A stretch of DNA of 64,000 nt from Schizochytrium sp. TIO01 (lineage: Eukaryota > Sar > Bigyra > Thraustochytrida > Thraustochytriidae), in the NCBI GenBank assembly GCA_004764695.1, contig SMSO01000031.1:6257261-6321260 (forward strand), given 5' to 3'. The translations under genes and the position numbers were made by a program. Under the pieces are notes generated by a model. It worked only from the letters and a program-made list of their open reading frames with translations. It did no database searches and was not told where the DNA came from. The number at the start of each line of letters is the position of its first letter. Within the stretch, counting starts at the first letter, position 1. This document shows, piece by piece, positions 1-64,000 of this stretch.

Positions 1-621
1 TACGATTCTCAGGGAGAGCCGCTGTCGAAAGAGCTGAGCTGCGCAAAGGATGGGCGCAAGTGCTGGAAATTGAGCTTCAAGTCCGTTGACGACAACGTCT
101 GTTGCCAGAAAGTCTGTGCTGCACTCCCGGAGCTCGACTGTGAGATACTGGATCTAAGCTGTAATGCGATTGGCCCTGCAGGAACAAAAGCATTGTGCGA
201 TATATTACAAACACACGAGACTGTGCAGGATATTGATCTTTCTGCGAATTCCGTGAACGATGGAGGGGCTCTTGCTCTGGCTCAACTTCTCGAATGCAAC
301 TCTAAAATTATTCGCCTTGACGTGCATGCGAGCCAAATACACGATGAAGGAGCACTTGCGCTTGCAGAAGCGCTCAAGTCGAACACAAGTTTGCGAGAAA
401 TTGACCTTTCGGCCAACTATATCACTGATAAAGGGGCCTTAGCGATTGCAAAGATGCTTGAAGCCAATACAGGTCTTGTGTCGATTTCAATGCGATCCAA
501 TGATTTCGAAGATGAAGGAAAGACTGCCTTGATCAAAGCGCTTCAGCAAAACCCAAGGATTGAGTCTTTAGAAGGCACTGACAGAATGAGAGCATTCGAG
601 TCGATTTGCGTCTGTATGTAA
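1..621 (+). CDS. Leucine-rich-repeat protein, 3' end only (RNase-inhibitor/NLRC3-type repeats)
   Basis: The reading frame is open from base 1, so the gene begins outside the window; 206 residues and the stop codon are present. The visible part is a run of about five 28-residue leucine-rich repeats with the pattern LxxLDLSxNxIxxxGAxALAxxLxxN, for example IDLSANYITDKGALAIAKML. This is the ribonuclease-inhibitor/RanGAP type of repeat, which forms a curved protein-binding surface. No catalytic domain is visible, so the partner cannot be named. The protein ends in CVCM, which loosely fits a CaaX prenylation box. The family call is firm; function is unknown because the N-terminal part is missing. 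Confidence 0.8.
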   Translation, partial: YDSQGEPLSKELSCAKDGRKCWKLSFKSVDDNVCCQKVCAALPELDCEILDLSCNAIGPAGTKALCDILQTHETVQDIDLSANSVNDGGALALAQLLECNSKIIRLDVHASQIHDEGALALAEALKSNTSLREIDLSANYITDKGALAIAKMLEANTGLVSISMRSNDFEDEGKTALIKALQQNPRIESLEGTDRMRAFESICVCM

Positions 622-849
622 ACCAAAGTGAAAAATATTAAATGAAGTGAATTCCAAATCAAAACAATTACTTTCCATTAAAATACCTCTATGTAGAGCT
701 CAACTATAGTATGGGTGATGTATTGCATGGATAGAATATTATACAAGACGGTTCAAATTTCTTTTTTTCTCTTCGTCCATCCCACTCCAAAATCTCATAA
801 GTCGTGGTTGAGCTAGAGAGGAGATGGTGATTGTGTAAATTTCATTTTT

Positions 850-3639
850 TTATTCCTCGAGCAGTGGAACATGACTTAAATCAGACATTGGGCTCGTCGG
901 ACTGGCCCCTGATGATGTTGTTGAATCATCAGAATCTCTAGACCCGCGGAGTGCTGTGTTTTGGTAATTAAGACTGTCAATTGCTTCTTGTTCATCTGCA
1001 AAAGAAACGACCGAAGCAGAACTTCGTAGCCCATCCCGGCTGTTGTTACTTTGTCGAAATCCAGAAGGTATACGACATCCACTGGGTGTCCTAGGAGTCT
1101 CATATGGGTCATGGCTGTCCAGATATGGCTGCAATGGAGCCAACTTAGAAGAGGTTTTCTGCAAGTAGATTGGAATGAACATTGCTGCGCTCGCAAATGC
1201 TAGATAGGCTGATTTAAAAAGAGAAAATCCTGTGGAGGAGAGTGCCCTGATGTGAAATCCATAGCGCAATATTATTCCAAAAGTAAGCACCGGTAAACCA
1301 AAGAGGAAGCCAATCCAGAGCGTTGCGACCAAACAGCAGTAGAGGGGGTGCTCAACCTTTCGCAATGGACCTAAGCTAGTATACAACACATCAAAGCGAC
1401 GACGCCCATTCGCATCTGTTGGCACACGTTCTGGGTAGCGAAGACGGGGCCAATAAACAGTAGGGAAAAACCCCATCTCAACAGCATATTTTGCTTCGTG
1501 GAGGGCACCTAAAGTGGAGAGGAACGCATTGACCAAAGAATCAGGAGCAAATGAAGTAAACGCCGAGTATTTCCCTGGTGTAAGTGGTTTAAAGATCCCC
1601 ACCTCTGGACCATAATGATGCAAAAACGACTCTGCACCAATGTTTATGAGGAACCCAATTACAAAGGTAAGAAGAACAGCCTTCTGAAGATGAGGATGGC
1701 GTAAGGCATGATCACGGTCAATCCAAGTGTTGATGTAGTGTTCTTGCAGATCCCCTGACTCAAGCATTAAAACTTGGTATAAACCGCTACGCCGTTTTTT
1801 CAGCTCTATAAGTCTTGTTCGCTTGATGTGAATAAATCCGGATACGAGGCCAATGAGGATGGTTACAATTGCCAATCCAAAACTAGCAAAATGCACAACC
1901 TTTACAGTTTGTTTTGCAAAATCACACTGTGCAAACATCCTTTTGTGCTCAGCGGAGAGCTTTTCGTGAAATTCTGCACGGTAAAGTGGCAAAACCGTAG
2001 TTCGGATATGTGAAAGGACTCCAGTTCCTTGAAGTGGTTGCATCATGGCATTAAACTGAAGTTTTTGAATATAGCTAACTGGGGCACCAGTTGCCGTATG
2101 AAGATAAACATTAAGCAGAGCATCCCGCTCTTCATCTGGCATTGGCAGTCCTACAACACCGTCTCGAAGATTTTGATCTCCCTGTAGAAAATTTGGCTGA
2201 GAAATAAACATGGGAAATCCATGCGTAATTCTTGAGTAATTAAAAAGTCCCGACGAACCAAACATACCATATGCACTGTTGTAGGGATTCATTGTGGCAT
2301 TGTCAAAAGTATCTGAGCGTAGCCTATATTGAACCGTTTCAATATCCTCCATGGTAGCGTCTTTCCATGGGGTAAGATACATTTGCGTCTTTAGTGCCAG
2401 CATCCACACAGGTAATTCTGATCCATGAGCAATGCTAGCGGCCGGGAAAAATCCACCATCGGAACCTCCGACGGCGTTTGCACGAGGGGAATCCCAGAGA
2501 GGGGAACAAATCTTTGCTGGCGAACCCTCCTTCTCTGGGGTGCATATCTCAACGTGGTCTTTACCATCGAAAGCAGCAATTGACCGGATGAGATCCGGGA
2601 TGAATTTTCCAGTATGAATGCTATAGGCATCTGCGTTCTTCTCAAAGTCATCTCGAGTTGTCATATTCGGCATGAGTCCAGGAAAATTAGGTGCGTGACT
2701 GTTTTGATGAAAGAACGAAAGAGCGGAAGCGAGGAACTCGGGAGGTAAGAGCCGAACTAGGTCATTTGTGGTCGCCCCATCAGAGTTAAGCCTATCATCG
2801 TGGTATCCAAAGAGTAGGTCGTGTACACTTCGATTCACAGTGGCCAAATCCGTACTTGCACCGCGATACGCGAGCTCAAAAAGACCAGGATGCAGAAATT
2901 TGGGGTATTTAGCAACAAATGCATAGAAAGCGAAGAGCATAGGGAAATTAAGCATTTCAATATAAGTTTGCTTCGGGTCGCCAAAAGAAAGCTCGGGAAG
3001 AAAAACAAATTTCCTCCAGGTGCGGTAGCTCAACACCTCCCCATTCTGGCTCCAGGTCAAATTGTGATTCTCGAGAACAACTTTATATACAAAGGGCCCA
3101 ACAGTGTCTATTTCTGGTTTGGCGCCATCATACTTGAACTGGGTTGGGTTTGTGATGGTATGTGCATAGAGCTTAAACAGAACCCCATCATCGCTGTTTG
3201 CATTGCTCCGGAACATGGGCATTCCTAGGGCAGATGGGGAGTCCAGCATTAGCGACTCACGAAGTCTCTTTGAGAGCATAGAATCAAAAAGCATCGGTAG
3301 ATATACAGCCATGAGAAAGAGTATCACAGCAGATAAAACCGCAATCATCGCGCAGCACTTTGCTGACCCACAACTCCGTAGCGATATTTCTTTCTTCGCA
3401 GGCTGCCATACCTCAGGACCAGCTGGCATTGTAATGCCAGCAAGGTTTTCTGACCCGCAGGAATTACACCTTGACATCATCGTCGATGAAGGTATTGAGA
3501 TGAGATCTCTTTGAGAGTTTTTAAAGGAGCCATTCGTAACGTTCGTGTTCTGCCTATTAATAATCACCGGTGATAGTCTCGGAGCAGATCTGCGATCATC
3601 TTCGTCTTCGTCTTGTAGGGTTTCACTGCGAAGTGCCAT
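850..3639 (-). CDS. CD36/SCARB-family membrane receptor with extra C-terminal membrane segments
   Basis: The protein is 929 aa from the ATG at 3639; the frame extends six codons further to a TTG, but no earlier ATG exists. An N-terminal Ser/Asp-rich cytosolic tail (about 1-90) precedes a membrane segment at about 95-117. A CD36-type ectodomain follows (about 125-575), with the family hallmarks FKLYAHTITNPTQF, GPFVYK and several N-glycosylation sequons. A second membrane segment lies at about 580-605. Animal CD36 proteins (about 470-510 aa) stop there. This one continues for about 320 residues with three more hydrophobic segments (about 650-672, 755-785 and 797-820) and a Ser/Thr-rich tail. 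CD36 proteins bind and move lipids or lipoproteins at the plasma membrane or lysosome; the substrate here is unknown. The C-terminal half is unusual for the family. Confidence 0.8.
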   Translation of the reverse strand: MALRSETLQDEDEDDRRSAPRLSPVIINRQNTNVTNGSFKNSQRDLISIPSSTMMSRCNSCGSENLAGITMPAGPEVWQPAKKEISLRSCGSAKCCAMIAVLSAVILFLMAVYLPMLFDSMLSKRLRESLMLDSPSALGMPMFRSNANSDDGVLFKLYAHTITNPTQFKYDGAKPEIDTVGPFVYKVVLENHNLTWSQNGEVLSYRTWRKFVFLPELSFGDPKQTYIEMLNFPMLFAFYAFVAKYPKFLHPGLFELAYRGASTDLATVNRSVHDLLFGYHDDRLNSDGATTNDLVRLLPPEFLASALSFFHQNSHAPNFPGLMPNMTTRDDFEKNADAYSIHTGKFIPDLIRSIAAFDGKDHVEICTPEKEGSPAKICSPLWDSPRANAVGGSDGGFFPAASIAHGSELPVWMLALKTQMYLTPWKDATMEDIETVQYRLRSDTFDNATMNPYNSAYGMFGSSGLFNYSRITHGFPMFISQPNFLQGDQNLRDGVVGLPMPDEERDALLNVYLHTATGAPVSYIQKLQFNAMMQPLQGTGVLSHIRTTVLPLYRAEFHEKLSAEHKRMFAQCDFAKQTVKVVHFASFGLAIVTILIGLVSGFIHIKRTRLIELKKRRSGLYQVLMLESGDLQEHYINTWIDRDHALRHPHLQKAVLLTFVIGFLINIGAESFLHHYGPEVGIFKPLTPGKYSAFTSFAPDSLVNAFLSTLGALHEAKYAVEMGFFPTVYWPRLRYPERVPTDANGRRRFDVLYTSLGPLRKVEHPLYCCLVATLWIGFLFGLPVLTFGIILRYGFHIRALSSTGFSLFKSAYLAFASAAMFIPIYLQKTSSKLAPLQPYLDSHDPYETPRTPSGCRIPSGFRQSNNSRDGLRSSASVVSFADEQEAIDSLNYQNTALRGSRDSDDSTTSSGASPTSPMSDLSHVPLLEE

Positions 3640-3660
3640 CTTGTGTTGAGTCAACAACTA

Positions 3661-4853
3661 GTTGACCGACCGACCGACCGACTAAGCATTCGGCAGCCAC
3701 TGAGTCCCTATTCGTTCAAGCTTTGCAATACAACGCTCAGGTGGATCCCAATCCACATGCCAGCGCTCCCATTCGGGTTTTGTTAGCTCATTCACGCAAG
3801 ATCGTCCGTCATGCATGATCACCTTCATTTTAATCACAGAGCGAAGAACTACGAAGGCAACAAAGCTCTTTCGTACCTAACTTTTCTTTATGAAGAAATC
3901 ATTGTTCGCCCCATTACTGTATACCTTAAGAGTGCATGACACACAGTAATACTACACTGTGTCTGGTGGGGTCAATAATCTGTGGAGGCATCTTAAGGGA
4001 CCAGGTGAATTGAAAGGAAATTCGTTGAAAAGACTAACACTTAAACAGAGGCTGAGGCACCGTTTGTTTGTGTCATCCGACGACACAGTGCACTCTAATG
4101 TGTTGAATGGGACTCGAGGCTTCACTTAGCCAAGCTGAGGTCGTGATGAGGATTGAGCACTGGCGACCGTCGACAGACACGAGTATTGTTCAGACCCGGT
4201 TTATGTAGGTATCTTCAAGTTAACGTTATTTGCTATTTCCGATTAGGGCTGTTCGCCATGATGGCACAATCCATCACAATGTTACGAATAGCAACAACAG
4301 ACGTAGCATTAGGAAGGTAGTTACCAAACCTTATTGATCAGGTTATTTGATTCATATCTCTATATAGATAGACGCTGCGTGTGGCGATGGCAGGCTTAGG
4401 TGGGAGACTTGCAGAAAATCTATTATCCTCAGGGATCAGTATCTTTCACTACTTCATGGAAACAAACTAGAGAGCCTCCTCAAAGTAGCTTTAGAACCAT
4501 TTGGAGGAAAGGCTCGCGGGTTGCTTAAGCGGATGCTTGTTTGCAACTTTTGTAGCTACTGAATATATAGATAAACGATTAAGGTGGTTTCATAAAGCGA
4601 GTATTTCTAGTACGGACTATAGTTTGAGGGATAGCATGCATATGCTACTTCAGATGCCAGGCTTCATTAACTACACAGCATCATACAGATGCATATATTT
4701 ATTTTATTCTGAATGTCTCTCTTTGAAGGGAACTATGACCCAGAATTATTTTCGATGAACCAGTAAAGGCGCACCTTGCTTCACGATAGTGTCTCGGAAT
4801 AGGTGACTGTAATATCTCGATCTGAGTAAAGAGCATGTTTTTTTTTCATTCTT
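3661..4853. other. Intergenic region, 1.2 kb
   Basis: Spacer between the divergent 5' end of the CD36-like gene and the 3' end of the ankyrin gene. It opens with a short (GACC)n run at 3661-3683. I see no convincing coding frame; the 85-codon frame at 4501 lacks a good ATG start and resembles no protein I know. Confidence 0.6.
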
Positions 4854-5862
4854 TTAACCTCGGTATGAAACGAGTTGAATCGTCTCTTGCGCACCAAGTT
4901 GGCGTAAAAATTTAGCAATATCTCCAGCTGCTGTGATTTGGGCGACGGTTTTGGCCTCGTCTGCAGCTTGCAGTACACAATTGAGAGGCATGTTATCATT
5001 ATTTGCAACTGCATGGATGTCAGCTCCTAATACAACCAACAACTTAAAAATTGCAAGATTTGTGTGGGCACATGCAATATGGAGAGGGGTGTACCCACTT
5101 CTTGGGTGCATGGAGTTAACATCAAAACCACCCTCTTGAATCTGTATATTTTGAAAATGGGGAAGACATGAAGACGAAAAAGGTCAGGAATTCTTGGTTT
5201 GATGTGAGTGTCTATACTTTGGTCAACTTACTAAAACAGGAAAGATAGACACCAAGGTTGATTCTGAGACATTACTATTCTCCAAGAGGTCAAACAAAAG
5301 AACGCGCAACCCTGGATGGTATTTGTCAACACCATTTTGTAACATAAAACGAACAATACTTAAATGTCCTTTTCGACCTGCCCATCAAAAATTACAAAGC
5401 AATTGGAATAATTTCATGTCAGTGCCAAGTTGTGCTCCAGGATGGCACAATTAATAACTTACATGCGGCAATGAACATCTTGGCTACAGTCCAAGATAAT
5501 AACTCGCCTTCACGGCAAGTCAGCACAAGCTGCACCATCTCCTGCAATGTACCCGCTTCAGCTACTTCGACCAAGGCCTCATTCAGTTTGAGGATCGATG
5601 TTGCGTATTCAGGCTGGTCCCATCGCAGTTGCTTAATACGCTCCAACTCATCAGTAGGACTCGTCTGAATCCGGAAAAGCCCTAGCTGGCCAACGACGTT
5701 AGGGCGAGCGAGAGATTTCCCCGAGTTTTGCGCGGCAGTGACGCCAAATTCGCTGTCTTCAACTTGGCGAGCCTTTGCTATAGCCTCCTTTGGGCCTCCG
5801 TTGTCTTGCTGTACACAGTTCTCATCTTGAGCATCCAAGGGTTCGTCAGCGTTGAAGTCCAT
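4854..5862 (-). CDS. Ankyrin-repeat protein, three exons
   Basis: Best model: exons 5862-5463, 5377-5232 and 5141-4854, giving 277 aa. Both introns (85 and 90 nt) start with GTAAGT and end in CAG, and the phases match exactly: a split Cys codon at the first junction, phase 0 at the second. The joined protein has an acidic N-terminal region, then ankyrin helices: ACRKGHLSIVRFMLQNGVD spans the first junction, and TPLHIACAHTNLAIFKLLV followed by LGADIHAVANNDNMPLNCV lies in exon 3. Ankyrin repeats bind other proteins; no catalytic domain is present, so the partner is unknown. This gene gives the clearest evidence that the genome has spliceosomal introns. Confidence 0.85.
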
Positions 5863-6769
5863 CGTCTAAGGTAGGTTCTGGCAGCGTCTGGACTATGCTT
5901 CAATATCCAGATATCACACGCGATGAGCACTCAGCGACTGCTCCTTGACAAGAGCCGTCTTGAAGCAGTAGTTGTTGACCTCTGAGTTGGGCTTTGTCAC
6001 TCTCGATCTAGTTACCTACCGAGGTTGCCGACTTGTTGCTTGTTGATTTGTCAACGGAAGAAGTTAGGGACATATACAAACTGTCACTATGATTTCATTA
6101 ATGGCGCATCGCCAGGTTTTATTATTATGAGACAATAGGAGGAGAATGATGTTGTTTGGCAAGGGGATCTGTACTGATCTAAGATCAAACAGGCATGCTA
6201 AGCTTTCTACATCTGGATTGTTGAAAGCGAAAAAGGTCAATGTGGCGCCTGTGGGCAGTTGTTCTAGGCCTATTTAATATGCGACTATGCATAACATTGC
6301 TTTTGTTCACTACAATTTTGTTCTTTTTTGTTGAAAGAACAAAAACCAGCTTAAACTCAATGGCAATGCAAGCGCTTATCAAAGCTGTTTCAGCTCATGC
6401 GGGCACTCATGGATTTGCTTGACCTGATGTATTCATCCTGCAGGCCTGCAAATAATAAAAATTTTCATTGAAAACACGAAATACGTTTTTCAAAGTGGTA
6501 GACAAGAATTATATCTTAAGGGCATGCGTTTCCTAAATGGGAATATTCATTTCGTGACTCGAGGTCCCTCCTACATGGTCGTATGATGAAGAGAGCAAGC
6601 TAGTAATATTCTAAATTAGATTTTATCAGATTGGAAAATGGGTACATATATCTCTGGTATGGGGGCAACATTTCAGGAATGGCTTTTCACAAGTCAAAAC
6701 AATACAACAAACACGTGCAATCCTGCATGTAGAAATTTGCACTCGGTAAGCAATGCGTGAACACACAGC
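5863..6769. other. Intergenic region, 0.9 kb
   Basis: AT-rich spacer upstream of the ankyrin gene and downstream of the gene at 6770-7279. The two 60-65-codon frames on opposite strands around 6185-6422 overlap each other and look random. A small terminal exon of the upstream gene could lie at about 6680-6725. Confidence 0.5.
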
Positions 6770-7279
6770 TCACCTTACGCGGCTTGACACTCTTCTCTGC
6801 CGAGCATTTTGACCTTGCAGCTGGGCACACGCGGCATTATTATTTGCACTGGCGGTTGTAGTAGATTGCTGGGACTCGGCGGTTGCACCACCACCATATG
6901 TTGGCAAAGATGACTTGCGCGGCCTCTGTTGTTGCTTCTCCATTTTCATGGCAGCCTCCCAGGAGTCCAGCCATCCTTGTGCCTGTCTCTCTGCAATGTT
7001 CGCGTGGACAAGAACTTCACCAAGGAAGGTCTGCACGTCCTTCAGACGCAGCGTGACTTTCTCCACAAACTCAGCACATTCCTCGATGCGCATCGTCTCT
7101 TCATCCTGTGCTTCCAAGGCACCTTTAGGACTTTCTGAAGTCATACTTTCACAGCCCACGGCTAGTTCAGATCCTATGTCAGCGTCCTGCTCGCCCCTGC
7201 AATCCCGGCACGCGACTTTGGCAAAACTGGCACTGCTTTGACACGAACTGCTTTCCTTCTCATTTCTTTCAATTTTCAT
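6770..7279 (-). CDS. Hypothetical protein with helical core and low-complexity C-terminus
   Basis: An ATG-initiated frame of 169 codons. I do not recognise the family. Residues 1-60 are Ser/Glu-rich. Residues about 62-120 look like amphipathic helix (EECAEFVEKVTLRLKDVQTF, then EVLVHANIAERQAQGWLDSW). The rest is Gln/Asn/Ser/Thr-rich and ends in a basic stretch. The final codons overlap two possible splice donors (GTAAGG at about 6775 and GTGAGC just after), so the true 3' end may be one small exon further on. A potential CAG acceptor lies near 6725. The helical segment could be an oligomerisation or adaptor module; this is inference only. Confidence 0.5.
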   Translation of the reverse strand: MKIERNEKESSSCQSSASFAKVACRDCRGEQDADIGSELAVGCESMTSESPKGALEAQDEETMRIEECAEFVEKVTLRLKDVQTFLGEVLVHANIAERQAQGWLDSWEAAMKMEKQQQRPRKSSLPTYGGGATAESQQSTTTASANNNAACAQLQGQNARQRRVSSRVR

Positions 7280-7452
7280 CTGTCTTTCTCTACGAGTACT
7301 AGTACTAGCAGGCCTAAGACTACAACAATTTCGATTCTTCTCTAGCTAGCCCACTCATGTGAGAAGTAATACGCAATGGCGGTCGCAACAATATTCAATC
7401 GAGGCTGGCCACTCTTCAGAAAGACCTCACTTGCTTGTACAAGTCATTGCTT

Positions 7453-7686
7453 TTAGCTTGCAAAGGAGTGGAGACCCGACAGGACCGTATAGTCCAAAAG
7501 ACGCATATCGTATTTTACTTCAGTAAAACGAGCATTCGAAGCAGCTCTGACTATCATGACTTGCTTTTCGAGGTGACTTGCATCGTTCATGTTTCTTGGA
7601 ATTAGGCCATCCACAGCCCCATTTGTTTTCGTGCGACATCGTGTCAAAATAGTATCCGGGTGCGCAGAATGAGAACCAGATTGCAT
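7453..7686 (-). CDS. Small hypothetical protein (77 aa)
   Basis: ATG-initiated frame with a protein-like C-terminal half (EKQVMIVRAASNARFTEVKY, then MRLLDYTVLSGLHSF). It is divergent from the coding-like stretch that begins about 100 bp away on the other strand. No domain or family is recognised, and it could be an exon of a longer gene. Low confidence. Confidence 0.28.
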   Translation of the reverse strand: MQSGSHSAHPDTILTRCRTKTNGAVDGLIPRNMNDASHLEKQVMIVRAASNARFTEVKYDMRLLDYTVLSGLHSFAS

Positions 7687-7790
7687 CCATCACCTCCTCC
7701 TTACACTGTAGTTTCCTTCTTTAGCGCAGCGATCAAAAACTGAGAACCGGCATCCACGAGCTCTGGGCCTTAAAGCGTTGCGTGATCCCA

Positions 7791-8507
7791 ATGGTTTTCT
7801 CAAACGTTCTACGAGTAGACAGATGCACATCGAAGATGGGTTGGAAGAAACCCGCTGTGCACGCGCCTGGACAAGCAACCAGCTTCATGAACTCCACAGA
7901 AGCAACCAACGAAGGAAGGGATCTAATGCACTGCTTTACATATTCGCATAAAAGTATGAATTTTGTCACTGCAGAAGAAGTTTCACAGATAATAGAAACT
8001 CGATACGAAATCCGCGACGCCATTCATTCAGTGGTAGCCAGAAACGATAGAGACGAACAAAGAAAGGCACATCTGCTGCACATGAAATTAACCTCGCTAG
8101 AAACTCGTATGGAAGCGCAATATGCGGAGAAGGAGATGGTTACTTCCTCTTTCCATTGAGTATCACGACAATCTCATTAGTTTTGTTTTTACGAGTTTTT
8201 CTTTTCTATTTATGATAATGAAAACTTTGGACTCGAACACAGGAAAAAGGTTCTTGGCAAATCCAAATCAGTCTTCAACCGGTGTGGAGTTCTCGATTCG
8301 CGTCTTCGCGTGAGGCTCTACAAGGATAAGATGATGGGCGACACAGGCGTACAAGACTCCTCCAGTGAGGCCCGAGGTGAGTTAGAGGCACCCTGCACAG
8401 CGTCCGAGGCTTCGGCTTTGAACAGCAGCGCGGCAAGATCGGCATCGGCGCCAGAAACTAGGTTTCCGACTTTTTCCTCTGCTAGAAACGTCATGACCAT
8501 CGATTGA
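7791..8507 (+). CDS. Hypothetical coiled-coil-like protein, probably two exons, 5' end unclear
   Basis: Two coding-like blocks in one direction. Block one (in-frame ATG 7791 to 8138) contains a charged helix, EEVSQIIETRYEIRDAIHSV followed by RNDRDEQRKAHLLHMKL. Block two (about 8250-8507) reads KSKSVFNRCGVLDSRLRVRL and ends in a Ser/Ala-rich tail. They lie in different frames and can be joined in phase by an intron of about 111 nt at 8139-8249, although the donor (GTTACT) is weak. Just upstream, a different frame (about 7700-7950) also looks coding, so the first exon may start elsewhere or the sequence may hold an indel. Family not recognised. Confidence 0.4.
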
Positions 8508-8620
8508 CCTGAGGCCTACATTTGGGGCTTTGCATGGCAATGACCTTTGACTAACCTTTCTTGTCTTAAAACGTGGCGTTTGTGATCGGATGCTTTCAAT
8601 GTTTACTTGGCCTATCCCCA

Positions 8621-9403
8621 ATGCCACGACAACTTCAACATGTAGTAGTCCTCATGAATGAGGATGGCTTCTCCCCAAGACAATATGACGAGGCTGAAGC
8701 TTCTCTGGCTAAGACCATGAAGTGGCTCTCGATAACTGTTCACCTCCTATGCACTCTGTGCATGTTGCTTGTTATTTCTTGGTTTGCATCCTCGCAAGCC
8801 GGATACAGTTGGGCTACTGGCAATACTGGAGTCTTTTCATGGCATCCTACCCTCATGGTATTCGGCATGGTATTCTGCTATGCTGAAGCTGTGATTGCTT
8901 GGCGCACATTCTCGTTTTTGTCGCGGCCGATGCGCAAGGTTGCTCATGTGGTGCTTCACACACTTGCATTGGTATGTGTTGTAATTGGTCTTCGTGCAGT
9001 GTTTCGATTCCACAACGAAGCAGCCAAACCGATCCCGAATTTGTACAGCTTTCACTCCTGGCTGGGTCTCTTGACCGCAATTCTCTTTTTCGCTCAGTAC
9101 CTAGTGGGCTTTTGGGCATTTCTTTTCCCCAAAGCCGCAGACGAGACCCGCGCTGCTCTTGTGCCTCTGCATGCTCGTGCCGGACTCCTTATTTTTATTG
9201 TATGCGTGGCAGCCACTGTAACCACTGGAGTTCTGGAGAAGCTCACTTTTCTAAGCAGCTGCAACAGTAAGGTTGATGGTTCCGCTGATTCAACATGCTA
9301 CATGGGCAATTTTCTCGCTCTTGCGGTTGTTATTCTCGCATGTGTTGTGGGAACCGTTGTGTCTCTTCCGCATGGCAAGTCCGTTCTGGTCTCCGCTAAC
9401 TGA
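8621..9403 (+). CDS. Cytochrome b561-type transmembrane electron carrier
   Basis: 260 aa from ATG 8621; ATG 8654 is an equally possible start giving 249 aa. Six hydrophobic segments form the classic eukaryotic cytochrome b561 core. The four haem-binding histidines appear in the expected helices: FSWHPTLMVFG, VAHVVLHTLALV, YSFHSWLGLLTA and VPLHARAGLLIF. This places one haem b on each side of the membrane. Family members carry electrons across vesicle or plasma membranes, usually from cytosolic ascorbate to lumenal or extracellular acceptors such as monodehydroascorbate or ferric iron. No DOMON domain is fused, so this is the simple two-haem form. The membrane it acts in cannot be told from sequence. 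Confidence 0.9.
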   Translation: MPRQLQHVVVLMNEDGFSPRQYDEAEASLAKTMKWLSITVHLLCTLCMLLVISWFASSQAGYSWATGNTGVFSWHPTLMVFGMVFCYAEAVIAWRTFSFLSRPMRKVAHVVLHTLALVCVVIGLRAVFRFHNEAAKPIPNLYSFHSWLGLLTAILFFAQYLVGFWAFLFPKAADETRAALVPLHARAGLLIFIVCVAATVTTGVLEKLTFLSSCNSKVDGSADSTCYMGNFLALAVVILACVVGTVVSLPHGKSVLVSAN

Positions 9404-10023
9404 GGCCTATATACTTTCCCTTTCTCAGTCCAGTAGTAGTAGCTCGCAAAACTACTTTCATATTTTACTATCCTCACTCTTTTAAGTTTTGATTTTATCT
9501 GACCTAGAATCTTGCTAAGTCCTCCGTGACCCTGGCCTCATTTTGCCATATTTACTTTGTCTCCTCCTGCAACCTACCTCCTGCTACCTACATACCAGGT
9601 TTACTATGCTAAATAATAGCACTCTTCATTGAGAGACAAGTTATTTTACACAAATAAACAAATATCTCATAAATCTTATATCTCAGCGATTACCTACCCG
9701 ATCCTGAAAATTCTAACAATTCCATGATCTCCACATCATGCTAATTTCGGGCAACCCTCTTTTTTAAACCAGCAGTTCGTCTGCGCTCGTAGAGATAGTT
9801 CCAGTCTGGCATGGTAGTGGTCCAGCACCTTTGGATCGTTTAACAGTATTACCTAATATTATATAAAAACAGCACGAGAACACTCTCGATCAGCTATCCT
9901 GATGGCACTTTGCATGCGTCCCAGAACCACAACTCAGGTCAGGTCCTAAGCTTGCAGCGTTGGAGGTGTTCCTCGGGGAGTCTTAGCACGTCTCGCCAGT
10001 TCTAATCTGAGAACTTCGGCAAG
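9404..10023. other. Intergenic region, 0.6 kb
   Basis: Holds the 3' flank of the cytochrome b561 gene (AATAAA-like sequence near 9652-9658) and the promoter side of the DnaJ gene. No coding frame or structured element is evident. Confidence 0.5.
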
Positions 10024-11457
10024 ATGAGGGCTTCGGCATGGTGCCGAAAGCTTAGTGTTGTGCTCATTCTTGTGTACCTGGTAGTCTCGCTGTCCTGCGA
10101 AGAGGTAGAGGGTGCAAGAAGGGCTCGATCTCCACGGAAAGATCAACAGCAACAGTCGAAGGATTTCTACAAGCTTCTTGGAGTGCGCCGTGGAGCTTCA
10201 GAAAAGGAGATCAAGAAAGCATACCGCGAAGCTGCCAAAAAGTACCACCCAGATCGGGTCCAGGGAGACGATAAGGCCAAGGCAAAAGCGAACAAACGGT
10301 TTGCAGAAATTGGCAAAGCTTACGAAACACTCTCGGACCCAGAAAAACGCCGTATTTATGACCAGGTTGGTGAAGAAGGTCTTAATGGCAACGCTGGACC
10401 ACGAGGCCCGCAACATCAACAGCATCATCAAGGATTCCAACAAGGTGGAGGATTCCAGCAAGGCGGGGGGTTTGGATTTGGCGGTGGAGGCGGTGGTGGA
10501 GGATTTGATTTCGGTAGTATGTTTGGGAATATGTTTGGTGGTGGTGGCGGCGGTGGTCGCCCAGGCGGACCTGGCGGTGCAGGGCCGCAGTTCGGTGGTG
10601 GTGGACCACAACGACCTCCACCACCTGCGAAAGAAATGTTTAAGAATACTCCGGTGACAGTGCTAAATGGTAAGGCAGTGAGTGCTCAGCTAGCTGCGAA
10701 AAACCGCAAGACGAGAATGTGGACAGTTGTGTTCTACGATAAAGAAAATGAAAAATTAGAGTCAATCTTTGTAAAGTTGGCTGAACGGTACCAAGGCACA
10801 GTTCACGTTGGTGCAGTCAACTGCGCAAAGCCTGAAAACAAACGCGGTTGCGATCATTTTGCGGAATCCTCTCGTACGCGCAGGCCATTCGTCAAAGTGT
10901 TATTTCCTGATACTACCAAGACATTCACGGGCAAGAAAATCTCCACGAAGACTATTGCCTCCACTGTAGACAAGCTCCTAGAAAGCTTGGTTATCAAAAT
11001 TAGTTCCACAGATGAGGCGTTGGCGTTTTCAAATAAATGTGTAGCGAATGAACGACGTGCCTGTGTTGTACTGCTCTCTGACTCCAACCGTGTGGAACCA
11101 CCTGTACAATTAGGGGCGATTGCGGCTCACAACTATCAGAAGATAGACTTTGCATATTGGCCTGTGAAGAATGAGGCTGAAAGTACTAATGCCTATTCAT
11201 TCTTAACTCGCGGAGATGCTGTAAGCAGCGAAAGCTTACCATCAGATAAAAAGCTCCCGCTTATGTTCGCATACAAAACGGGCGGCCTTCTAGGCGAGAC
11301 GGAAGTAGAAAGGTACTTGTATGAGTCTGAGGAGGCTAAAAAGGACTTAAAATCTTTAAAACAGTATGCTCGTATGCTTGACGATGCTTACTTTGTAGAT
11401 CGAAGCGCAGCAAAGCGTAAGCAATCTTCTCGCGCTAGCTCCAAAGATGAGCTCTAG
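10024..11457 (+). CDS. ER-lumenal DnaJ (Hsp40) co-chaperone with thioredoxin-like domain and KDEL tail
   Basis: 477 aa. A hydrophobic signal peptide (about 8-26) is followed by a J domain (about 47-115) with the HPD tripeptide at 75-77. Next come a long Gly/Phe/Gln-rich linker (about 118-205) and a thioredoxin-like C-terminal region (about 215-330), in which [13 protein letters not shown] and [14 protein letters not shown] follow the fold. There is no CxxC redox pair, so it is not expected to exchange disulfides. The last four residues are KDEL, the ER retrieval signal, so signal peptide and tail agree on an ER-lumenal location. J proteins stimulate the ATPase of Hsp70, here presumably BiP. 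Compared with DNAJC10/ERdj5 it is short and redox-inactive. Adenine-rich AATAAA sequence follows at about 11670. Confidence 0.88.
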
Positions 11458-11967
11458 AATAGCTGCGGATTGAAAAGTACAAATCACTGCAGAGTTCCTC
11501 TCATTCAACACATTAAAGTGGAAAGTCAAGATCACCAACGACAAATTGAATCTGTGTTCGGATATATAGAATTTACGAAGGAGTGGAACATGCTACGGTC
11601 TTTATAGAATTAATATTAAAATCTCCACACTATATACATAAAGTAGGATCATCCAAGTTCTTTTGCCAATAAATAAAGAATCATGTTAGCTGCTAACAAT
11701 GTACGACAAATTCTCTGCTCGAAGTAGAAATGTAATGCTACAACACATTTCAAGTAAGAATATAGAAACTAGATTTTCTAGTTTGGTTTGATCTGGTCTT
11801 GCAAGAAGAGACATCATTGCTTGGTTCGTTGTAGGACCAACAGTGAATTGACTGGAAGGAAACAGACTATATAAAGACACAATTTAATCTCATTTTATGT
11901 TGGAAAACAATTATCATCATCAGTTATGCTAAGAAAAGGGGGAGTTTAAGGATTTCCTATTGTTTCG
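11458..11967. other. Convergent 3' flanks
   Basis: About 0.5 kb of AT-rich sequence between the convergent DnaJ gene and the EFCAB10-like gene, with AATAAATAAAG near 11668 as a likely polyadenylation signal for the plus-strand gene. No coding frame is supported. Confidence 0.5.
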
Positions 11968-12414
11968 TCACGCCGATGGATCACGACCAGCAACCAGCAA
12001 CCGTGTTTTACAAAACTGAATAAACTCTGGCTTGTTTAACGGGGCAGATGGCGCAGTCTGATTTTTAGATTCGACTCGACCATCAATCTGGGCCCCTAGT
12101 GCACGGACAGCGTTTACGCAAGCATCTGGTGCCACCTTTCCAGTCTTTTCAGAATCATACATATCAAAAAGGGTTTCCAGATCCTGATCTGTAAAGATGC
12201 TGCCCTGGACGCCGCTCTTTCTCAGGTTCTGCAGAGTTTGCAGTTTGCGAATCAGAAAGTCATGAATGTCATCTGGCTTCTCATACACAATAGCAGAGCC
12301 GAGTTCATTAAACAACCCTACAATGTTGTGTTCCTTTAGGTACGCCCGCGCGACCTCTCGCGGGTCCTGCCTTCCGGACCTTGCAGGGCTGACTGGACCT
12401 TCTTCGCTGCTCAT
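11968..12414 (-). CDS. EFCAB10-like protein (RIIa/Dpy-30-type domain plus EF-hand)
   Basis: 148 aa. An N-terminal RIIa/Dpy-30-like dimerisation motif is seen at about 20-60 (AYLKEHNIVGLFNELGSAIV, then EKPDDIHDFLIRKL), which matches the family pattern of a helix, L-x-x-L-x-S-A-I, then a P-[ED]-D-x-x-x-F motif. An EF-hand-like helix-loop-helix follows (about 72-105), with the loop DMYDSEKTGKV. Human EFCAB10 has the same order and a similar length. RIIa-domain proteins dock to radial-spoke and other axonemal AKAP-like helices, so this is probably a flagellar gene and hints at a motile zoospore stage. The EF-hand loop is incomplete, and calcium binding is doubtful. Confidence 0.72.
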   Translation of the reverse strand: MSSEEGPVSPARSGRQDPREVARAYLKEHNIVGLFNELGSAIVYEKPDDIHDFLIRKLQTLQNLRKSGVQGSIFTDQDLETLFDMYDSEKTGKVAPDACVNAVRALGAQIDGRVESKNQTAPSAPLNKPEFIQFCKTRLLVAGRDPSA

Positions 12415-14778
12415 CGTGACTTCCCTAGAAAAGTTTCTGCGCAGCCTCGTTAGTATCCCTTATTCTTATTGAGATCTTCTTTCCCTTCGCGCGTTTTGCT
12501 TGGCCTCTTGTCAGTGCCAGAGTTTCCTTGCTTGTCTGCGCTTTCGCACGTGTACAAAGATTTCTCTTCTCGGCATATCAACAAATGCATAAATGGTGTG
12601 TCAACGGCCAAAAAAGGACAGAACTCAACTATTGAGAAAGATAAATAAAAAAAAATCGCCATGAATGAAGCAACCTAAACCTTGAAGCAATTTCGTACTT
12701 GATGCTCTGCTACTGGCACGAAGCAAACCTGCACGCAACAGGGATCATAGCGTGCTGTTTCTTCAGGGTCAGGATTCACTGCTCTTATGATCCATTGGTG
12801 AAAGCGAAATAGGCAAAGAATCTCTGACTACTAAAACCTTCTACGGATAGTGAGGCCTCAGCTCGACTACTTCGTGAAGAGATAGATAGATAAGTAAAGA
12901 AATGGAAAGCGGAGTCAAAAGTTAATAATGATTCGGTAGTAGTTCCTGCTTATAAGTTATTTCTTTCACTCACATTCTAAATTGAGGGGCGATAAAAGAA
13001 AAGAGAAAAGAGCACCCATGTACATATATATATGTTTACTTTTCTTTCTTTTCTTTTGGAAAACAAAACAACTTGATCTGGAACAGAGTGTAGAAGAATC
13101 GAGGGACAAAAATCAGACCCCTTTTCACGGTGTACGAAGAAAAGTCTGGGCTGCCCCTTAAAGCCATGGAAGGATCGGGCTCATGAGTCTTCAGTCGAGA
13201 GTATCTTAAGTTCATACCAAAAGAAGCATTGAAACGCTACCTGCGACACCTCCACAGCCTGCCTGGTGGTCTCCATGCTCGCACACAAACTTTCATTGAA
13301 CGATCAATTCTAAGGACTCTTTTTAGAGCACTGTTATCATCAACAATAAGAATCTACAGCAAAGTGGCATTTTGCCATCTTTGTACAACAGTATCTTCCC
13401 CTTGAAGAGAGATGCTAGAATGCATAAACACGTCTCTTGAAACATCGCGGTTCTATTGCTGTGTCGTTCTGTTGTTGACTCAAAAGAACCAGGCTCCTGC
13501 GCCAGCTTTCCTTGTATAAACTAATACTAGAAGCTGAGGAATCAAAGTCACCTCGAACGCCTCCAACTGTATGAGTTTGAGCCTGACCCCCGAAAATTAC
13601 AAATAAAAACACCAGTCATACATACTCACATAAATTCATGCACCGATCTCTGGCAGAGGCTCCACTAGCAAGACATCGCCGAGGCTCTGGAGCAAGAACC
13701 GACCTGCACCTGGGCATCATCCCCCTTTGATCCCGGGACATTCTTCTCTTCATTTCACCCCATCACTAACTTTCACTTGCACTGCATTGCATTGCGTTGA
13801 ATTGCATGCATTTGCATTTGCATTTGCATTTGCATTTGCATTTGCATTTGCATTTGCATTTGCATTCACCATCTTCAAAGCAAATTCTCTTGTCGTCAAG
13901 GTCTCTAGCTCGTCATACTCGCAGACGAGATGACCTCTTCGTCTTGACGATTGTGAAGAGAGCTTCGTCTCAGCTTGAGCACTATCTTCATCTTGCACAG
14001 CTCCAAGGCGTGAGCCAAATGAGCTGCTCTCGAGCAGGCCCATCTTGAACGCCTAGCCCACAGCTGACCCATACGGACACCTAAGTGGCGGGCAAACGAG
14101 CGCTGTACCTTTGGCAATAAAATTACAATCTAGCTAGTTTTTTAACTTGCTGCACGAGCTACTCTTGCAGAGCTCGACTCTTCGACTGATATGGCCCATG
14201 ACCATTCCAGGTCGGCGTGTGATGTAGACAACGTGGGGCCATCGAGATCGAGAAAGGTCGCCCCACCGAACGAAGTCTTCACCAATCGATCCTCAATGGA
14301 TGGAAACTCCTGTTTTCATTTCTTCATTTGTGTAGCAAAAAAAACTAAAAAACTTTGAAGAGCCCAAATCAAAAACCAAACAGCTCTTAAATCAAGACTT
14401 CAAGAACTCGATGATCGATTGATGGCTGTTATTCAAGATGGACCGATGTCTGGTAGAGGTCTGCACAGCCTACCCCTGTCGAGGTCGTCTGCTTCGAAGC
14501 GCAGCGATGAGAAGGTTGGTTGCATATCTGACGCTCTCGGTGTTGGTGCTTTCTTTATGCAGTTGAGAAGGTGTCTTTCTTTTTTTCCCTTTCGAACTTT
14601 AGAAATAGAAATAATAATATTGTTTTAAAAATAAAGCCCGAGCAGTGAAAAACAAAAAAAAGTGATAAAGAGATAAAGTTCTTATTTGGGTTTAATGGAG
14701 CTAGCTGCATATCGGAAACTTCTGTGCCTTGCTCGCTGCCAGCGGGGCTGCTAGCTTCTGTTTGCCTGTCTCACGGCG
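12415..14778. other. Long intergenic region, 2.4 kb
   Basis: No gene is supported. The only notable structure is the TTTGCA hexamer array at 13805-13866, which gives artificial Phe-Ala and Asn-Ala frames on both strands. Short purine/pyrimidine runs and a TATATATATG stretch near 13026 are also present. Confidence 0.55.
13805..13866. repeat. Hexanucleotide microsatellite (TTTGCA)n
   Basis: About ten perfect tandem copies of TTTGCA, ending at 13866. Flanking sequence is degenerate TTGCATTGCG-like, suggesting expansion from a TTGCAT-rich seed. All long frames across it are repeat artefacts. Confidence 0.95.
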
Positions 14779-15825
14779 ATGAGGAGCTGTCTGGGCGCCA
14801 GCGAGGTGCTCGCAGAAGCTGCTGCGAACCTCGGAGACACCAGCTCTCTCACACAAGAAGACCGCCTCCAGGTACGTTGACGCCGCGATGTCAAAGATGG
14901 GCCGATCTTGAGAGCCCACTTTATTGAACGGACGGCTGAGAGCTCTCGAAGCGATACGGTCAAGGCAACAGTAAGGCGGATCCTGCAAAACCCTCATGCA
15001 TACAGAAGGTACTGACAATCAATTTGAAAACTATGCTTCGTTTCTATACGTTTGTTACAGACATTCATGAACCTTATGAACAACAATTTTTCAGGGTCGG
15101 CGACAGAAAATAATGTGCAAATTGCAGCTGCCTGTGCGTTACTTCTAGGCACAGATGCGCAAATGTTGGTGGCTGCAGCACCTTCTGCAGTAGATAAACT
15201 TTTAGAGCTGTTGGAGAACCATGCTAGTAAGGTGCCAATGCCGATTGCACTTGTAGCAACGTCGTTGGCAACTGTCAACATACAGAACCAAGTAACTCAA
15301 GCTCGCCAAAGGCGAGCCTTGGAGCTTGCTACAAAACTCTGCACTCCCGGCAGTTTACATGAGGACCAACAAATATGGCGTCCGCAGCTAATCGCTGCGA
15401 CCAGGGTCTTGCACGATGAAATGCTACCATCAAGAAAATCTACGTTAATGGGACGCTACTGTTCAAGGATCATGCACGCAGAGAGCACATTGCGACGTGT
15501 AGCGATGATTAGTGCTGTAGTCCTTGGATTTCTTTTGGCTATGTTTGCCATGTGGGTGGTTGTCTCGTCAGTATCTTCGTATGTGTCAAACGAAGGACCT
15601 CGCTCGTTGCGAGATGACGCCCACAAGTTTTTGCCTGTGGTTCTCCTGATCGCCTACGTTTCCGTAGGATATAAATCATCGAACACGATGCCGAAGACAA
15701 CTGCTGATAAGATTATTGCGCCCTTGGCCCGTAATGTGGTAGAGGCTCATGCTATTGGTGAGGCCAAAATGATGCATGACGAGGCATTCTCATCAGGGGC
15801 CTCCACATCTTCAGATACCTTGTGA
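14779..15825 (+). CDS. Armadillo-like helical protein with C-terminal membrane segments, probably three exons
   Basis: The main exon (15061-15825) is certain. It follows a clear acceptor (TTTGTTACAG) and encodes Ala/Leu-rich helices like armadillo repeats (NNVQIAAACALLLGTDAQML, then SAVDKLLELLENHASKVPM). These are followed by hydrophobic segments AMISAVVLGFLLAMFAMWVV-like at about residues 207-230 and FLPVVLLIAYVSVGY further on. My model for the 5' part joins 14779-14871, 14943-15008 and 15061-15825 (307 aa). All three junctions are GT...AG and in phase, with introns of 71 and 52 nt, but the first acceptor is weak. Function is unknown; the layout suggests a tail-anchored scaffold on an internal membrane. 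Confidence 0.55.
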
Positions 15826-16444
15826 CCCACTGGGGGCAGTGAGTCAACAATCGAAGAGCAAAAGCTAAATTCCCATTCACATTCCTTTTGATTTCTTTGT
15901 TATGTGTGAGAAAACAAAGGATGCCAAACATAAATTGAGACGAAGTGGGAACGCGCTGTGTTGGAGTGCGCACCCTTGTATAGCAGGGACTGCTCTAAGA
16001 AGGCTTGGAGTAGACTAGATATATCAAAACTTTGAAATAAAAGTATTTTACATTTGTGCAATATTTAACGCATCCACAGATGCGGCTTGACAAAAGGCGT
16101 TTCTGTCTTCATCGAAACTTTGATTTGAACTTGGACTTGGTGATGCGAGCATATTTGACTTTACGAGCTCACTTTGGATGAAGTAATCTTGGTTTTCTAC
16201 ATTTTACATCTTTTCTTCTTGCGAAAGTCTAATGCAATACTTCCTGCTATTCCATAAGCTCAATCAAGCATTTGCTAGCCGCGACACTCAACAAGTCGTC
16301 GCATTCTGCAATTTAATGAATAAATGAAGAAGATTAAAGAAAAACAAAGGATCTTTACTATATTTTGGGGCTTATGTACGGAGCAAAGAAACATGTTGGC
16401 TGGTTGATTGCTAATTATTGACAGTTAAAAGAGTGCAAGGCCAC
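15826..16444. other. Convergent 3' flanks, 0.6 kb
   Basis: AT-rich spacer between the armadillo-like gene and the aminotransferase gene, which point at each other. No coding frame or repeat is evident. Confidence 0.5.
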
Positions 16445-17713
16445 TTACTCTTTGGAGCGAAGAAGGCGGCCCATGCGCTCCATAGCTTCGTCCATTTGCT
16501 CGGGGGATGCCAATGAGTACGAAAGACGAACAGCAGGAAGGTCATCATCGATGGGACTGAAAAAATGGCCAGCAACCACAAGCACATCCTTCTCGTGAAC
16601 AAGCTCCTTAGTGAACTCACGCACGCTCTCGACACAATCAATCTTGAGCCACATGAACATGCCAGCATCGGGGACTGACCAGGAGCAGAGACCGTTGAGG
16701 TGGCGCTCTGCGGACTGAATGAGGGCATCGCGCTGATTACGATAGAATGCAACGACGCGGCTAAAGTGGTCTTCCAGGCCTTCGTATCCCCAGTGGTTGA
16801 GCAGAGCCATGACAACACTCTGTGAAAAGCAACTCGTGTTGACCTCGGTAACCTGTTGGTGAAGCTCGCAGCGTTCCACGAGCTCCTTTGGGCCGGTCAT
16901 GAAACCAATGCGAAGACCCGAGGAGAGAATCTTGGAGAAGCTATCAAAGCGCACCACTCGGGCTTCCTCATCCATTGAGTAGAAACTTGGGACGCGTTCT
17001 TCAGCAAACTGTAAGAAGTAGTAAGGATCGTCCTCGAGGATGAGCAGATCGTGCTTGCAGCAGATGCGGTAGATCTCCTGACGGCGATCCAAAGCCAAAG
17101 TCACACCTGTTGGGTTAGAGCCTGAAGGAATCAGGTAGATGGCTTTGGGCTTGGGCTTACCAGGGTGCGTCACATCCCACTCATCAAGAACTTGCTCTAA
17201 GGCGGACGGTACAAGGCCGTGGTCGTCAGTTTTCACTGGCATACTGGTACTGCCCCAAGCGCGGAGAAAACTAAGAGTGCCAGAAAATACGGCCTCCTCC
17301 ATGAGAAGGGTATCTTCGGTTTCCATGATGCACTCCAGGGTCTTTGTGACACTATCCATGCTGCCGGTGGAGACGAAGATGTCGCTGTTTTCGCCACTGG
17401 CGGCACGAGGCGGGTTGTGGAAGTGTTCCTGGAAATCCTTGAGCATCTTGATGAGCGCAGGGATTCCTGCCGATGAGCAGTACTGAAGCATTTCGGACAT
17501 GTTCCCAATCTCCAGGGTTGTTCCTTCCTCAGGTCCGCTCAATGTCAAGGTCATTCCTGCGAGCGGAAATGTGAGATCATTCGGCATGCCTCCTCCAAGG
17601 CTGATCGCTCCCGGTTTGTTCATCAGCGGCAGCAGCGCCCGAATCGGCGAGCATTTCCGCGACTTGCTGCGTTCCGTCATGAACCTCGTGTACCCATCCT
17701 TCCCGGCGCTCAT
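16445..17713 (-). CDS. AADAT: Kynurenine/alpha-aminoadipate aminotransferase-like PLP enzyme
   Basis: 422 aa from ATG 17713; the open frame runs 86 codons further upstream, but with no ATG and in a GC-rich flank. It matches fold-type I aminotransferases of the KAT II/AADAT class along its whole length (human enzyme 425 aa): SPIRALLPL near the N-terminus, SLGGGMPNDLTFP, LQYCSSAGIPAL, PSGSNPTGV, the cofactor-contacting EDDPYYFLQF, and the PLP lysine in SFSKILSSGLRIGF at residue 261. The enzyme class transfers the amino group of 2-aminoadipate, kynurenine or related amino acids to 2-oxoglutarate. It therefore serves lysine or tryptophan catabolism, in mitochondria or cytosol. No obvious targeting peptide is seen from this start. 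Confidence 0.9.
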   Translation of the reverse strand: MSAGKDGYTRFMTERSKSRKCSPIRALLPLMNKPGAISLGGGMPNDLTFPLAGMTLTLSGPEEGTTLEIGNMSEMLQYCSSAGIPALIKMLKDFQEHFHNPPRAASGENSDIFVSTGSMDSVTKTLECIMETEDTLLMEEAVFSGTLSFLRAWGSTSMPVKTDDHGLVPSALEQVLDEWDVTHPGKPKPKAIYLIPSGSNPTGVTLALDRRQEIYRICCKHDLLILEDDPYYFLQFAEERVPSFYSMDEEARVVRFDSFSKILSSGLRIGFMTGPKELVERCELHQQVTEVNTSCFSQSVVMALLNHWGYEGLEDHFSRVVAFYRNQRDALIQSAERHLNGLCSWSVPDAGMFMWLKIDCVESVREFTKELVHEKDVLVVAGHFFSPIDDDLPAVRLSYSLASPEQMDEAMERMGRLLRSKE

Positions 17714-18640
17714 TTCCCCCGACTGAGTTGAGTTCTGCCCTTCCTTCGAGTCCTTCTCTATCCCGCTAACGCAGTTCTGCGATGCGTAAGACCCTTCGTT
17801 TCGGTCAAAAACCAAGACAAAACAAACTAAACCGACCAAACCAAAACAGGGACACCGCCGCACAGATCTGCCTTCCGCCTCGTCTGCCTTCGCGGCCTCT
17901 TCTTCACCCCAGATTCGGATTTGCCGCAGCTTTTCCACGCCTCTTCGACGCCAATCTTTCTCAATCTCCAACGGCGCCGCAAAACATCTTCAAAGCACTA
18001 CCTTTCTCGCCCTCGAAACATTTTGCTCTCCACAGTCTCATACAAGTTCTCCGCCGCCCCTCCTCCTTCCCACTCCCCTCCTGCCCCCCAGAGCGTCGCC
18101 CGGCGCCCACCTCAGGTCCCTCCCCAAAGGGACAGACGCCTGCCGTCTGGGGGGCACAAAGCGAGAGTTCAGGGAGGGCAGATTTTTGTGATAGCGCAAG
18201 GCTTTTCTTCGCATCGCTCTGGCGCCCCAAGTTCCAGACTCGCGGAGGCGCCTCTCTGCGCAAAGGGATTGCGCTGGGCGCCCCGCCGGCAGCGCCGCAG
18301 GGCCCGCCAGGGCCTGGCTCCGCCCCTGCCTGCAGCCGACAGCCTGTTCGCAGACCGTGCGCGGGCTCCTGGGCGCCGCGAGGTTCTGCGCGGGAGACCG
18401 CGACCTGCGCGGGCCTATCGTTTACGGTAGCACCTCTCCTAGCGACAGGGCCACACCTGGTCTTGTGCGCGCGGCTCTGCCTCCTTCGCGCCTCTGAATT
18501 ACATACGAAGTTTGTTAGCGCCGACCCGGCGGCCGCAGAACCGGCGGGTGGGCCCTCCTACCGGACCGCGTGCACGCCAGCCTGGAGACCCCGCGGGCGC
18601 TAGGCAGTGCTACAGAAAGGGGTAGCTGGCCTCGCGTTCC
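17714..18640. promoter_or_regulatory. GC-rich flank upstream of the aminotransferase gene
   Basis: This stretch, especially 18050-18620, is far richer in G+C than the rest of the window and contains long C-rich runs. It lies directly upstream of the minus-strand aminotransferase and may carry its promoter. Frames of 170-273 codons cross it, but their products are Pro/Arg/Ala/Ser-rich low-complexity strings in several frames at once, typical of GC-rich non-coding DNA. Calling it regulatory is inference from position only. Confidence 0.3.
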
Positions 18641-18761
18641 TCGGGTGTTCTGTTCCGCGAGGCGGCGTTCTTTGCGTTCTGTTCTTATCGGTGTTCTGTT
18701 TGGCCGGGAGAACTGAGAAGAGGATTATTGTGATTTGTTTTTAGTTATAATAAAGTTTTAG

Positions 18762-18792
18762 TTTATGATTTATGATTTATGATTTATGATTT
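18762..18792. repeat. (TTTATGA)n tandem repeat
   Basis: Four or so copies of a TTATGAT unit. First of a series of unrelated simple repeats between 18.7 and 20.4 kb. Confidence 0.85.
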
Positions 18793-18844
18793 GTAACTTT
18801 TGTCGAAGGAAGTAACAAAAAGAGAATGAGATTGTTTTATTGAA

Positions 18845-18880
18845 GGAATGGAATGGAATGGAATGGAATGGAATGAAATG
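18845..18880. repeat. (GGAAT)n pentanucleotide repeat
   Basis: Six to seven copies of GGAAT, the last with an A substitution (GAAAT). The same unit is known from satellite DNA of other eukaryotes, but this array is tiny. Confidence 0.9.
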
Positions 18881-19339
18881 AAGATCAATCACCGTCGCTG
18901 GAGAAAACTTCTTCGGTTCATGCCAGCTGCGGAATGAGCTGCGATCGACGCCTGGGGTCGTGAGGGCTGAAGGCGGAACAGGGAGGCTCGGGACTCTGCC
19001 AGGCAGCGAAGGTGGCGTGAGTCGAAGTCCATCAAGGCTTATTTATTTGTTTATTTATTTATTTTGCTTTCTTATCGCAATGTACGTTCGTTTCTTTGGG
19101 TGTGCACTGCAATTTAACTCTGTTTCAAGAACGATGATGGCGATGGCGTGGAGAGATCAGGGAAACCTCCCTCTTCGCTGCAACGACCTGCGCACAACCT
19201 GCGGCTGCCGAGGATGACGATGGAGATCCTGTCCACCCTCGCGTGTCGTCGCTTGTTTGCCTGTGCAGAGAACGGCGGCATCCGTGCCTGCATCCTGCAC
19301 GTCTCGGGGATCGTCTCATCAGGATGAGCAGGCAGCATG

Positions 19340-19394
19340 CATCCATCCATCCATCCATCCATCCATCCATCCATCCATCCATCCATCCATCCAT
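19340..19394. repeat. (ATCC)n tetranucleotide repeat
   Basis: Thirteen or so perfect copies of ATCC/CATC. It creates spurious His-Pro-Ser-Ile and Met-Asp-Gly-Trp repeat frames on the two strands. Confidence 0.95.
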
Positions 19395-19602
19395 GCGCTG
19401 CCGCCGCAAACGAACTCGAGCTTGCGGTCGTGACCCCAAGGGCCCAGCGCCGGCTGCCTGGCGCTCCCGCTCGCCCGTGAATTTGGGCCGCCGAGCTGTG
19501 TCAAGACTGGGCCAATCTCTCATGGGTACGTGCCCCGTACAGCGGACCCGGCGACGCTTTGCACTCAATGACCAACATTTTGGGAACCTGAGCGTGCGCG
19601 AG

Positions 19603-19629
19603 CGAGCAAGCAAGCAAGCAAGCAAGCAA
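19603..19629. repeat. (AAGC)n tetranucleotide repeat
   Basis: Six copies of AAGC within a Lys/Gln-rich looking segment; no gene is associated with it. Confidence 0.9.
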
Positions 19630-19840
19630 TTGTGCTTCAGTTGTGGGTGCATCCCAGAGCGAGCGAGCAATCTCCAAGCACATCATCGTCATGCGTGCAA
19701 TGCTCGGCTGCTCGCGTGCAGACGTTGCAGTACATGGCCGCGACTGCGAGTTCCTGGGCTCCGCGGTGGCCTGCTTGCTCGCGATCTCAGCCGCCTGCGA
19801 GCAGCACGTGAAGGACTACCCGGAGGACAGCGAGCGCCTC

Positions 19841-19863
19841 GTCGAGTCGAGTCGAGTCGAGTC
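19841..19863. repeat. (GTCGA)n pentanucleotide repeat
   Basis: Four and a half copies of GTCGA. Confidence 0.9.
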
Positions 19864-19899
19864 TGCTATGAAGGGCGCACAAGAGCAAAGCTCCAGTTA

Positions 19900-19928
19900 C
19901 TCAGTCAGTCAGTCAGTCAGTCAGTCAG
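19900..19928. repeat. (CAGT)n tetranucleotide repeat
   Basis: Seven copies of TCAG/CAGT, 40 bases after the GTCGA array. Confidence 0.9.
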
Positions 19929-20231
19929 CGGTAATGCCAATCGATAATCGTCCTGCAATGCGGGGTGCACAAATTCTCTTGACCACAAAGTCGGCCCATG
20001 CGAACTTTGCGGCGGTGGCGAACCGCTGACGATCGCTTCGAGGCAGGTGCTGTAGTCACAGGTCGCCGCCAGAAGAGCGACTGACTCCTGTGAGCTTTCT
20101 GGCATGGTCTCTGGACCTGAGCAGTCGCGTGCACAGAACTGGGCAGTAGAGGGAGTGCGACAATAGTGACTGCTACGGAGTACGTACCAGAAATATAAGA
20201 GGGATGATCTGCGAACAGCGCACTCCCTCAT

Positions 20232-20398
20232 ATCTAATTAGATAGGTAGATAGATTTATACATGTATAGATGGATAGATTTATAGATGGATAGATTTATA
20301 GATGGATAGATTCATAGATATATAGATTTATACATTTATAGATGGATAGATTTATAGATGGATAGATTTATAGATGGATAGATGTATAGTTAGATAGA
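20232..20398. repeat. GATA-rich minisatellite (GATAGATTTATAGATG-like unit)
   Basis: A 165-base array of imperfect 12-16-base units built from GATA and TTTATA blocks. The GATAGATTTATAGATG unit recurs about eight times with small changes. Only this array and the hexamer at 13.8 kb exceed 60 bases. Confidence 0.9.
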
Positions 20399-21118
20399 AA
20401 GCACTCTCACAAGTCACAGATCCCAAGTTAAAACCTCTTGACTTCAAGATAATCGAGCAAGCATGCCGCCTACGAAGTACAGAACGTTATAGATTCAGGA
20501 ATCTAGTTAAGAAAAATGTGTTTATTAGGTTGGATGCCCAAGTGGCCGAAGCGAAAACCCGATGGGCAGTAGAAACTTAAGGTGTAGGAAATTGGTAGCT
20601 ACGAAGATGAGAAGTCACGGTAGCAGTGAATTTGCGGCACTCTTCCGAAACAAAACAAAAAAATAAACTTAGAGTCTGAAAATTAAGTAATCTGCTGGAC
20701 CCGCATGCGAGTGGCAGTACTTGAGGATACAAGTAGTGGTTTCCCCTTGGGTAGCGAGGTATAAGTGAAGCAGTCAGACAATGTTTTTATCAAGGGCGTA
20801 GACTTTAAAGTTGATTGATGCGTTGCCGAAACTCTGCACATTCACTTTGATGAAAGGGGAAGAAAAGCATCTACATTCGCAAGCTCACAAAAGGTCGGCG
20901 CCACAACTTGTAAACAAAATACCTTGCACGGAAAGGACAGCTATGGTAAACCTTGCTCAATCTAAAAGCATGGATTAATTTATTAGTCATACTACATAAA
21001 AGGTGAGAGTTCCTGGCGCAGTTATCAGAAGAACCGTTTGTATCATCTCAAAGAAACTATCAGCAACAAATTTGAGGAGGATTTCGGATGAAATTAACGT
21101 CATCTGACGATGAAGAGC
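20399..21118. other. Intergenic region, 0.7 kb
   Basis: Ordinary AT-rich spacer downstream of the SERINC gene. A TGGATGCCCAAGTGGCCGAAG stretch near 20533 resembles a tRNA D-arm but has no matching anticodon and T-arm. No gene is supported. Confidence 0.5.
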
Positions 21119-22609
21119 TTATACCATCTGCACTGTGCGCTGACCTGTTGTCGGAGCACCCGAGCCCGTGGCGGTGGTCCGAGGAGCTGATGCACGTCCA
21201 GTCGATGCAGAACCAGCAGAACTGAAGTCACGGTTTGTCAAAATTGCTGGTGCCACAACTGTCCAGAGGTACATGAGAATGGTAAGCCATTGAGATGCAA
21301 TGCGGAGCCACATTTGCCCCTTGCCACCTGAGTTCGATGCTTCAGCAGCGCCCCAGTTGGTGAGAACCATGGACAAATAAAAGGTTGTGATAGCCATTAC
21401 GAGGTGAAAGCAAATAACATACGTGCGCTCACCAGGTTTTTCGTTTTCTTCAGGTACCTTGCGGGCTTCAGTTTGCTCACGGCGCATTTCCCCGGCAGTG
21501 CGCCCCTCCCCAACCTCATACAAACCAGCATGAGCATGCGCGGTCTCTTCAGCTGTTGGCGCGTCCTCGGGAATACCCTTGCTACCGTGCATAATTGATG
21601 CCACCGATTGAGAACTCTGGCTCGCGCCCCAAAGCAGACTGATACCCATAATCACAGCACCCAAGGCAATTGAACCATCAATCGAAGACCCGTCGAAAGC
21701 AGAGTTACGGCACTCATCATCTGGGTTCGCATCAAGAGCTGCCCAGGCAAGGTAGGTGATATATGCAGAGATAACACCAGCAGGAAGTGCCGCACCAGGC
21801 TCATCAGAGAAGCGATCACGAAACAAGGTCAAACCAGTAATCAGAATCACTGCCAATAGAGTAATCGTAGTGATGCCGGTGCCAATGCTGCACTGCGAAA
21901 ACTCAATGTAAAGCATCACGATACCCGCCATGGTGGCTGCATAGAGACCAACAACGGAGGCAACAATTAATGTCAACCAGCACTTTTCGTTTCTGTTTTC
22001 GTCTTCAGAGTTGGCTACCCATCGGTCATTCCAATCATATGCAAAACCGATCATCAGAATGATCTGGAGTAGCAAGAACAGAACAGAGCAGACACGCGCA
22101 GTCCAGACGTAGCCATCAGAGTTGAATGTATCCTCAGGCATCAAAATGAATCCGATAATTCCACCAATCTGCAAAATGAGCTTCCACAGCCAAAGACCAC
22201 GATGAAACCAAGTACCACAAAAGCTCAAGAGCACGTGCAGAGCAAAGAAGCATGCAGTTGCTGAACCAACACGATAAACGGCCTCATCACCAGTGCAGTA
22301 GGCATAGATGCCATCGCTATTTGTTGCATTTGTCACGTCTAGGTTGATCTGGTTGGTGGAGTTACTGCACCCAATTTGATATCCTGCAATGTCCCAGTCC
22401 CAATCATCTGCTGAATACCTTAGCACGTAGCACAACACGACTATGCCAAGCATGTCGAGCAAATAAAAGTATTTGGCTGTTCGCGTGGAGATGCCTCCCG
22501 CTGCTGCTGTTGCAGTTGAAATGCAGCATCCGAAAAAAGAACACGCACAGCTCAGTCCTGTGCATGCGCAGCACAGGACTGAAGGCATCAACGACACCAT
22601 GGCCCCCAT
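21119..22609 (-). CDS. SERINC: SERINC/TMS1-family multipass membrane protein
   Basis: 496 aa from ATG 22609. The start matches the family closely: a Cys/Ser-rich N-terminal segment (SVLCCACTGLSCACSFFGCC) then RTAKYFYLLDMLGIVVLCYV. About ten hydrophobic helices follow. Further family features are the VYRVGSATACFFALHVLL and WLWKLILQIGGIIGFILMPE segments, and a C-terminal pair of helices after TYVICFHLVMAITTFYLSM with LTNWG. SERINC/TDE1 proteins are lipid-scrambling or lipid-organising proteins of the plasma membrane and endomembranes, first linked to serine incorporation into phospholipids. The family assignment is strong; the precise activity in this organism is not known. Confidence 0.93.
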   Translation of the reverse strand: MGAMVSLMPSVLCCACTGLSCACSFFGCCISTATAAAGGISTRTAKYFYLLDMLGIVVLCYVLRYSADDWDWDIAGYQIGCSNSTNQINLDVTNATNSDGIYAYCTGDEAVYRVGSATACFFALHVLLSFCGTWFHRGLWLWKLILQIGGIIGFILMPEDTFNSDGYVWTARVCSVLFLLLQIILMIGFAYDWNDRWVANSEDENRNEKCWLTLIVASVVGLYAATMAGIVMLYIEFSQCSIGTGITTITLLAVILITGLTLFRDRFSDEPGAALPAGVISAYITYLAWAALDANPDDECRNSAFDGSSIDGSIALGAVIMGISLLWGASQSSQSVASIMHGSKGIPEDAPTAEETAHAHAGLYEVGEGRTAGEMRREQTEARKVPEENEKPGERTYVICFHLVMAITTFYLSMVLTNWGAAEASNSGGKGQMWLRIASQWLTILMYLWTVVAPAILTNRDFSSAGSASTGRASAPRTTATGSGAPTTGQRTVQMV

Positions 22610-25600
22610 TTTGGCTGACTGCTCTTAGTTCTACTTTCCACCTTCAACTAGTTTCAAGAACCCGCTCTTGAGTTTTTGCAATTAGCGAGTTGACTTCTAT
22701 CTCACTCGAGCAGATCCTTCCACTCTGCCGCAGCTGCTCCTTGGCAGATGATCGGTACAGATACCACTCACAGGTGAGCGCCTCGCTGTCCCGCGTGACT
22801 TCGTTAAGGTTTTGCTGCGTCGAGCGGTTCTGGTTTTGCAGAGCTCTTGAGGACGGTTTCTGGCACTTGGCGACTTGTGTTATTGAGCCGTATTTCTTGG
22901 TCTCCTGCAACGTTAAAATCCTACCGCTGTTTGCACAATTAAGTGTTTGACAGCCCAGAGCAGTCTCTCTGGAGAACCTTCACTTCTCCTTTGGTCCTCA
23001 ACCCAGAGTTTTCTCCCGCCGCTGCCAGCAGTAGAAAGAAGACTGCAGCTGCTGCAAGAGCGAGCGGGTTTTCTCTGGCGACTTGGTATATTGGCAGCAG
23101 ATGCTTTCCCACCAAGAAGTGCTAAAAACCAACAACAACAACAACAAAAAAAAAAAACAAGGTTAACCAAACCCAGATGCACTACCCACCAACCTTCTAG
23201 CGTTTAGCCCAATTGCAGAAATGGTCTGCGAGTAGTAAATCTTGCACAGTCTTGACCTCGACAGCCTTCCCGCGCGATTTCAGGGCATCGACCGCGGCAC
23301 TCGAACCCTCGAAACTCTGCACCTCCGAGTAGCCAGCGAAGGTGCCCAAAGAAGACAAAGAAGAACGTACACCCCTTTTCATTTACTCTCTTTTCTTGTT
23401 ATAAACTGTATGTATGTTAATCATATGGCGATGATTGGATTTTCATCTTTATTTTTGCTGTACAACGTTTCTTTGTTATTTTTAGTATTTTTTACAAATT
23501 AAGAATCCAACTATGAAACAAAATCATCAGAATAAATACATCGCTGGCTAGCATTGGGCTAGTGGACGATAGAACCGAGTGGTCTTGAGAAAGTAAATAA
23601 AAACATGTTATTAACATGAATAATAACTAAATAGAAACTTGGAATAAATCAAACGAATGAAAGTAGTATTGTTTCCTGGTTCCAGGCATTCAGGTTTTAT
23701 GGCAACTTTATAAAGTAGCCACTCGTCATCGTGAAGCGAGAACAGCCTAATCTGGATGCAAGGAAAACACAAAGGTCCAATGTGCTCTCGAAACGCAGCA
23801 GAATATAGTCAGCCAGGCAGCGTGTGAATGAATGAATGGTCGGTCCCTCACAACAATTGAGGTCAGTGCTCCAAGTCCTAATTCGCAATGTTGTGATCAA
23901 CTCGGCCTGAAGGAAGGACATAACAAACAAACGAAAGCTCTCGTTCCAAGTTCTCTTTTTCGAAGTTCTCCGATGCAGCAGCACAGAACAGCTATTTAGC
24001 GATCGATGAACTGCCCCGTGGCATAAGTCGTAGGCGATACTTAATAACTCGATTGCAGCTTCACGGTTGTAGGAGAGTAGTTCTCGCACGGAATGATTGA
24101 TTCATTGATTCATTGATTCACTGATTCATTGATTCATTGATTCATTGAAGAATTGGTCAACTAATTGTCTGCCCTTCCTTTTCAATGTTTCAATGTTCCG
24201 GTAAACGAGCGCTATCGATTTGCTATCCTATCTTAGAGTTGGCTCTTTCTGATTCTCTTCAGTTGTCCTATTAGTATTACTCTTGTTGAGCTTGAGTAAT
24301 GTTTTATGTTTATGTTTATGTTTATTTTTATCAATTAAATCATATTTTAAATATAAACATTAAATTTAGGTATATAATATTTGTCTAATGTATAAAAACA
24401 TGAAATAAAAAAATTATGGTGACTTGTAAGAACAGTAGAAGAGGAAGAGAAAATGGTGCCAAAAACTTTGGTGTAGTTGGTTTTTTGCCTCAAGACCGTC
24501 TCGATGAGCGCCATTCTGACGGACGGCACACCGCGAGGCCGGATAGCTTGCCGTCGTCGGAGTTGCGATCGCCGGAAAGCTGGGCTTATGCACGACAGCA
24601 TATGCGCGTAGCGTGACCCTCGCGACAGGATGTTTGGAAAGCTGGCAAATATATAGGTAGTCGAATGCCGAGATTTATTGCAAAAGCTGAGCATAGTAAA
24701 ATTGTGGTGTAGGCCTATTACTCTACAGTAATGTTTGAGATGCCGGAGCCAAATGGATGAGGGGCATTCCTCGAGGACTTCAGAGAATCCTGTTAAGGAC
24801 TGGACCTTTGTGATGGCTCGTGAACGGTAAACTTTTAGTGGTTGAAGAGATGATCGTGGGGACCTTCACTTTGAGACTTTTAAGTTGTTGCCAAATAGAG
24901 AACTTCAAGAAGCTGAATCTGTACTATGAAGAAGAACCGGAGAAGGTCTCTAACAATAACGTCGAAACTGCGTCCAAGACAGGAGTTAAGTTTTGATTGA
25001 ACAACAAAGGTTTCCTTGGTTCATTTCATGTATGAACCGAATTATAGATGCACTCGGTGCCTCAAGTAGGACAATTTCTTTGCTTATTGGAACCCTGTCG
25101 TTTATCTTTCATATAATTCTTTCTGAATATCCTTTCAATTCATACTAGCGATAGGACATCAAGTTTGGCACTTGCCTTGACGACGGTCTGATCATACAGC
25201 TTGTCTTTATATATTCAGGGTCAAAACTTATGACACGTAACGCAAACGTTGAATCGAGGGAAAACTACAAAAGATAATCATGAATTTAATCTTTGAGTTT
25301 TCGCAAGCCTTTCTTATAATATAACTTTAATTTAGGCCTTTAGTGACATCTATTGTTGCTGAATTTATTGTTCTCATTGTTTATACGAAGAGTGGCTGTA
25401 CTGGCTGGAAACTATAATATTTTCAAACAAGCAACTGAGAGTTTATATTTGAGAACTGAATACTCAACTTAGAACTATATTGCATCGACTCATGATTCGA
25501 ACATGTTTCCAATCACATTAATTTGATTTAATACTGAAGATATTCCCCTCTACAGCGGAGGGTACGAACATGAGTCTAGCAGCTTAATGTAGGTTCATAC

Positions 25601-26640
25601 AGAAGAAGTATAGTGCACTGATGAGCTCAAGAGTATGCTAAGCTAAACCAATTGAGTTGTAAGACATTCTTTAGATTAAAAAGTTGTTTCACATTTTCAT
25701 TTGGTGTCGATAAATGCTATGCAAAGTCAGATAGCGCAATAACTATTGACTAGCTTCGTCTGTCGATTTTTCGCTCAGCGATACAGGTTTCTTATGCACT
25801 AAGTGAATCAGAGAGAAGAACAATCCAGTATAGGATCATGAAGACTAGACCGTGAGTGCTGAAGAAATAATTGAACGTTTTTGAATTTCATAGATTAAAA
25901 TTTTCTGGATAAACTGCTGATTCGTCGAAATCAATAAACATCCATGTTGTTTCGATACCATTTCCGAAACCACAGCAGGAGCGCATCAACTTTTTTTTTT
26001 TTTTGAGAGCAGCCGCCGACTATTTAAAAGCTACAATTATTGAAGTTCACTTCCAGTCCACCCAATTCTAATGCAGGCCATCCCTCTTTTTTAAAGGACA
26101 TTTGAACAAAGAAGACACAACGTAGCTTGTAACTTGATATGAGAAATTGGTTCTTCTGCTGCTCTAACCAGAATCCGTTTGTTGAATTGAGTTACATTTA
26201 TAATTTCCTGTGCAAATATTATCAAGAGATTCTATTTCAAAATAGCAATTTTAGAAGATGCTTTGGCCTCAACCTCAAGGACATGATTGCAACTCCTTGA
26301 TTTTGCTTCGAGCGAAAAGTCAATATCAATAATACATTCTGTCAATTCGATGCTACATTTCAGGTTAATCATCAGGCCCAGTTTCCATTTTAAAAGGCAA
26401 ATCTCAATCAGTTAAAAAAACAAAAAACAAAAAACAACATCGATCATACATTCATTTATCCCAGGGCCTATATCATGAGCTTTACCCTGGACATTCTCTC
26501 CATCTGTTTTTCTGCTATGCCTATGCGTGTTTACCAGAAAACTGTATGCGCATAGCGCCACATTATGTTTCCATCATAACCAACTATGATACCTTCTGCG
26601 CATTGAGCGCAACCACTGATTTGGTTCTGCAAAATTGTTC
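22610..26640. other. Gene-poor AT-rich region, 4 kb
   Basis: No gene is established. Open minus-strand frames at 22644-22910 (88 codons, TTG start, preceded by a TTGCAG acceptor-like site) and 23197-23382 (61 codons, ATG start) read as fairly protein-like. They may be exons of an unrecognised gene just upstream of SERINC. From 23.5 to 26.6 kb the sequence is AT-rich with frequent stops in all frames. Simple repeats are at 24091-24148 (GATTCATT)n and 24301-24327 (TTTATG)n. Confidence 0.45.
24091..24148. repeat. (GATTCATT)n octanucleotide repeat
   Basis: Seven or so copies of GATTCATT with one CACTGATT variant. Confidence 0.9.
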
Positions 26641-26654
26641 TTCTGGGTTCCTGA

Positions 26655-27018
26655 ATCTTAAAAGGCATCAGCGAAGAAGGCCTCTCAGGCTGAGAGAACG
26701 CCTGAGAAAACTATGCTGCAAGCATTCGTACTTCCTGCCACAGGCATGGTCGAGTTTCCTGAAGACAGTTGTCTACGACTCGGCAACGTTCGCTGTCAAT
26801 ACCAAGTTCCGCAGAACCAGGTGCTTCTCAATTCTCATCCACGAATGCCATTTTCAAGCCATTTGTTCCTCAAACATCCTTGCGTACTTCTAATGCATCA
26901 CAAACCGCTGCAGCCCCACGGTAGCTTCGCATCCGCCCATTCAAGTGACGTAAATTATAACCACGAGCGCTGCGTCTCGAGGAGCTCGACGCAGTTGCAG
27001 ATTTGCGCAGCGAAGTAG
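26655..27018 (+). pseudogene. Decayed coding remnant with frame changes
   Basis: Protein-like stretches follow one another in three different frames. AKKASQAERTPEKTMLQAFV then LPATGMVEFPED is first. A Ser-rich block containing IPSSAEPGASQFSSTNAIF then KPFVPQTSLRT follows and ends at TAG near 26922. A short coiled-coil-like end, LEELDAVADLRSEVEIKKQ, stops near 27018. No consistent GT...AG joins connect them. This fits a frameshifted gene remnant, although a multi-exon gene with unusual splice sites is not excluded. The parent family is not recognised. Confidence 0.35.
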
Positions 27019-27412
27019 AAATCAAGAAACAACGAGAATAGACGGAAACCTTGTTTTTTTAATTGAAGAATTTTTTAAAAGAGCACTTCTACTGTTTAAC
27101 ATAGGCTCGTACTTACCAAGCTGAAGCTATGATTGATTACTTTATCCATATTATCTCATAACAGTCGTTAATTATCTCTATTAAAATTAATGGGACAATA
27201 GGGATACCTAATTTTTACTGTAGAAGTAGTTTAGGATCAAAACATGAGTTTTTTTAATTGGAGAAAAAAAAAATTGCTAGAAAAAAGAGAAGAAAAGTAT
27301 GGAGGAAATCAAATTCTATTCCATCCAAAGTCCATCGCACTCTCGCTCGCAGACTCGAGCGGTGTGCGTGTGGACAGTGCTGCGGACCTTGCTGCGGTCC
27401 CAGTCTGGCAAA

Positions 27413-29668
27413 ATGTCTTCGATGATGCTTTCGACGAAACGAGGCCTCCACTGCGGCGGCCTAAACAGCAGGTTCACGAGCATGGTGCATGGCCGCGCTC
27501 TTGGAGGCCGTCTCGGCGAGCTCCAACGTCGTGGCTTCAAGATCGATGCAAAGTTCGTGAAGGGATATGAAGCCAAGAAGGCCAACTTCGGATTTAACGG
27601 CCTTGGAGAACTGGTTTACTACCGCACCTATGCTCGCCTCAAAGCCAATGGTCATAGGGAACGGTGGCACGAAACCGTGGAACGCGTGGTGAATGGCACC
27701 TTTTCGATGCAGGAACGATGGATGCGCGATAATGTGCTGGGCTGGGACGAAGATTGGGCTCAAAAATCAGCGCAAGATATGTATGAGCGAATCTTTGACA
27801 TGAAGTTCTTGCCTCCCGGGCGAGGCTTATGGTGCATGGGCACTTCCGTTACAGAGGAACGAGGACTTTTTGCGGCGTTGAACAATTGCGCATTTGTGAG
27901 TACAACAGAGGTTGATAAGTCTTTTTCAGAGCCTTTTTGCTTCACTATGGACGCATCGATGCTTGGAGTAGGCGTTGGATTCGACACAGCTGGAAGTGGC
28001 AAAGTGACGCTACAGAAGCCTTCAGGAGGAGTTCAGAAGTACGTGGTTCCGGACACTCGCGAAGGCTGGGTGAACTCTCTTGGGGACCTTTTGGAGAGCT
28101 ATGTAACGCCTTGCGCCAAGTCACTTGAGTTTGACTATTCTAGCATTCGCAAGGCAGGTGAACCCATCCGTGGTTTTGGAGGCACCAGTTCTGGCCCAGC
28201 ACCACTCCAACGTCTGCACAAGGCTGTGAAGGATGTCCTTGACAAGGGCGACGGCAAGACTCTAAGTGTTACGAATATTGTGGATATTATGAATCTCGTT
28301 GGGCAATGCGTGGTGGCGGGGAATGTTCGTCGTACCGCAGAGATTGCCTTCGGAGACCCCGACTCGCTCGAATATATCGAGCTCAAGAACTATGAGGTTA
28401 ATCCTCAACGGGCCGAATTCGGGTGGACGAGTAATAACTCAGTCTTTGCCAAACTTGGTATGGACTACACGCAAATTGCAGAGCGCATTCGCAAGAATGG
28501 AGAGCCTGGATTCGCTTGGCTTAACAACATGCAAGATTATGGGCGAATGAATGGGACAAAGGATCACAAGGACTATCGCGCCCGCGGTGGCAACCCTTGT
28601 CTTGAACAAACGCTTGAATCCCACGAGCTTTGCTGCCTTGTAGAAACATTCCCGCACCACCACGAGTCTCTTGAAGACTACAAGGCTACTTTAGCCTCCG
28701 CATTTTTGTACGCCAAGACTGTTACGCTTGGTAAAACTCATTGGCCAAAAAGCAACCGCGTCATGCTGCGCAACCGTCGTATTGGTTGCTCTATGAGTGG
28801 TATTGCTCAATTTGTGGCGGACAAGGGTATGCATACTCTTCAAGAGTGGGCAGAGGAAGGATACGAGAAAGTTCAGGCCTGCGATGAAGAGTATTCTGAA
28901 CTCTTTGCTATCCCACGCTCTATCAAGACTACCTGTGTTAAGCCTTCAGGAACGGTTTCACTTGTAGCTGGAGCGACACCTGGAATTCATGCGCCCGAGT
29001 CTCGCTTCTATTTACGCCGAATTCGTATCAATGCTGATCATGAGCTCTTGGCACCTGTGCGCGAAGCAGGTTACCACATTGAGCCTGCAGAGACTGATCC
29101 GGAAAACACAGTTGTTGTTTCAATCCCGATTGATGCTGGTGAAGGAGTCCGCACAAGCCGTGAGGTAAGCATGTGGGAACAACTCTCGCTTGCCGCGTTC
29201 ATGCAGAAACACTGGGCTGACAACCAGGTTTCTTGCACAGTCACATTTGACGATGCAAAAGAAGGAGCCCAGCTCGTTAATGCGCTCGATGTGTTTCAAT
29301 ACCAACTCAAGGGCATCTCTTTTTTGCCCCGTGTAGAGGCTGGAGCATATGCTCAAATGCCGTACGAGGAGATTTCTGAAGCAGAGTATAACGCTTTATC
29401 AGCAAAGCTCCGGCCACTGGATCTCTCCTCTCTTTCTGGATCTGAAGAAGATGATGATGAAGCCGTAGAAGAAGTCGCAGTAGGCCACCGAGCAGCCAAG
29501 TCTAGAAAGTCAAGCGAGCAACAGCCCAAGATCGTTCCTTTCCAGGTGCCCGACATGGGTGAAGGTGTATCTTTAGGAGCAGGTCTTCCGGACAGTTTTT
29601 GCGACACTTGCAATGTACCTGACGCTGATGCCCCTCCTGATGCAAAAAGAAATAAAAAGTGCAAATAA
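27413..29668 (+). CDS. Adenosylcobalamin-dependent (class II) ribonucleoside-triphosphate reductase
   Basis: 751 aa from ATG 27413, close to the 739 aa of the Lactobacillus leichmannii enzyme; an in-frame ATG at 27299 would add 38 residues. Class II RTPR signatures run through the protein: PPGRGLWCMGT, NNCAFVSTTE with the substrate-proximal Cys, and the radical-site motif NPCLEQ with Cys and Glu at about 396 and 398. Also present are ELCCLVETFP, CVKPSGTVSLVAGATPG and RFYLRRIRI. A C-terminal CDTC pair (about 735) would re-reduce the active site. The enzyme makes dNTPs from NTPs using B12 coenzyme and needs no oxygen. The first 45 residues are Arg/Ser-rich and could be a mitochondrial presequence. 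B12-dependent RNRs are uncommon in eukaryotes; Euglena is the classic case. Confidence 0.92.
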   Translation: MSSMMLSTKRGLHCGGLNSRFTSMVHGRALGGRLGELQRRGFKIDAKFVKGYEAKKANFGFNGLGELVYYRTYARLKANGHRERWHETVERVVNGTFSMQERWMRDNVLGWDEDWAQKSAQDMYERIFDMKFLPPGRGLWCMGTSVTEERGLFAALNNCAFVSTTEVDKSFSEPFCFTMDASMLGVGVGFDTAGSGKVTLQKPSGGVQKYVVPDTREGWVNSLGDLLESYVTPCAKSLEFDYSSIRKAGEPIRGFGGTSSGPAPLQRLHKAVKDVLDKGDGKTLSVTNIVDIMNLVGQCVVAGNVRRTAEIAFGDPDSLEYIELKNYEVNPQRAEFGWTSNNSVFAKLGMDYTQIAERIRKNGEPGFAWLNNMQDYGRMNGTKDHKDYRARGGNPCLEQTLESHELCCLVETFPHHHESLEDYKATLASAFLYAKTVTLGKTHWPKSNRVMLRNRRIGCSMSGIAQFVADKGMHTLQEWAEEGYEKVQACDEEYSELFAIPRSIKTTCVKPSGTVSLVAGATPGIHAPESRFYLRRIRINADHELLAPVREAGYHIEPAETDPENTVVVSIPIDAGEGVRTSREVSMWEQLSLAAFMQKHWADNQVSCTVTFDDAKEGAQLVNALDVFQYQLKGISFLPRVEAGAYAQMPYEEISEAEYNALSAKLRPLDLSSLSGSEEDDDEAVEEVAVGHRAAKSRKSSEQQPKIVPFQVPDMGEGVSLGAGLPDSFCDTCNVPDADAPPDAKRNKKCK

Positions 29669-29884
29669 ATTATGCACAGATTTAATCGTATTTCTAGTAA
29701 GAATATCGCAATCAGTCTTGCAAATTAGGACATAAACTATCACTCGATTTCCTCTTCTATTATTATTTCGTAACGATATTTACTTTCTGTATATCCGACT
29801 ACTTGGTATCCACTTTTAAAAAAATACTCGGAAGAAATAAGATCTGAGTCAAATGTACAGCTACATATGTTTTAGTTAATAAAA
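29669..29884. other. Convergent 3' flanks
   Basis: A 216-base AT-rich gap separates the stop codons of the ribonucleotide reductase and PAXBP1-like genes. It must hold both polyadenylation regions. Nothing else is seen. Confidence 0.6.
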
Positions 29885-31893
29885 TTATTGGTCGTCAAGA
29901 GCTTGCTTTACGAGGCCAAGCGCTGGCCAAGACTGAAGTTTTGCTTCGTGTTTCAGAACAAACCGTTCTGTACGAGCTATTAGATCTCGAACCGAAACTC
30001 GGACAGGCTTCATGTAATCCGGATGCGCTCGAAGTACCTGGCACTTCTCAAGCCACGCACTTGAGTTTTTCAGAGTATGCATGATAAGTTGCAGATGTCG
30101 GTCGCAAACCTGAAATGGAAAACCATTTTTATCCTCAAGATGTTCAGCATCTACAAGTGGAAGGCTCATCTTGTTCAAAGTCCTGACCAGTGAGTCAGAA
30201 ATGCCTGCAGCCAAATCTAAAGATGCTGATTCCTTGAATCCTCCCACCTCCTGCGCTGCAAGGTCGCATACTTGCAAAAGAACATTCGAAGCTCGCTCAG
30301 AACATAAGTCAAAGCCACTTTTTAATTCATAACACAGAAACGGAATAATGTCGCGCCCAATACATGCACCGAGCAAACCATCTACTATGCGGAGATCTTT
30401 GATCCATTCAAACCCTCTAACATTGTCTATAACCTCGTCCCAGGAGGAAAAAATGATACTACTTCCTTCTGTATTAGCAAGGTCTTGCTCAATATCCCAT
30501 TGTATTAAATTTGCATTGACGTAGGGCGCCACGAGTTCAGGCAAAGCCAACTGGATATAGGCGGTTTCGAAGTCTTTGGCATCCTCTGCTTGCCAAAGAT
30601 TTACATCCTCAAGCCATTTTAATGAATCAAAGGGGGCGGCAACATCTGTAAAGACAAGTTGAAGTCCACGCAAGACTTCCGTGATACGCAGCGCACGATG
30701 GCCGCTGCCTTCCTCGTCCTGAACAATCGGAGATGCAGACCAGCGTATCAGTGTCTCTTGAATTCTTTGTTCACGGGTCTGTTCGAGCTTAAGAGCCACG
30801 TCGCGACCAAGGTCATCGACTGCTTGGCCGCTCGATTTCGCATCAAGCAAATTTCGAGGAAAATCTGCGCCACAGTTTTCTCTGTCTGATCCCTGTAGCT
30901 GAAGAAGATGAATGAGGTCAGCAATCGATTGCTGTCGAAACTTTCTCTCGATTTAAAGCGCTCACGACGCAATTTACCTAGGCTCATTCGAACTTGCGCA
31001 ATCATAGGAGCCTTATGTTTTAGACACTCACGCAAACCTTCGATAAACTTTCGCCATCTCTGTCTTCGGTCATGCTCATTACAAACCTGCGCGAGGGTTG
31101 TTTTTCGTTCCTCTAGTTCCTTTCGAAGACTCTCAATCTCTGCTTGGCGCGCTGCAGTCCTCTCCGTGGCAACTGTACGTTTTCCTTGCAAATCTTGAGC
31201 TAATCGCCGCACAGAATCGATTATATCACTTCGAGAGATTTGAGACGACTCTTGTTCTCCATCAATACGTCGAATTGGCTCAGCTTGATTATGGGGTCCC
31301 AGATCTTGCGCTCCTGCACGTTTCAGTAAAGCTGCTTCCCATTCCTTTGTGTCATCATCCACTTCATACCGGCCTTCTTCATCCTCATCTTGGAGCCTTT
31401 CTCGCCTGACATCCACATTTGGAGAGAGGGGCTTTGAGACCATTCCATAATCACCTTGCATATGACCTTGTTGTGTTACAGTGTCTTCGTTCTCATCAAT
31501 GTCCATGGCTGTAGAAGTCAATGGTCTCACGATTGTTTTCATGCGGTTAACATTAACTTGCTCATTCCTGCGATCCTTTTTGCGTCTTCTGCTCGTGCCT
31601 AGAACCACCATGTTCTCGTCGTCATCTTCCTCTTCATGGTTAAAGTCATGTGTTTGTTGTTCGAGATTGCGAAGTTCATCGTCTTGAGGGCCTTCGGGGC
31701 CCTTAACTTGGTCTTTGGCGCTCGCCTCAGAGGCCTTTTTCCCGATGTCTGCTTCGATGTCATTTTCGAGCACTGATGCCGACTTCACAACTATTGGCTC
31801 TGCAGCGCCGGCATCAGTGACACCACTTTGTAAAGCGCCCCCATCCCCGTCAGCGGCCTCTGCAGTGCGCTTCCGACGCCGCTTCTTGAACAT
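29885..31893 (-). CDS. PAXBP1/GCFC-domain splicing-factor homologue, two exons
   Basis: Model: exons 31893-30978 and 30885-29885 (638 aa), joined across a 92-nt intron (GTAAAT...TCAG) with a split Asp codon. The N-terminus MFKKRRRKRTAEA is basic like that of PAXBP1/GCFC2. An acidic, disordered region with EEDDDENMVVLG follows, then a coiled coil (about 220-275). The segment KFIEGLRECLKHKAPMIAQV matches the conserved helix before the GCFC domain. The C-terminal exon carries the GCFC core, DFETAYIQLALPELVAPYVN with LIQWD. Homologues bind the Prp43 helicase partners of the intron-large complex and act in spliceosome disassembly in the nucleus. The exact splice sites are less sure than the gene itself; other acceptors in the same phase lie within 20 bases. 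Confidence 0.82.
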
Positions 31894-32420
31894 TCTCGCA
31901 ACACTGGCCTCGAGAACTAATATATAGGTTTGTTGGTCATTGACAATTTTATTGTTTTCAAGAAAGGTGGATCATTGTTTAAAATGATGGAAGCAATGAA
32001 AAAAAGAATGACATAAAACATGGCACGATGTTAATTTATCTCGATAGAACCTAGCAATCGTATTTGTGTTTTTTCATATCATGATCACAAAGCGTAACTT
32101 GAGAGCGGGTAAGCCCCTGGAATGGAACTGTTTTGATTATAAGCCTGAATCACGATCGCAAATTTTATTGAGATTAACCTATGGACAGAGCAATGAAGAT
32201 CAAAATATTAAACATGAGCAATACAGCAATAGCAGATCCACTTGGGGATTTCGTACTCGAGAACTAAGAGTTGTCCTGGTTTAGGACAAAATGAAGGACA
32301 AAATTAAGAGTTTGAATCAGAAAAGAGATGGCGAAGACACATCCAAATTTCACGAAAGTTTGTAATAATAGCATATTTTTAAAATGAAGTTATCGAGATC
32401 ATCGAGAAATTATTGAAGCA

Positions 32421-34259
32421 TCAATGTTCGCAGAGCTCTACAGCACGGATGTTCCAGTCCTGCTTATGCATCTTGCGCTCCTTCATGAGTTCTAGGCGGT
32501 GAGCCTTAGCCTCATCTAGACTTAACACAGATGACTGATCGGGCACCTCTTGGGTTGACACAATACGATGCTCAGGGTCCACGATAAAGAAGACAGCAAT
32601 GCGGCGACGTGCAGGCTTGTCAGAAGTGTTGGTCATCTTGCGGACTTTGTGGACGTGACTATTTGGGAACACAATTGTGCGTCCTTCAGGTGTGGCTACC
32701 ATACCCAGGGGAGCCAGGGCGTCCTCCATGATCTTGTCAAATGCAGGGTTCCGACACTGGGCAACGCCATAAAGCAAACGACCACGTTCCTCTGTCGTGA
32801 ATCCGCGCCGGTACATGAGCTCGCCGCCAACAATCCCTTCGCCGCGCTCAATCACATTCACGCAAGTACCAACAATACGCTCGTGCGACATTCCCTCAAC
32901 ATGCCAGACACCTTCATAAGATTCCCCAGGCTGAAGTTCGTAGTCCACAATCTTTGTGATCACTTGTAAAGATTTACCAGCGAGATTAATTTTCTCCAAT
33001 GGTCTGCCTTCATCGACCTCCCAATCCGTCTCTTCAGGTTCGTCGTCTTCGTCGTCTTCGCCCCCAGAGTTGGCTACTCGAACCCACTTTCCATAAGCAA
33101 TAATTGCCTCAATACGCGGGACCATGACACGGAATAGACGCGAAATAGTGTCGTACAGCTCGGGGTAGTCCGAGGCAGGGCGAAGGCCGTTAATGTCGTT
33201 TCGGATGCTCACACTTTTGTCTTTGGAAATGTCAAAATATGTTGGCATCCATTGATACTTGGATGCTTCAAAAGGCCGTCCCCATCGATCAGTCACAATC
33301 TTACCATCCCCATCCTTAAACTTTGGCGGGCTCTCAAGATCTGAAGATGGCGTGAAAGGGGATACATCACGAATGTACGAGTACAGTGCAGGGTGAACAT
33401 GATCAAGGACAACATCCTTGCTGTGAGGATGATAGTCTTTGGTACGCTTGCTTGCGAGTTCATCAACCTGCCTGTTAAGAGTCTTTACAAGCTCATCTGG
33501 GATAAGTTTATCAGCCCATGAAACACCTTCGCGAATATCCTGCGTCTGATACTTGGCCCAAATATCACCAAGAGGGAAGTTTGCCCTGCCCTTATAATTC
33601 CAGGATCCAACATCATTCAGATCAGCCTCGGCTAAAACACCAACCTTGAGAACTCCTTGTGTGACCTCCGAGTGAACAATTGCTTCGTCAAGTTTCCACA
33701 AAAGCTTCATCTTGGCTTCACACTCAAGAGGCTTGAGACCAGGAAGAGCAACAATATCTTTAGATTTTGCGCTCTTCATCTGATCCTTTGAGACCCCTGC
33801 AGCGAGACACTGCTCTTCAGTAAGAGGAATGAGCACAATGACACGTCCAGCACTGTCATCCACGCCAGTCTTAATAGCCTTTCCGGCATTCTCGAATGGC
33901 TGCCAAGGCGTCGAGGATGGCACAAACACCATCTCAGCGCCAGTACCAGGGAAGGTTTCAAGTTCCCAATATTCATCGCTATCCTCATCATCCGAAGGGT
34001 AATCTTGTTCGCTATGCACCATGATATCCTCGACGAAGCCTGGCTCATTAGTGTCAACAGTAATCGTCTCAGAACGAGCTGTGGCTTCTTGAGCAGCTTT
34101 TGAGACAGGCGCAAGACGCGCTTTGGCCTCAGACTCACGTAAGTACCCTGCAACAACCGGCAGTGCTACATCCACCGCAGCAGAGGAGCTCGAGGCCCCA
34201 GACTTTTTCTGAGAAGAAGAGCTATCCTCCATTTTCCGGCCCTTGCTTGCTTTTTCCAT
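32421..34259 (-). CDS. DUF4246-family putative 2-oxoglutarate/Fe(II) oxygenase, paralogue A
   Basis: 612 aa from ATG 34259 (or 603 aa from 34232); the frame runs up to an ATG at 34577, but that stretch has no counterpart in the paralogues. An F-box-like helix with APVSK lies near residues 30-50, then an acidic linker, then a DUF4246-type core: YQWMPTYFDISKDKSVSIR, INGLRPASDYPELYD, and LAGKSLQVITKIVDYELQPG. Unlike all its neighbours it keeps a complete candidate oxygenase site: WHVEG (His453, Glu455), a distal His537 in FPNSHVHKV, and Arg553, 16 residues on, for 2-oxoglutarate. The family's substrate is unknown. This is probably the enzymatically active, least derived member of the array. Confidence 0.85.
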   Translation of the reverse strand: MEKASKGRKMEDSSSSQKKSGASSSSAAVDVALPVVAGYLRESEAKARLAPVSKAAQEATARSETITVDTNEPGFVEDIMVHSEQDYPSDDEDSDEYWELETFPGTGAEMVFVPSSTPWQPFENAGKAIKTGVDDSAGRVIVLIPLTEEQCLAAGVSKDQMKSAKSKDIVALPGLKPLECEAKMKLLWKLDEAIVHSEVTQGVLKVGVLAEADLNDVGSWNYKGRANFPLGDIWAKYQTQDIREGVSWADKLIPDELVKTLNRQVDELASKRTKDYHPHSKDVVLDHVHPALYSYIRDVSPFTPSSDLESPPKFKDGDGKIVTDRWGRPFEASKYQWMPTYFDISKDKSVSIRNDINGLRPASDYPELYDTISRLFRVMVPRIEAIIAYGKWVRVANSGGEDDEDDEPEETDWEVDEGRPLEKINLAGKSLQVITKIVDYELQPGESYEGVWHVEGMSHERIVGTCVNVIERGEGIVGGELMYRRGFTTEERGRLLYGVAQCRNPAFDKIMEDALAPLGMVATPEGRTIVFPNSHVHKVRKMTNTSDKPARRRIAVFFIVDPEHRIVSTQEVPDQSSVLSLDEAKAHRLELMKERKMHKQDWNIRAVELCEH

Positions 34260-35497
34260 ACCCTGGTGAAATGCTCGAACGGTGTTCTTGAATTCCAGTT
34301 CTGCATGCTTTGCGCGCGTGAAGATTGCCGACCCTGATGCTCTGCGCAAGCGAAGAGGACCATAACGTGTCCTATATTCTAGTACCAAAGTGTGCTTCAC
34401 AAAGTTGCAGAATGAGGCAGTTTCAGATACGCTATTACTAATACTCGTGACCGCTTTAGAAAACGAAAGCATTTTACGTGGATCAACAGCTACTGCTCTC
34501 GCAGGGATTAATATGTGTGGTGGACAAGAATGTAGTGCAGACAAAGAGGTCAAAGTAGCGGTTTTGCAGACTGGCATGCAACGTCACTCGCTCGTGCTGG
34601 AAACTTTGCAGTGAGTGATTCCATTTTAGTCAAAGCTTACAATTAATGGCAGTGTCAGATGTGCCATTTTACTAAATGGATTCGCATCATCTTTTGACGA
34701 CAGGCAGCTTGGTAGAGTCCATGTGAGCATTCATAGTGCGCGAATGCTCTGAAGCGTGGGCAATATCATCATGAACCGATGCTGGATAATTTGCGAAGGT
34801 TTGCTTGCATTCCCACAAACCAGAGATAATAGTGTGTAACCTTTTTACCTCGGTATGACAAATCTGCTGCACCTCCCTTGGTGAGACCACTGCCATGATT
34901 TCAATTCTAGACGTTTCACCAGTGTACTAGTAGGATATGCAAGAGATCACCTTACAAGTGCAATAGTAAAAGCTGGATTGAAGGTGCTGTACCTAGTACT
35001 AACTTGAGGTCGCCTTGCGCAGACTCCAAAGTAGGTTTCTTTGATGCATTTATGATTATGGGCTTGATCCTAGTCGGGCTGAGGGCTGTTGCAATGTGTA
35101 ATTGATCGAGATCTTCCCAGAACCACACAAATGGTCCGCCACCGTTTAGTTGATTCCTGCGATGCTACTACTACCTACCAATTTCTGTGCGGTCTAAGCA
35201 TTTGACTAAAAAACTTTCATGGCGGATATTATGGTATTACGATAATGGTATGGCATAATCCACAGAAATTGTGTGACCACCATACCTGGTATTAAATTAG
35301 AAGGCACCTACGCTGTGTTAATTCAAGGATTCATTATAACATTCACTTTTTAAATAGTGAGGAATTAAGTAAGTGAACTCGTAGGAAGCCAAAGGTCTTC
35401 ATCATATAGGAAAAAAGTCACAGTGTATAGAACTTTTTCATAAACTGACTTTGAAAGGGAAACTATCATGGTACTACAATTAAATTCGAGGCAAGCT
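34260..35497. other. Spacer between paralogues A and B
   Basis: About 1.2 kb. It contains one small minus-strand frame (34687-34896) listed separately; the remainder is AT-rich with no recognisable feature. Confidence 0.5.
34687..34896 (-). CDS. Small hypothetical protein (69 aa)
   Basis: ATG-initiated with a favourable start (AATCATGGC) and a protein-like, probably helical product: EVQQICHTEVKRLHTIISGL, then WECKQTFANYP. It lies between paralogues A and B on the same strand. It has no similarity to them that I can see, and no family is recognised. The size is typical of small coiled-coil adaptor subunits, but that is a guess. Confidence 0.35.
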   Translation of the reverse strand: MAVVSPREVQQICHTEVKRLHTIISGLWECKQTFANYPASVHDDIAHASEHSRTMNAHMDSTKLPVVKR

Positions 35498-37366
35498 CTA
35501 AACAAAGCTATATATGCTCGCGTTAAGAGCCCAATCTTGATGATACATGCGACGCTCTTTGAAGCATTCTTGGCAATGCCTGTGAGTCTCTTCTTGTGAA
35601 AACATGCTAGCTTGATCAGGAACCTCCTGGGTTGATACAATTCGGTGTTCTGGATCGACAACAAAAAACGCCAGCATTCGTGATCTACAATGCCGATCAA
35701 GGGGGTTCCGCACGGTCGAAAGGTTGACGATATGGCTTGATGGATATATTATTACTCGGCCTGCAGCAGTGTTTGAGCAACCTAGTGGAAGAAGCTCGTT
35801 TCTTCTTGAATTGCGGAACGCTTCATCATAGTTTTGAAACTCTTGTTCTAGATAGTCACGTTCACACGGCAGGTAGTTCCTGCGCACCAAACTTTCTCCT
35901 CCTTCGAGCTCTTCATCGAGGTCGATACAAAGAACGCAAGTGGCAATGATATGTTCATGAAAGACCCCCCCGACGTGCCATATATTTCCATCAGCATATC
36001 CTGGGGGCATGTCATGTTCTAAGATCTTGACAACAACCTGAAGCGAAGTTCCAGCAAGATTAACTCGCTCCAGCAAGTTGGGATCTAGAGCGCGCTTGCT
36101 GAAGGGCTTTGGGTTTTGAAAACGTTTCTTGTATAATTTTTCGTACGATAAAACTGACTCCAAGCGCGGAATCATTCTCGTGAAAATCCGACCAAGAACT
36201 TCATAGATTTGTGGGTGAGCTGAGGCTGGCCTGAGATCATTGATATCGTTTCGAATTGTCACGAATTTGTGGCAATCAATGTCAAAATAGGTCGGGAGCC
36301 ACTGGTAGGTAGGCATAAGTATCGGGTTTCCATTTCGATCCTCAATGTTGGAATAGTCTGGCGGCTGTGATAGATCAGAAGATGGTACGAATGGGGATAT
36401 GCCGCGAATGTAAAGATTCATGGCAGGATTGATCAGACCACGCATTCGCCCATCGTGGCCAATAACCTTGAGATCCGGGTAATGACCAGGAGGGCGGGAC
36501 TTGTCTAAATCATCGAGCAAATTATTCAAGGTCTTTCGAAGTTCATCAGACACCAAATCGTCAGCCCAGCAGACCCCCTCCCTGATGGGCCCCATCTGAT
36601 ATTTTGCCCAAATTTCACCTAAGTCAAAGTGCCCTTTAGCTTTAAATTTCCATGAATTTACGTTCATCAAATCTGCTGGGCTTGTGACAGCCACAAAGAT
36701 ACAGTCATTCTGGAAGGGTAAGACTATATGCACGCTTCCGAGGTCCCAAGTAAGTTTCTCGAATCTACCATGCGCCTGAGCTTTCAAGTGTGGCATTGCA
36801 ACGGTCTGACGCCAGCGGGCAGCCTTCATGATCGATTTTTCCAGACCTGCGTCTTGACATTGTGCAGAATCCATCTTCACTAACACAACGACACGTGCAA
36901 ACTGCTCCGAAATGCCTATTTTTAGCACCTTCCCAGCATTTGCAAATGGTTTCCAGGGTTTACGATCCGGGAAGTTGCTTAGAATGCTTGAAATATCAAA
37001 ACTCCCAATACCTCTTTGTTGTTCGTAAAGCCGCTTGAATATTACAATGTCATCGTCATCGTCTATGCTATTTGCATTATTATTGTCTTCTTCGTCACAA
37101 TCGGCCTCCAATTTATCCTTCAGAGTCTTGGCGACCTTGCCCTTTTGGGTAAATTCGAGCAGAAATTCGCTGGACCCTACATCCACATTGACAAGCTGCG
37201 CTCTGGCTTCTGCTCTTCGCATGCTTTTAGAGACCGGAGCCAACAAAGCTTTGGCTTCGCCCTGTGTAAAGAAGGTCGCTACTAGTGACATAACCTCCAC
37301 CACAGCCTCCGCGGACCTCGCCGAAGGTGCCTCCGACCGCCTGCGTTTTGTGCTAGGCTCATCCAT
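35498..37366 (-). CDS. DUF4246-family protein, paralogue B (catalytic site degenerate)
   Basis: 622 aa from ATG 37366. The N-terminus carries a KRRR basic motif, then the F-box-like segment LVATFFTQGEAKALLAPVSK and an acidic linker with DDDDDIVIF. The shared block with NAGKVLKIGISEQFARVVVL and the DUF4246 core follow: YQWLPTYFDIDCHKFVTIR, LAGTSLQVVVKILEHDMPPG. The active-site region reads WHVGG, so the acidic ligand is Gly, and the distal motif reads YPSSHIVNL, with Val where paralogue A has the metal-binding His. The post-site Arg segment and VVDPEHRIVSTQEVPDQ are intact. It is therefore predicted to be a pseudo-oxygenase unless another residue set binds iron. B is divergent from C across a 1.25-kb gap. 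Confidence 0.83.
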   Translation of the reverse strand: MDEPSTKRRRSEAPSARSAEAVVEVMSLVATFFTQGEAKALLAPVSKSMRRAEARAQLVNVDVGSSEFLLEFTQKGKVAKTLKDKLEADCDEEDNNNANSIDDDDDIVIFKRLYEQQRGIGSFDISSILSNFPDRKPWKPFANAGKVLKIGISEQFARVVVLVKMDSAQCQDAGLEKSIMKAARWRQTVAMPHLKAQAHGRFEKLTWDLGSVHIVLPFQNDCIFVAVTSPADLMNVNSWKFKAKGHFDLGEIWAKYQMGPIREGVCWADDLVSDELRKTLNNLLDDLDKSRPPGHYPDLKVIGHDGRMRGLINPAMNLYIRGISPFVPSSDLSQPPDYSNIEDRNGNPILMPTYQWLPTYFDIDCHKFVTIRNDINDLRPASAHPQIYEVLGRIFTRMIPRLESVLSYEKLYKKRFQNPKPFSKRALDPNLLERVNLAGTSLQVVVKILEHDMPPGYADGNIWHVGGVFHEHIIATCVLCIDLDEELEGGESLVRRNYLPCERDYLEQEFQNYDEAFRNSRRNELLPLGCSNTAAGRVIIYPSSHIVNLSTVRNPLDRHCRSRMLAFFVVDPEHRIVSTQEVPDQASMFSQEETHRHCQECFKERRMYHQDWALNASIYSFV

Positions 37367-38620
37367 CGCTGCTGGGCAGTAACAGCCGGCACTGGCAACC
37401 TCAGCAGGGACTATATTCAAGACTCCCGCGATCAGCTATGGTGACCGAGCAACAAGTCAAGCAGTCTGCAGGCCTTAGAACAGCAAAGCTTGCTGAGTTA
37501 TGAAGTGCAACATAACAATCAATTGCCCCATTTTTTTGTTCTGTCAACTTTTGTCAATTTTTGTCCGTCCAAAGAGTTCTTTTCGTCATTTGTTTTCATT
37601 TAATTACTAGTAAAAAAAAGAAAAGAAAAAAAGAAAGGAATGTGCTTTGTGTCCAAATGTATAAATGGGCGACCACGAAATTCTTCAGATAGGCTTCAGC
37701 TTATTCTGGTGTATGTTTGTGATGTTGCTGATGCTTTGCGCTTAGCTTTTGTGTCTTGATATTGTACTTTTCTATTCTTGTTGCTGATGATGATTACATT
37801 CTTCTTTCCGTCCATTCTTGATATGTCTGTGATTGTTCCTGTGAAAGAATACTACAAAAAACACTTCGCTGGTTATTTTTGTTTTACAGATTAAAAAACA
37901 AACTTTATCCTTGTTGAGTCGAAGGCGTTGACCGCAAATCTCTATCTGAAGGCTGCTTCGTGCACAGAACCTTTGCGCTGGCGGTGAGGGGGCGCAAGAA
38001 CCTGGTAGGGCCTCGTCGGACACAGGTTTATGTTTAAAGAAGTCTCCTCACGACAAACTTTGCATATGTATATTCAGATCTTCGGGCGAGGGAGAATCTG
38101 AGGCACGTTCTCTAGAATACGGGAGCGTCTGTAGCGCGAGCTTTGCACTTGAGGACTGGAAATCGGAGCTGCTAGAGCTGGTGTTCCAGGTGTGAGGATA
38201 CTGCGTGGAACCTAAGAAGCCTATAGATCGGTTGGATCTAAGACTGCGAGATCTTGGCGTGCACTTAGGCTTGTGCAGAACTTTTGGGGAGCAAATCTGC
38301 ATAGATACCGGCCTTGGAATTCAAGAAGAGCGTTCCTTGCCCAGCAGACGAGAGGAATTGCTTCGTCTGGCTTTTAGAATCGTGTTGAGGTGTCGAACTG
38401 GCATGAAAGTCGTTGTGACCAGTCACTAGATGAGCTTGCAAGTTTCCAACAACTGAATAAATAGAACCTGTAAAGTGCCAAGATAGAGGTACTAGAACAA
38501 TTGTTCTTCTGGAGATAAAATATTTGTGATCTTTTCGTCAGCAAACCTTGAAAAATACTGTTGCGGGCTTCAAGTAATTATTTTGCTGACGAAATCACTT
38601 TATCGTATCAAAGACACCCA
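37367..38620. promoter_or_regulatory. Shared upstream region of divergent paralogues B and C
   Basis: This 1.25-kb spacer is the only head-to-head interval in the array and must hold promoters for both genes. An 84-codon Ser-rich frame on the minus strand (38048-38302) has an ATG but no recognisable domain, and it is probably chance. I see no clear motif shared with the other upstream regions. Confidence 0.35.
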
Positions 38621-40435
38621 ATGAAAAATTCACAGCGTCCAGCTAAACGGGCCCGGCGAACACACGATGCAGCCATTTCACGCGAGATGGCAATAGACAT
38701 TATTATGCCAAGTGTTGCAAGTTTTTTCACTCAAGCTGAAGTGCGATCGTTATTGGTCCCGGTTTCCAAGTCCGTGCAAAGAGCAGCGGCGCGAGCCCCA
38801 GTTATTACTGTCAATACTGGGTCGCAGCGGTTTCTCTATGAAATCACCAAATCCGAACTGACCTCAAGGGTACGCCACCGCACGAATGATCGTACAAGCC
38901 TAGATGTTGACGAGGATGATGATAGTGACGAAGAAGGGTTTAACATCGCAAGAATTCTTGCTCCGTTTCCGAACAATGTGACATGGTCACCTTTTGAAAA
39001 TGCTGGCCCAGTTCTAAAAATGGGTGTCTACGATCAATACTCGCGTCTTGTTGTTCTGGTAGCACTCACTGAAGAGCAAATTCTTCGTGCAGGGCTAGGA
39101 CTCGAAGAAGCCCAGACTGCCAAACGTAGAGAAAATGTAAACCTGTCACGACTTAGCCCCAGGGCAGATGGAGAAAAATTTGAGGAGCTCACTTGGGATC
39201 TTGACAAAGTCACCGTTATTGCGCCATTTGAAAATGGCGTGCTCAAGGTCGCAGTAATGAGTCCTGCCGACTTGAACGGGGTAGGATCATGGACCTTCAA
39301 ATCGCGAGGACTTTTTGAGCTTGGTGACGTTTGGGCAAAGCATCAGCTGCAGAATGTCTCAGAAGGCGTCTCATGGACGGATTGCACAGCAACGCAAGAG
39401 CTTTTTGCTGAAATAAATGAAGCTGTTGAAAATTATGGACGTGAGCACTCTCCTCTTGTCCCTCCAGGAGCAAACAAGGTTGTTCATATCTATGTGACAC
39501 CCACTTTACTTCCTTTTATTAGAGGTGTTTCTAAATTTGTTCCTTCTGCTGACTTAGCTGATCCTCCCGTATTCGGAGGTCGTACGAGTCAGCTTGACGA
39601 TGATGACATGAGCATTCCACTCGAGATGCCAAAGTACCAATGGCTTCCTGCATACTTTGATCTCGATGCCAATAAGAATGCTACCATTCGTACGGATATC
39701 TCTGGTTTACGCCCGGCTTCTGCCTTTCCTGAATTGTATGATTGTTTCGCGCGCCTATTCAGTCTCGCAGTACCAAGAATTGAAGGGGTTTTGGCTTACA
39801 ATCGGTGGTTTCGAAGACGGTTACAGGCAAGGAAAGAAACGAACATTATGCCTGAGCTAGAGCGAATTGACTTATCAGGGACATCATTACAAGTGATGAT
39901 AGTACTAGCAGATTACGTTCTCCAGCCAGGAGAGTCCTTCAATTCGAAATGGTTCTTGCGTGGGATGTTTCATGAGCATATTGAAGTCACATGTTTGTAT
40001 ATCCTAAGTCGGGACGAAGAGATTGAAGGGGCCGATATTCTCTTTCGACGATGGTTTTTTCAAGAGGAAAGAGATTACTTGAGAGAACAATTTTCCGATT
40101 GCGACCCCGCATTTCGCCAAACCTGGACTACAGCTTTTAAGCCTCTTGGTTCGATAGCTACTCCAGCACATCGTAGTATTGTAGTTCCAGCAACGCATTT
40201 GATTAATCTTCATGAAATGAAAAACACATCAAATAAAACTGCTCGCTGTCGCACACTTGTGTTTTTTGTCGTCGATCCAGAAAAACGCATCGTCTCAACT
40301 CAAGAGGTTCCCGACCAGAAGGACTTATTCACATCAGATGAAGTCCTTCACCATGCCACCGAAATGATGAGGGAGCGGCATAGATCGCAACAAGATTTGG
40401 CAGTCTATTTAGATTACATTAGCGGAATAATTTGA
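38621..40435 (+). CDS. DUF4246-family protein, paralogue C (catalytic site lost)
   Basis: 604 aa from ATG 38621, the first ATG in a frame that is open further upstream. Order of parts: KRARR basic motif at the N-terminus; F-box-like segment ASFFTQAEVRSLLVPVSK; acidic linker (DEDDDSDEEG); FNIARILAPFP and NAGPVLKMGVYDQYSRLVVL; DUF4246 core with YQWLPAYFDLDANKNATIR and LSGTSLQVMIVLADYVLQPG. In the active-site region the tryptophan is followed by Phe instead of His (KWFLRGMFHE) and the distal motif is VPATHLINL, so neither the first nor the distal His ligand is present. Iron-dependent chemistry is not expected. The C-terminal VVDPEKRIVSTQEVPDQ is conserved, as is the helical tail. Confidence 0.83.
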   Translation: MKNSQRPAKRARRTHDAAISREMAIDIIMPSVASFFTQAEVRSLLVPVSKSVQRAAARAPVITVNTGSQRFLYEITKSELTSRVRHRTNDRTSLDVDEDDDSDEEGFNIARILAPFPNNVTWSPFENAGPVLKMGVYDQYSRLVVLVALTEEQILRAGLGLEEAQTAKRRENVNLSRLSPRADGEKFEELTWDLDKVTVIAPFENGVLKVAVMSPADLNGVGSWTFKSRGLFELGDVWAKHQLQNVSEGVSWTDCTATQELFAEINEAVENYGREHSPLVPPGANKVVHIYVTPTLLPFIRGVSKFVPSADLADPPVFGGRTSQLDDDDMSIPLEMPKYQWLPAYFDLDANKNATIRTDISGLRPASAFPELYDCFARLFSLAVPRIEGVLAYNRWFRRRLQARKETNIMPELERIDLSGTSLQVMIVLADYVLQPGESFNSKWFLRGMFHEHIEVTCLYILSRDEEIEGADILFRRWFFQEERDYLREQFSDCDPAFRQTWTTAFKPLGSIATPAHRSIVVPATHLINLHEMKNTSNKTARCRTLVFFVVDPEKRIVSTQEVPDQKDLFTSDEVLHHATEMMRERHRSQQDLAVYLDYISGII

Positions 40436-41410
40436 TTCTTTTATCTGAAGTGCATACTCAACTATCTCTTTCGCCATACTCGCACCTACCTAATGATTAC
40501 CATCCATTACAAATAAATTAATAATTTTAATTTTAATTGTTAAATAAATAACTTTTTTTTAATAAAATTATCATAATAAGTCAACCCAGCCTACCAATCG
40601 AATATTTTTATTTATTTAAAAAAAATCGTTTAAAAGGAAGAAACGAAAACGAAAAATGAAAGAAACAAAGGTAAAGTAAAATTAAATCATAGGTACAGTG
40701 CATGATTTACAGCTTCATGAGCTCAAGTAGTTTACAAAAAACTTGGGTTCCCTAGGCACCAGTGCTCGATCGTATCAGGAAGTGCTTGAAAGCTTTCATT
40801 ACCTTGAAGTCCGTCTTGACAAATCACAATCTTTATTGCAGTAAATCAGAGACTATTATTTCCTCGTATATTGATCATGAGATCTTCGGCAGAACGAGGC
40901 AGGTCAAACATTGATTCTTCTCCAAGACTCAGGGAGAATTAAAAATCGTAATCCTGCATTACTCATTAAAACTTCAATACACGCTACTTAAGTCTTTTCC
41001 TGGTTCACTGATTCCAGTTTACGACTGATTTTCATCCTAGTATAGGAATTGAAGGGAATCGATAGCCTTGGAGACCATGTCTTGATAAAATTTGGGCTAC
41101 AACAAGAAACTCATCCTGAGGAGAGGGATCAGTCGAGTGCTCAAACAAACTACGCTCGCGGACGTGCGTAGACATGATGGGAAGTGGTGTGTCATAAGCC
41201 CATGTGCATTCTCAAATTAAAGCGCTTTTGTGCCGTACATTAACTTTAGCATTTTCCTTCTTCAAGTTACTTTTTCTTTTCTAAAGCAAAGTAGATATCA
41301 CAATTGGGCCAGTTCGCCGTGCACTAGGAAATTCGAGACCAAACAAGCTAGCTAGCTTGCTACGGTCTTCACGGGTTAGGTGTACTGGAGAGCCCAAAGT
41401 AGCTGCAGCC
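40436..41410. other. Spacer between paralogues C and D
   Basis: About 1 kb, very AT-rich between 40500 and 40700. No coding frame is supported. The last 30-40 bases before the D start are nearly the same as those before E. Confidence 0.5.
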
Positions 41411-43270
41411 ATGAACCATGCTTCCAAGCGCGCGAGGTCGGAGTCAAGTCTAACTAAGCCAGACGAAGCATCTGCGGTCATGGAGTTCGTCCTGCCCTTG
41501 GTGGCCACTTTTTTCACACAAAGCGAAGCCAGGGCTCTCCTCGCACCACTATCCAAAGGCGCCAGAAGAGCTGTTGCAAGAGCACAGATTGTAACCATGG
41601 AGACCCATACACGTGGCTTTCTTGAGGATGTTCTCTCAATGATTACACCTAAGAGCGTTCCAACTGATGAGAAGACCAACAACACAGAAATCAATACTAA
41701 TGATGATGAGGATATTTTGGGCCTTGAGTCCGATGAGGATAACAGTCGCGGCTTTGATATCTCCAGCATCCTTCACCGCATGCCTGCGGGTCATATCTGG
41801 AGACCATTCTCAAATGCAGGGCAAGTTTTACGAATGGGTATTTCCGAGCAGTATGATCGAGTTGTGATCCTTCTTGCGATGTCACAGAACGAATGCGCAG
41901 CAGCAGGACTTGACGTAGAGAAGCTGCACTCACTCAAGCGCAGAGATATTGTGGCGTTACCGGGCCTTCAGAGTCAATCTCACGGTGATATAGAGGAACT
42001 AGAGTGGGAGCTGAATTCGGTCCATGTCGTGAAGCGATGCCAAGATGGCAGCTTGTTGGTTGCCCTATTAAGTCCTGCAGATTTGGGGAATGTGGGATCT
42101 TGGAAAATCAAAGCAAGAGGGCATTTTGCTCTTGGCAAGCTGTGGGCGAAACATCAAACAAAGAACATCATTGAAGGTGTTACATACGGCGATGATCTGA
42201 TGCCACAGGATCTTCTTGCAGATGTAAACCAAGAAATCGACAATTTAAAGACTGGCAATATGCTTGTTGGAATCGACTACTATGGAGACCACATGTCTGT
42301 TTATGTCGCACCAGACCATCCTCCCTTTGTTCGTGGGGTAACGCCATTCGTTCCATCAAAAGATCTCGCGAGTGTTCCTGAGCTGCTTGATGAAGATGGA
42401 AATCCAATAGAAGATCGAAATGGAATGCCCATCGTCATGCCGACGTACCAATGGCTCCCCGCGTACTTTGACATTGATGAACATAAGAATGTGTCAATTC
42501 GTACCGATATCAATGGACTACGGCCTGGATCAAATTACCCCAAGCTTTATGATGGCATCGCACGGTTGTTTAAGATTGCCATTCCTCGTCTTGAGGCTGT
42601 GATGGCTTACTCAAATCAATTTCGGAATTGCTTAAGAAGTGCAGAAAATCGAGGTATTGGTGGTGCTTCACGTGGTCCTGTAAATTTTCAACTGGGGTGT
42701 ATCAACCTCGCAGGACAGTCTCTTCAAGTTATGACGAAAATTGTGGACTATGTCCTCGAGCCAGGTGAATCGTATGGAACTGAGTGGCACGTCGGTTGTA
42801 TGTGTCATGAGCGAGCTATAGCTGCATGCTTCTTTATTTTAGATCGTGACGAAGGTATTGATGGCGGCGATGTTCTTTTCCGACGTTGGTTCCTGGAAAC
42901 TGAGCGACAAATGCTCATGCAACATTTCAAAGATAGTGACTCGCAGCTCCGAGACATGTGGAAGTGCGCCTTTTGCCCTCTAGGCAAAGTTGCAACTCCA
43001 GATGGCCGGGTTTTCGTTCTTCCAATGAGTCACCCGCTTAATGTACAGCCCATGATAAACACGACGAATCGCACGTTGCGTTGTCGTACTATGGCACTAT
43101 TTGTAGTTGATCCTGCACACCGTATTGTATCAACCCAAGAGGTCCCTGATCAATCATTGACTATGAGCGAAGAGGAGTGTCAAGAGCACGCAAGGAAACT
43201 TTATAATGAACGTCGTATGTATCAGCGAGACTTGGCTGTCTATCAAGATTACCTAAGTGGATTTATTTGA
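41411..43270 (+). CDS. DUF4246-family protein, paralogue D (near-twin of E)
   Basis: 619 aa from ATG 41411. The N-terminus has an SKRARSE basic motif, then the F-box-like segment VATFFTQSEARALLAPLSK, an acidic linker and FDISSILHRMP. The central block has NAGQVLRMGISEQYDRVVIL and SWKIKARGHFALGKLWAKHQ. The core has YQWLPAYFDIDEHKNVSIR and LAGQSLQVMTKIVDYVLEPG. The site reads WHVGC (His460 kept, Glu to Gly) and LPMSHPLNV (distal His to Leu). It is the same length as E and nearly identical outside a few variable patches, mainly residues 279-305 and 391-435. Predicted non-catalytic; the variable patches may be interaction surfaces. Confidence 0.84.
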   Translation: MNHASKRARSESSLTKPDEASAVMEFVLPLVATFFTQSEARALLAPLSKGARRAVARAQIVTMETHTRGFLEDVLSMITPKSVPTDEKTNNTEINTNDDEDILGLESDEDNSRGFDISSILHRMPAGHIWRPFSNAGQVLRMGISEQYDRVVILLAMSQNECAAAGLDVEKLHSLKRRDIVALPGLQSQSHGDIEELEWELNSVHVVKRCQDGSLLVALLSPADLGNVGSWKIKARGHFALGKLWAKHQTKNIIEGVTYGDDLMPQDLLADVNQEIDNLKTGNMLVGIDYYGDHMSVYVAPDHPPFVRGVTPFVPSKDLASVPELLDEDGNPIEDRNGMPIVMPTYQWLPAYFDIDEHKNVSIRTDINGLRPGSNYPKLYDGIARLFKIAIPRLEAVMAYSNQFRNCLRSAENRGIGGASRGPVNFQLGCINLAGQSLQVMTKIVDYVLEPGESYGTEWHVGCMCHERAIAACFFILDRDEGIDGGDVLFRRWFLETERQMLMQHFKDSDSQLRDMWKCAFCPLGKVATPDGRVFVLPMSHPLNVQPMINTTNRTLRCRTMALFVVDPAHRIVSTQEVPDQSLTMSEEECQEHARKLYNERRMYQRDLAVYQDYLSGFI

Positions 43271-44792
43271 GTGAGAATGTGGATGATCTTCAATTTGATT
43301 AGCTTTGAATCTGTTACCGTTTTCTAATGGAAGAGATGAATGAGGGCGGTTTTCAGTAGTTTGCTAATTTGTTCATCCGTTTTAATCAAAGGCGAATGAA
43401 TATAACGAGGAGACCGCGACACATGAAACACCTTCTCTTCTAAGTTTCCAGTCCCATGCATGTTTAAGGAGATGAAGATACTTTTGTACCAAAGCCCTTA
43501 TTTCAAGCGATTTGACAAGCATTAGCAGGTGGCATAATGTAACCAAACACATTACGCTTACTGTGACCTTGCACAAGGATGATTTGAAGCAAGGAGACCA
43601 AAACGCAGCTAGAATCGAGCGTCCGCTTCTTGATGTTTTTTCTAGAACATCGATTCCAAAGTCTTACACTGGTTCCTCGAGAAATCTTTCTGTGCATCCT
43701 TCACCTATTGTTACTCTCGTAAATTCTCTCCAGAATTGCCGATCTTGATCGGCGAAACCATTTGATTCTTTCATTATTAATTTTACACCAGCACCTTTAA
43801 TATTTATCATCTACGCACCTATAGAGTATTTTATGAAAAAAACAAAAACAAAACCAAAACACTTCTATTTATTTTTAAAAATGAATTAAAAAAATTACAT
43901 GTTGATTTTTGTTTCTGTCATTGTATATGTGATAAACTAAATTAGTCCCCTGCATTCTGATATAATAAATCAATAACTTTGTGCAGAGGTTCATGGCACA
44001 CATGATTCCCCCAAAAACGAAGCTTCCTCGGCGTCTGTGGTCGCTTAGGGATCGTGTGGAAACTTTCGTCATGATCTTGTAATTAAAGTCCGTGTTCGTT
44101 TTATTATTATTATTTTATTTTTTTATTTTTATTTTTTTGTTTAAAAGTAATACATAAACAAATAATTGTCATTACTGATATTATTGTGATGATTAAAAAT
44201 TTAATTACCACTGGCAGTCATTCTTTTTCTATTATAACTGTTCAATGACTGATTTATTGTGACTAAAAAAGAGTGTTGTTACAATGCGTCACCCATCAGA
44301 TACTGGATACCTTGAAGACTACAGACTACGTAGTATATAGATTGGACATGAGTTGGGAGCGCGAGTCCTTTTAAAACTTCCAGCAGAACGAGGAAGACTT
44401 CGCGGATCAAATGCGGAACCTTGGAACCAAGGGGTTAAAAAATCTCGGGAGCCTGATCCGCTTAGCGAGCTTGAGGTTTCAAGGAAAGTTACTCGCGACG
44501 TCCATTCATGAAAGAGTTTAAGATGTCGTTTGGATATGGCCATCAGTGGTGAAAGGGACTCAGCAAGATAGCAATCTTCAGTTGAACATGGGGTTCTGTA
44601 TGGAACTCATAGCTATAGACAGCATTGCTATTAATCCTGTGCACCTTTAGTGAATTAAGGTTTTTGAGTCATCTTTTCGCATACTACCCAAGACCATTTT
44701 CAACAACGTGAGACCTTGTCTGCCGAGTCGCGAGTCGCCTGTTGATGCATACGCGGGTCAGGTGTACTGGAGATCTCAAAGCAGCTGCAGCC
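43271..44792. other. Spacer between paralogues D and E
   Basis: 1.5 kb of AT-rich DNA, with a T/A-rich low-complexity tract at 44100-44140. The 3' flank just after D shows only faint similarity to the flank after E (AGTAGTTTGCT blocks). The near-identity of D and E is therefore confined to the coding regions. Confidence 0.55.
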
Positions 44793-46652
44793 ATGAACCA
44801 TGCTTCCAAGCGCGCGAGGTCGGAGTCAAGTCTAACTAAGCCAGACGAAGCATCTGCGGTCATGGAGTTCGTCCTGCCCCTGGTGGCCACCTTTTTCACA
44901 CAAAGCGAAGCCAGGGCTCTCCTCGCACCACTATCCAAAGGCGCCAGAAGAGCTGTTGCAAGAGCACAGATTGTAACCATGGAGACCCATACACGTGGCT
45001 TTCTTGAGGATGTTCTCTCAATGATTACACCTAAGAGCATTCCAACTGATGAGAAGACCAACAACACAGAAATCAATACTAATGATGATGAGGATATTTT
45101 GGGCCTTGAATCCGATGAGGATAACAGTCGCGGCTTTGATATCTCCAGCATCCTTCACCGCATGCCTGCGGGTCATATCTGGAGACCATTCTCAAATGCA
45201 GGGCAAGTTTTACGAATGGGTATTTCCGAGCAGTATGATCGAGTTGTGATCCTTCTTGCGATGTCACAGAACGAATGCGCAGCAGCAGGACTTGACGTAG
45301 AGAAGCTGGACTCACTCAAGCGCAGAGATATCGTGGCGTTACCGGGCCTTCAGAGTCAATCTCACGGTGATATAGAGGAACTAGAGTGGGAGCTGAATTC
45401 GGTCCATGTCGTGAAGCGATGCCAAGATGGCAGCTTGTTGGTTGCCCTATTAAGTCCTGCAGATTTGGGGAATGTGGGATCTTGGAAAATCAAAGCAAGA
45501 GGGCATTTTGCTCTTGGCAAGCTGTGGGCGAAACATCAAACAAAGAACATCATTGAAGGTGTTACATACGGCGATGATCTGATGCCACAGGATCTTCTTG
45601 CAGATGTAAACCAAGAAATCGACAACCTGAGGACCGGCAACAGACCTATTCGTATTGATCGCTATGGAGCCAATGTGTCTGTTTATATCGCACCGCACCT
45701 ACCTCCCTTTGTTCGTGGGGTAACGCCATTCGTTCCATCAAAAGATCTCGCGAGTGTTCCTGAGCTGCTTGATGAAGATGGAAATCCAATAGAAGATCGA
45801 AATGGAATGCCCATCGTCATGCCGACGTACCAATGGCTCCCCGCGTACTTTGACATTGATGAACATAAGAATGTGTCAATTCGTACTGACATTACTGGGC
45901 TGCGGCCTGCATCAAATTACCCCAAGCTTTATGATGGCATCGCACGGTTGTTTAAGATTGCCATTCCTCGTCTCGAAGCTGTGATGGCTTACTCAAATCA
46001 TTTCAGGAACTGCCTAGGGGCAGCAGAGAATCGAGGTATTGGTGGTGCTTCCATCAGTCCTGTAACCTCTCAACTAGACCGCATCAACCTCGCAGGACAG
46101 TCTCTTCAAGTTATGACGAAAATTGTGGACTACACGTTAGAGCCGGGTGAATTTTATGGAACGGAGTGGCACGTCGGTTGTATGTTCCATGAGCGAACAG
46201 TTGCTACATGCTTCTTTATTTTGGATCGTGACGAAGGTATTGATGGCGGCGATGTTCTTTTCCGACGTTGGTTCCTGGAAACTGAGCGACAAATGCTCAT
46301 GCAACATTTCAAAGATAGTGACTCGCAGCTCCGAGACATGTGGAAGTGCGCCTTTTGCCCTCTGGGCAAAGTTGCAACTTCAGATGGCCGAGTTTTCGTT
46401 CTTCCGACGAGTCACCCTCTCAATGTGCGGCCCATGGTAAACACGACGAATCGCACGTTGCGTTGTCGTACTATGGCACTATTTGTAGTTGATCCTGCAC
46501 ACCGTATCGTATCAACCCAAGAGGTCCCTGATGAATCATTGACTATGAGCGAAGAGGAATGTCAAGAGCACGCAAGGAAACTTCATAATGAACGTCGTAT
46601 GTATCAGCGAGACTTGGCTGTCTATCAAGATTACCTAAGTGGATTTATTTGA
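44793..46652 (+). CDS. DUF4246-family protein, paralogue E (near-twin of D)
   Basis: 619 aa from ATG 44793, chosen because it aligns with the D start; an in-frame ATG at 44745 would add 16 residues that D cannot have. The architecture is as in D. The first 270 codons differ from D at only a handful of bases (for instance Val to Ile, His to Asp). A dense patch of changes follows at 45628-45707, where D has GNMLVGIDYYGDHMS and E has GNRPIRIDRYGANVS. The site reads WHVGC and LPTSHPLNV, so the acidic and distal ligands are missing as in D. The C-terminus has VVDPAHRIVSTQEVPDE. Predicted pseudo-oxygenase, recently copied from or converted by D. Confidence 0.84.
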   Translation: MNHASKRARSESSLTKPDEASAVMEFVLPLVATFFTQSEARALLAPLSKGARRAVARAQIVTMETHTRGFLEDVLSMITPKSIPTDEKTNNTEINTNDDEDILGLESDEDNSRGFDISSILHRMPAGHIWRPFSNAGQVLRMGISEQYDRVVILLAMSQNECAAAGLDVEKLDSLKRRDIVALPGLQSQSHGDIEELEWELNSVHVVKRCQDGSLLVALLSPADLGNVGSWKIKARGHFALGKLWAKHQTKNIIEGVTYGDDLMPQDLLADVNQEIDNLRTGNRPIRIDRYGANVSVYIAPHLPPFVRGVTPFVPSKDLASVPELLDEDGNPIEDRNGMPIVMPTYQWLPAYFDIDEHKNVSIRTDITGLRPASNYPKLYDGIARLFKIAIPRLEAVMAYSNHFRNCLGAAENRGIGGASISPVTSQLDRINLAGQSLQVMTKIVDYTLEPGEFYGTEWHVGCMFHERTVATCFFILDRDEGIDGGDVLFRRWFLETERQMLMQHFKDSDSQLRDMWKCAFCPLGKVATSDGRVFVLPTSHPLNVRPMVNTTNRTLRCRTMALFVVDPAHRIVSTQEVPDESLTMSEEECQEHARKLHNERRMYQRDLAVYQDYLSGFI

Positions 46653-48350
46653 GTGATCGTCAGTTTAATTGTCTTAAAGTCCGTCCAAGCCCTGCATAGA
46701 AAGAGATGAGCAGAGTCTTAGTAGTTTGCTGGTTTGTAAAAAATATTTCCGTTTTTTGTATCATTTTTAATTGCTTGTCTACCTTGTCTTTTGGGGCATC
46801 GTTTCTAGTTCATATTCTGAGCTTCAACGCAGTGTTCCCACGGTTGTCTCTGTCTTGGGCAGATGTTGTGACAAACTAAGGAATAAGGCAATCAATCTCC
46901 TTGCTTTAGAGAATTTGCTCGCAAGAGTGTTCCTGGAACGAAGCCTTCAAGTCCTGTCTTTTCGACGTGCCCAACGCCACTGCTTCGACCCCTAATTTCA
47001 CAATCCCGACTGAGCCCTCCGCAACCAGTGCAGGTTCCACCGCACCTGCCTTCTATCAATCCACATGAACCCAAGGAACCCAAAACGCTCCTGCTCTCGT
47101 TCCAGGGCACTCGCGATAACCCCTCAAATGCATGCTGACTTTCCATCTCCGTGCATGCACATCTCACTACTTCGAAGAATCGTTAAGCACCAAAGCCAAA
47201 GCCGGCTCCCGGGATCCTGCAAAACATTGGGGACCCTCCCACGAGCGGCATCATCCTGAAGGTATTCGTCCACCGCCTTGTACAGCGGCGTATCTTGGTT
47301 TCTTGTAACCAGAGAACGTGCCTTAAGTTCGTGGCCAAGGCGGTCAGGGATGCCACAGCTTTTCCACTGCTACCACCCGCGCAGGCCAAAACCAAAATAA
47401 AGTCAACCTCCCCGCTGCCCGTGCTGTCTCCGCTGCAAATCTGCTTTCATTCGAGGCGCCGTGCGTCGCAGAGGATTCCACGCTGCGCAAGTCCATTCCG
47501 AGCGGTTCTGGAGACCAATGTGCCAAGTTCTTTCCTTTTACAGGTGAGCGTGGCCAAACCATAATTGAGCGAGAACTCAGCTCTCTCAACACAGCCGTGC
47601 ATCCGTCCAAGTGCAGTCTCAGTCTCCGCTCAAACTGTCCTGCTCAGGGCTGCAGATTCAGGGTTTCTCAGCTGCTGTTGCCTCGCTTGCGAAACCATTT
47701 CACAGTCTAAGATCAAATCACATCAGATTTGATCAGTTCTTTCATTTGCATTGAAGAGTCGAAAACCGAACAGGTAATACGGAATTTGCAAAGCCAAGAC
47801 CGAGATAACTAACTGACTTTCAGGCAACCAAAAGCTGTGCGTAGCGCTATTGAGGCAAAGGAAGAGACCTTGAAAGCGTCGCGCATTGCTATCTCGATCG
47901 AATCAGCTTTGGCCACCAGATAGATGCACACGTGACATACGTGCTGTACAATCTCGGTTAAAATTATATCTCTGAGAGAAGTTTTGTTATTTGAGTGAGA
48001 ACAAAAAGTTCTCAACGAAAGCTGAAACCAAGGTCGGCGAATCATTGTGCACATCAATAATTTGACTCGGCAAGCGAATCGCGTGGGCACTGAGCGTTTG
48101 CCCAGCAGCGCCGCTGCTTGAATGTACTGCCCTTGACTGTTTGGCTATGCTTGAGCTCTTTCAACGAAGTTTTGTTTGACTTTGGACGCCAAAAAGACTA
48201 AAAAGAGAAGAACGAAGCATTTATTTATAAATTGAAAAAAAAAAAAAAAACAGGAAAGAAAAAAAAAAAAAAAAAAAAAAAAAGCGCAAGAGAATGGACA
48301 TCTTTCTGATGCTACTCTTCAGACCCAGAACTACTTCACGCGGGACCACC
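46653..48350. other. Spacer between paralogues E and F with coding-like fragments and an A-tract
   Basis: 1.7 kb. On the minus strand at about 47110-47610 several protein-like but mutually out-of-frame fragments occur, for example LRHVLWLQETKI in one frame and TPLYKAVDEYLQDDAARGRV in another. An interrupted A-tract of about 50 bases (48234-48283) precedes paralogue F. None can be turned into a gene; a decayed retroelement or gene is possible. Confidence 0.4.
48234..48283. repeat. Interrupted poly(A) tract
   Basis: Two A runs (about 17 and 25 bases) separated by CAGGAAAG, 70-120 bases upstream of the preferred start of paralogue F. Its origin is unknown. Confidence 0.9.
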
Positions 48351-50456
48351 ATGGAGGATGCCCTCGTTGGTGATCGCCATGCTACGGGAATAGACACACG
48401 CAACCCTAAGCGTCCCCGATCCCAGGCGAGCTCGGCGTCAGGTACTGTGGAGAGGGCCATGAGCACTGTCATGCCGCTAGTCGCCAGCTTCTTCTCACAG
48501 GCGGAGGCGCGCGAGCTCTTATCTCCTGTATCAAGAGGCGTGCGTCGTGCAGTTTCGCGAGCGCAGGTTGTGACTCCTGACGTCGGAGCTTGGGACTTTT
48601 TGCACGAAATGGCCTCCCAGGGAGCCAGGAGCTGCGAGATCAAAAGAACCTATCATGAGGCTCGCAAGAACGCCAAACAGAACTTCAATAACAGTAGCAG
48701 CAGCAGCAGCAGCAGTAGCAGTAGCAGCAGCAGTAGCAGTAGCAGCAGCAGCAACCATGTTAGCACGCCAAAGGAAGTTCCTTTTTCCTCCAATTCAAGT
48801 TCAAGTGCTGCTGAAAGCCTTAATGACCAAAGCGGAACAAATGATCAAAAAGTTTTGGACCATGCTGCTGATCTGAAGCACAATAAGATGGAGAATAACG
48901 AAGACGATGAAGACGATGAAGACGACTACGATGACGACGATGACGGATTCAATATTGCAAGCATTCTCTCACCGTTTCCACCAAGCACTGTGTGGATGCC
49001 TTTCAAGAATGCTGGGAAGGTGAAAAAGATGGCAATATATGCACAGCTTGGGCGCTTGGTGGTGCTAGTAAACCTTACCAAAGATCAATGTCTGGAAGCT
49101 GGCCTTGATGAGAAAACCCTTCAAACTGTAAAACCTAGGGATGTGATTCATTTACCAAACCTTAAGTCGCAGCGGTACGAAGGTTTCGAGGAACTTGCGT
49201 GGGATCTTGATCAAGTTCGAGTGGTTAAATCTTTCCAAAATCACAAACTAGTGATCGCAGTTATGAGCCCGGCAGACCTGGGAGGTATAAACTCATGGAA
49301 GTTCAAGGCTCGTGGCCAATTTGAGCTGGGGAATATCTGGCACAAGCATCAAACAAAGAATGCCAGGGAGGGTGCCACATGGGCAGACGACATTGCACCT
49401 CCAGAAGTTTGCGATGCTTTGAATGATGCGCTTAACAAAAACGCTCCACCAAACCCTGTAAGAAAACATAAAGTCTTCCCAGACTTTTTGCGTGAGCATA
49501 TGTCCCACGGTGCATATCCATTCATCAGGGATGTCTCTCCATTTGTACCCTCAAAGGACCTCGCCCAACCTCCAGACTTCACTGACGCGGAAGGCAACAT
49601 TAAGGAAGACCGGTTCGGACGACCAATCGTATTGCCTAAGTATCAACTTCTTCCGACTTATTTTGATATTGATAAATCACGCGGGGTGACGATTCGAAAC
49701 GACATTGATGGTTTGCGCCCAGCCTCGCGCTTCCCAGAGCTTTATGATTCTATCGCACGTCTTTTTCGGGTAATGCTACCCCGAATTGAGGCAACTCTCT
49801 CGTATGTACGTTGGTTTCAGGCAGCAACTAAAAATGATTCTGATTTTGATCCTGCAACGGGCGCAAATATCCCCCTTGAACGAATTGATCTTACAGGGCG
49901 TTCTCTTCAAGTCATTACCAAGATAGTGGATTATGAGCTGCAACCTGGGCAGTTCTATGACACTCAGTGGAGCGTCAAGGCTATGTTTCACGAGAGAGTT
50001 GCTGTTCGTTGCTTCTTTGTACTGGACCGAGACGAAGCTTTGACAGGCGCAAATGTTCTTTTTCGCCGCTGGTACTTGCCCAAAGAAATGGACTTCTTAG
50101 CTCAACACTTTGGGTTTATGCAGGGTAAGGGCTCGTTGGGTTTGATCAACAGCAAATTTATCCCGTTGGGACGTGTATCGACTCCGGCTGGCCGGGCCAT
50201 TGTGTTCCCTGCTACGCACATGATGACCGTGGATCGTCTTAAAAATACCTCTGACAAGGTCGCCAGATGTCGAATGGTGGCGTTTTTCATTGTAGATCCA
50301 GACCATCGCATTGTATCTACGCAGGAGGTACCAGATCAAAGCTCGATGCTATCCGAGGAAGACACTATGGAACATCTTAATGCTCTTTTTAAAGAACGTA
50401 AGATGTACCAAGAGGACCCGGGGATCTTCTTGGACTACCTTAGTGGTGTTATTTAA
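48351..50456 (+). CDS. DUF4246-family protein, paralogue F (catalytic site lost, poly-Ser/Asp insert)
   Basis: 701 aa from ATG 48351 (context ACCACCATGG); an upstream in-frame ATG at 48294 adds 19 residues. An NPKRPRS basic motif and the F-box-like segment VASFFSQAEARELLSPVSR are followed by an 85-residue low-complexity insert. The insert holds a long poly-Ser run coded by AGC/AGT repeats (about 48691-48752) and then a poly-Asp/Glu run (about 48897-48945). The rest matches the family: NAGKVKKMAIYAQLGRLVVL, YQLLPTYFDIDKSRGVTIR, LTGRSLQVITKIVDYELQPG. The site reads WSVKA, with Ser for the first His, and FPATHMMTV, with Met for the distal His. It should not bind iron in the usual way. The insert makes it the longest member. 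Confidence 0.83.
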   Translation: MEDALVGDRHATGIDTRNPKRPRSQASSASGTVERAMSTVMPLVASFFSQAEARELLSPVSRGVRRAVSRAQVVTPDVGAWDFLHEMASQGARSCEIKRTYHEARKNAKQNFNNSSSSSSSSSSSSSSSSSSSSNHVSTPKEVPFSSNSSSSAAESLNDQSGTNDQKVLDHAADLKHNKMENNEDDEDDEDDYDDDDDGFNIASILSPFPPSTVWMPFKNAGKVKKMAIYAQLGRLVVLVNLTKDQCLEAGLDEKTLQTVKPRDVIHLPNLKSQRYEGFEELAWDLDQVRVVKSFQNHKLVIAVMSPADLGGINSWKFKARGQFELGNIWHKHQTKNAREGATWADDIAPPEVCDALNDALNKNAPPNPVRKHKVFPDFLREHMSHGAYPFIRDVSPFVPSKDLAQPPDFTDAEGNIKEDRFGRPIVLPKYQLLPTYFDIDKSRGVTIRNDIDGLRPASRFPELYDSIARLFRVMLPRIEATLSYVRWFQAATKNDSDFDPATGANIPLERIDLTGRSLQVITKIVDYELQPGQFYDTQWSVKAMFHERVAVRCFFVLDRDEALTGANVLFRRWYLPKEMDFLAQHFGFMQGKGSLGLINSKFIPLGRVSTPAGRAIVFPATHMMTVDRLKNTSDKVARCRMVAFFIVDPDHRIVSTQEVPDQSSMLSEEDTMEHLNALFKERKMYQEDPGIFLDYLSGVI
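48691..48752. repeat. Coding (AGC/AGT)n trinucleotide tract (poly-Ser)
   Basis: About twenty serine codons, AGC and AGT interspersed, within paralogue F. The mix of codons shows the tract is not a fresh perfect expansion. Confidence 0.9.
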
Positions 50457-52698
50457 CTATAATTTATCCTGCTTGAACGCCGTGAAGCACTTTTTATATG
50501 TTGGTCGGTCTACATTTCCTCAAAGGTGTTCTCTTCCCCGCATTAAAGAATAAAAAAAATTAAATTATTAATACTACCACTCATTTTGAGATTACTCCTT
50601 CTGTCTTTTTCTATAAGAGGTGGTCAGGCAATCAATTAAATTCCGGGGCCTTCTGTTCTGCTTGCAAAGTATCTCATTTTTGTCTGGGTCATCATGGCCA
50701 TATAACAATTCAACCACGTATTACTTAGCGATTGAAAATAAAGTGATTGGTAGATCAGATAATTTGTCTGTGCTTTTGCTGCGCCGACATTTGCAACACA
50801 ACTATGTCATTATTAAATGGAGTGTAACTTACAATCGCTCATTGCAGCATACAGCATGAAACAAACGCTCATAGTTCACAGGAATGTTTCAGCATCAGCA
50901 TTAGACTTGGCGACAGTCCGGCGAATTAAGAGGGACTACAGAAGATCTCTCCACTGTGTTTCGACGCTTCTTCTTTTCCTTAACTCCCAAAGATCTGCTC
51001 AAGTTCTCTTGTTCAGTCTTCTTATTCAGTCTTTTATTGTCTAGTCTCAGCCTGCTCTCTACAGGTCTAAAACTACTACCGCGTGGGCTCTATTTCCATA
51101 GCACCGAAATCATAGTTCTCTGAGACTATCCAGATTAAAGGAGCCCCAGTAGATTGAACTACAGATTTGCCAAGTCCAGGCACAGGAAAACCACAGCTGA
51201 ATAAACAAAGATGGACTCGCCTTCAAAGCACTAGTATATTTCAGATCACCTTGTGCTTCGAGATAGCTTCTTATCGGGTCACACGGAGTCCGCCTTTTAT
51301 ACTGCGTATTTCAGAGCAGCCTCTCTTTCTTTGTTCTCCTGCGCCTCGAAAGCTCGCACTTCCCCTTCTCTGTACGACCTTGAACACCGCTGACGCTGCC
51401 CAGCTCGCTTCATAATTACTCACTATTATTCCTTGTACTTGATCATCTCCAGGTCGAAAGTCTCCACAATTGACACTTCAAGCAACAGCTTGACCTCGAT
51501 CTCCTATCGTTATCCACGAAGCTCTGCAGTGCCGCTTGCGATTTCGCATTGTTGGGTCGGTCGTCCATGGTTGATTTTTTGTGTTAGTTAAATTCGTCCT
51601 CAACTTTTGTACGCTACAAGCTCACACTACAGCCTGCATTTCCTCTCTGTTCATTATCTCCAAGCTCAAAATAACCACGGTCAAATTGTTGCCCTTGCCA
51701 ATAACCTCTTGCGCCGCCCTTCTGCACGATGACGCTCTTTATTGTAATCCCAATGTGCCAGCAAGATGACGAACAAAGGCGATCTGAGTGGACTGACCTC
51801 CTCCAAAAGAAGTACGTTGTTTTCATGCAATGCACAGTTTAGAGTCTTGGAGGCAACAAAAATAGACGACGGCCAGTCAAGACAAAGATGTATGCAGTGC
51901 TAATATCTTAAAAACCAACTACAATGATCAGTAGACTGCAGAATTTAGAGCATGGCAAAGTCGCGATCGCTGCGAGTGGTTTCTGCTTTACCATTCTCCA
52001 CTGTACCTATGGTATGGGCGGGGTAGAGACAAACATGCTGTGTCCCCAACTCTTTCTCGATTCTCTATATATTGGGCGCCTCTGATTCCTTCGTTGCACA
52101 GGTGCTCTGGAGGTCCTAGGGAAGCCTTCATAAGTTGACTTTGAGAGCTATTGAGAGGTGCTATTGAGCGTTTGGAACCAAATAATGGGCATATATGCAA
52201 GTGTTGGTAAACCTAAGTCCTTCGGGTACGTCATCGGAGCTTAGAGGATGGCGGTGGTGGCTTGCGGCAGGAGCCGTGTTCACTACTAACTGGCACGGCG
52301 TATTATACATCTTATACAGAGAATATGCATGGAATTAGGTAATATGAGCGCACTCGCACTGACTTTTTTCTTAATTCTTCTCTCTTTTATTCTTTATTCT
52401 TCTTTCTTTATTCTTTTTTTCTTTTCTTGTTCTTATTTCTGTTGTTCATTCGTTTGTGATTCAACCAAATCAGCGAAAGCAAGCAATATGAAATCGCGAA
52501 AGCCTCGTTTGCAAACCTCAGGTTGTGGGCACTGTCAGTCGCAGCAAAGGGATTTTTTGTGCTACAACAGGCCCGGTTGGAGGGGAGGGCAGACCTTATT
52601 TGGCTGCGCAGCGATCCACAAATCGATGTCTGACGGGGTTTGAGTGTCTCGTCTGTGTGCGTTTAAGGAAACCCTCAAAAATCTGAGAACCTAGCGCT
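50457..52698. other. Spacer between paralogues F and G, 2.2 kb
   Basis: AT-rich. AATAAAAAAAATTAAA near 50548 may serve paralogue F polyadenylation. Frames of 60-104 codons occur but are compositionally random; that at 52329-52643 is mostly a Ser/Phe/Leu artefact of a TTC-rich tract. No feature is supported. Confidence 0.5.
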
Positions 52699-54606
52699 AT
52701 GGAGGACGCACAGAGGCCTTTGAAGAGAGCCCGGGGCGATGCGGGCATAGATGCGGAAATGAGGGAAGAACCATGGAGTATATCGTCTGGCCCAGGACTA
52801 CCCACATCGGTTCTTGATGCTATAATGCCTATGGTGGCGGCGTTCTTTTCACAAGCAGAAGCTCGAGCGCTGTTATCACCTGTATCGAAGGGCATGCGAA
52901 GAGCTGCCGCTCGAGCGACAACAGTGACCGTAGAGATGACGACGCAATATATACGAGATGTTGTAGATGTTGCGAAAAGAAGCAACTTTCTCCCTCGTCT
53001 GGCGGCTCCTCATGAGGAAGGCAGTAATATCAAAGATGGCGGCGCTGCACCTGGTGATGATGATGAAGAAGGCGTTGTTTTTATGCCAGCAGCAGTAAGG
53101 TCCAGCAAAGATAATGATTTTATTGCAAGTCTTCAGCATGCTGTATCTCCATTTCCAAGAGGTGAAATCTGGAGACCGTTTGTACATTCAAGCAAGGTGC
53201 TAGAGATGGGCTTGTGCCAATGTGCTTTAAAGGTCATCGTCTTTGTTACACTAAACACACAGCAACTCGAGATCGCCTCATCCGGCAATGTCTCCATGCG
53301 CAATCTAAATGTTGGTGATTCGATCGCATTGCCGATGTTAAGACCCCAGGCTTTCCGCGATTTTGAGCAGTTAGATTGGGAGCTGCAAGATATTCGAGTT
53401 ATCCGAGTATCGCAAGAGCATGATTGCATCAAAGTCGCATTGAAAACTCCAGCGGACCTCGCTGAAACCGGCTCCTGGCGATTCAAAGCGCTGGGGTATT
53501 TTGATCTTGGCAAGGTTTTTGCCAAGCACCAGAATAAACCACCTTGCGATGGTCTTGTTTGGGCTGATGATGTAGTCCCCACTGATCTCATCGAACGTTT
53601 TAATAAACTTGTTGATGACTATGCTTTAGATCATCACCCGGAACCCCGACCTTTTACAGACAATGTAGCTGTCGATTATATTCATCCAGGTTTACCAATT
53701 TATGTCACTGGCGTTTCTCCATTTGTGCCATCAAAAGATCTTCCTAACGCACCTGTATATCCAGCCAACGGAGCATTTTCACCAAAATACCAAATGCTTA
53801 CCACTTACTTTGACATCAGTATGAATAAACAAGTTAGCATTCGTAACGATCTTGCTGGTTTGCGCCCGGCTGAAAAATACCCCGAAATGTACGAATGCAT
53901 TGCCCGAATTTTTCAAATGATGATTCCTCGTTTGGAGGCAGTTCTCAGCTCACACTATTGGTGGCGTAACTTTTATTGTGCTGACCGCTTCCTCGATGAG
54001 CAAGGCAAGCTTCTGGAGCATCGTTTGGAGCGTATTGATCTTGCCGGGCAGTCTTTACAGGTGATTGTTAACACTATGGAGTATATCTTACAGCCAGGTC
54101 AATCATTCAGTGTAGGAAACTGGCATGTAGGGGGTCTGGTATTCGAACGTATTGTTTTAAATTCCGTATATATGCTGGAGCGGGACGAAGGCATTGAGGG
54201 TGGTGACCTTCTGTTTCGTAGATTTATCATGCCCACTGAATCTAAATTCCTTCATGAGAAGTTCAAAGATGCATCACAAGATTTCCAGAACTTGTGGACT
54301 AAACCTTTAGTTCCCATTGGCCGCATGCAGACACCTGCGCATCGTTCTGTCGTGTTCCCTACAGGTCATTTGATGACTCCAACAACAATTAAAAACACGT
54401 CCAACAAAGTTGCGCGCTGTCGACTGCTAATTTATTTAGTTGCAGATCCGGATTCTACGGCCCTTTCCACACAAGAAGTTCCTGATCTCTCTCCCACATT
54501 TACGGTAGAAGAGTCTCGTGAAAATTTGCTAAATTTCTGGAAAGAGCGTCATGTCAACCAGCATGATTTAGCGAATTATTTAGACTACCTGACCAGGCTT
54601 ATGTAA
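52699..54606 (+). CDS. DUF4246-family protein, paralogue G (most divergent copy)
   Basis: 635 aa from ATG 52699. The N-terminus has LKRARGD, then the F-box-like segment VAAFFSQAEARALLSPVSK. An acidic linker (GDDDEEGVV) and the family block IWRPFVHSSKVLEMGLCQ follow, then SWRFKALGYFDLGKVFAKHQ and the core YQMLTTYFDISMNKQVSIR with LAGQSLQVIVNTMEYILQPG. The site reads WHVGG, then LVFER, so this copy alone lacks the His of the HE pair kept by the others. The distal motif is FPTGHLMTP (Met for His). The C-terminal signature is altered to VADPDSTALSTQEVPDL. Predicted non-catalytic. It ends the array. Confidence 0.83.
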   Translation: MEDAQRPLKRARGDAGIDAEMREEPWSISSGPGLPTSVLDAIMPMVAAFFSQAEARALLSPVSKGMRRAAARATTVTVEMTTQYIRDVVDVAKRSNFLPRLAAPHEEGSNIKDGGAAPGDDDEEGVVFMPAAVRSSKDNDFIASLQHAVSPFPRGEIWRPFVHSSKVLEMGLCQCALKVIVFVTLNTQQLEIASSGNVSMRNLNVGDSIALPMLRPQAFRDFEQLDWELQDIRVIRVSQEHDCIKVALKTPADLAETGSWRFKALGYFDLGKVFAKHQNKPPCDGLVWADDVVPTDLIERFNKLVDDYALDHHPEPRPFTDNVAVDYIHPGLPIYVTGVSPFVPSKDLPNAPVYPANGAFSPKYQMLTTYFDISMNKQVSIRNDLAGLRPAEKYPEMYECIARIFQMMIPRLEAVLSSHYWWRNFYCADRFLDEQGKLLEHRLERIDLAGQSLQVIVNTMEYILQPGQSFSVGNWHVGGLVFERIVLNSVYMLERDEGIEGGDLLFRRFIMPTESKFLHEKFKDASQDFQNLWTKPLVPIGRMQTPAHRSVVFPTGHLMTPTTIKNTSNKVARCRLLIYLVADPDSTALSTQEVPDLSPTFTVEESRENLLNFWKERHVNQHDLANYLDYLTRLM

Positions 54607-55501
54607 TGCTTCCTATGTACCTTAATTGTACCATTTGCCTAAACTGCCTCTAGAGAGACGGACTTAATTTTGTAATAGTAGACTTAACTTTTTCATGGCT
54701 CACAACTATATTCACCTCAGTTTCCTTTCCTTTGTTACCTAAAAAGGTCTGATGACTTGTTATTAACTCTGTTCCGCACTGACCACAAGTCATGCAACAA
54801 CTTTCCAAAGTCAATCTACGTGTCATTGCTCCTCGCTCTTGAAATGTTTCCTGTCATCTAGGTACCTGGATACTTAATCGTAAAGAGAATAGAGAAACTG
54901 TTTGAAACACGATTTAGAACGAATACAAGAGAATACTGGGCATTTATTATACATAGTCTTAACATTAACAGTACCCTACGTACTCAACAGAACAGCGTGC
55001 AGTGACGCGCGAGCGAGCAGATTCTGCACGTCGCACGGAGGCGTGGGTTTGATCTGGCAGAGTCGATCAACGAAGACGGTGAAGGCGATCAGAGCAAAAG
55101 CATCACTTCGAAGCAAGTCTGCATCGAGTTGGTCCGCGCTACTGTGGTTGCGGCGTCACTTTGAAGGGAAGACCTCTTGCCCGGCCCTTTCCCCTGGTTG
55201 GATCGCGGCTTTTGGTACGTAGAGGACAGTTCAGGTTCATCTGGCCTCAGCGAGGAGACGACACCGTTGCGAGGATCTTCTTGTTTACAACTCAATTTGG
55301 GTAATATCTTAAGCTGCCAAGGTCGATTGGAGTCTTAAGATTCTTTGATCTTGAAATCTTGTTAAGGTGTCAAGAGCCTTCAAGGATATTTTTTGAAACC
55401 AGATATCTTTGACGAGGTCCTCGTTAAAGTCGTCTTCAAGGCTATTGTAATTCAGTCCGAAGCAATCGATTGTGATCAAATCTTTAAACCCCAGAAACAC
55501 C
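54607..55501. other. Spacer upstream of the coatomer gene, 0.9 kb
   Basis: Holds the end of the array and the 5' region of the coatomer epsilon gene. No coding frame with family resemblance is seen. Confidence 0.5.
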
Positions 55502-56383
55502 ATGGATCTTGACGAGCTGTACTCCGTTAGAAACCTTTACTGGCTCGGCAACTACGAGGCTGCTATCGAGGAGGCTGACCAGATTTCTCCCAAGACCGAT
55601 CGTGAGCGCATCGACCGCGATGTTTACGTTTACCGTTCGTACATTGCCAAGGGTGAGGGCCAAAAGGTGATCCAGAAGGTGAGCGACCAGAACGCTGCTA
55701 CCGACATTCTTGCTGTCAAGCTTTATGCTTCGTATGTTACTCAACCCAGCAACCGTGAGGCTGTTCTCGGCACCTTTGGGGAGTGGCTCGTGGATGAAAC
55801 CTCCAAGGATAACCAAATGCTGCAGATCATGGCTGCATCTGCATTTGCTGATGCTGACGACACTAAGGAAGCTCTTCGCGCCCTTCGCGCCACTGGCAAC
55901 CTTGAAATCTCGGCTCTTCGTGTCCAGATTTACCTTGGCATGAACCGCGTTGACCTCGCCACCAAGGAGCTTGAAAGCATGCAAAGTCTTGATGATGACT
56001 CTGCTCTTACACAGCTTTCGCTTGCAAGGATTCACCTGGCTTCTGGCGGCGAGAAGTATCAAGAGGCTGCATACATCTACCAGGAGCAGATTGATAAGAC
56101 CATTGCAAGTGCCTTGCTTCTTAATGGTCTTGCCGCTAGTTACATGCAAATGAAGAAGTTTGGTGAAGCCGAGAAGTACCTCGAGGAGGCTTTGCAAAAG
56201 AGCCCGCAAGATGTCGATGTGCTCATTAACAGCATTTCATGCGCTGTCAACCTTCGCAAACCCATTAAACCCTTCCTCTCGGCACTCCGTGGTGCCGCAC
56301 CAAGCCACCCCTTGTTGTCTCAGCTTGACGCCTGCAAGGCCGAGTTCGCCCGTGTTGCTTCTGAGCACCAGATCCCTGCATAG
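55502..56383 (+). CDS. COPE: Coatomer subunit epsilon (epsilon-COP)
   Basis: 293 aa from ATG 55502 (context ACACCATGG); family members are about 290-310 aa. The N-terminus DELYSVRNLYWLGNYEAAIE is the typical start of the TPR-like superhelix. Further signatures are RDVYVYRSYIAKGEGQKVI, IYLGMNRVDLATKEL, DDDSALTQLSLARIHLASGG, and LLNGLAASYMQMKKFGEAEK near the C-terminus. Epsilon-COP is part of the B-subcomplex of the COPI coat, which forms vesicles for Golgi-to-ER and intra-Golgi transport; it steadies alpha-COP. Codon use is strongly biased to C-ending codons, as expected for a highly expressed gene. It is convergent with RER1, whose cargo return depends on COPI. Confidence 0.95.
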   Translation: MDLDELYSVRNLYWLGNYEAAIEEADQISPKTDRERIDRDVYVYRSYIAKGEGQKVIQKVSDQNAATDILAVKLYASYVTQPSNREAVLGTFGEWLVDETSKDNQMLQIMAASAFADADDTKEALRALRATGNLEISALRVQIYLGMNRVDLATKELESMQSLDDDSALTQLSLARIHLASGGEKYQEAAYIYQEQIDKTIASALLLNGLAASYMQMKKFGEAEKYLEEALQKSPQDVDVLINSISCAVNLRKPIKPFLSALRGAAPSHPLLSQLDACKAEFARVASEHQIPA

Positions 56384-57719
56384 ATACTTTTTTTAGATTC
56401 AAGCAAGTCTTACTGACCTCTTGCTTGCTCACTCTCATCCCTTCCCTCGCAAATTAAAGTTATGAAACAAAATAATAAAAGGTACTCTACTGCCCTGTCT
56501 ATTTCAAGATTTTAGTTCTTTTGCTTTTCCCATTGCATTTTGCAGATAACTCCTTGTTTGTGCTTCATTCCATTGTACCTATGATGCTCTTATGCACTCA
56601 AAACTACCATTGGTGCTGAGTGTTTAGGCGTGCTACTGTCCAGGGTAAGGTGCTGACTTTGTTTAGCTATCTTAAGTCGCAATATGTAAAATAACTTCGA
56701 CTTTGTGGTATCAGTCCACCATAAGTCTTAGTAGACCTTGAAAGTATGGAATGTATCATTCAGGAAGAGACTATCGAAGTATAATGGAATAATAAACGGG
56801 AAAGCTAGAAAACCTTTTTGCAATTTTAATGATTTTGTCTTCGAGAAGGGTGGTATTGCTGAAACGACGGGAACATAGCTATGCCCGCCGAGTCCGGCGC
56901 ATCAGGAGATCTACTTTCTCGCATTTGATCTACTACAGGTCACTGGAAGTCGGGAGTGTATATGAGAAGGGAGAACAAGGAGAGAGAAGAAAGCACACAC
57001 ATAGCGTCTGCAAGACTTCGAACTTCGCACATTGGGATGTCAAGGCTGCTTGTACGGTTCCCACAAGCGCTCAAACTCATGTGACCCGGCTAATCTGGCG
57101 GTCTCTCTCGAATGATGTTAGTCCATATTTTTTTAATTATTCTGTTTTTCATGTTATCTTCTTTTTGAGTTGTTTGTGTTCGAAGGATTGCGGTCTGTTC
57201 GAAGGGCCAATAGGCAAGGTCACGAGTGCTGAAGTCACAAAAGGAGAACGTTAAAACGTAACAAAACCATGCAGGTGACATGAGTAGTGTGCGTTGTCAA
57301 GTGTTGAGTTCGAAAGTAAACCCCTTTCAAAGGATAAACCCGTACGCATACACGAGCGGCGCTCAAAGCAGTTGCAAAGGAGATCAAGTTATCCCCCAGC
57401 TCGCAAACCAAATTAGCCCATCCATTCATGACAAACAAACAAACGAAGGCAATCCATGATAGTCTGCAGGCAAAGATAATGAGCATGAGCAAAAGGAATC
57501 AGTGTCGAACAATTGGATAATGATATGCCCGAATCGCAGGCGGTGATAGGCGTCGCAGCCAACATCGTGGTGCTTGTGCATGAACAAAATTTTACACAGG
57601 CAGATGTCAGTGCGTCGGCCAAGGGCCCGAAGGCCAGGAGGTCAGTATGACGTCCTATCTAAGATACCTTTTTTTGTTTGAAAGGACAAGCTATAGCTTC
57701 AAGATACTTCGAAAATATC
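56384..57719. other. Convergent 3' region between COPE and RER1, 1.3 kb
   Basis: ATTAAAG and AATAATAAA near 56454-56478 are plausible polyadenylation signals for COPE. A 141-codon ATG frame at 56829-57254 resembles no protein and is probably chance. Nothing else is seen. Confidence 0.5.
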
Positions 57720-58307
57720 TTAAAGAGCTACGCCCTTGCTGGGACCGGGACCACCGGGAGTCTCAACAGGGTCCTTCTTGTTGTAGGTCTTCTTGCCCCA
57801 GGAAACCGGGACATATTTGTGCTTGATCATGTGCGCGATCTGCTTGCGCATGGTCATGACGAAGAGGAGGATGAAGTAGATGAGCAAAATGGGCCAAAAC
57901 ACGGGAATATCAAAGAATTTGAAGAAGGTCATAAAGATCGAGGCCACAACAGCATTCGTGGAGCTATTCCAGAACTTGAACTCAGGCACGCGGCGGGTAA
58001 AAGGGCGGTACTCCTCGCCATCACGCGTGGCACTAGGCAAGACGGGGCCGTCCGTCTCGGGGTCGACTTGCGGCGAGAGGAACCCAATAAAGAGGTTGAG
58101 AAGATAAATGCCGAGACCGTAGGTGATGATAAACCAGCCGTTCAAGAAGTACACGCGGATGAGATAAAAGACAAGAAGGCCGACGAAGATGGACCACCGA
58201 GTCTTCAAATAAACAGTGGACTTGTCGAGCATGTGCTGGTAACGCCTCCCGGCCTGAGCCACAAACTTCTCAAGGGCCGACGGCGAACGCGGCTCGCCTG
58301 ACTCCAT
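57720..58307 (-). CDS. RER1: RER1 family Golgi-to-ER retrieval receptor
   Basis: 195 aa; homologues are about 190-200 aa. Four membrane helices are arranged in two hairpins: TRWSIFVGLLVFYLIRVYFL and WFIITYGLGIYLLNLFIGFL, then VASIFMTFFKFFDIPVFWPI and LLIYFILLFVMTMRKQIAHM. Family signatures include FLSPQVDPE, EYRPFTRRVPEFKFW and IKHKYVPVSWGKKTY. RER1 sits in the cis-Golgi and returns escaped ER membrane proteins and unassembled complex subunits to the ER in COPI vesicles. The C-terminal tail after YNKK is Gly/Pro-rich and short. Codon use is as biased as in the neighbouring COPE gene. Confidence 0.96.
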   Translation of the reverse strand: MESGEPRSPSALEKFVAQAGRRYQHMLDKSTVYLKTRWSIFVGLLVFYLIRVYFLNGWFIITYGLGIYLLNLFIGFLSPQVDPETDGPVLPSATRDGEEYRPFTRRVPEFKFWNSSTNAVVASIFMTFFKFFDIPVFWPILLIYFILLFVMTMRKQIAHMIKHKYVPVSWGKKTYNKKDPVETPGGPGPSKGVAL

Positions 58308-58472
58308 CTTGCTTGTGCAGACGGTTATATCACCTATACAGAGCGGGTCGCGCCTGTCCTGGTCCTATACAAGATACCGGAGCTGCCTTCCTGTTTGACA
58401 GCTAGGGCGCCGACCAGAAGAAGGTTTCGAAGCGCAAGAATCCTCCCTCGAGAGCTCCACGTCGACGGAATC

Positions 58473-58516
<44 letters not shown>

Positions 58517-60980
58517 ACTAACAACATTCTTTTAATTTATTCATTCATACATTCATTTAATCATTCATTTATTCATTCGTTCACTCAACTTCTCCATTAC
58601 TACTAAGGCTCTTTAGCTGCTTCTCTAGAGGTTTAGGCCATTGCAAAAACCAATATTTATTTATGATATTATTATTTTATCGATGAGTAATGAATGATTA
58701 TCATTTGTTAAAAATCAATCGATGAGGATTCCTTTACACACTAAAATCTTCAACCAAGATCGAAGGTATTCACTCTCACCGCAATCACTGCATCAAAGCA
58801 TGCACAGCCAGAGATCCTGAGGACCAGCACTTGCACCGAGGACGAGGTATCATCACAGTCCCCGCGCCAAGCGAGCTTATTGATAGATGATCGATACTCA
58901 AGGGTTGAACGACACAGGAAACGAACAATCAGTGGGGAAGAAGACGATTTGAGAACAAAAGAAAGAAAGAGAGAAAGAAAGAGAGAACAACAATCATCAC
59001 AGAACAGAGGAGAGTGGAACAGAACGAGTGGAACACGGCTATTCAGCACTACCGGAAGCAGTAGTAGGGCGCATATAGAACAGAAAGAACACTTGGAGAA
59101 AGAACAATTGGAGACGACTGCCAACGTGGCTAAACCCGTGCGGAAACGACTTTTGCTGCAGGACAGAGAAGAGGGTCAAAGCAACGTCGGAGACGGGAAA
59201 AGAAATCGAGGACGCATGGAATGCAAAGCTGAGGTCTACAGAGCATCTGCTCGAAGTAGTCACACGTGTGACTGATGTTTTGACGATTGTGCGCGGCGAC
59301 TTCAATGACGTGGTGTACACGGAGCACTGCCGTGTTTTTTTGTTTTTTGTTTTTTTTTCATCTAAATATAGTTAGTTATTTTTATAAAAGTAATGTTTTT
59401 AATGTTTTAACCGAATGAAAAAGCTCAAGTTTTTATAGCAGTGTATAAATTTGTGTATGTCTGTATGTATACCTTGGAAACTTATTTGCGAATGAGCGTA
59501 CATACATCTTCTACTCTGAGAAGTAGAAGATTTGGGGTGAAAAGCGTTACTCCGAAGAGGACAAATGACGCCACAACTCCGTTACGCTCGAGTACCTACC
59601 CACCGCCGAAGACATGAGAGTTACAGATGGTCCTCAGTGGAGAAATATGTAGTAAACAGCCGACAAGAACTCAAAGACCACCCCTGCGTACATCAGCTTG
59701 GAATGGGGAACCAATGCCGCAAACTAATCAGCATAACAGCTGAAAGAATTGCATGAATGTACCACTGCTTCAAATGGAGCGAGCGCTAGAAACAGCTAAG
59801 TAGAGGACAGTTAACAGATACCTTGCATCAGGGTGTGTACCTCGATCTGTGCAGTTTGAATAGAAAACCTGAAGGGTGTGTATGCGTTGAAGATTTGAGT
59901 GAAAGAGGCATAAATTGAAGACAGGTTTAGATGACAATGGGAGTTAGATTACCTTTGCACTTTTATATTATATTAAAATGTTAGCTAGTGATAAATGAGT
60001 GAGTTAAATGCAATTTTGAGTGAACATATGCAAATGCGAGATTCGGTAATTCGAGTTGAAAAGAAATAGAATATGATGGGTTAAGGCTGGAACAACGAGA
60101 GCTGCTCAAGGAGCTAGACAGAAGTATATTTCCTAATTTAAGATCTCCAGAAACGATGTACGTCTGGATTCGGAAATAACAGCCTAACCTTAAGTGCTTG
60201 ATTTTTTACTTTGTGTAGCTAATCATAAAAACACACACATTAATTTTAAAGCTCGATGAAATTTGCAAACAAGAGCCCAGAAAGGCTAGAGGGTTTGTTT
60301 AGAAAAATATGCTTGAAGTCTTGCTCGTTCGGATATATCTTGTTCTCAGTACCCTTTTTCTTTTTGCGTCGAATGACCAGTCGTTAATGTGAAATCTGGT
60401 GGTGACATTGGGTGTTTCGATCAGCAAAACGAAAATTAGGCATCGCTTGTTTCCAATTAAATCAGCATGGTAAATAAACTTTCATGTTGAATGAGTAAAC
60501 AAAGGCCATGAATAAAATCCTAGGTTCTTGCACAGAAAAAGGAAATGAAGAATCCAATTGAACACTACTTGACCGTATTGTAAAGTTTCGAGTGTCATAA
60601 AATCAACATTCTGCCCATATCTATCTGCGTACAACCATTACATATACATAAGAGATATTAAAACCTCAGGATCAAAATCTCAACTCAGTATGCAGTACTC
60701 TGTAGCTTTCTTGACTGGCCGAAGCAATTCGCTCATTCCTACAATCAAGTCTTGCTTGTATCCTGGAGCGTATCTTACTATTTAGACTAGTACCCTCGTT
60801 AGAACAGATTAATGATCAACACAATTCAACATCTTGGACCACAACCAAACAAGATTGCCATTACTTGTTTCGTGGTGGACAGCCTTCAATCCAGCACAAA
60901 CAAAAGTAGCTAGCTCAGCAGAGGACTGAGCTCTGTCTTATTAAGCTTGGGCGGTGCAGAATAAACTCAGTTCGTCCAGA
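58308..60980. other. Long spacer, 2.7 kb
   Basis: Contains the (CAA)n run at 58471-58514 and ATTCATTC-rich sequence to about 58580. A charged, Arg/Glu-rich plus-strand frame at about 58880-59275 lacks an ATG. A second plus-strand stretch in another frame (about 59170-59330) reads EIEDAWNAKLRSTEHLLEVV and then TRVTDVLTIVRGDFNDVVY, convincingly helical. An unrecognised spliced gene may lie here. From 59.4 to 60.95 kb nothing is evident. Confidence 0.4.
58471..58514. repeat. (CAA)n trinucleotide repeat
   Basis: Fourteen perfect CAA/AAC units, 165 bases upstream of the RER1 start on the opposite strand. Confidence 0.95.
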
Positions 60981-62212
60981 ATGAGCGAGGTCGAGGATGG
61001 CTCCAACAGCCTTGCTGTCCACAAGGAGGAGAGCGAAACTTGCGCAGAGCAGGCCCAAGACAACTCAGAGAAGGCCGATGGACATGAAGGAGCTAAGGAT
61101 GTACCTGACGCAAATGGTGATAAAAAAGAGACAGCAGAACTCACCAATGCAAAGGAGAGCAGCAAGGCTCAAGAAGAAGTAAATGAAGAAGAAGAAAGTC
61201 TTCCCAAGGGCTGGAGAAAGTCTTGTCGCGATCGCAGAATAGGTACTACTTCTATCACAAGGCCACAGGGAAATCTGTTTGGTCTCGCCGGGAAGTTGAT
61301 GGAATCGAGCAACCTTCTTCAAAGCCACTCTCCCCCCCGTTTCATACTCGTAAACGAGTTCGCGATGACAACCGCGACGAAGGCTCGAAACGCGCCAAGC
61401 AGCATAACGATCAGCGTCGTGTTGCAATCATTGTACCTTTCCGGGATCAACATGTGGCACAACGGCGTAAAGAACAGCTTAATTCTTTTGTTCCCCATAT
61501 GGAACGTTTTTTGAGCTCGAATCAAGGCATAGAGGCGTATCATGTGTTCATTATTGAGCAATCGGATGATGGCCGGAAATTTAACCGCGGCAAACTCTTG
61601 AACATTGGCTTTAAGCTCGCTTTGGAACACCCGGACGGTCCATTCGACTCATTTATTTTTCACGATGTGGACCTTTTACCTCAAGAGCCGCTGAAACAAT
61701 GGTATGCAAAGTACCCAAGTCGCCCGTTGCACATTGCTAGATGCTGGAACCGCTACAACGATAATTCCAAGTACTTTGGTGGTATTGTTGCATTTAGCAA
61801 GGAAGATTTTGAAATGATCGATGGATTTCCGAACACGTTTTGGGGGTGGGGCGGAGAAGATGACGAACTTCAGAAGCGCGTCGATGCCGCAAGAATGCGC
61901 ATTGAAGCCCCACCCAAACATCTTCCCAATGCAATAGTAGACCTTGAGAATATGAATCTAAAGACCAAGCTTGACACTTTGCGCAAGACCGATTGGAAAT
62001 GTCAAGTCAAGTGGGAAGCCCAAGACGACTACAAGAACATGCGGGACCGCCGGGAGACAATTCCGTGGTGGGGTGTTCACGGAATCGAATTTAAAGAAGA
62101 GGGTACAGAGAAGCTCGGTGAGCACTCCACAAAATATACGGTAGACGTCTTGTATAATTACAATGCAGACAAGTCTGAGCATTGGGCCAACCGTAAATTA
62201 GACTGGAAGTAA
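60981..62212 (+). CDS. WW-domain/GT7 (beta-1,4-galactosyltransferase-like) protein with an apparent frameshift
   Basis: The ATG at 60981 opens an acidic N-terminal region that leads into LPKGWRKS, the first strand of a WW domain. The rest of the domain, SRSQNRYYFYHKATGKSVW, continues in another frame from 61223, so the two halves meet at 61209-61226. The second frame then runs to 62212 through a complete GT7 domain: VPFRDQHVAQRR, FNRGKLLNIGF, the metal-binding FHDVDLLP, YFGGIVAFSK and WGWGGEDDEL, all hallmarks of beta4GalT enzymes such as B4GALT7. No signal peptide or membrane anchor is visible, unlike Golgi homologues. The frame change fits one missing base (sequencing error or mutation); no intron can explain it. 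Likely substrate: a UDP-sugar donor; the acceptor is unknown. Confidence 0.8.
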
Positions 62213-62757
62213 AATACCAAACTTATAGAAGTGATAGATGAATTAGGTACTATTTGGTTGTTGAGATATACTGTGTTTCCCCTCTTCCTGCTTGTGGTTT
62301 GTTCTCCATCTTCAATAGATAGTTCTAAGCAATAAAGAATAAAGAAATAACCAGATATTATATTTAAAGTGATTGGACCATGGGAAATATTGCACGTCAT
62401 GAATGCAAAAGGTGCCAATCTACAACGAGAAAATTAAGTGGGGCTTGCTTAGTTGAGTGGATTACATAATATAAGTACACATGTACTCACTATTTGGTGA
62501 TTAAAGCTTGTGATGAGATGATGTCATACTTTCTTATTCCTGTTTGGCTTAATACAAGCATCATTGTAACACCATTTACAAACCTTGTTGTAGAATCGCT
62601 ATACCTATACTCTGAGCAGTCATTCACAGCATGTCGAATGAGGCATTATTCCTCATGCATAAAAGGTTCTGCTACGTACAGTTGTAAACTTGTTATCAGT
62701 GGTGCAGATTGCAATTTCGCAGCACTAATAAGTTGTTTTAATGGCTGAGACTTTCGG

Positions 62758-63450
62758 TTATTTTGAGGCTCCTTGAAGAGGCGGTTGAGCAGCTCCGATG
62801 ACCTGTTGAAACGGCACAGCCTCATGGCATTTGAGAAAAGGCGCCAGAACGTGCGAGTGTACGTACAAAGCGCCACGCTTTGTCCTACTTTGTAACCACA
62901 GCGCTAGCCCGATCTTAAGTGGATAATAGAATGGTGCAATGTGTAGTAAGCTATATCCAAATGCCAGTTCAATGAGATTAAGAAATGACATGCAGACCCA
63001 GTATGTGACCCACCTGATGACTTGAGCTTTGTCCTTGGTGACAAGAGTTTTGATTGAGGATTGCGCAGGATATGCAAAGCTGATAAGCTCACACCATTGT
63101 CTTGCCCCCCAGCCCATCCACAGCGAGATTGCAACCGCAAGTCCCGCCCAAGAGACTGCATCAATTTTCCGAATTCCTGTGGCTGCCTCAAAATGTTTCA
63201 AACCTTCGTAGTTCTCCAGCTCTTGAGCCAGGCTCGTTCTAAGTTCTGAAATACGCTTCTGTATAGACTTTGGCGTTTTATGCAGCGCCATAGCGCCACC
63301 ACTTTGTGCATAGAGTAGCGTTGGGGAGAGTGTAGTCCTGCTCAGCCTCTGGCCACTGTCTCCTGATGCCCAGATCTCCTCATCCTCATCTGCGGACGCA
63401 GACGCAGACGCAGCACCTGCGCTCTCGCTTGTGACCTCACTCGCACTCAT
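62758..63450 (-). CDS. TB2/DP1/HVA22 (REEP/Yop1) family ER membrane protein
   Basis: 230 aa from ATG 63450 (the frame extends four codons to a GTG). A Ser/Ala/Asp/Glu-rich N-terminal tail (about 1-75) is followed by the family core. This has a hydrophobic AVSWAGLAVAISLWMGWGAR hairpin, the AYPAQSSIKTL motif (family consensus YP.Y.S.KA), then RWVTYWVCMSFLNLIELAFG and a third segment with FYYPLKIGLALWL. REEP/Yop1 proteins insert as hairpins that bend and stabilise tubular ER. Homologues are usually shorter at the N-terminus, so the tail here is extra. The basic residues after the core (SRTKRGALYVHSHVLAPFL) match the family amphipathic helix. Confidence 0.88.
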   Translation of the reverse strand: MSASEVTSESAGAASASASADEDEEIWASGDSGQRLSRTTLSPTLLYAQSGGAMALHKTPKSIQKRISELRTSLAQELENYEGLKHFEAATGIRKIDAVSWAGLAVAISLWMGWGARQWCELISFAYPAQSSIKTLVTKDKAQVIRWVTYWVCMSFLNLIELAFGYSLLHIAPFYYPLKIGLALWLQSRTKRGALYVHSHVLAPFLKCHEAVPFQQVIGAAQPPLQGASK

Positions 63451-63913
63451 GATTAAAGCCACGAGCTCTCTGCCTAGTCTCGACTTTGATCTGCAAAATC
63501 TTCGACGATTTACGAGGCCTATTCCAGGCCGTTGAGGGATTGCTGGTTTATTTTATTTCATTTCATTACATTACATTTTTACATTGCCATCTAATCTCTA
63601 AGGTCCCTTCGCTTATGAACAAACAATTGAACTTCATCAGAAGATAGCGCTACTGGTATTTGTGATTCCAGGGACGACAAACGACATTCTCGTCCATGCC
63701 TTTTTGAAGAGATTTGCTGCAGAATGCAAAACAAGGCAGTGGAATTCTTGTTTTGTGCAGTTTTCTTTAACTTTTTATTTTAAAATATAGTACCGTACCT
63801 ACTAGTAGTATTTTGGAAGTCAAACTAAGTAATACTTTCACTTGAAACAATGTTCTCTTGATTCAATTCAATCGCGGAGGCAAATCCTAAACGAAGAATT
63901 GCGAACAGCAACG
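63451..63913. other. Divergent promoter region
   Basis: About 460 bases between the divergent REEP-like gene and the WW-domain gene at the right edge. ATTTCATTTCATTACATT near 63551 is low-complexity. No further element is recognised. Confidence 0.4.
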
Positions 63914-64000
63914 ATGGACTTCGAGGAGGCCCTTCCTGCGGGCTGGAAGAAGGCATGGAGCAGATCTCGTCAGAAGCCATACTACTCTAACGCGGCCCTC
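63914..64000 (+). CDS. WW-domain protein, 5' end only
   Basis: ATG 63914 opens 29 codons that run off the window. The product begins MDFEEALPAGWKKAWSRSR and continues with KPYYSNAAL. This is the first two strands of a WW domain, with the leading LPxGW and the tyrosine pair. It aligns residue by residue with the WW domain of the gene at 60981 (GW-[RK]K-x-[LW]SRS), so the two genes are probably related. The product downstream is unknown; a second GT7-type enzyme or a different WW fusion are both possible. Confidence 0.65.
   Translation, partial: MDFEEALPAGWKKAWSRSRQKPYYSNAAL

Follow-up and report, generated by a model that had tools for sequence, protein, structure and literature searches.

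The window analysed here, a 64,000-nucleotide stretch of the genome of Schizochytrium sp. TIO01, contains seven long genes, A to G, which had been predicted from the sequence to be members of the DUF4246 family sharing one architecture. All seven open reading frames were found at the predicted coordinates (Table 1) with no internal stops, A and B lying on the minus strand and C to G on the plus strand. In a search with the Pfam profile PF14033 each of the seven passed the curated cut-off of 26.7 bits, with E-values between 8e-24 (G) and 1e-51 (A), confirming their membership of the family. The copies align end to end, in agreement with a single architecture, and the sequence blocks quoted as shared between them are present with variation from copy to copy, although KARGHF is found in full in D and E only. 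Amino acid identity is 34-47% for most pairs of copies and 94% for D and E, and 94 columns are invariant from A to G. The N-terminal linker of copy F carries a run of approximately 20 serines. Upstream in-frame ATGs leave room for longer versions of A (to 34577), E (from 44745) and F (from 48294); judged by homology across the N-terminal segment, the true starts are more likely at or near those listed. Residues of A are numbered here from the ATG at 34577 (718 amino acids).

Table 1. Features of the DUF4246 gene array, in window coordinates.
Feature	Position	Strand	Evidence and remarks
Copy A, intact DUF4246 Fe(II)/2OG-type oxygenase (predicted)	32421..34259	-	PF14033 176.8 bits, E=1e-51; ORF open to 34577; shortest branch
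A, C-terminal CEH tail (protein ends LCEH)	32424..32432	-	same in 78/78 readable bacterial homologues
A, R658, 2OG-binding arginine position	32604..32606	-	alignment with conserved bacterial residues
A, H643, distal iron-ligand histidine	32649..32651	-	gapless profile alignment FPNILQHRV / FPNSHVHKV
A, HVE (H559, E561), HxE of iron triad	32895..32903	-	alignment with bacterial homologues
Copy B, degenerate: HVG, V547, S562, no CEH	35498..37366	-	PF14033 110.8 bits, E=1.1e-31
Copy C, degenerate: FLR, I528, C543, no CEH	38621..40435	+	PF14033 105.3 bits, E=5.3e-30
D repeat unit	41372..43274	+	94.7% identity with 44754-46656; extent nearly that of the coding region, patchy divergence
Copy D, degenerate: HVG, L543, C558, no CEH	41411..43270	+	PF14033 100.4 bits, E=1.6e-28
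E repeat unit	44754..46656	+	partner of 41372-43274
Copy E, degenerate near-identical duplicate of D: HVG, L543, C558, no CEH	44793..46652	+	PF14033 101.9 bits, E=5.7e-29
Copy F, degenerate: SVK, M625, C640, no CEH; poly-Ser insert	48351..50456	+	PF14033 97.2 bits, E=1.5e-27
Copy G, degenerate: HVG, M559, C574, no CEH	52699..54606	+	PF14033 85.0 bits, E=8e-24

Just upstream of the array an open reading frame at 27299-29668 (plus strand) matches the class II, B12-dependent type of ribonucleotide reductase, with E-values of 4.6e-39 for RNR_Alpha and 1.8e-15 for the RNR-II insertion domain; this class is less common in eukaryotes. Two overlapping open reading frames (321 and 381 amino acids) at 29885-31893 on the minus strand, between the reductase and A, gave no significant Pfam match. 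Ordinary-looking flanking genes encode a CD36 family member (850-3657), Serinc (21119-22609), coatomer epsilon (55472-56383) and a group 7 glycosyltransferase (61223-62212), and an omega-3 PUFA-synthase-type gene pair, as would fit a thraustochytrid, is present in the same genome. Across the 64-Mb genome as a whole eight copies are detectable, A to G and an additional copy, H, on another contig (C24). An N-terminal part of approximately 210 residues is common to all eight and is not seen in the bacterial proteins described below, and when the N-terminal 88 residues of D were used as a query, matches came from these eight genes only.

The family had been characterised as one of scattered fungal genes. 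It is not fungal alone, as a Streptomyces DUF4246 query identified 223 prokaryotic loci encoding relatives, nearly all of those listed being actinobacterial; in contrast, none was found when prokaryote genomes were scanned with patterns derived from the eight copies. No relatives were found in the viral contigs searched. The best 80 of the 223 loci are 83-92% identical to a Streptomyces plasmid copy. Among these 80, 78 were readable and every one of the 78 carries WHxEG and a terminal CEH, with the distal histidine and the arginine also read in 77. When 296 genomes from the phylum were sampled, five had the gene, which lies on both chromosomes and plasmids, and the neighbourhoods of the best 80 of the 223 loci revealed no shared neighbour (at most 4/80). 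The actinobacterial gene is perhaps a mobile single gene.

A structure was predicted for A, and B to G were placed on its fold by alignment. An earlier model built from the eight Schizochytrium sequences alone was of poor quality, with a mean pLDDT of 52.5. The one used in its place covers residues 125-718 and had 29 bacterial relatives in its alignment; its mean pLDDT is 70.8, and much of the core exceeds 90. The best structural matches to this model are Fe(II)/2OG oxygenases, namely BelL (8jms; Z 14.0, rmsd 3.2 over 191 aligned residues), HrmJ (Z 13.9), and SnoN and PHD2 (both with Z about 11); WelO5 was also among the fold matches. A search of PDB sequences gave no credible match to these proteins. 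The model of A contains a double-stranded beta-helix core, as the original prediction had anticipated, and supports the assignment of the DUF4246 core to the Fe(II)/2OG oxygenase fold.

Comparison with the approximately 80 actinobacterial genes showed that A alone among the seven keeps the iron triad (H559, E561 and H643) together with R658 and the CEH tail. The distal ligand was assigned to H643, and the 2OG arginine to R658, because a profile of 29 bacterial sequences aligns to A without gaps in this region, over FPNILQHRV/FPNSHVHKV. A MAFFT alignment pointed instead to H641 as the distal ligand, but this was an artefact of a two-residue gap; the gapless profile pairs H643, and the FPNxxxH spacing agrees. 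H641 itself (32655-32657 in A) precedes the distal ligand position by two residues; all eight copies have this histidine, and the bacterial proteins do not have one there. With an HxD/E...H triad and a 2OG arginine in place, A looks from its sequence like a working iron-dependent oxygenase. In B to G the HVE motif is replaced by HVG, FLR or SVK, the distal histidine by V, I, L or M and the arginine by Cys or Ser, and CEH is gone, the C-termini being SFV, GII, GFI, GVI or RLM. The aligned residues indicate that these six lack the combination of HxD/E...H triad and 2OG arginine that marks active Fe(II)/2OG oxygenases. Thus, where seven equivalent genes had been implied, six of the seven are without the residues that define the active site. 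H has QVA at the HxE motif, Y at the distal position and R at the arginine position, and also lacks CEH.

There are 87 positions common to A and the bacterial proteins, of which each of B to G retains 57-63%. Thirteen of the 87, including E561, R658, C716 and E717, are lost in all six; H643 was added by hand to the jointly lost positions owing to the alignment gap. Independent losses predict only 0.31 such positions, but since the independence model ignores shared ancestry the excess mainly shows losses inherited on the B-G stem. In a protein tree rooted on the bacterial sequences, with the root on a long bacterial branch, A diverges first on a short branch, followed by H, with B to G as one clade (support of 94% for H plus B-G and 100% for B-G). 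Branch lengths from the common node are about 1.6-2.1 substitutions per site for B to G versus 0.42 for A. A is also closest to the bacterial proteins by identity (35%, with the remaining copies at 25-30%), and this holds whatever the root. The order of branching suggests that losses were probably stepwise, with the carboxylate and the distal histidine going before the split of H from B-G and the arginine on the B-G stem.

Omega across the eight copies was 0.066-0.081, from a codon model near saturation, as synonymous sites are saturated for every pair but D/E. Between D and E there are 96 base differences and yet only 37 amino acid changes, against 70 +/- 4 in neutral simulations, 97% of which acquired a stop; dN/dS for this pair is 0.24-0.30. 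Purifying selection is thereby shown for D and E, and is indicated for the rest of B-G. The D/E repeat extends no more than about 40 bases beyond the coding region, and its synonymous divergence is 0.02 in the first 254 codons and 0.35-0.43 in two inner segments. This uneven divergence suggests gene conversion between the two genes.

The N-terminal part includes a helical segment that is weakly F-box-like in all eight copies. Aligned in register with a profile of the genome's own F-boxes the segment scored 16.8, higher than all 600 column-shuffles (maximum 14.8) and higher than windows elsewhere in the family, and the hhalign probability was 6%. A Pfam F-box search of the copies gave no match up to E=10. 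The model of A has three predicted helices here, in a region where pLDDT is low (about 35-45). The F-box resemblance may be taken as a lead only. A KRxR motif lies near the N-terminus of B to G and of H but not of A, and acidic runs are present in the copies; both features would be compatible with nuclear proteins.

On balance we think it probable that the array comprises one ancestral-type DUF4246 oxygenase, A, and a tandem clade of six conserved pseudo-oxygenases, B to G, that act by binding. The six would keep the family architecture of N-terminal helical segment, extra beta domain and oxygenase-type core but, having lost the 2OG arginine and CEH along with the iron triad, should be unable to carry out the usual iron/2OG reaction. 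From what is established about Fe(II)/2OG enzymes, those without ligands for iron or 2OG would not be expected to catalyse it. Prolyl 4-hydroxylase does not become a halogenase when Ala or Gly takes the place of its Asp ligand, and hydroxylation by the Ala variant cannot be restored (PMC2767507). As selection appears to maintain B to G, a non-catalytic role, most likely binding, would follow, in which the emptied core may hold a partner or ligand. The N-terminal helical segment and the basic KRxR would then place the proteins, probably in the nucleus, as regulators or adaptors; this location and partner binding are suggested by a short sequence motif and a weak match between profiles. There is precedent in JARID2, a JmjC protein that is catalytically inactive and yet essential as a regulator (PMC11241480). 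The fullest version of this proposal, in which lineage-specific nuclear pseudo-oxygenases combine an F-box-like segment with an iron-less DUF4246 binding core in tandem beside a still active parent, seems to us unlikely.

The faster evolution of B to G relative to A and their loss of catalytic residues might be expected of functionless duplicates at various stages of pseudogenisation. This is highly improbable given that six uninterrupted frames of 604-701 codons persist despite saturating synonymous divergence, that omega is about 0.07, that the differences between D and E show an excess of synonymous changes and that so many columns are invariant from A to G. A chemistry of another kind would require either a halogenase-like HxG site or a remodelled metal site built from H559, H641 and the Cys at position 658. 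B, D, E and G keep H559 within an HVG that resembles the HxG/A motif of Fe/2OG halogenases, every one of the eight copies has H641, which the bacterial proteins lack, and Cys occupies the old arginine position in five of the six (C to G). However, C and F also lack H559, so that no three-ligand set is common to all six, and the 2OG arginine is lost throughout B to G. Known Fe/2OG halogenases keep both histidines (PMC2767507), and the HxG halogenase version is ruled out because the distal histidine is replaced by V, I, L or M in all of B to G. In some of the copies the conserved H641 may belong to a metal site of another kind, but for the six together we give an alternative chemistry a low probability.

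Two further possibilities retain a role for an inactive core. B to G could form mixed oligomers with A as inactive subunits that tune its activity or choice of substrate. The single architecture of all copies and the position of the six adjoining A are consistent with such an arrangement, but A is without the KRxR of B to G, and may therefore differ in location, and H is unlinked to the array; we regard this arrangement as doubtful. Alternatively, and as a special case of the conserved pseudo-oxygenases favoured here, B to G may be substrate receptors of a ubiquitin ligase, with an F-box segment and a dead core that recognises a target or small molecule. The in-register profile alignment, scoring above every shuffle, and the three predicted helices agree with this proposal; the hhalign probability, the absence of a Pfam F-box match and the low pLDDT of the segment count against it, leaving it rather improbable.

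DUF4246 and PF14033 are not named in the literature that was searched, in which no characterised function for DUF4246 and nothing relevant on thraustochytrid 2OG families or on 2OG pseudoenzymes was found. Our best reading of the array, from alignment and phylogeny, is of a pseudoenzyme expansion within a family of uncharacterised chemistry, with one enzyme and six conserved dead copies and not seven enzymes. It offers a natural comparison between an intact form of a protein and six dead ones, pointing to residues important in DUF4246 chemistry, among them the unexpected C-terminal CEH tail, and a system in which to ask how a metal-dependent enzyme turns non-catalytic. It is also a warning that a Pfam match alone would mislabel six non-oxygenases as oxygenases.

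The Streptomyces-type DUF4246 proteins resemble A in having the same core (35% identity), HxE...H, a 2OG-type arginine and a terminal CEH. They differ from all eight copies in being without the N-terminal part, and from B-G and H in that the bacterial active site is intact. BelL, HrmJ and PHD2 share the predicted fold of A and its iron and 2OG ligands, but at only 12-17% identity, and the ligands are missing from B-G. WelO5/SyrB2-type Fe/2OG halogenases are like B, D, E and G in that HxG replaces HxE, but the loss of the distal histidine and the 2OG arginine leaves B-G short of a halogenase site. JARID2, a KDM5 relative, is similar to B-G in its oxygenase fold, its conserved loss of catalytic residues and its non-catalytic role, the last of these being what is proposed for B-G; it belongs to another family and branch of the superfamily, whereas here there are six tandem paralogues in one genome.
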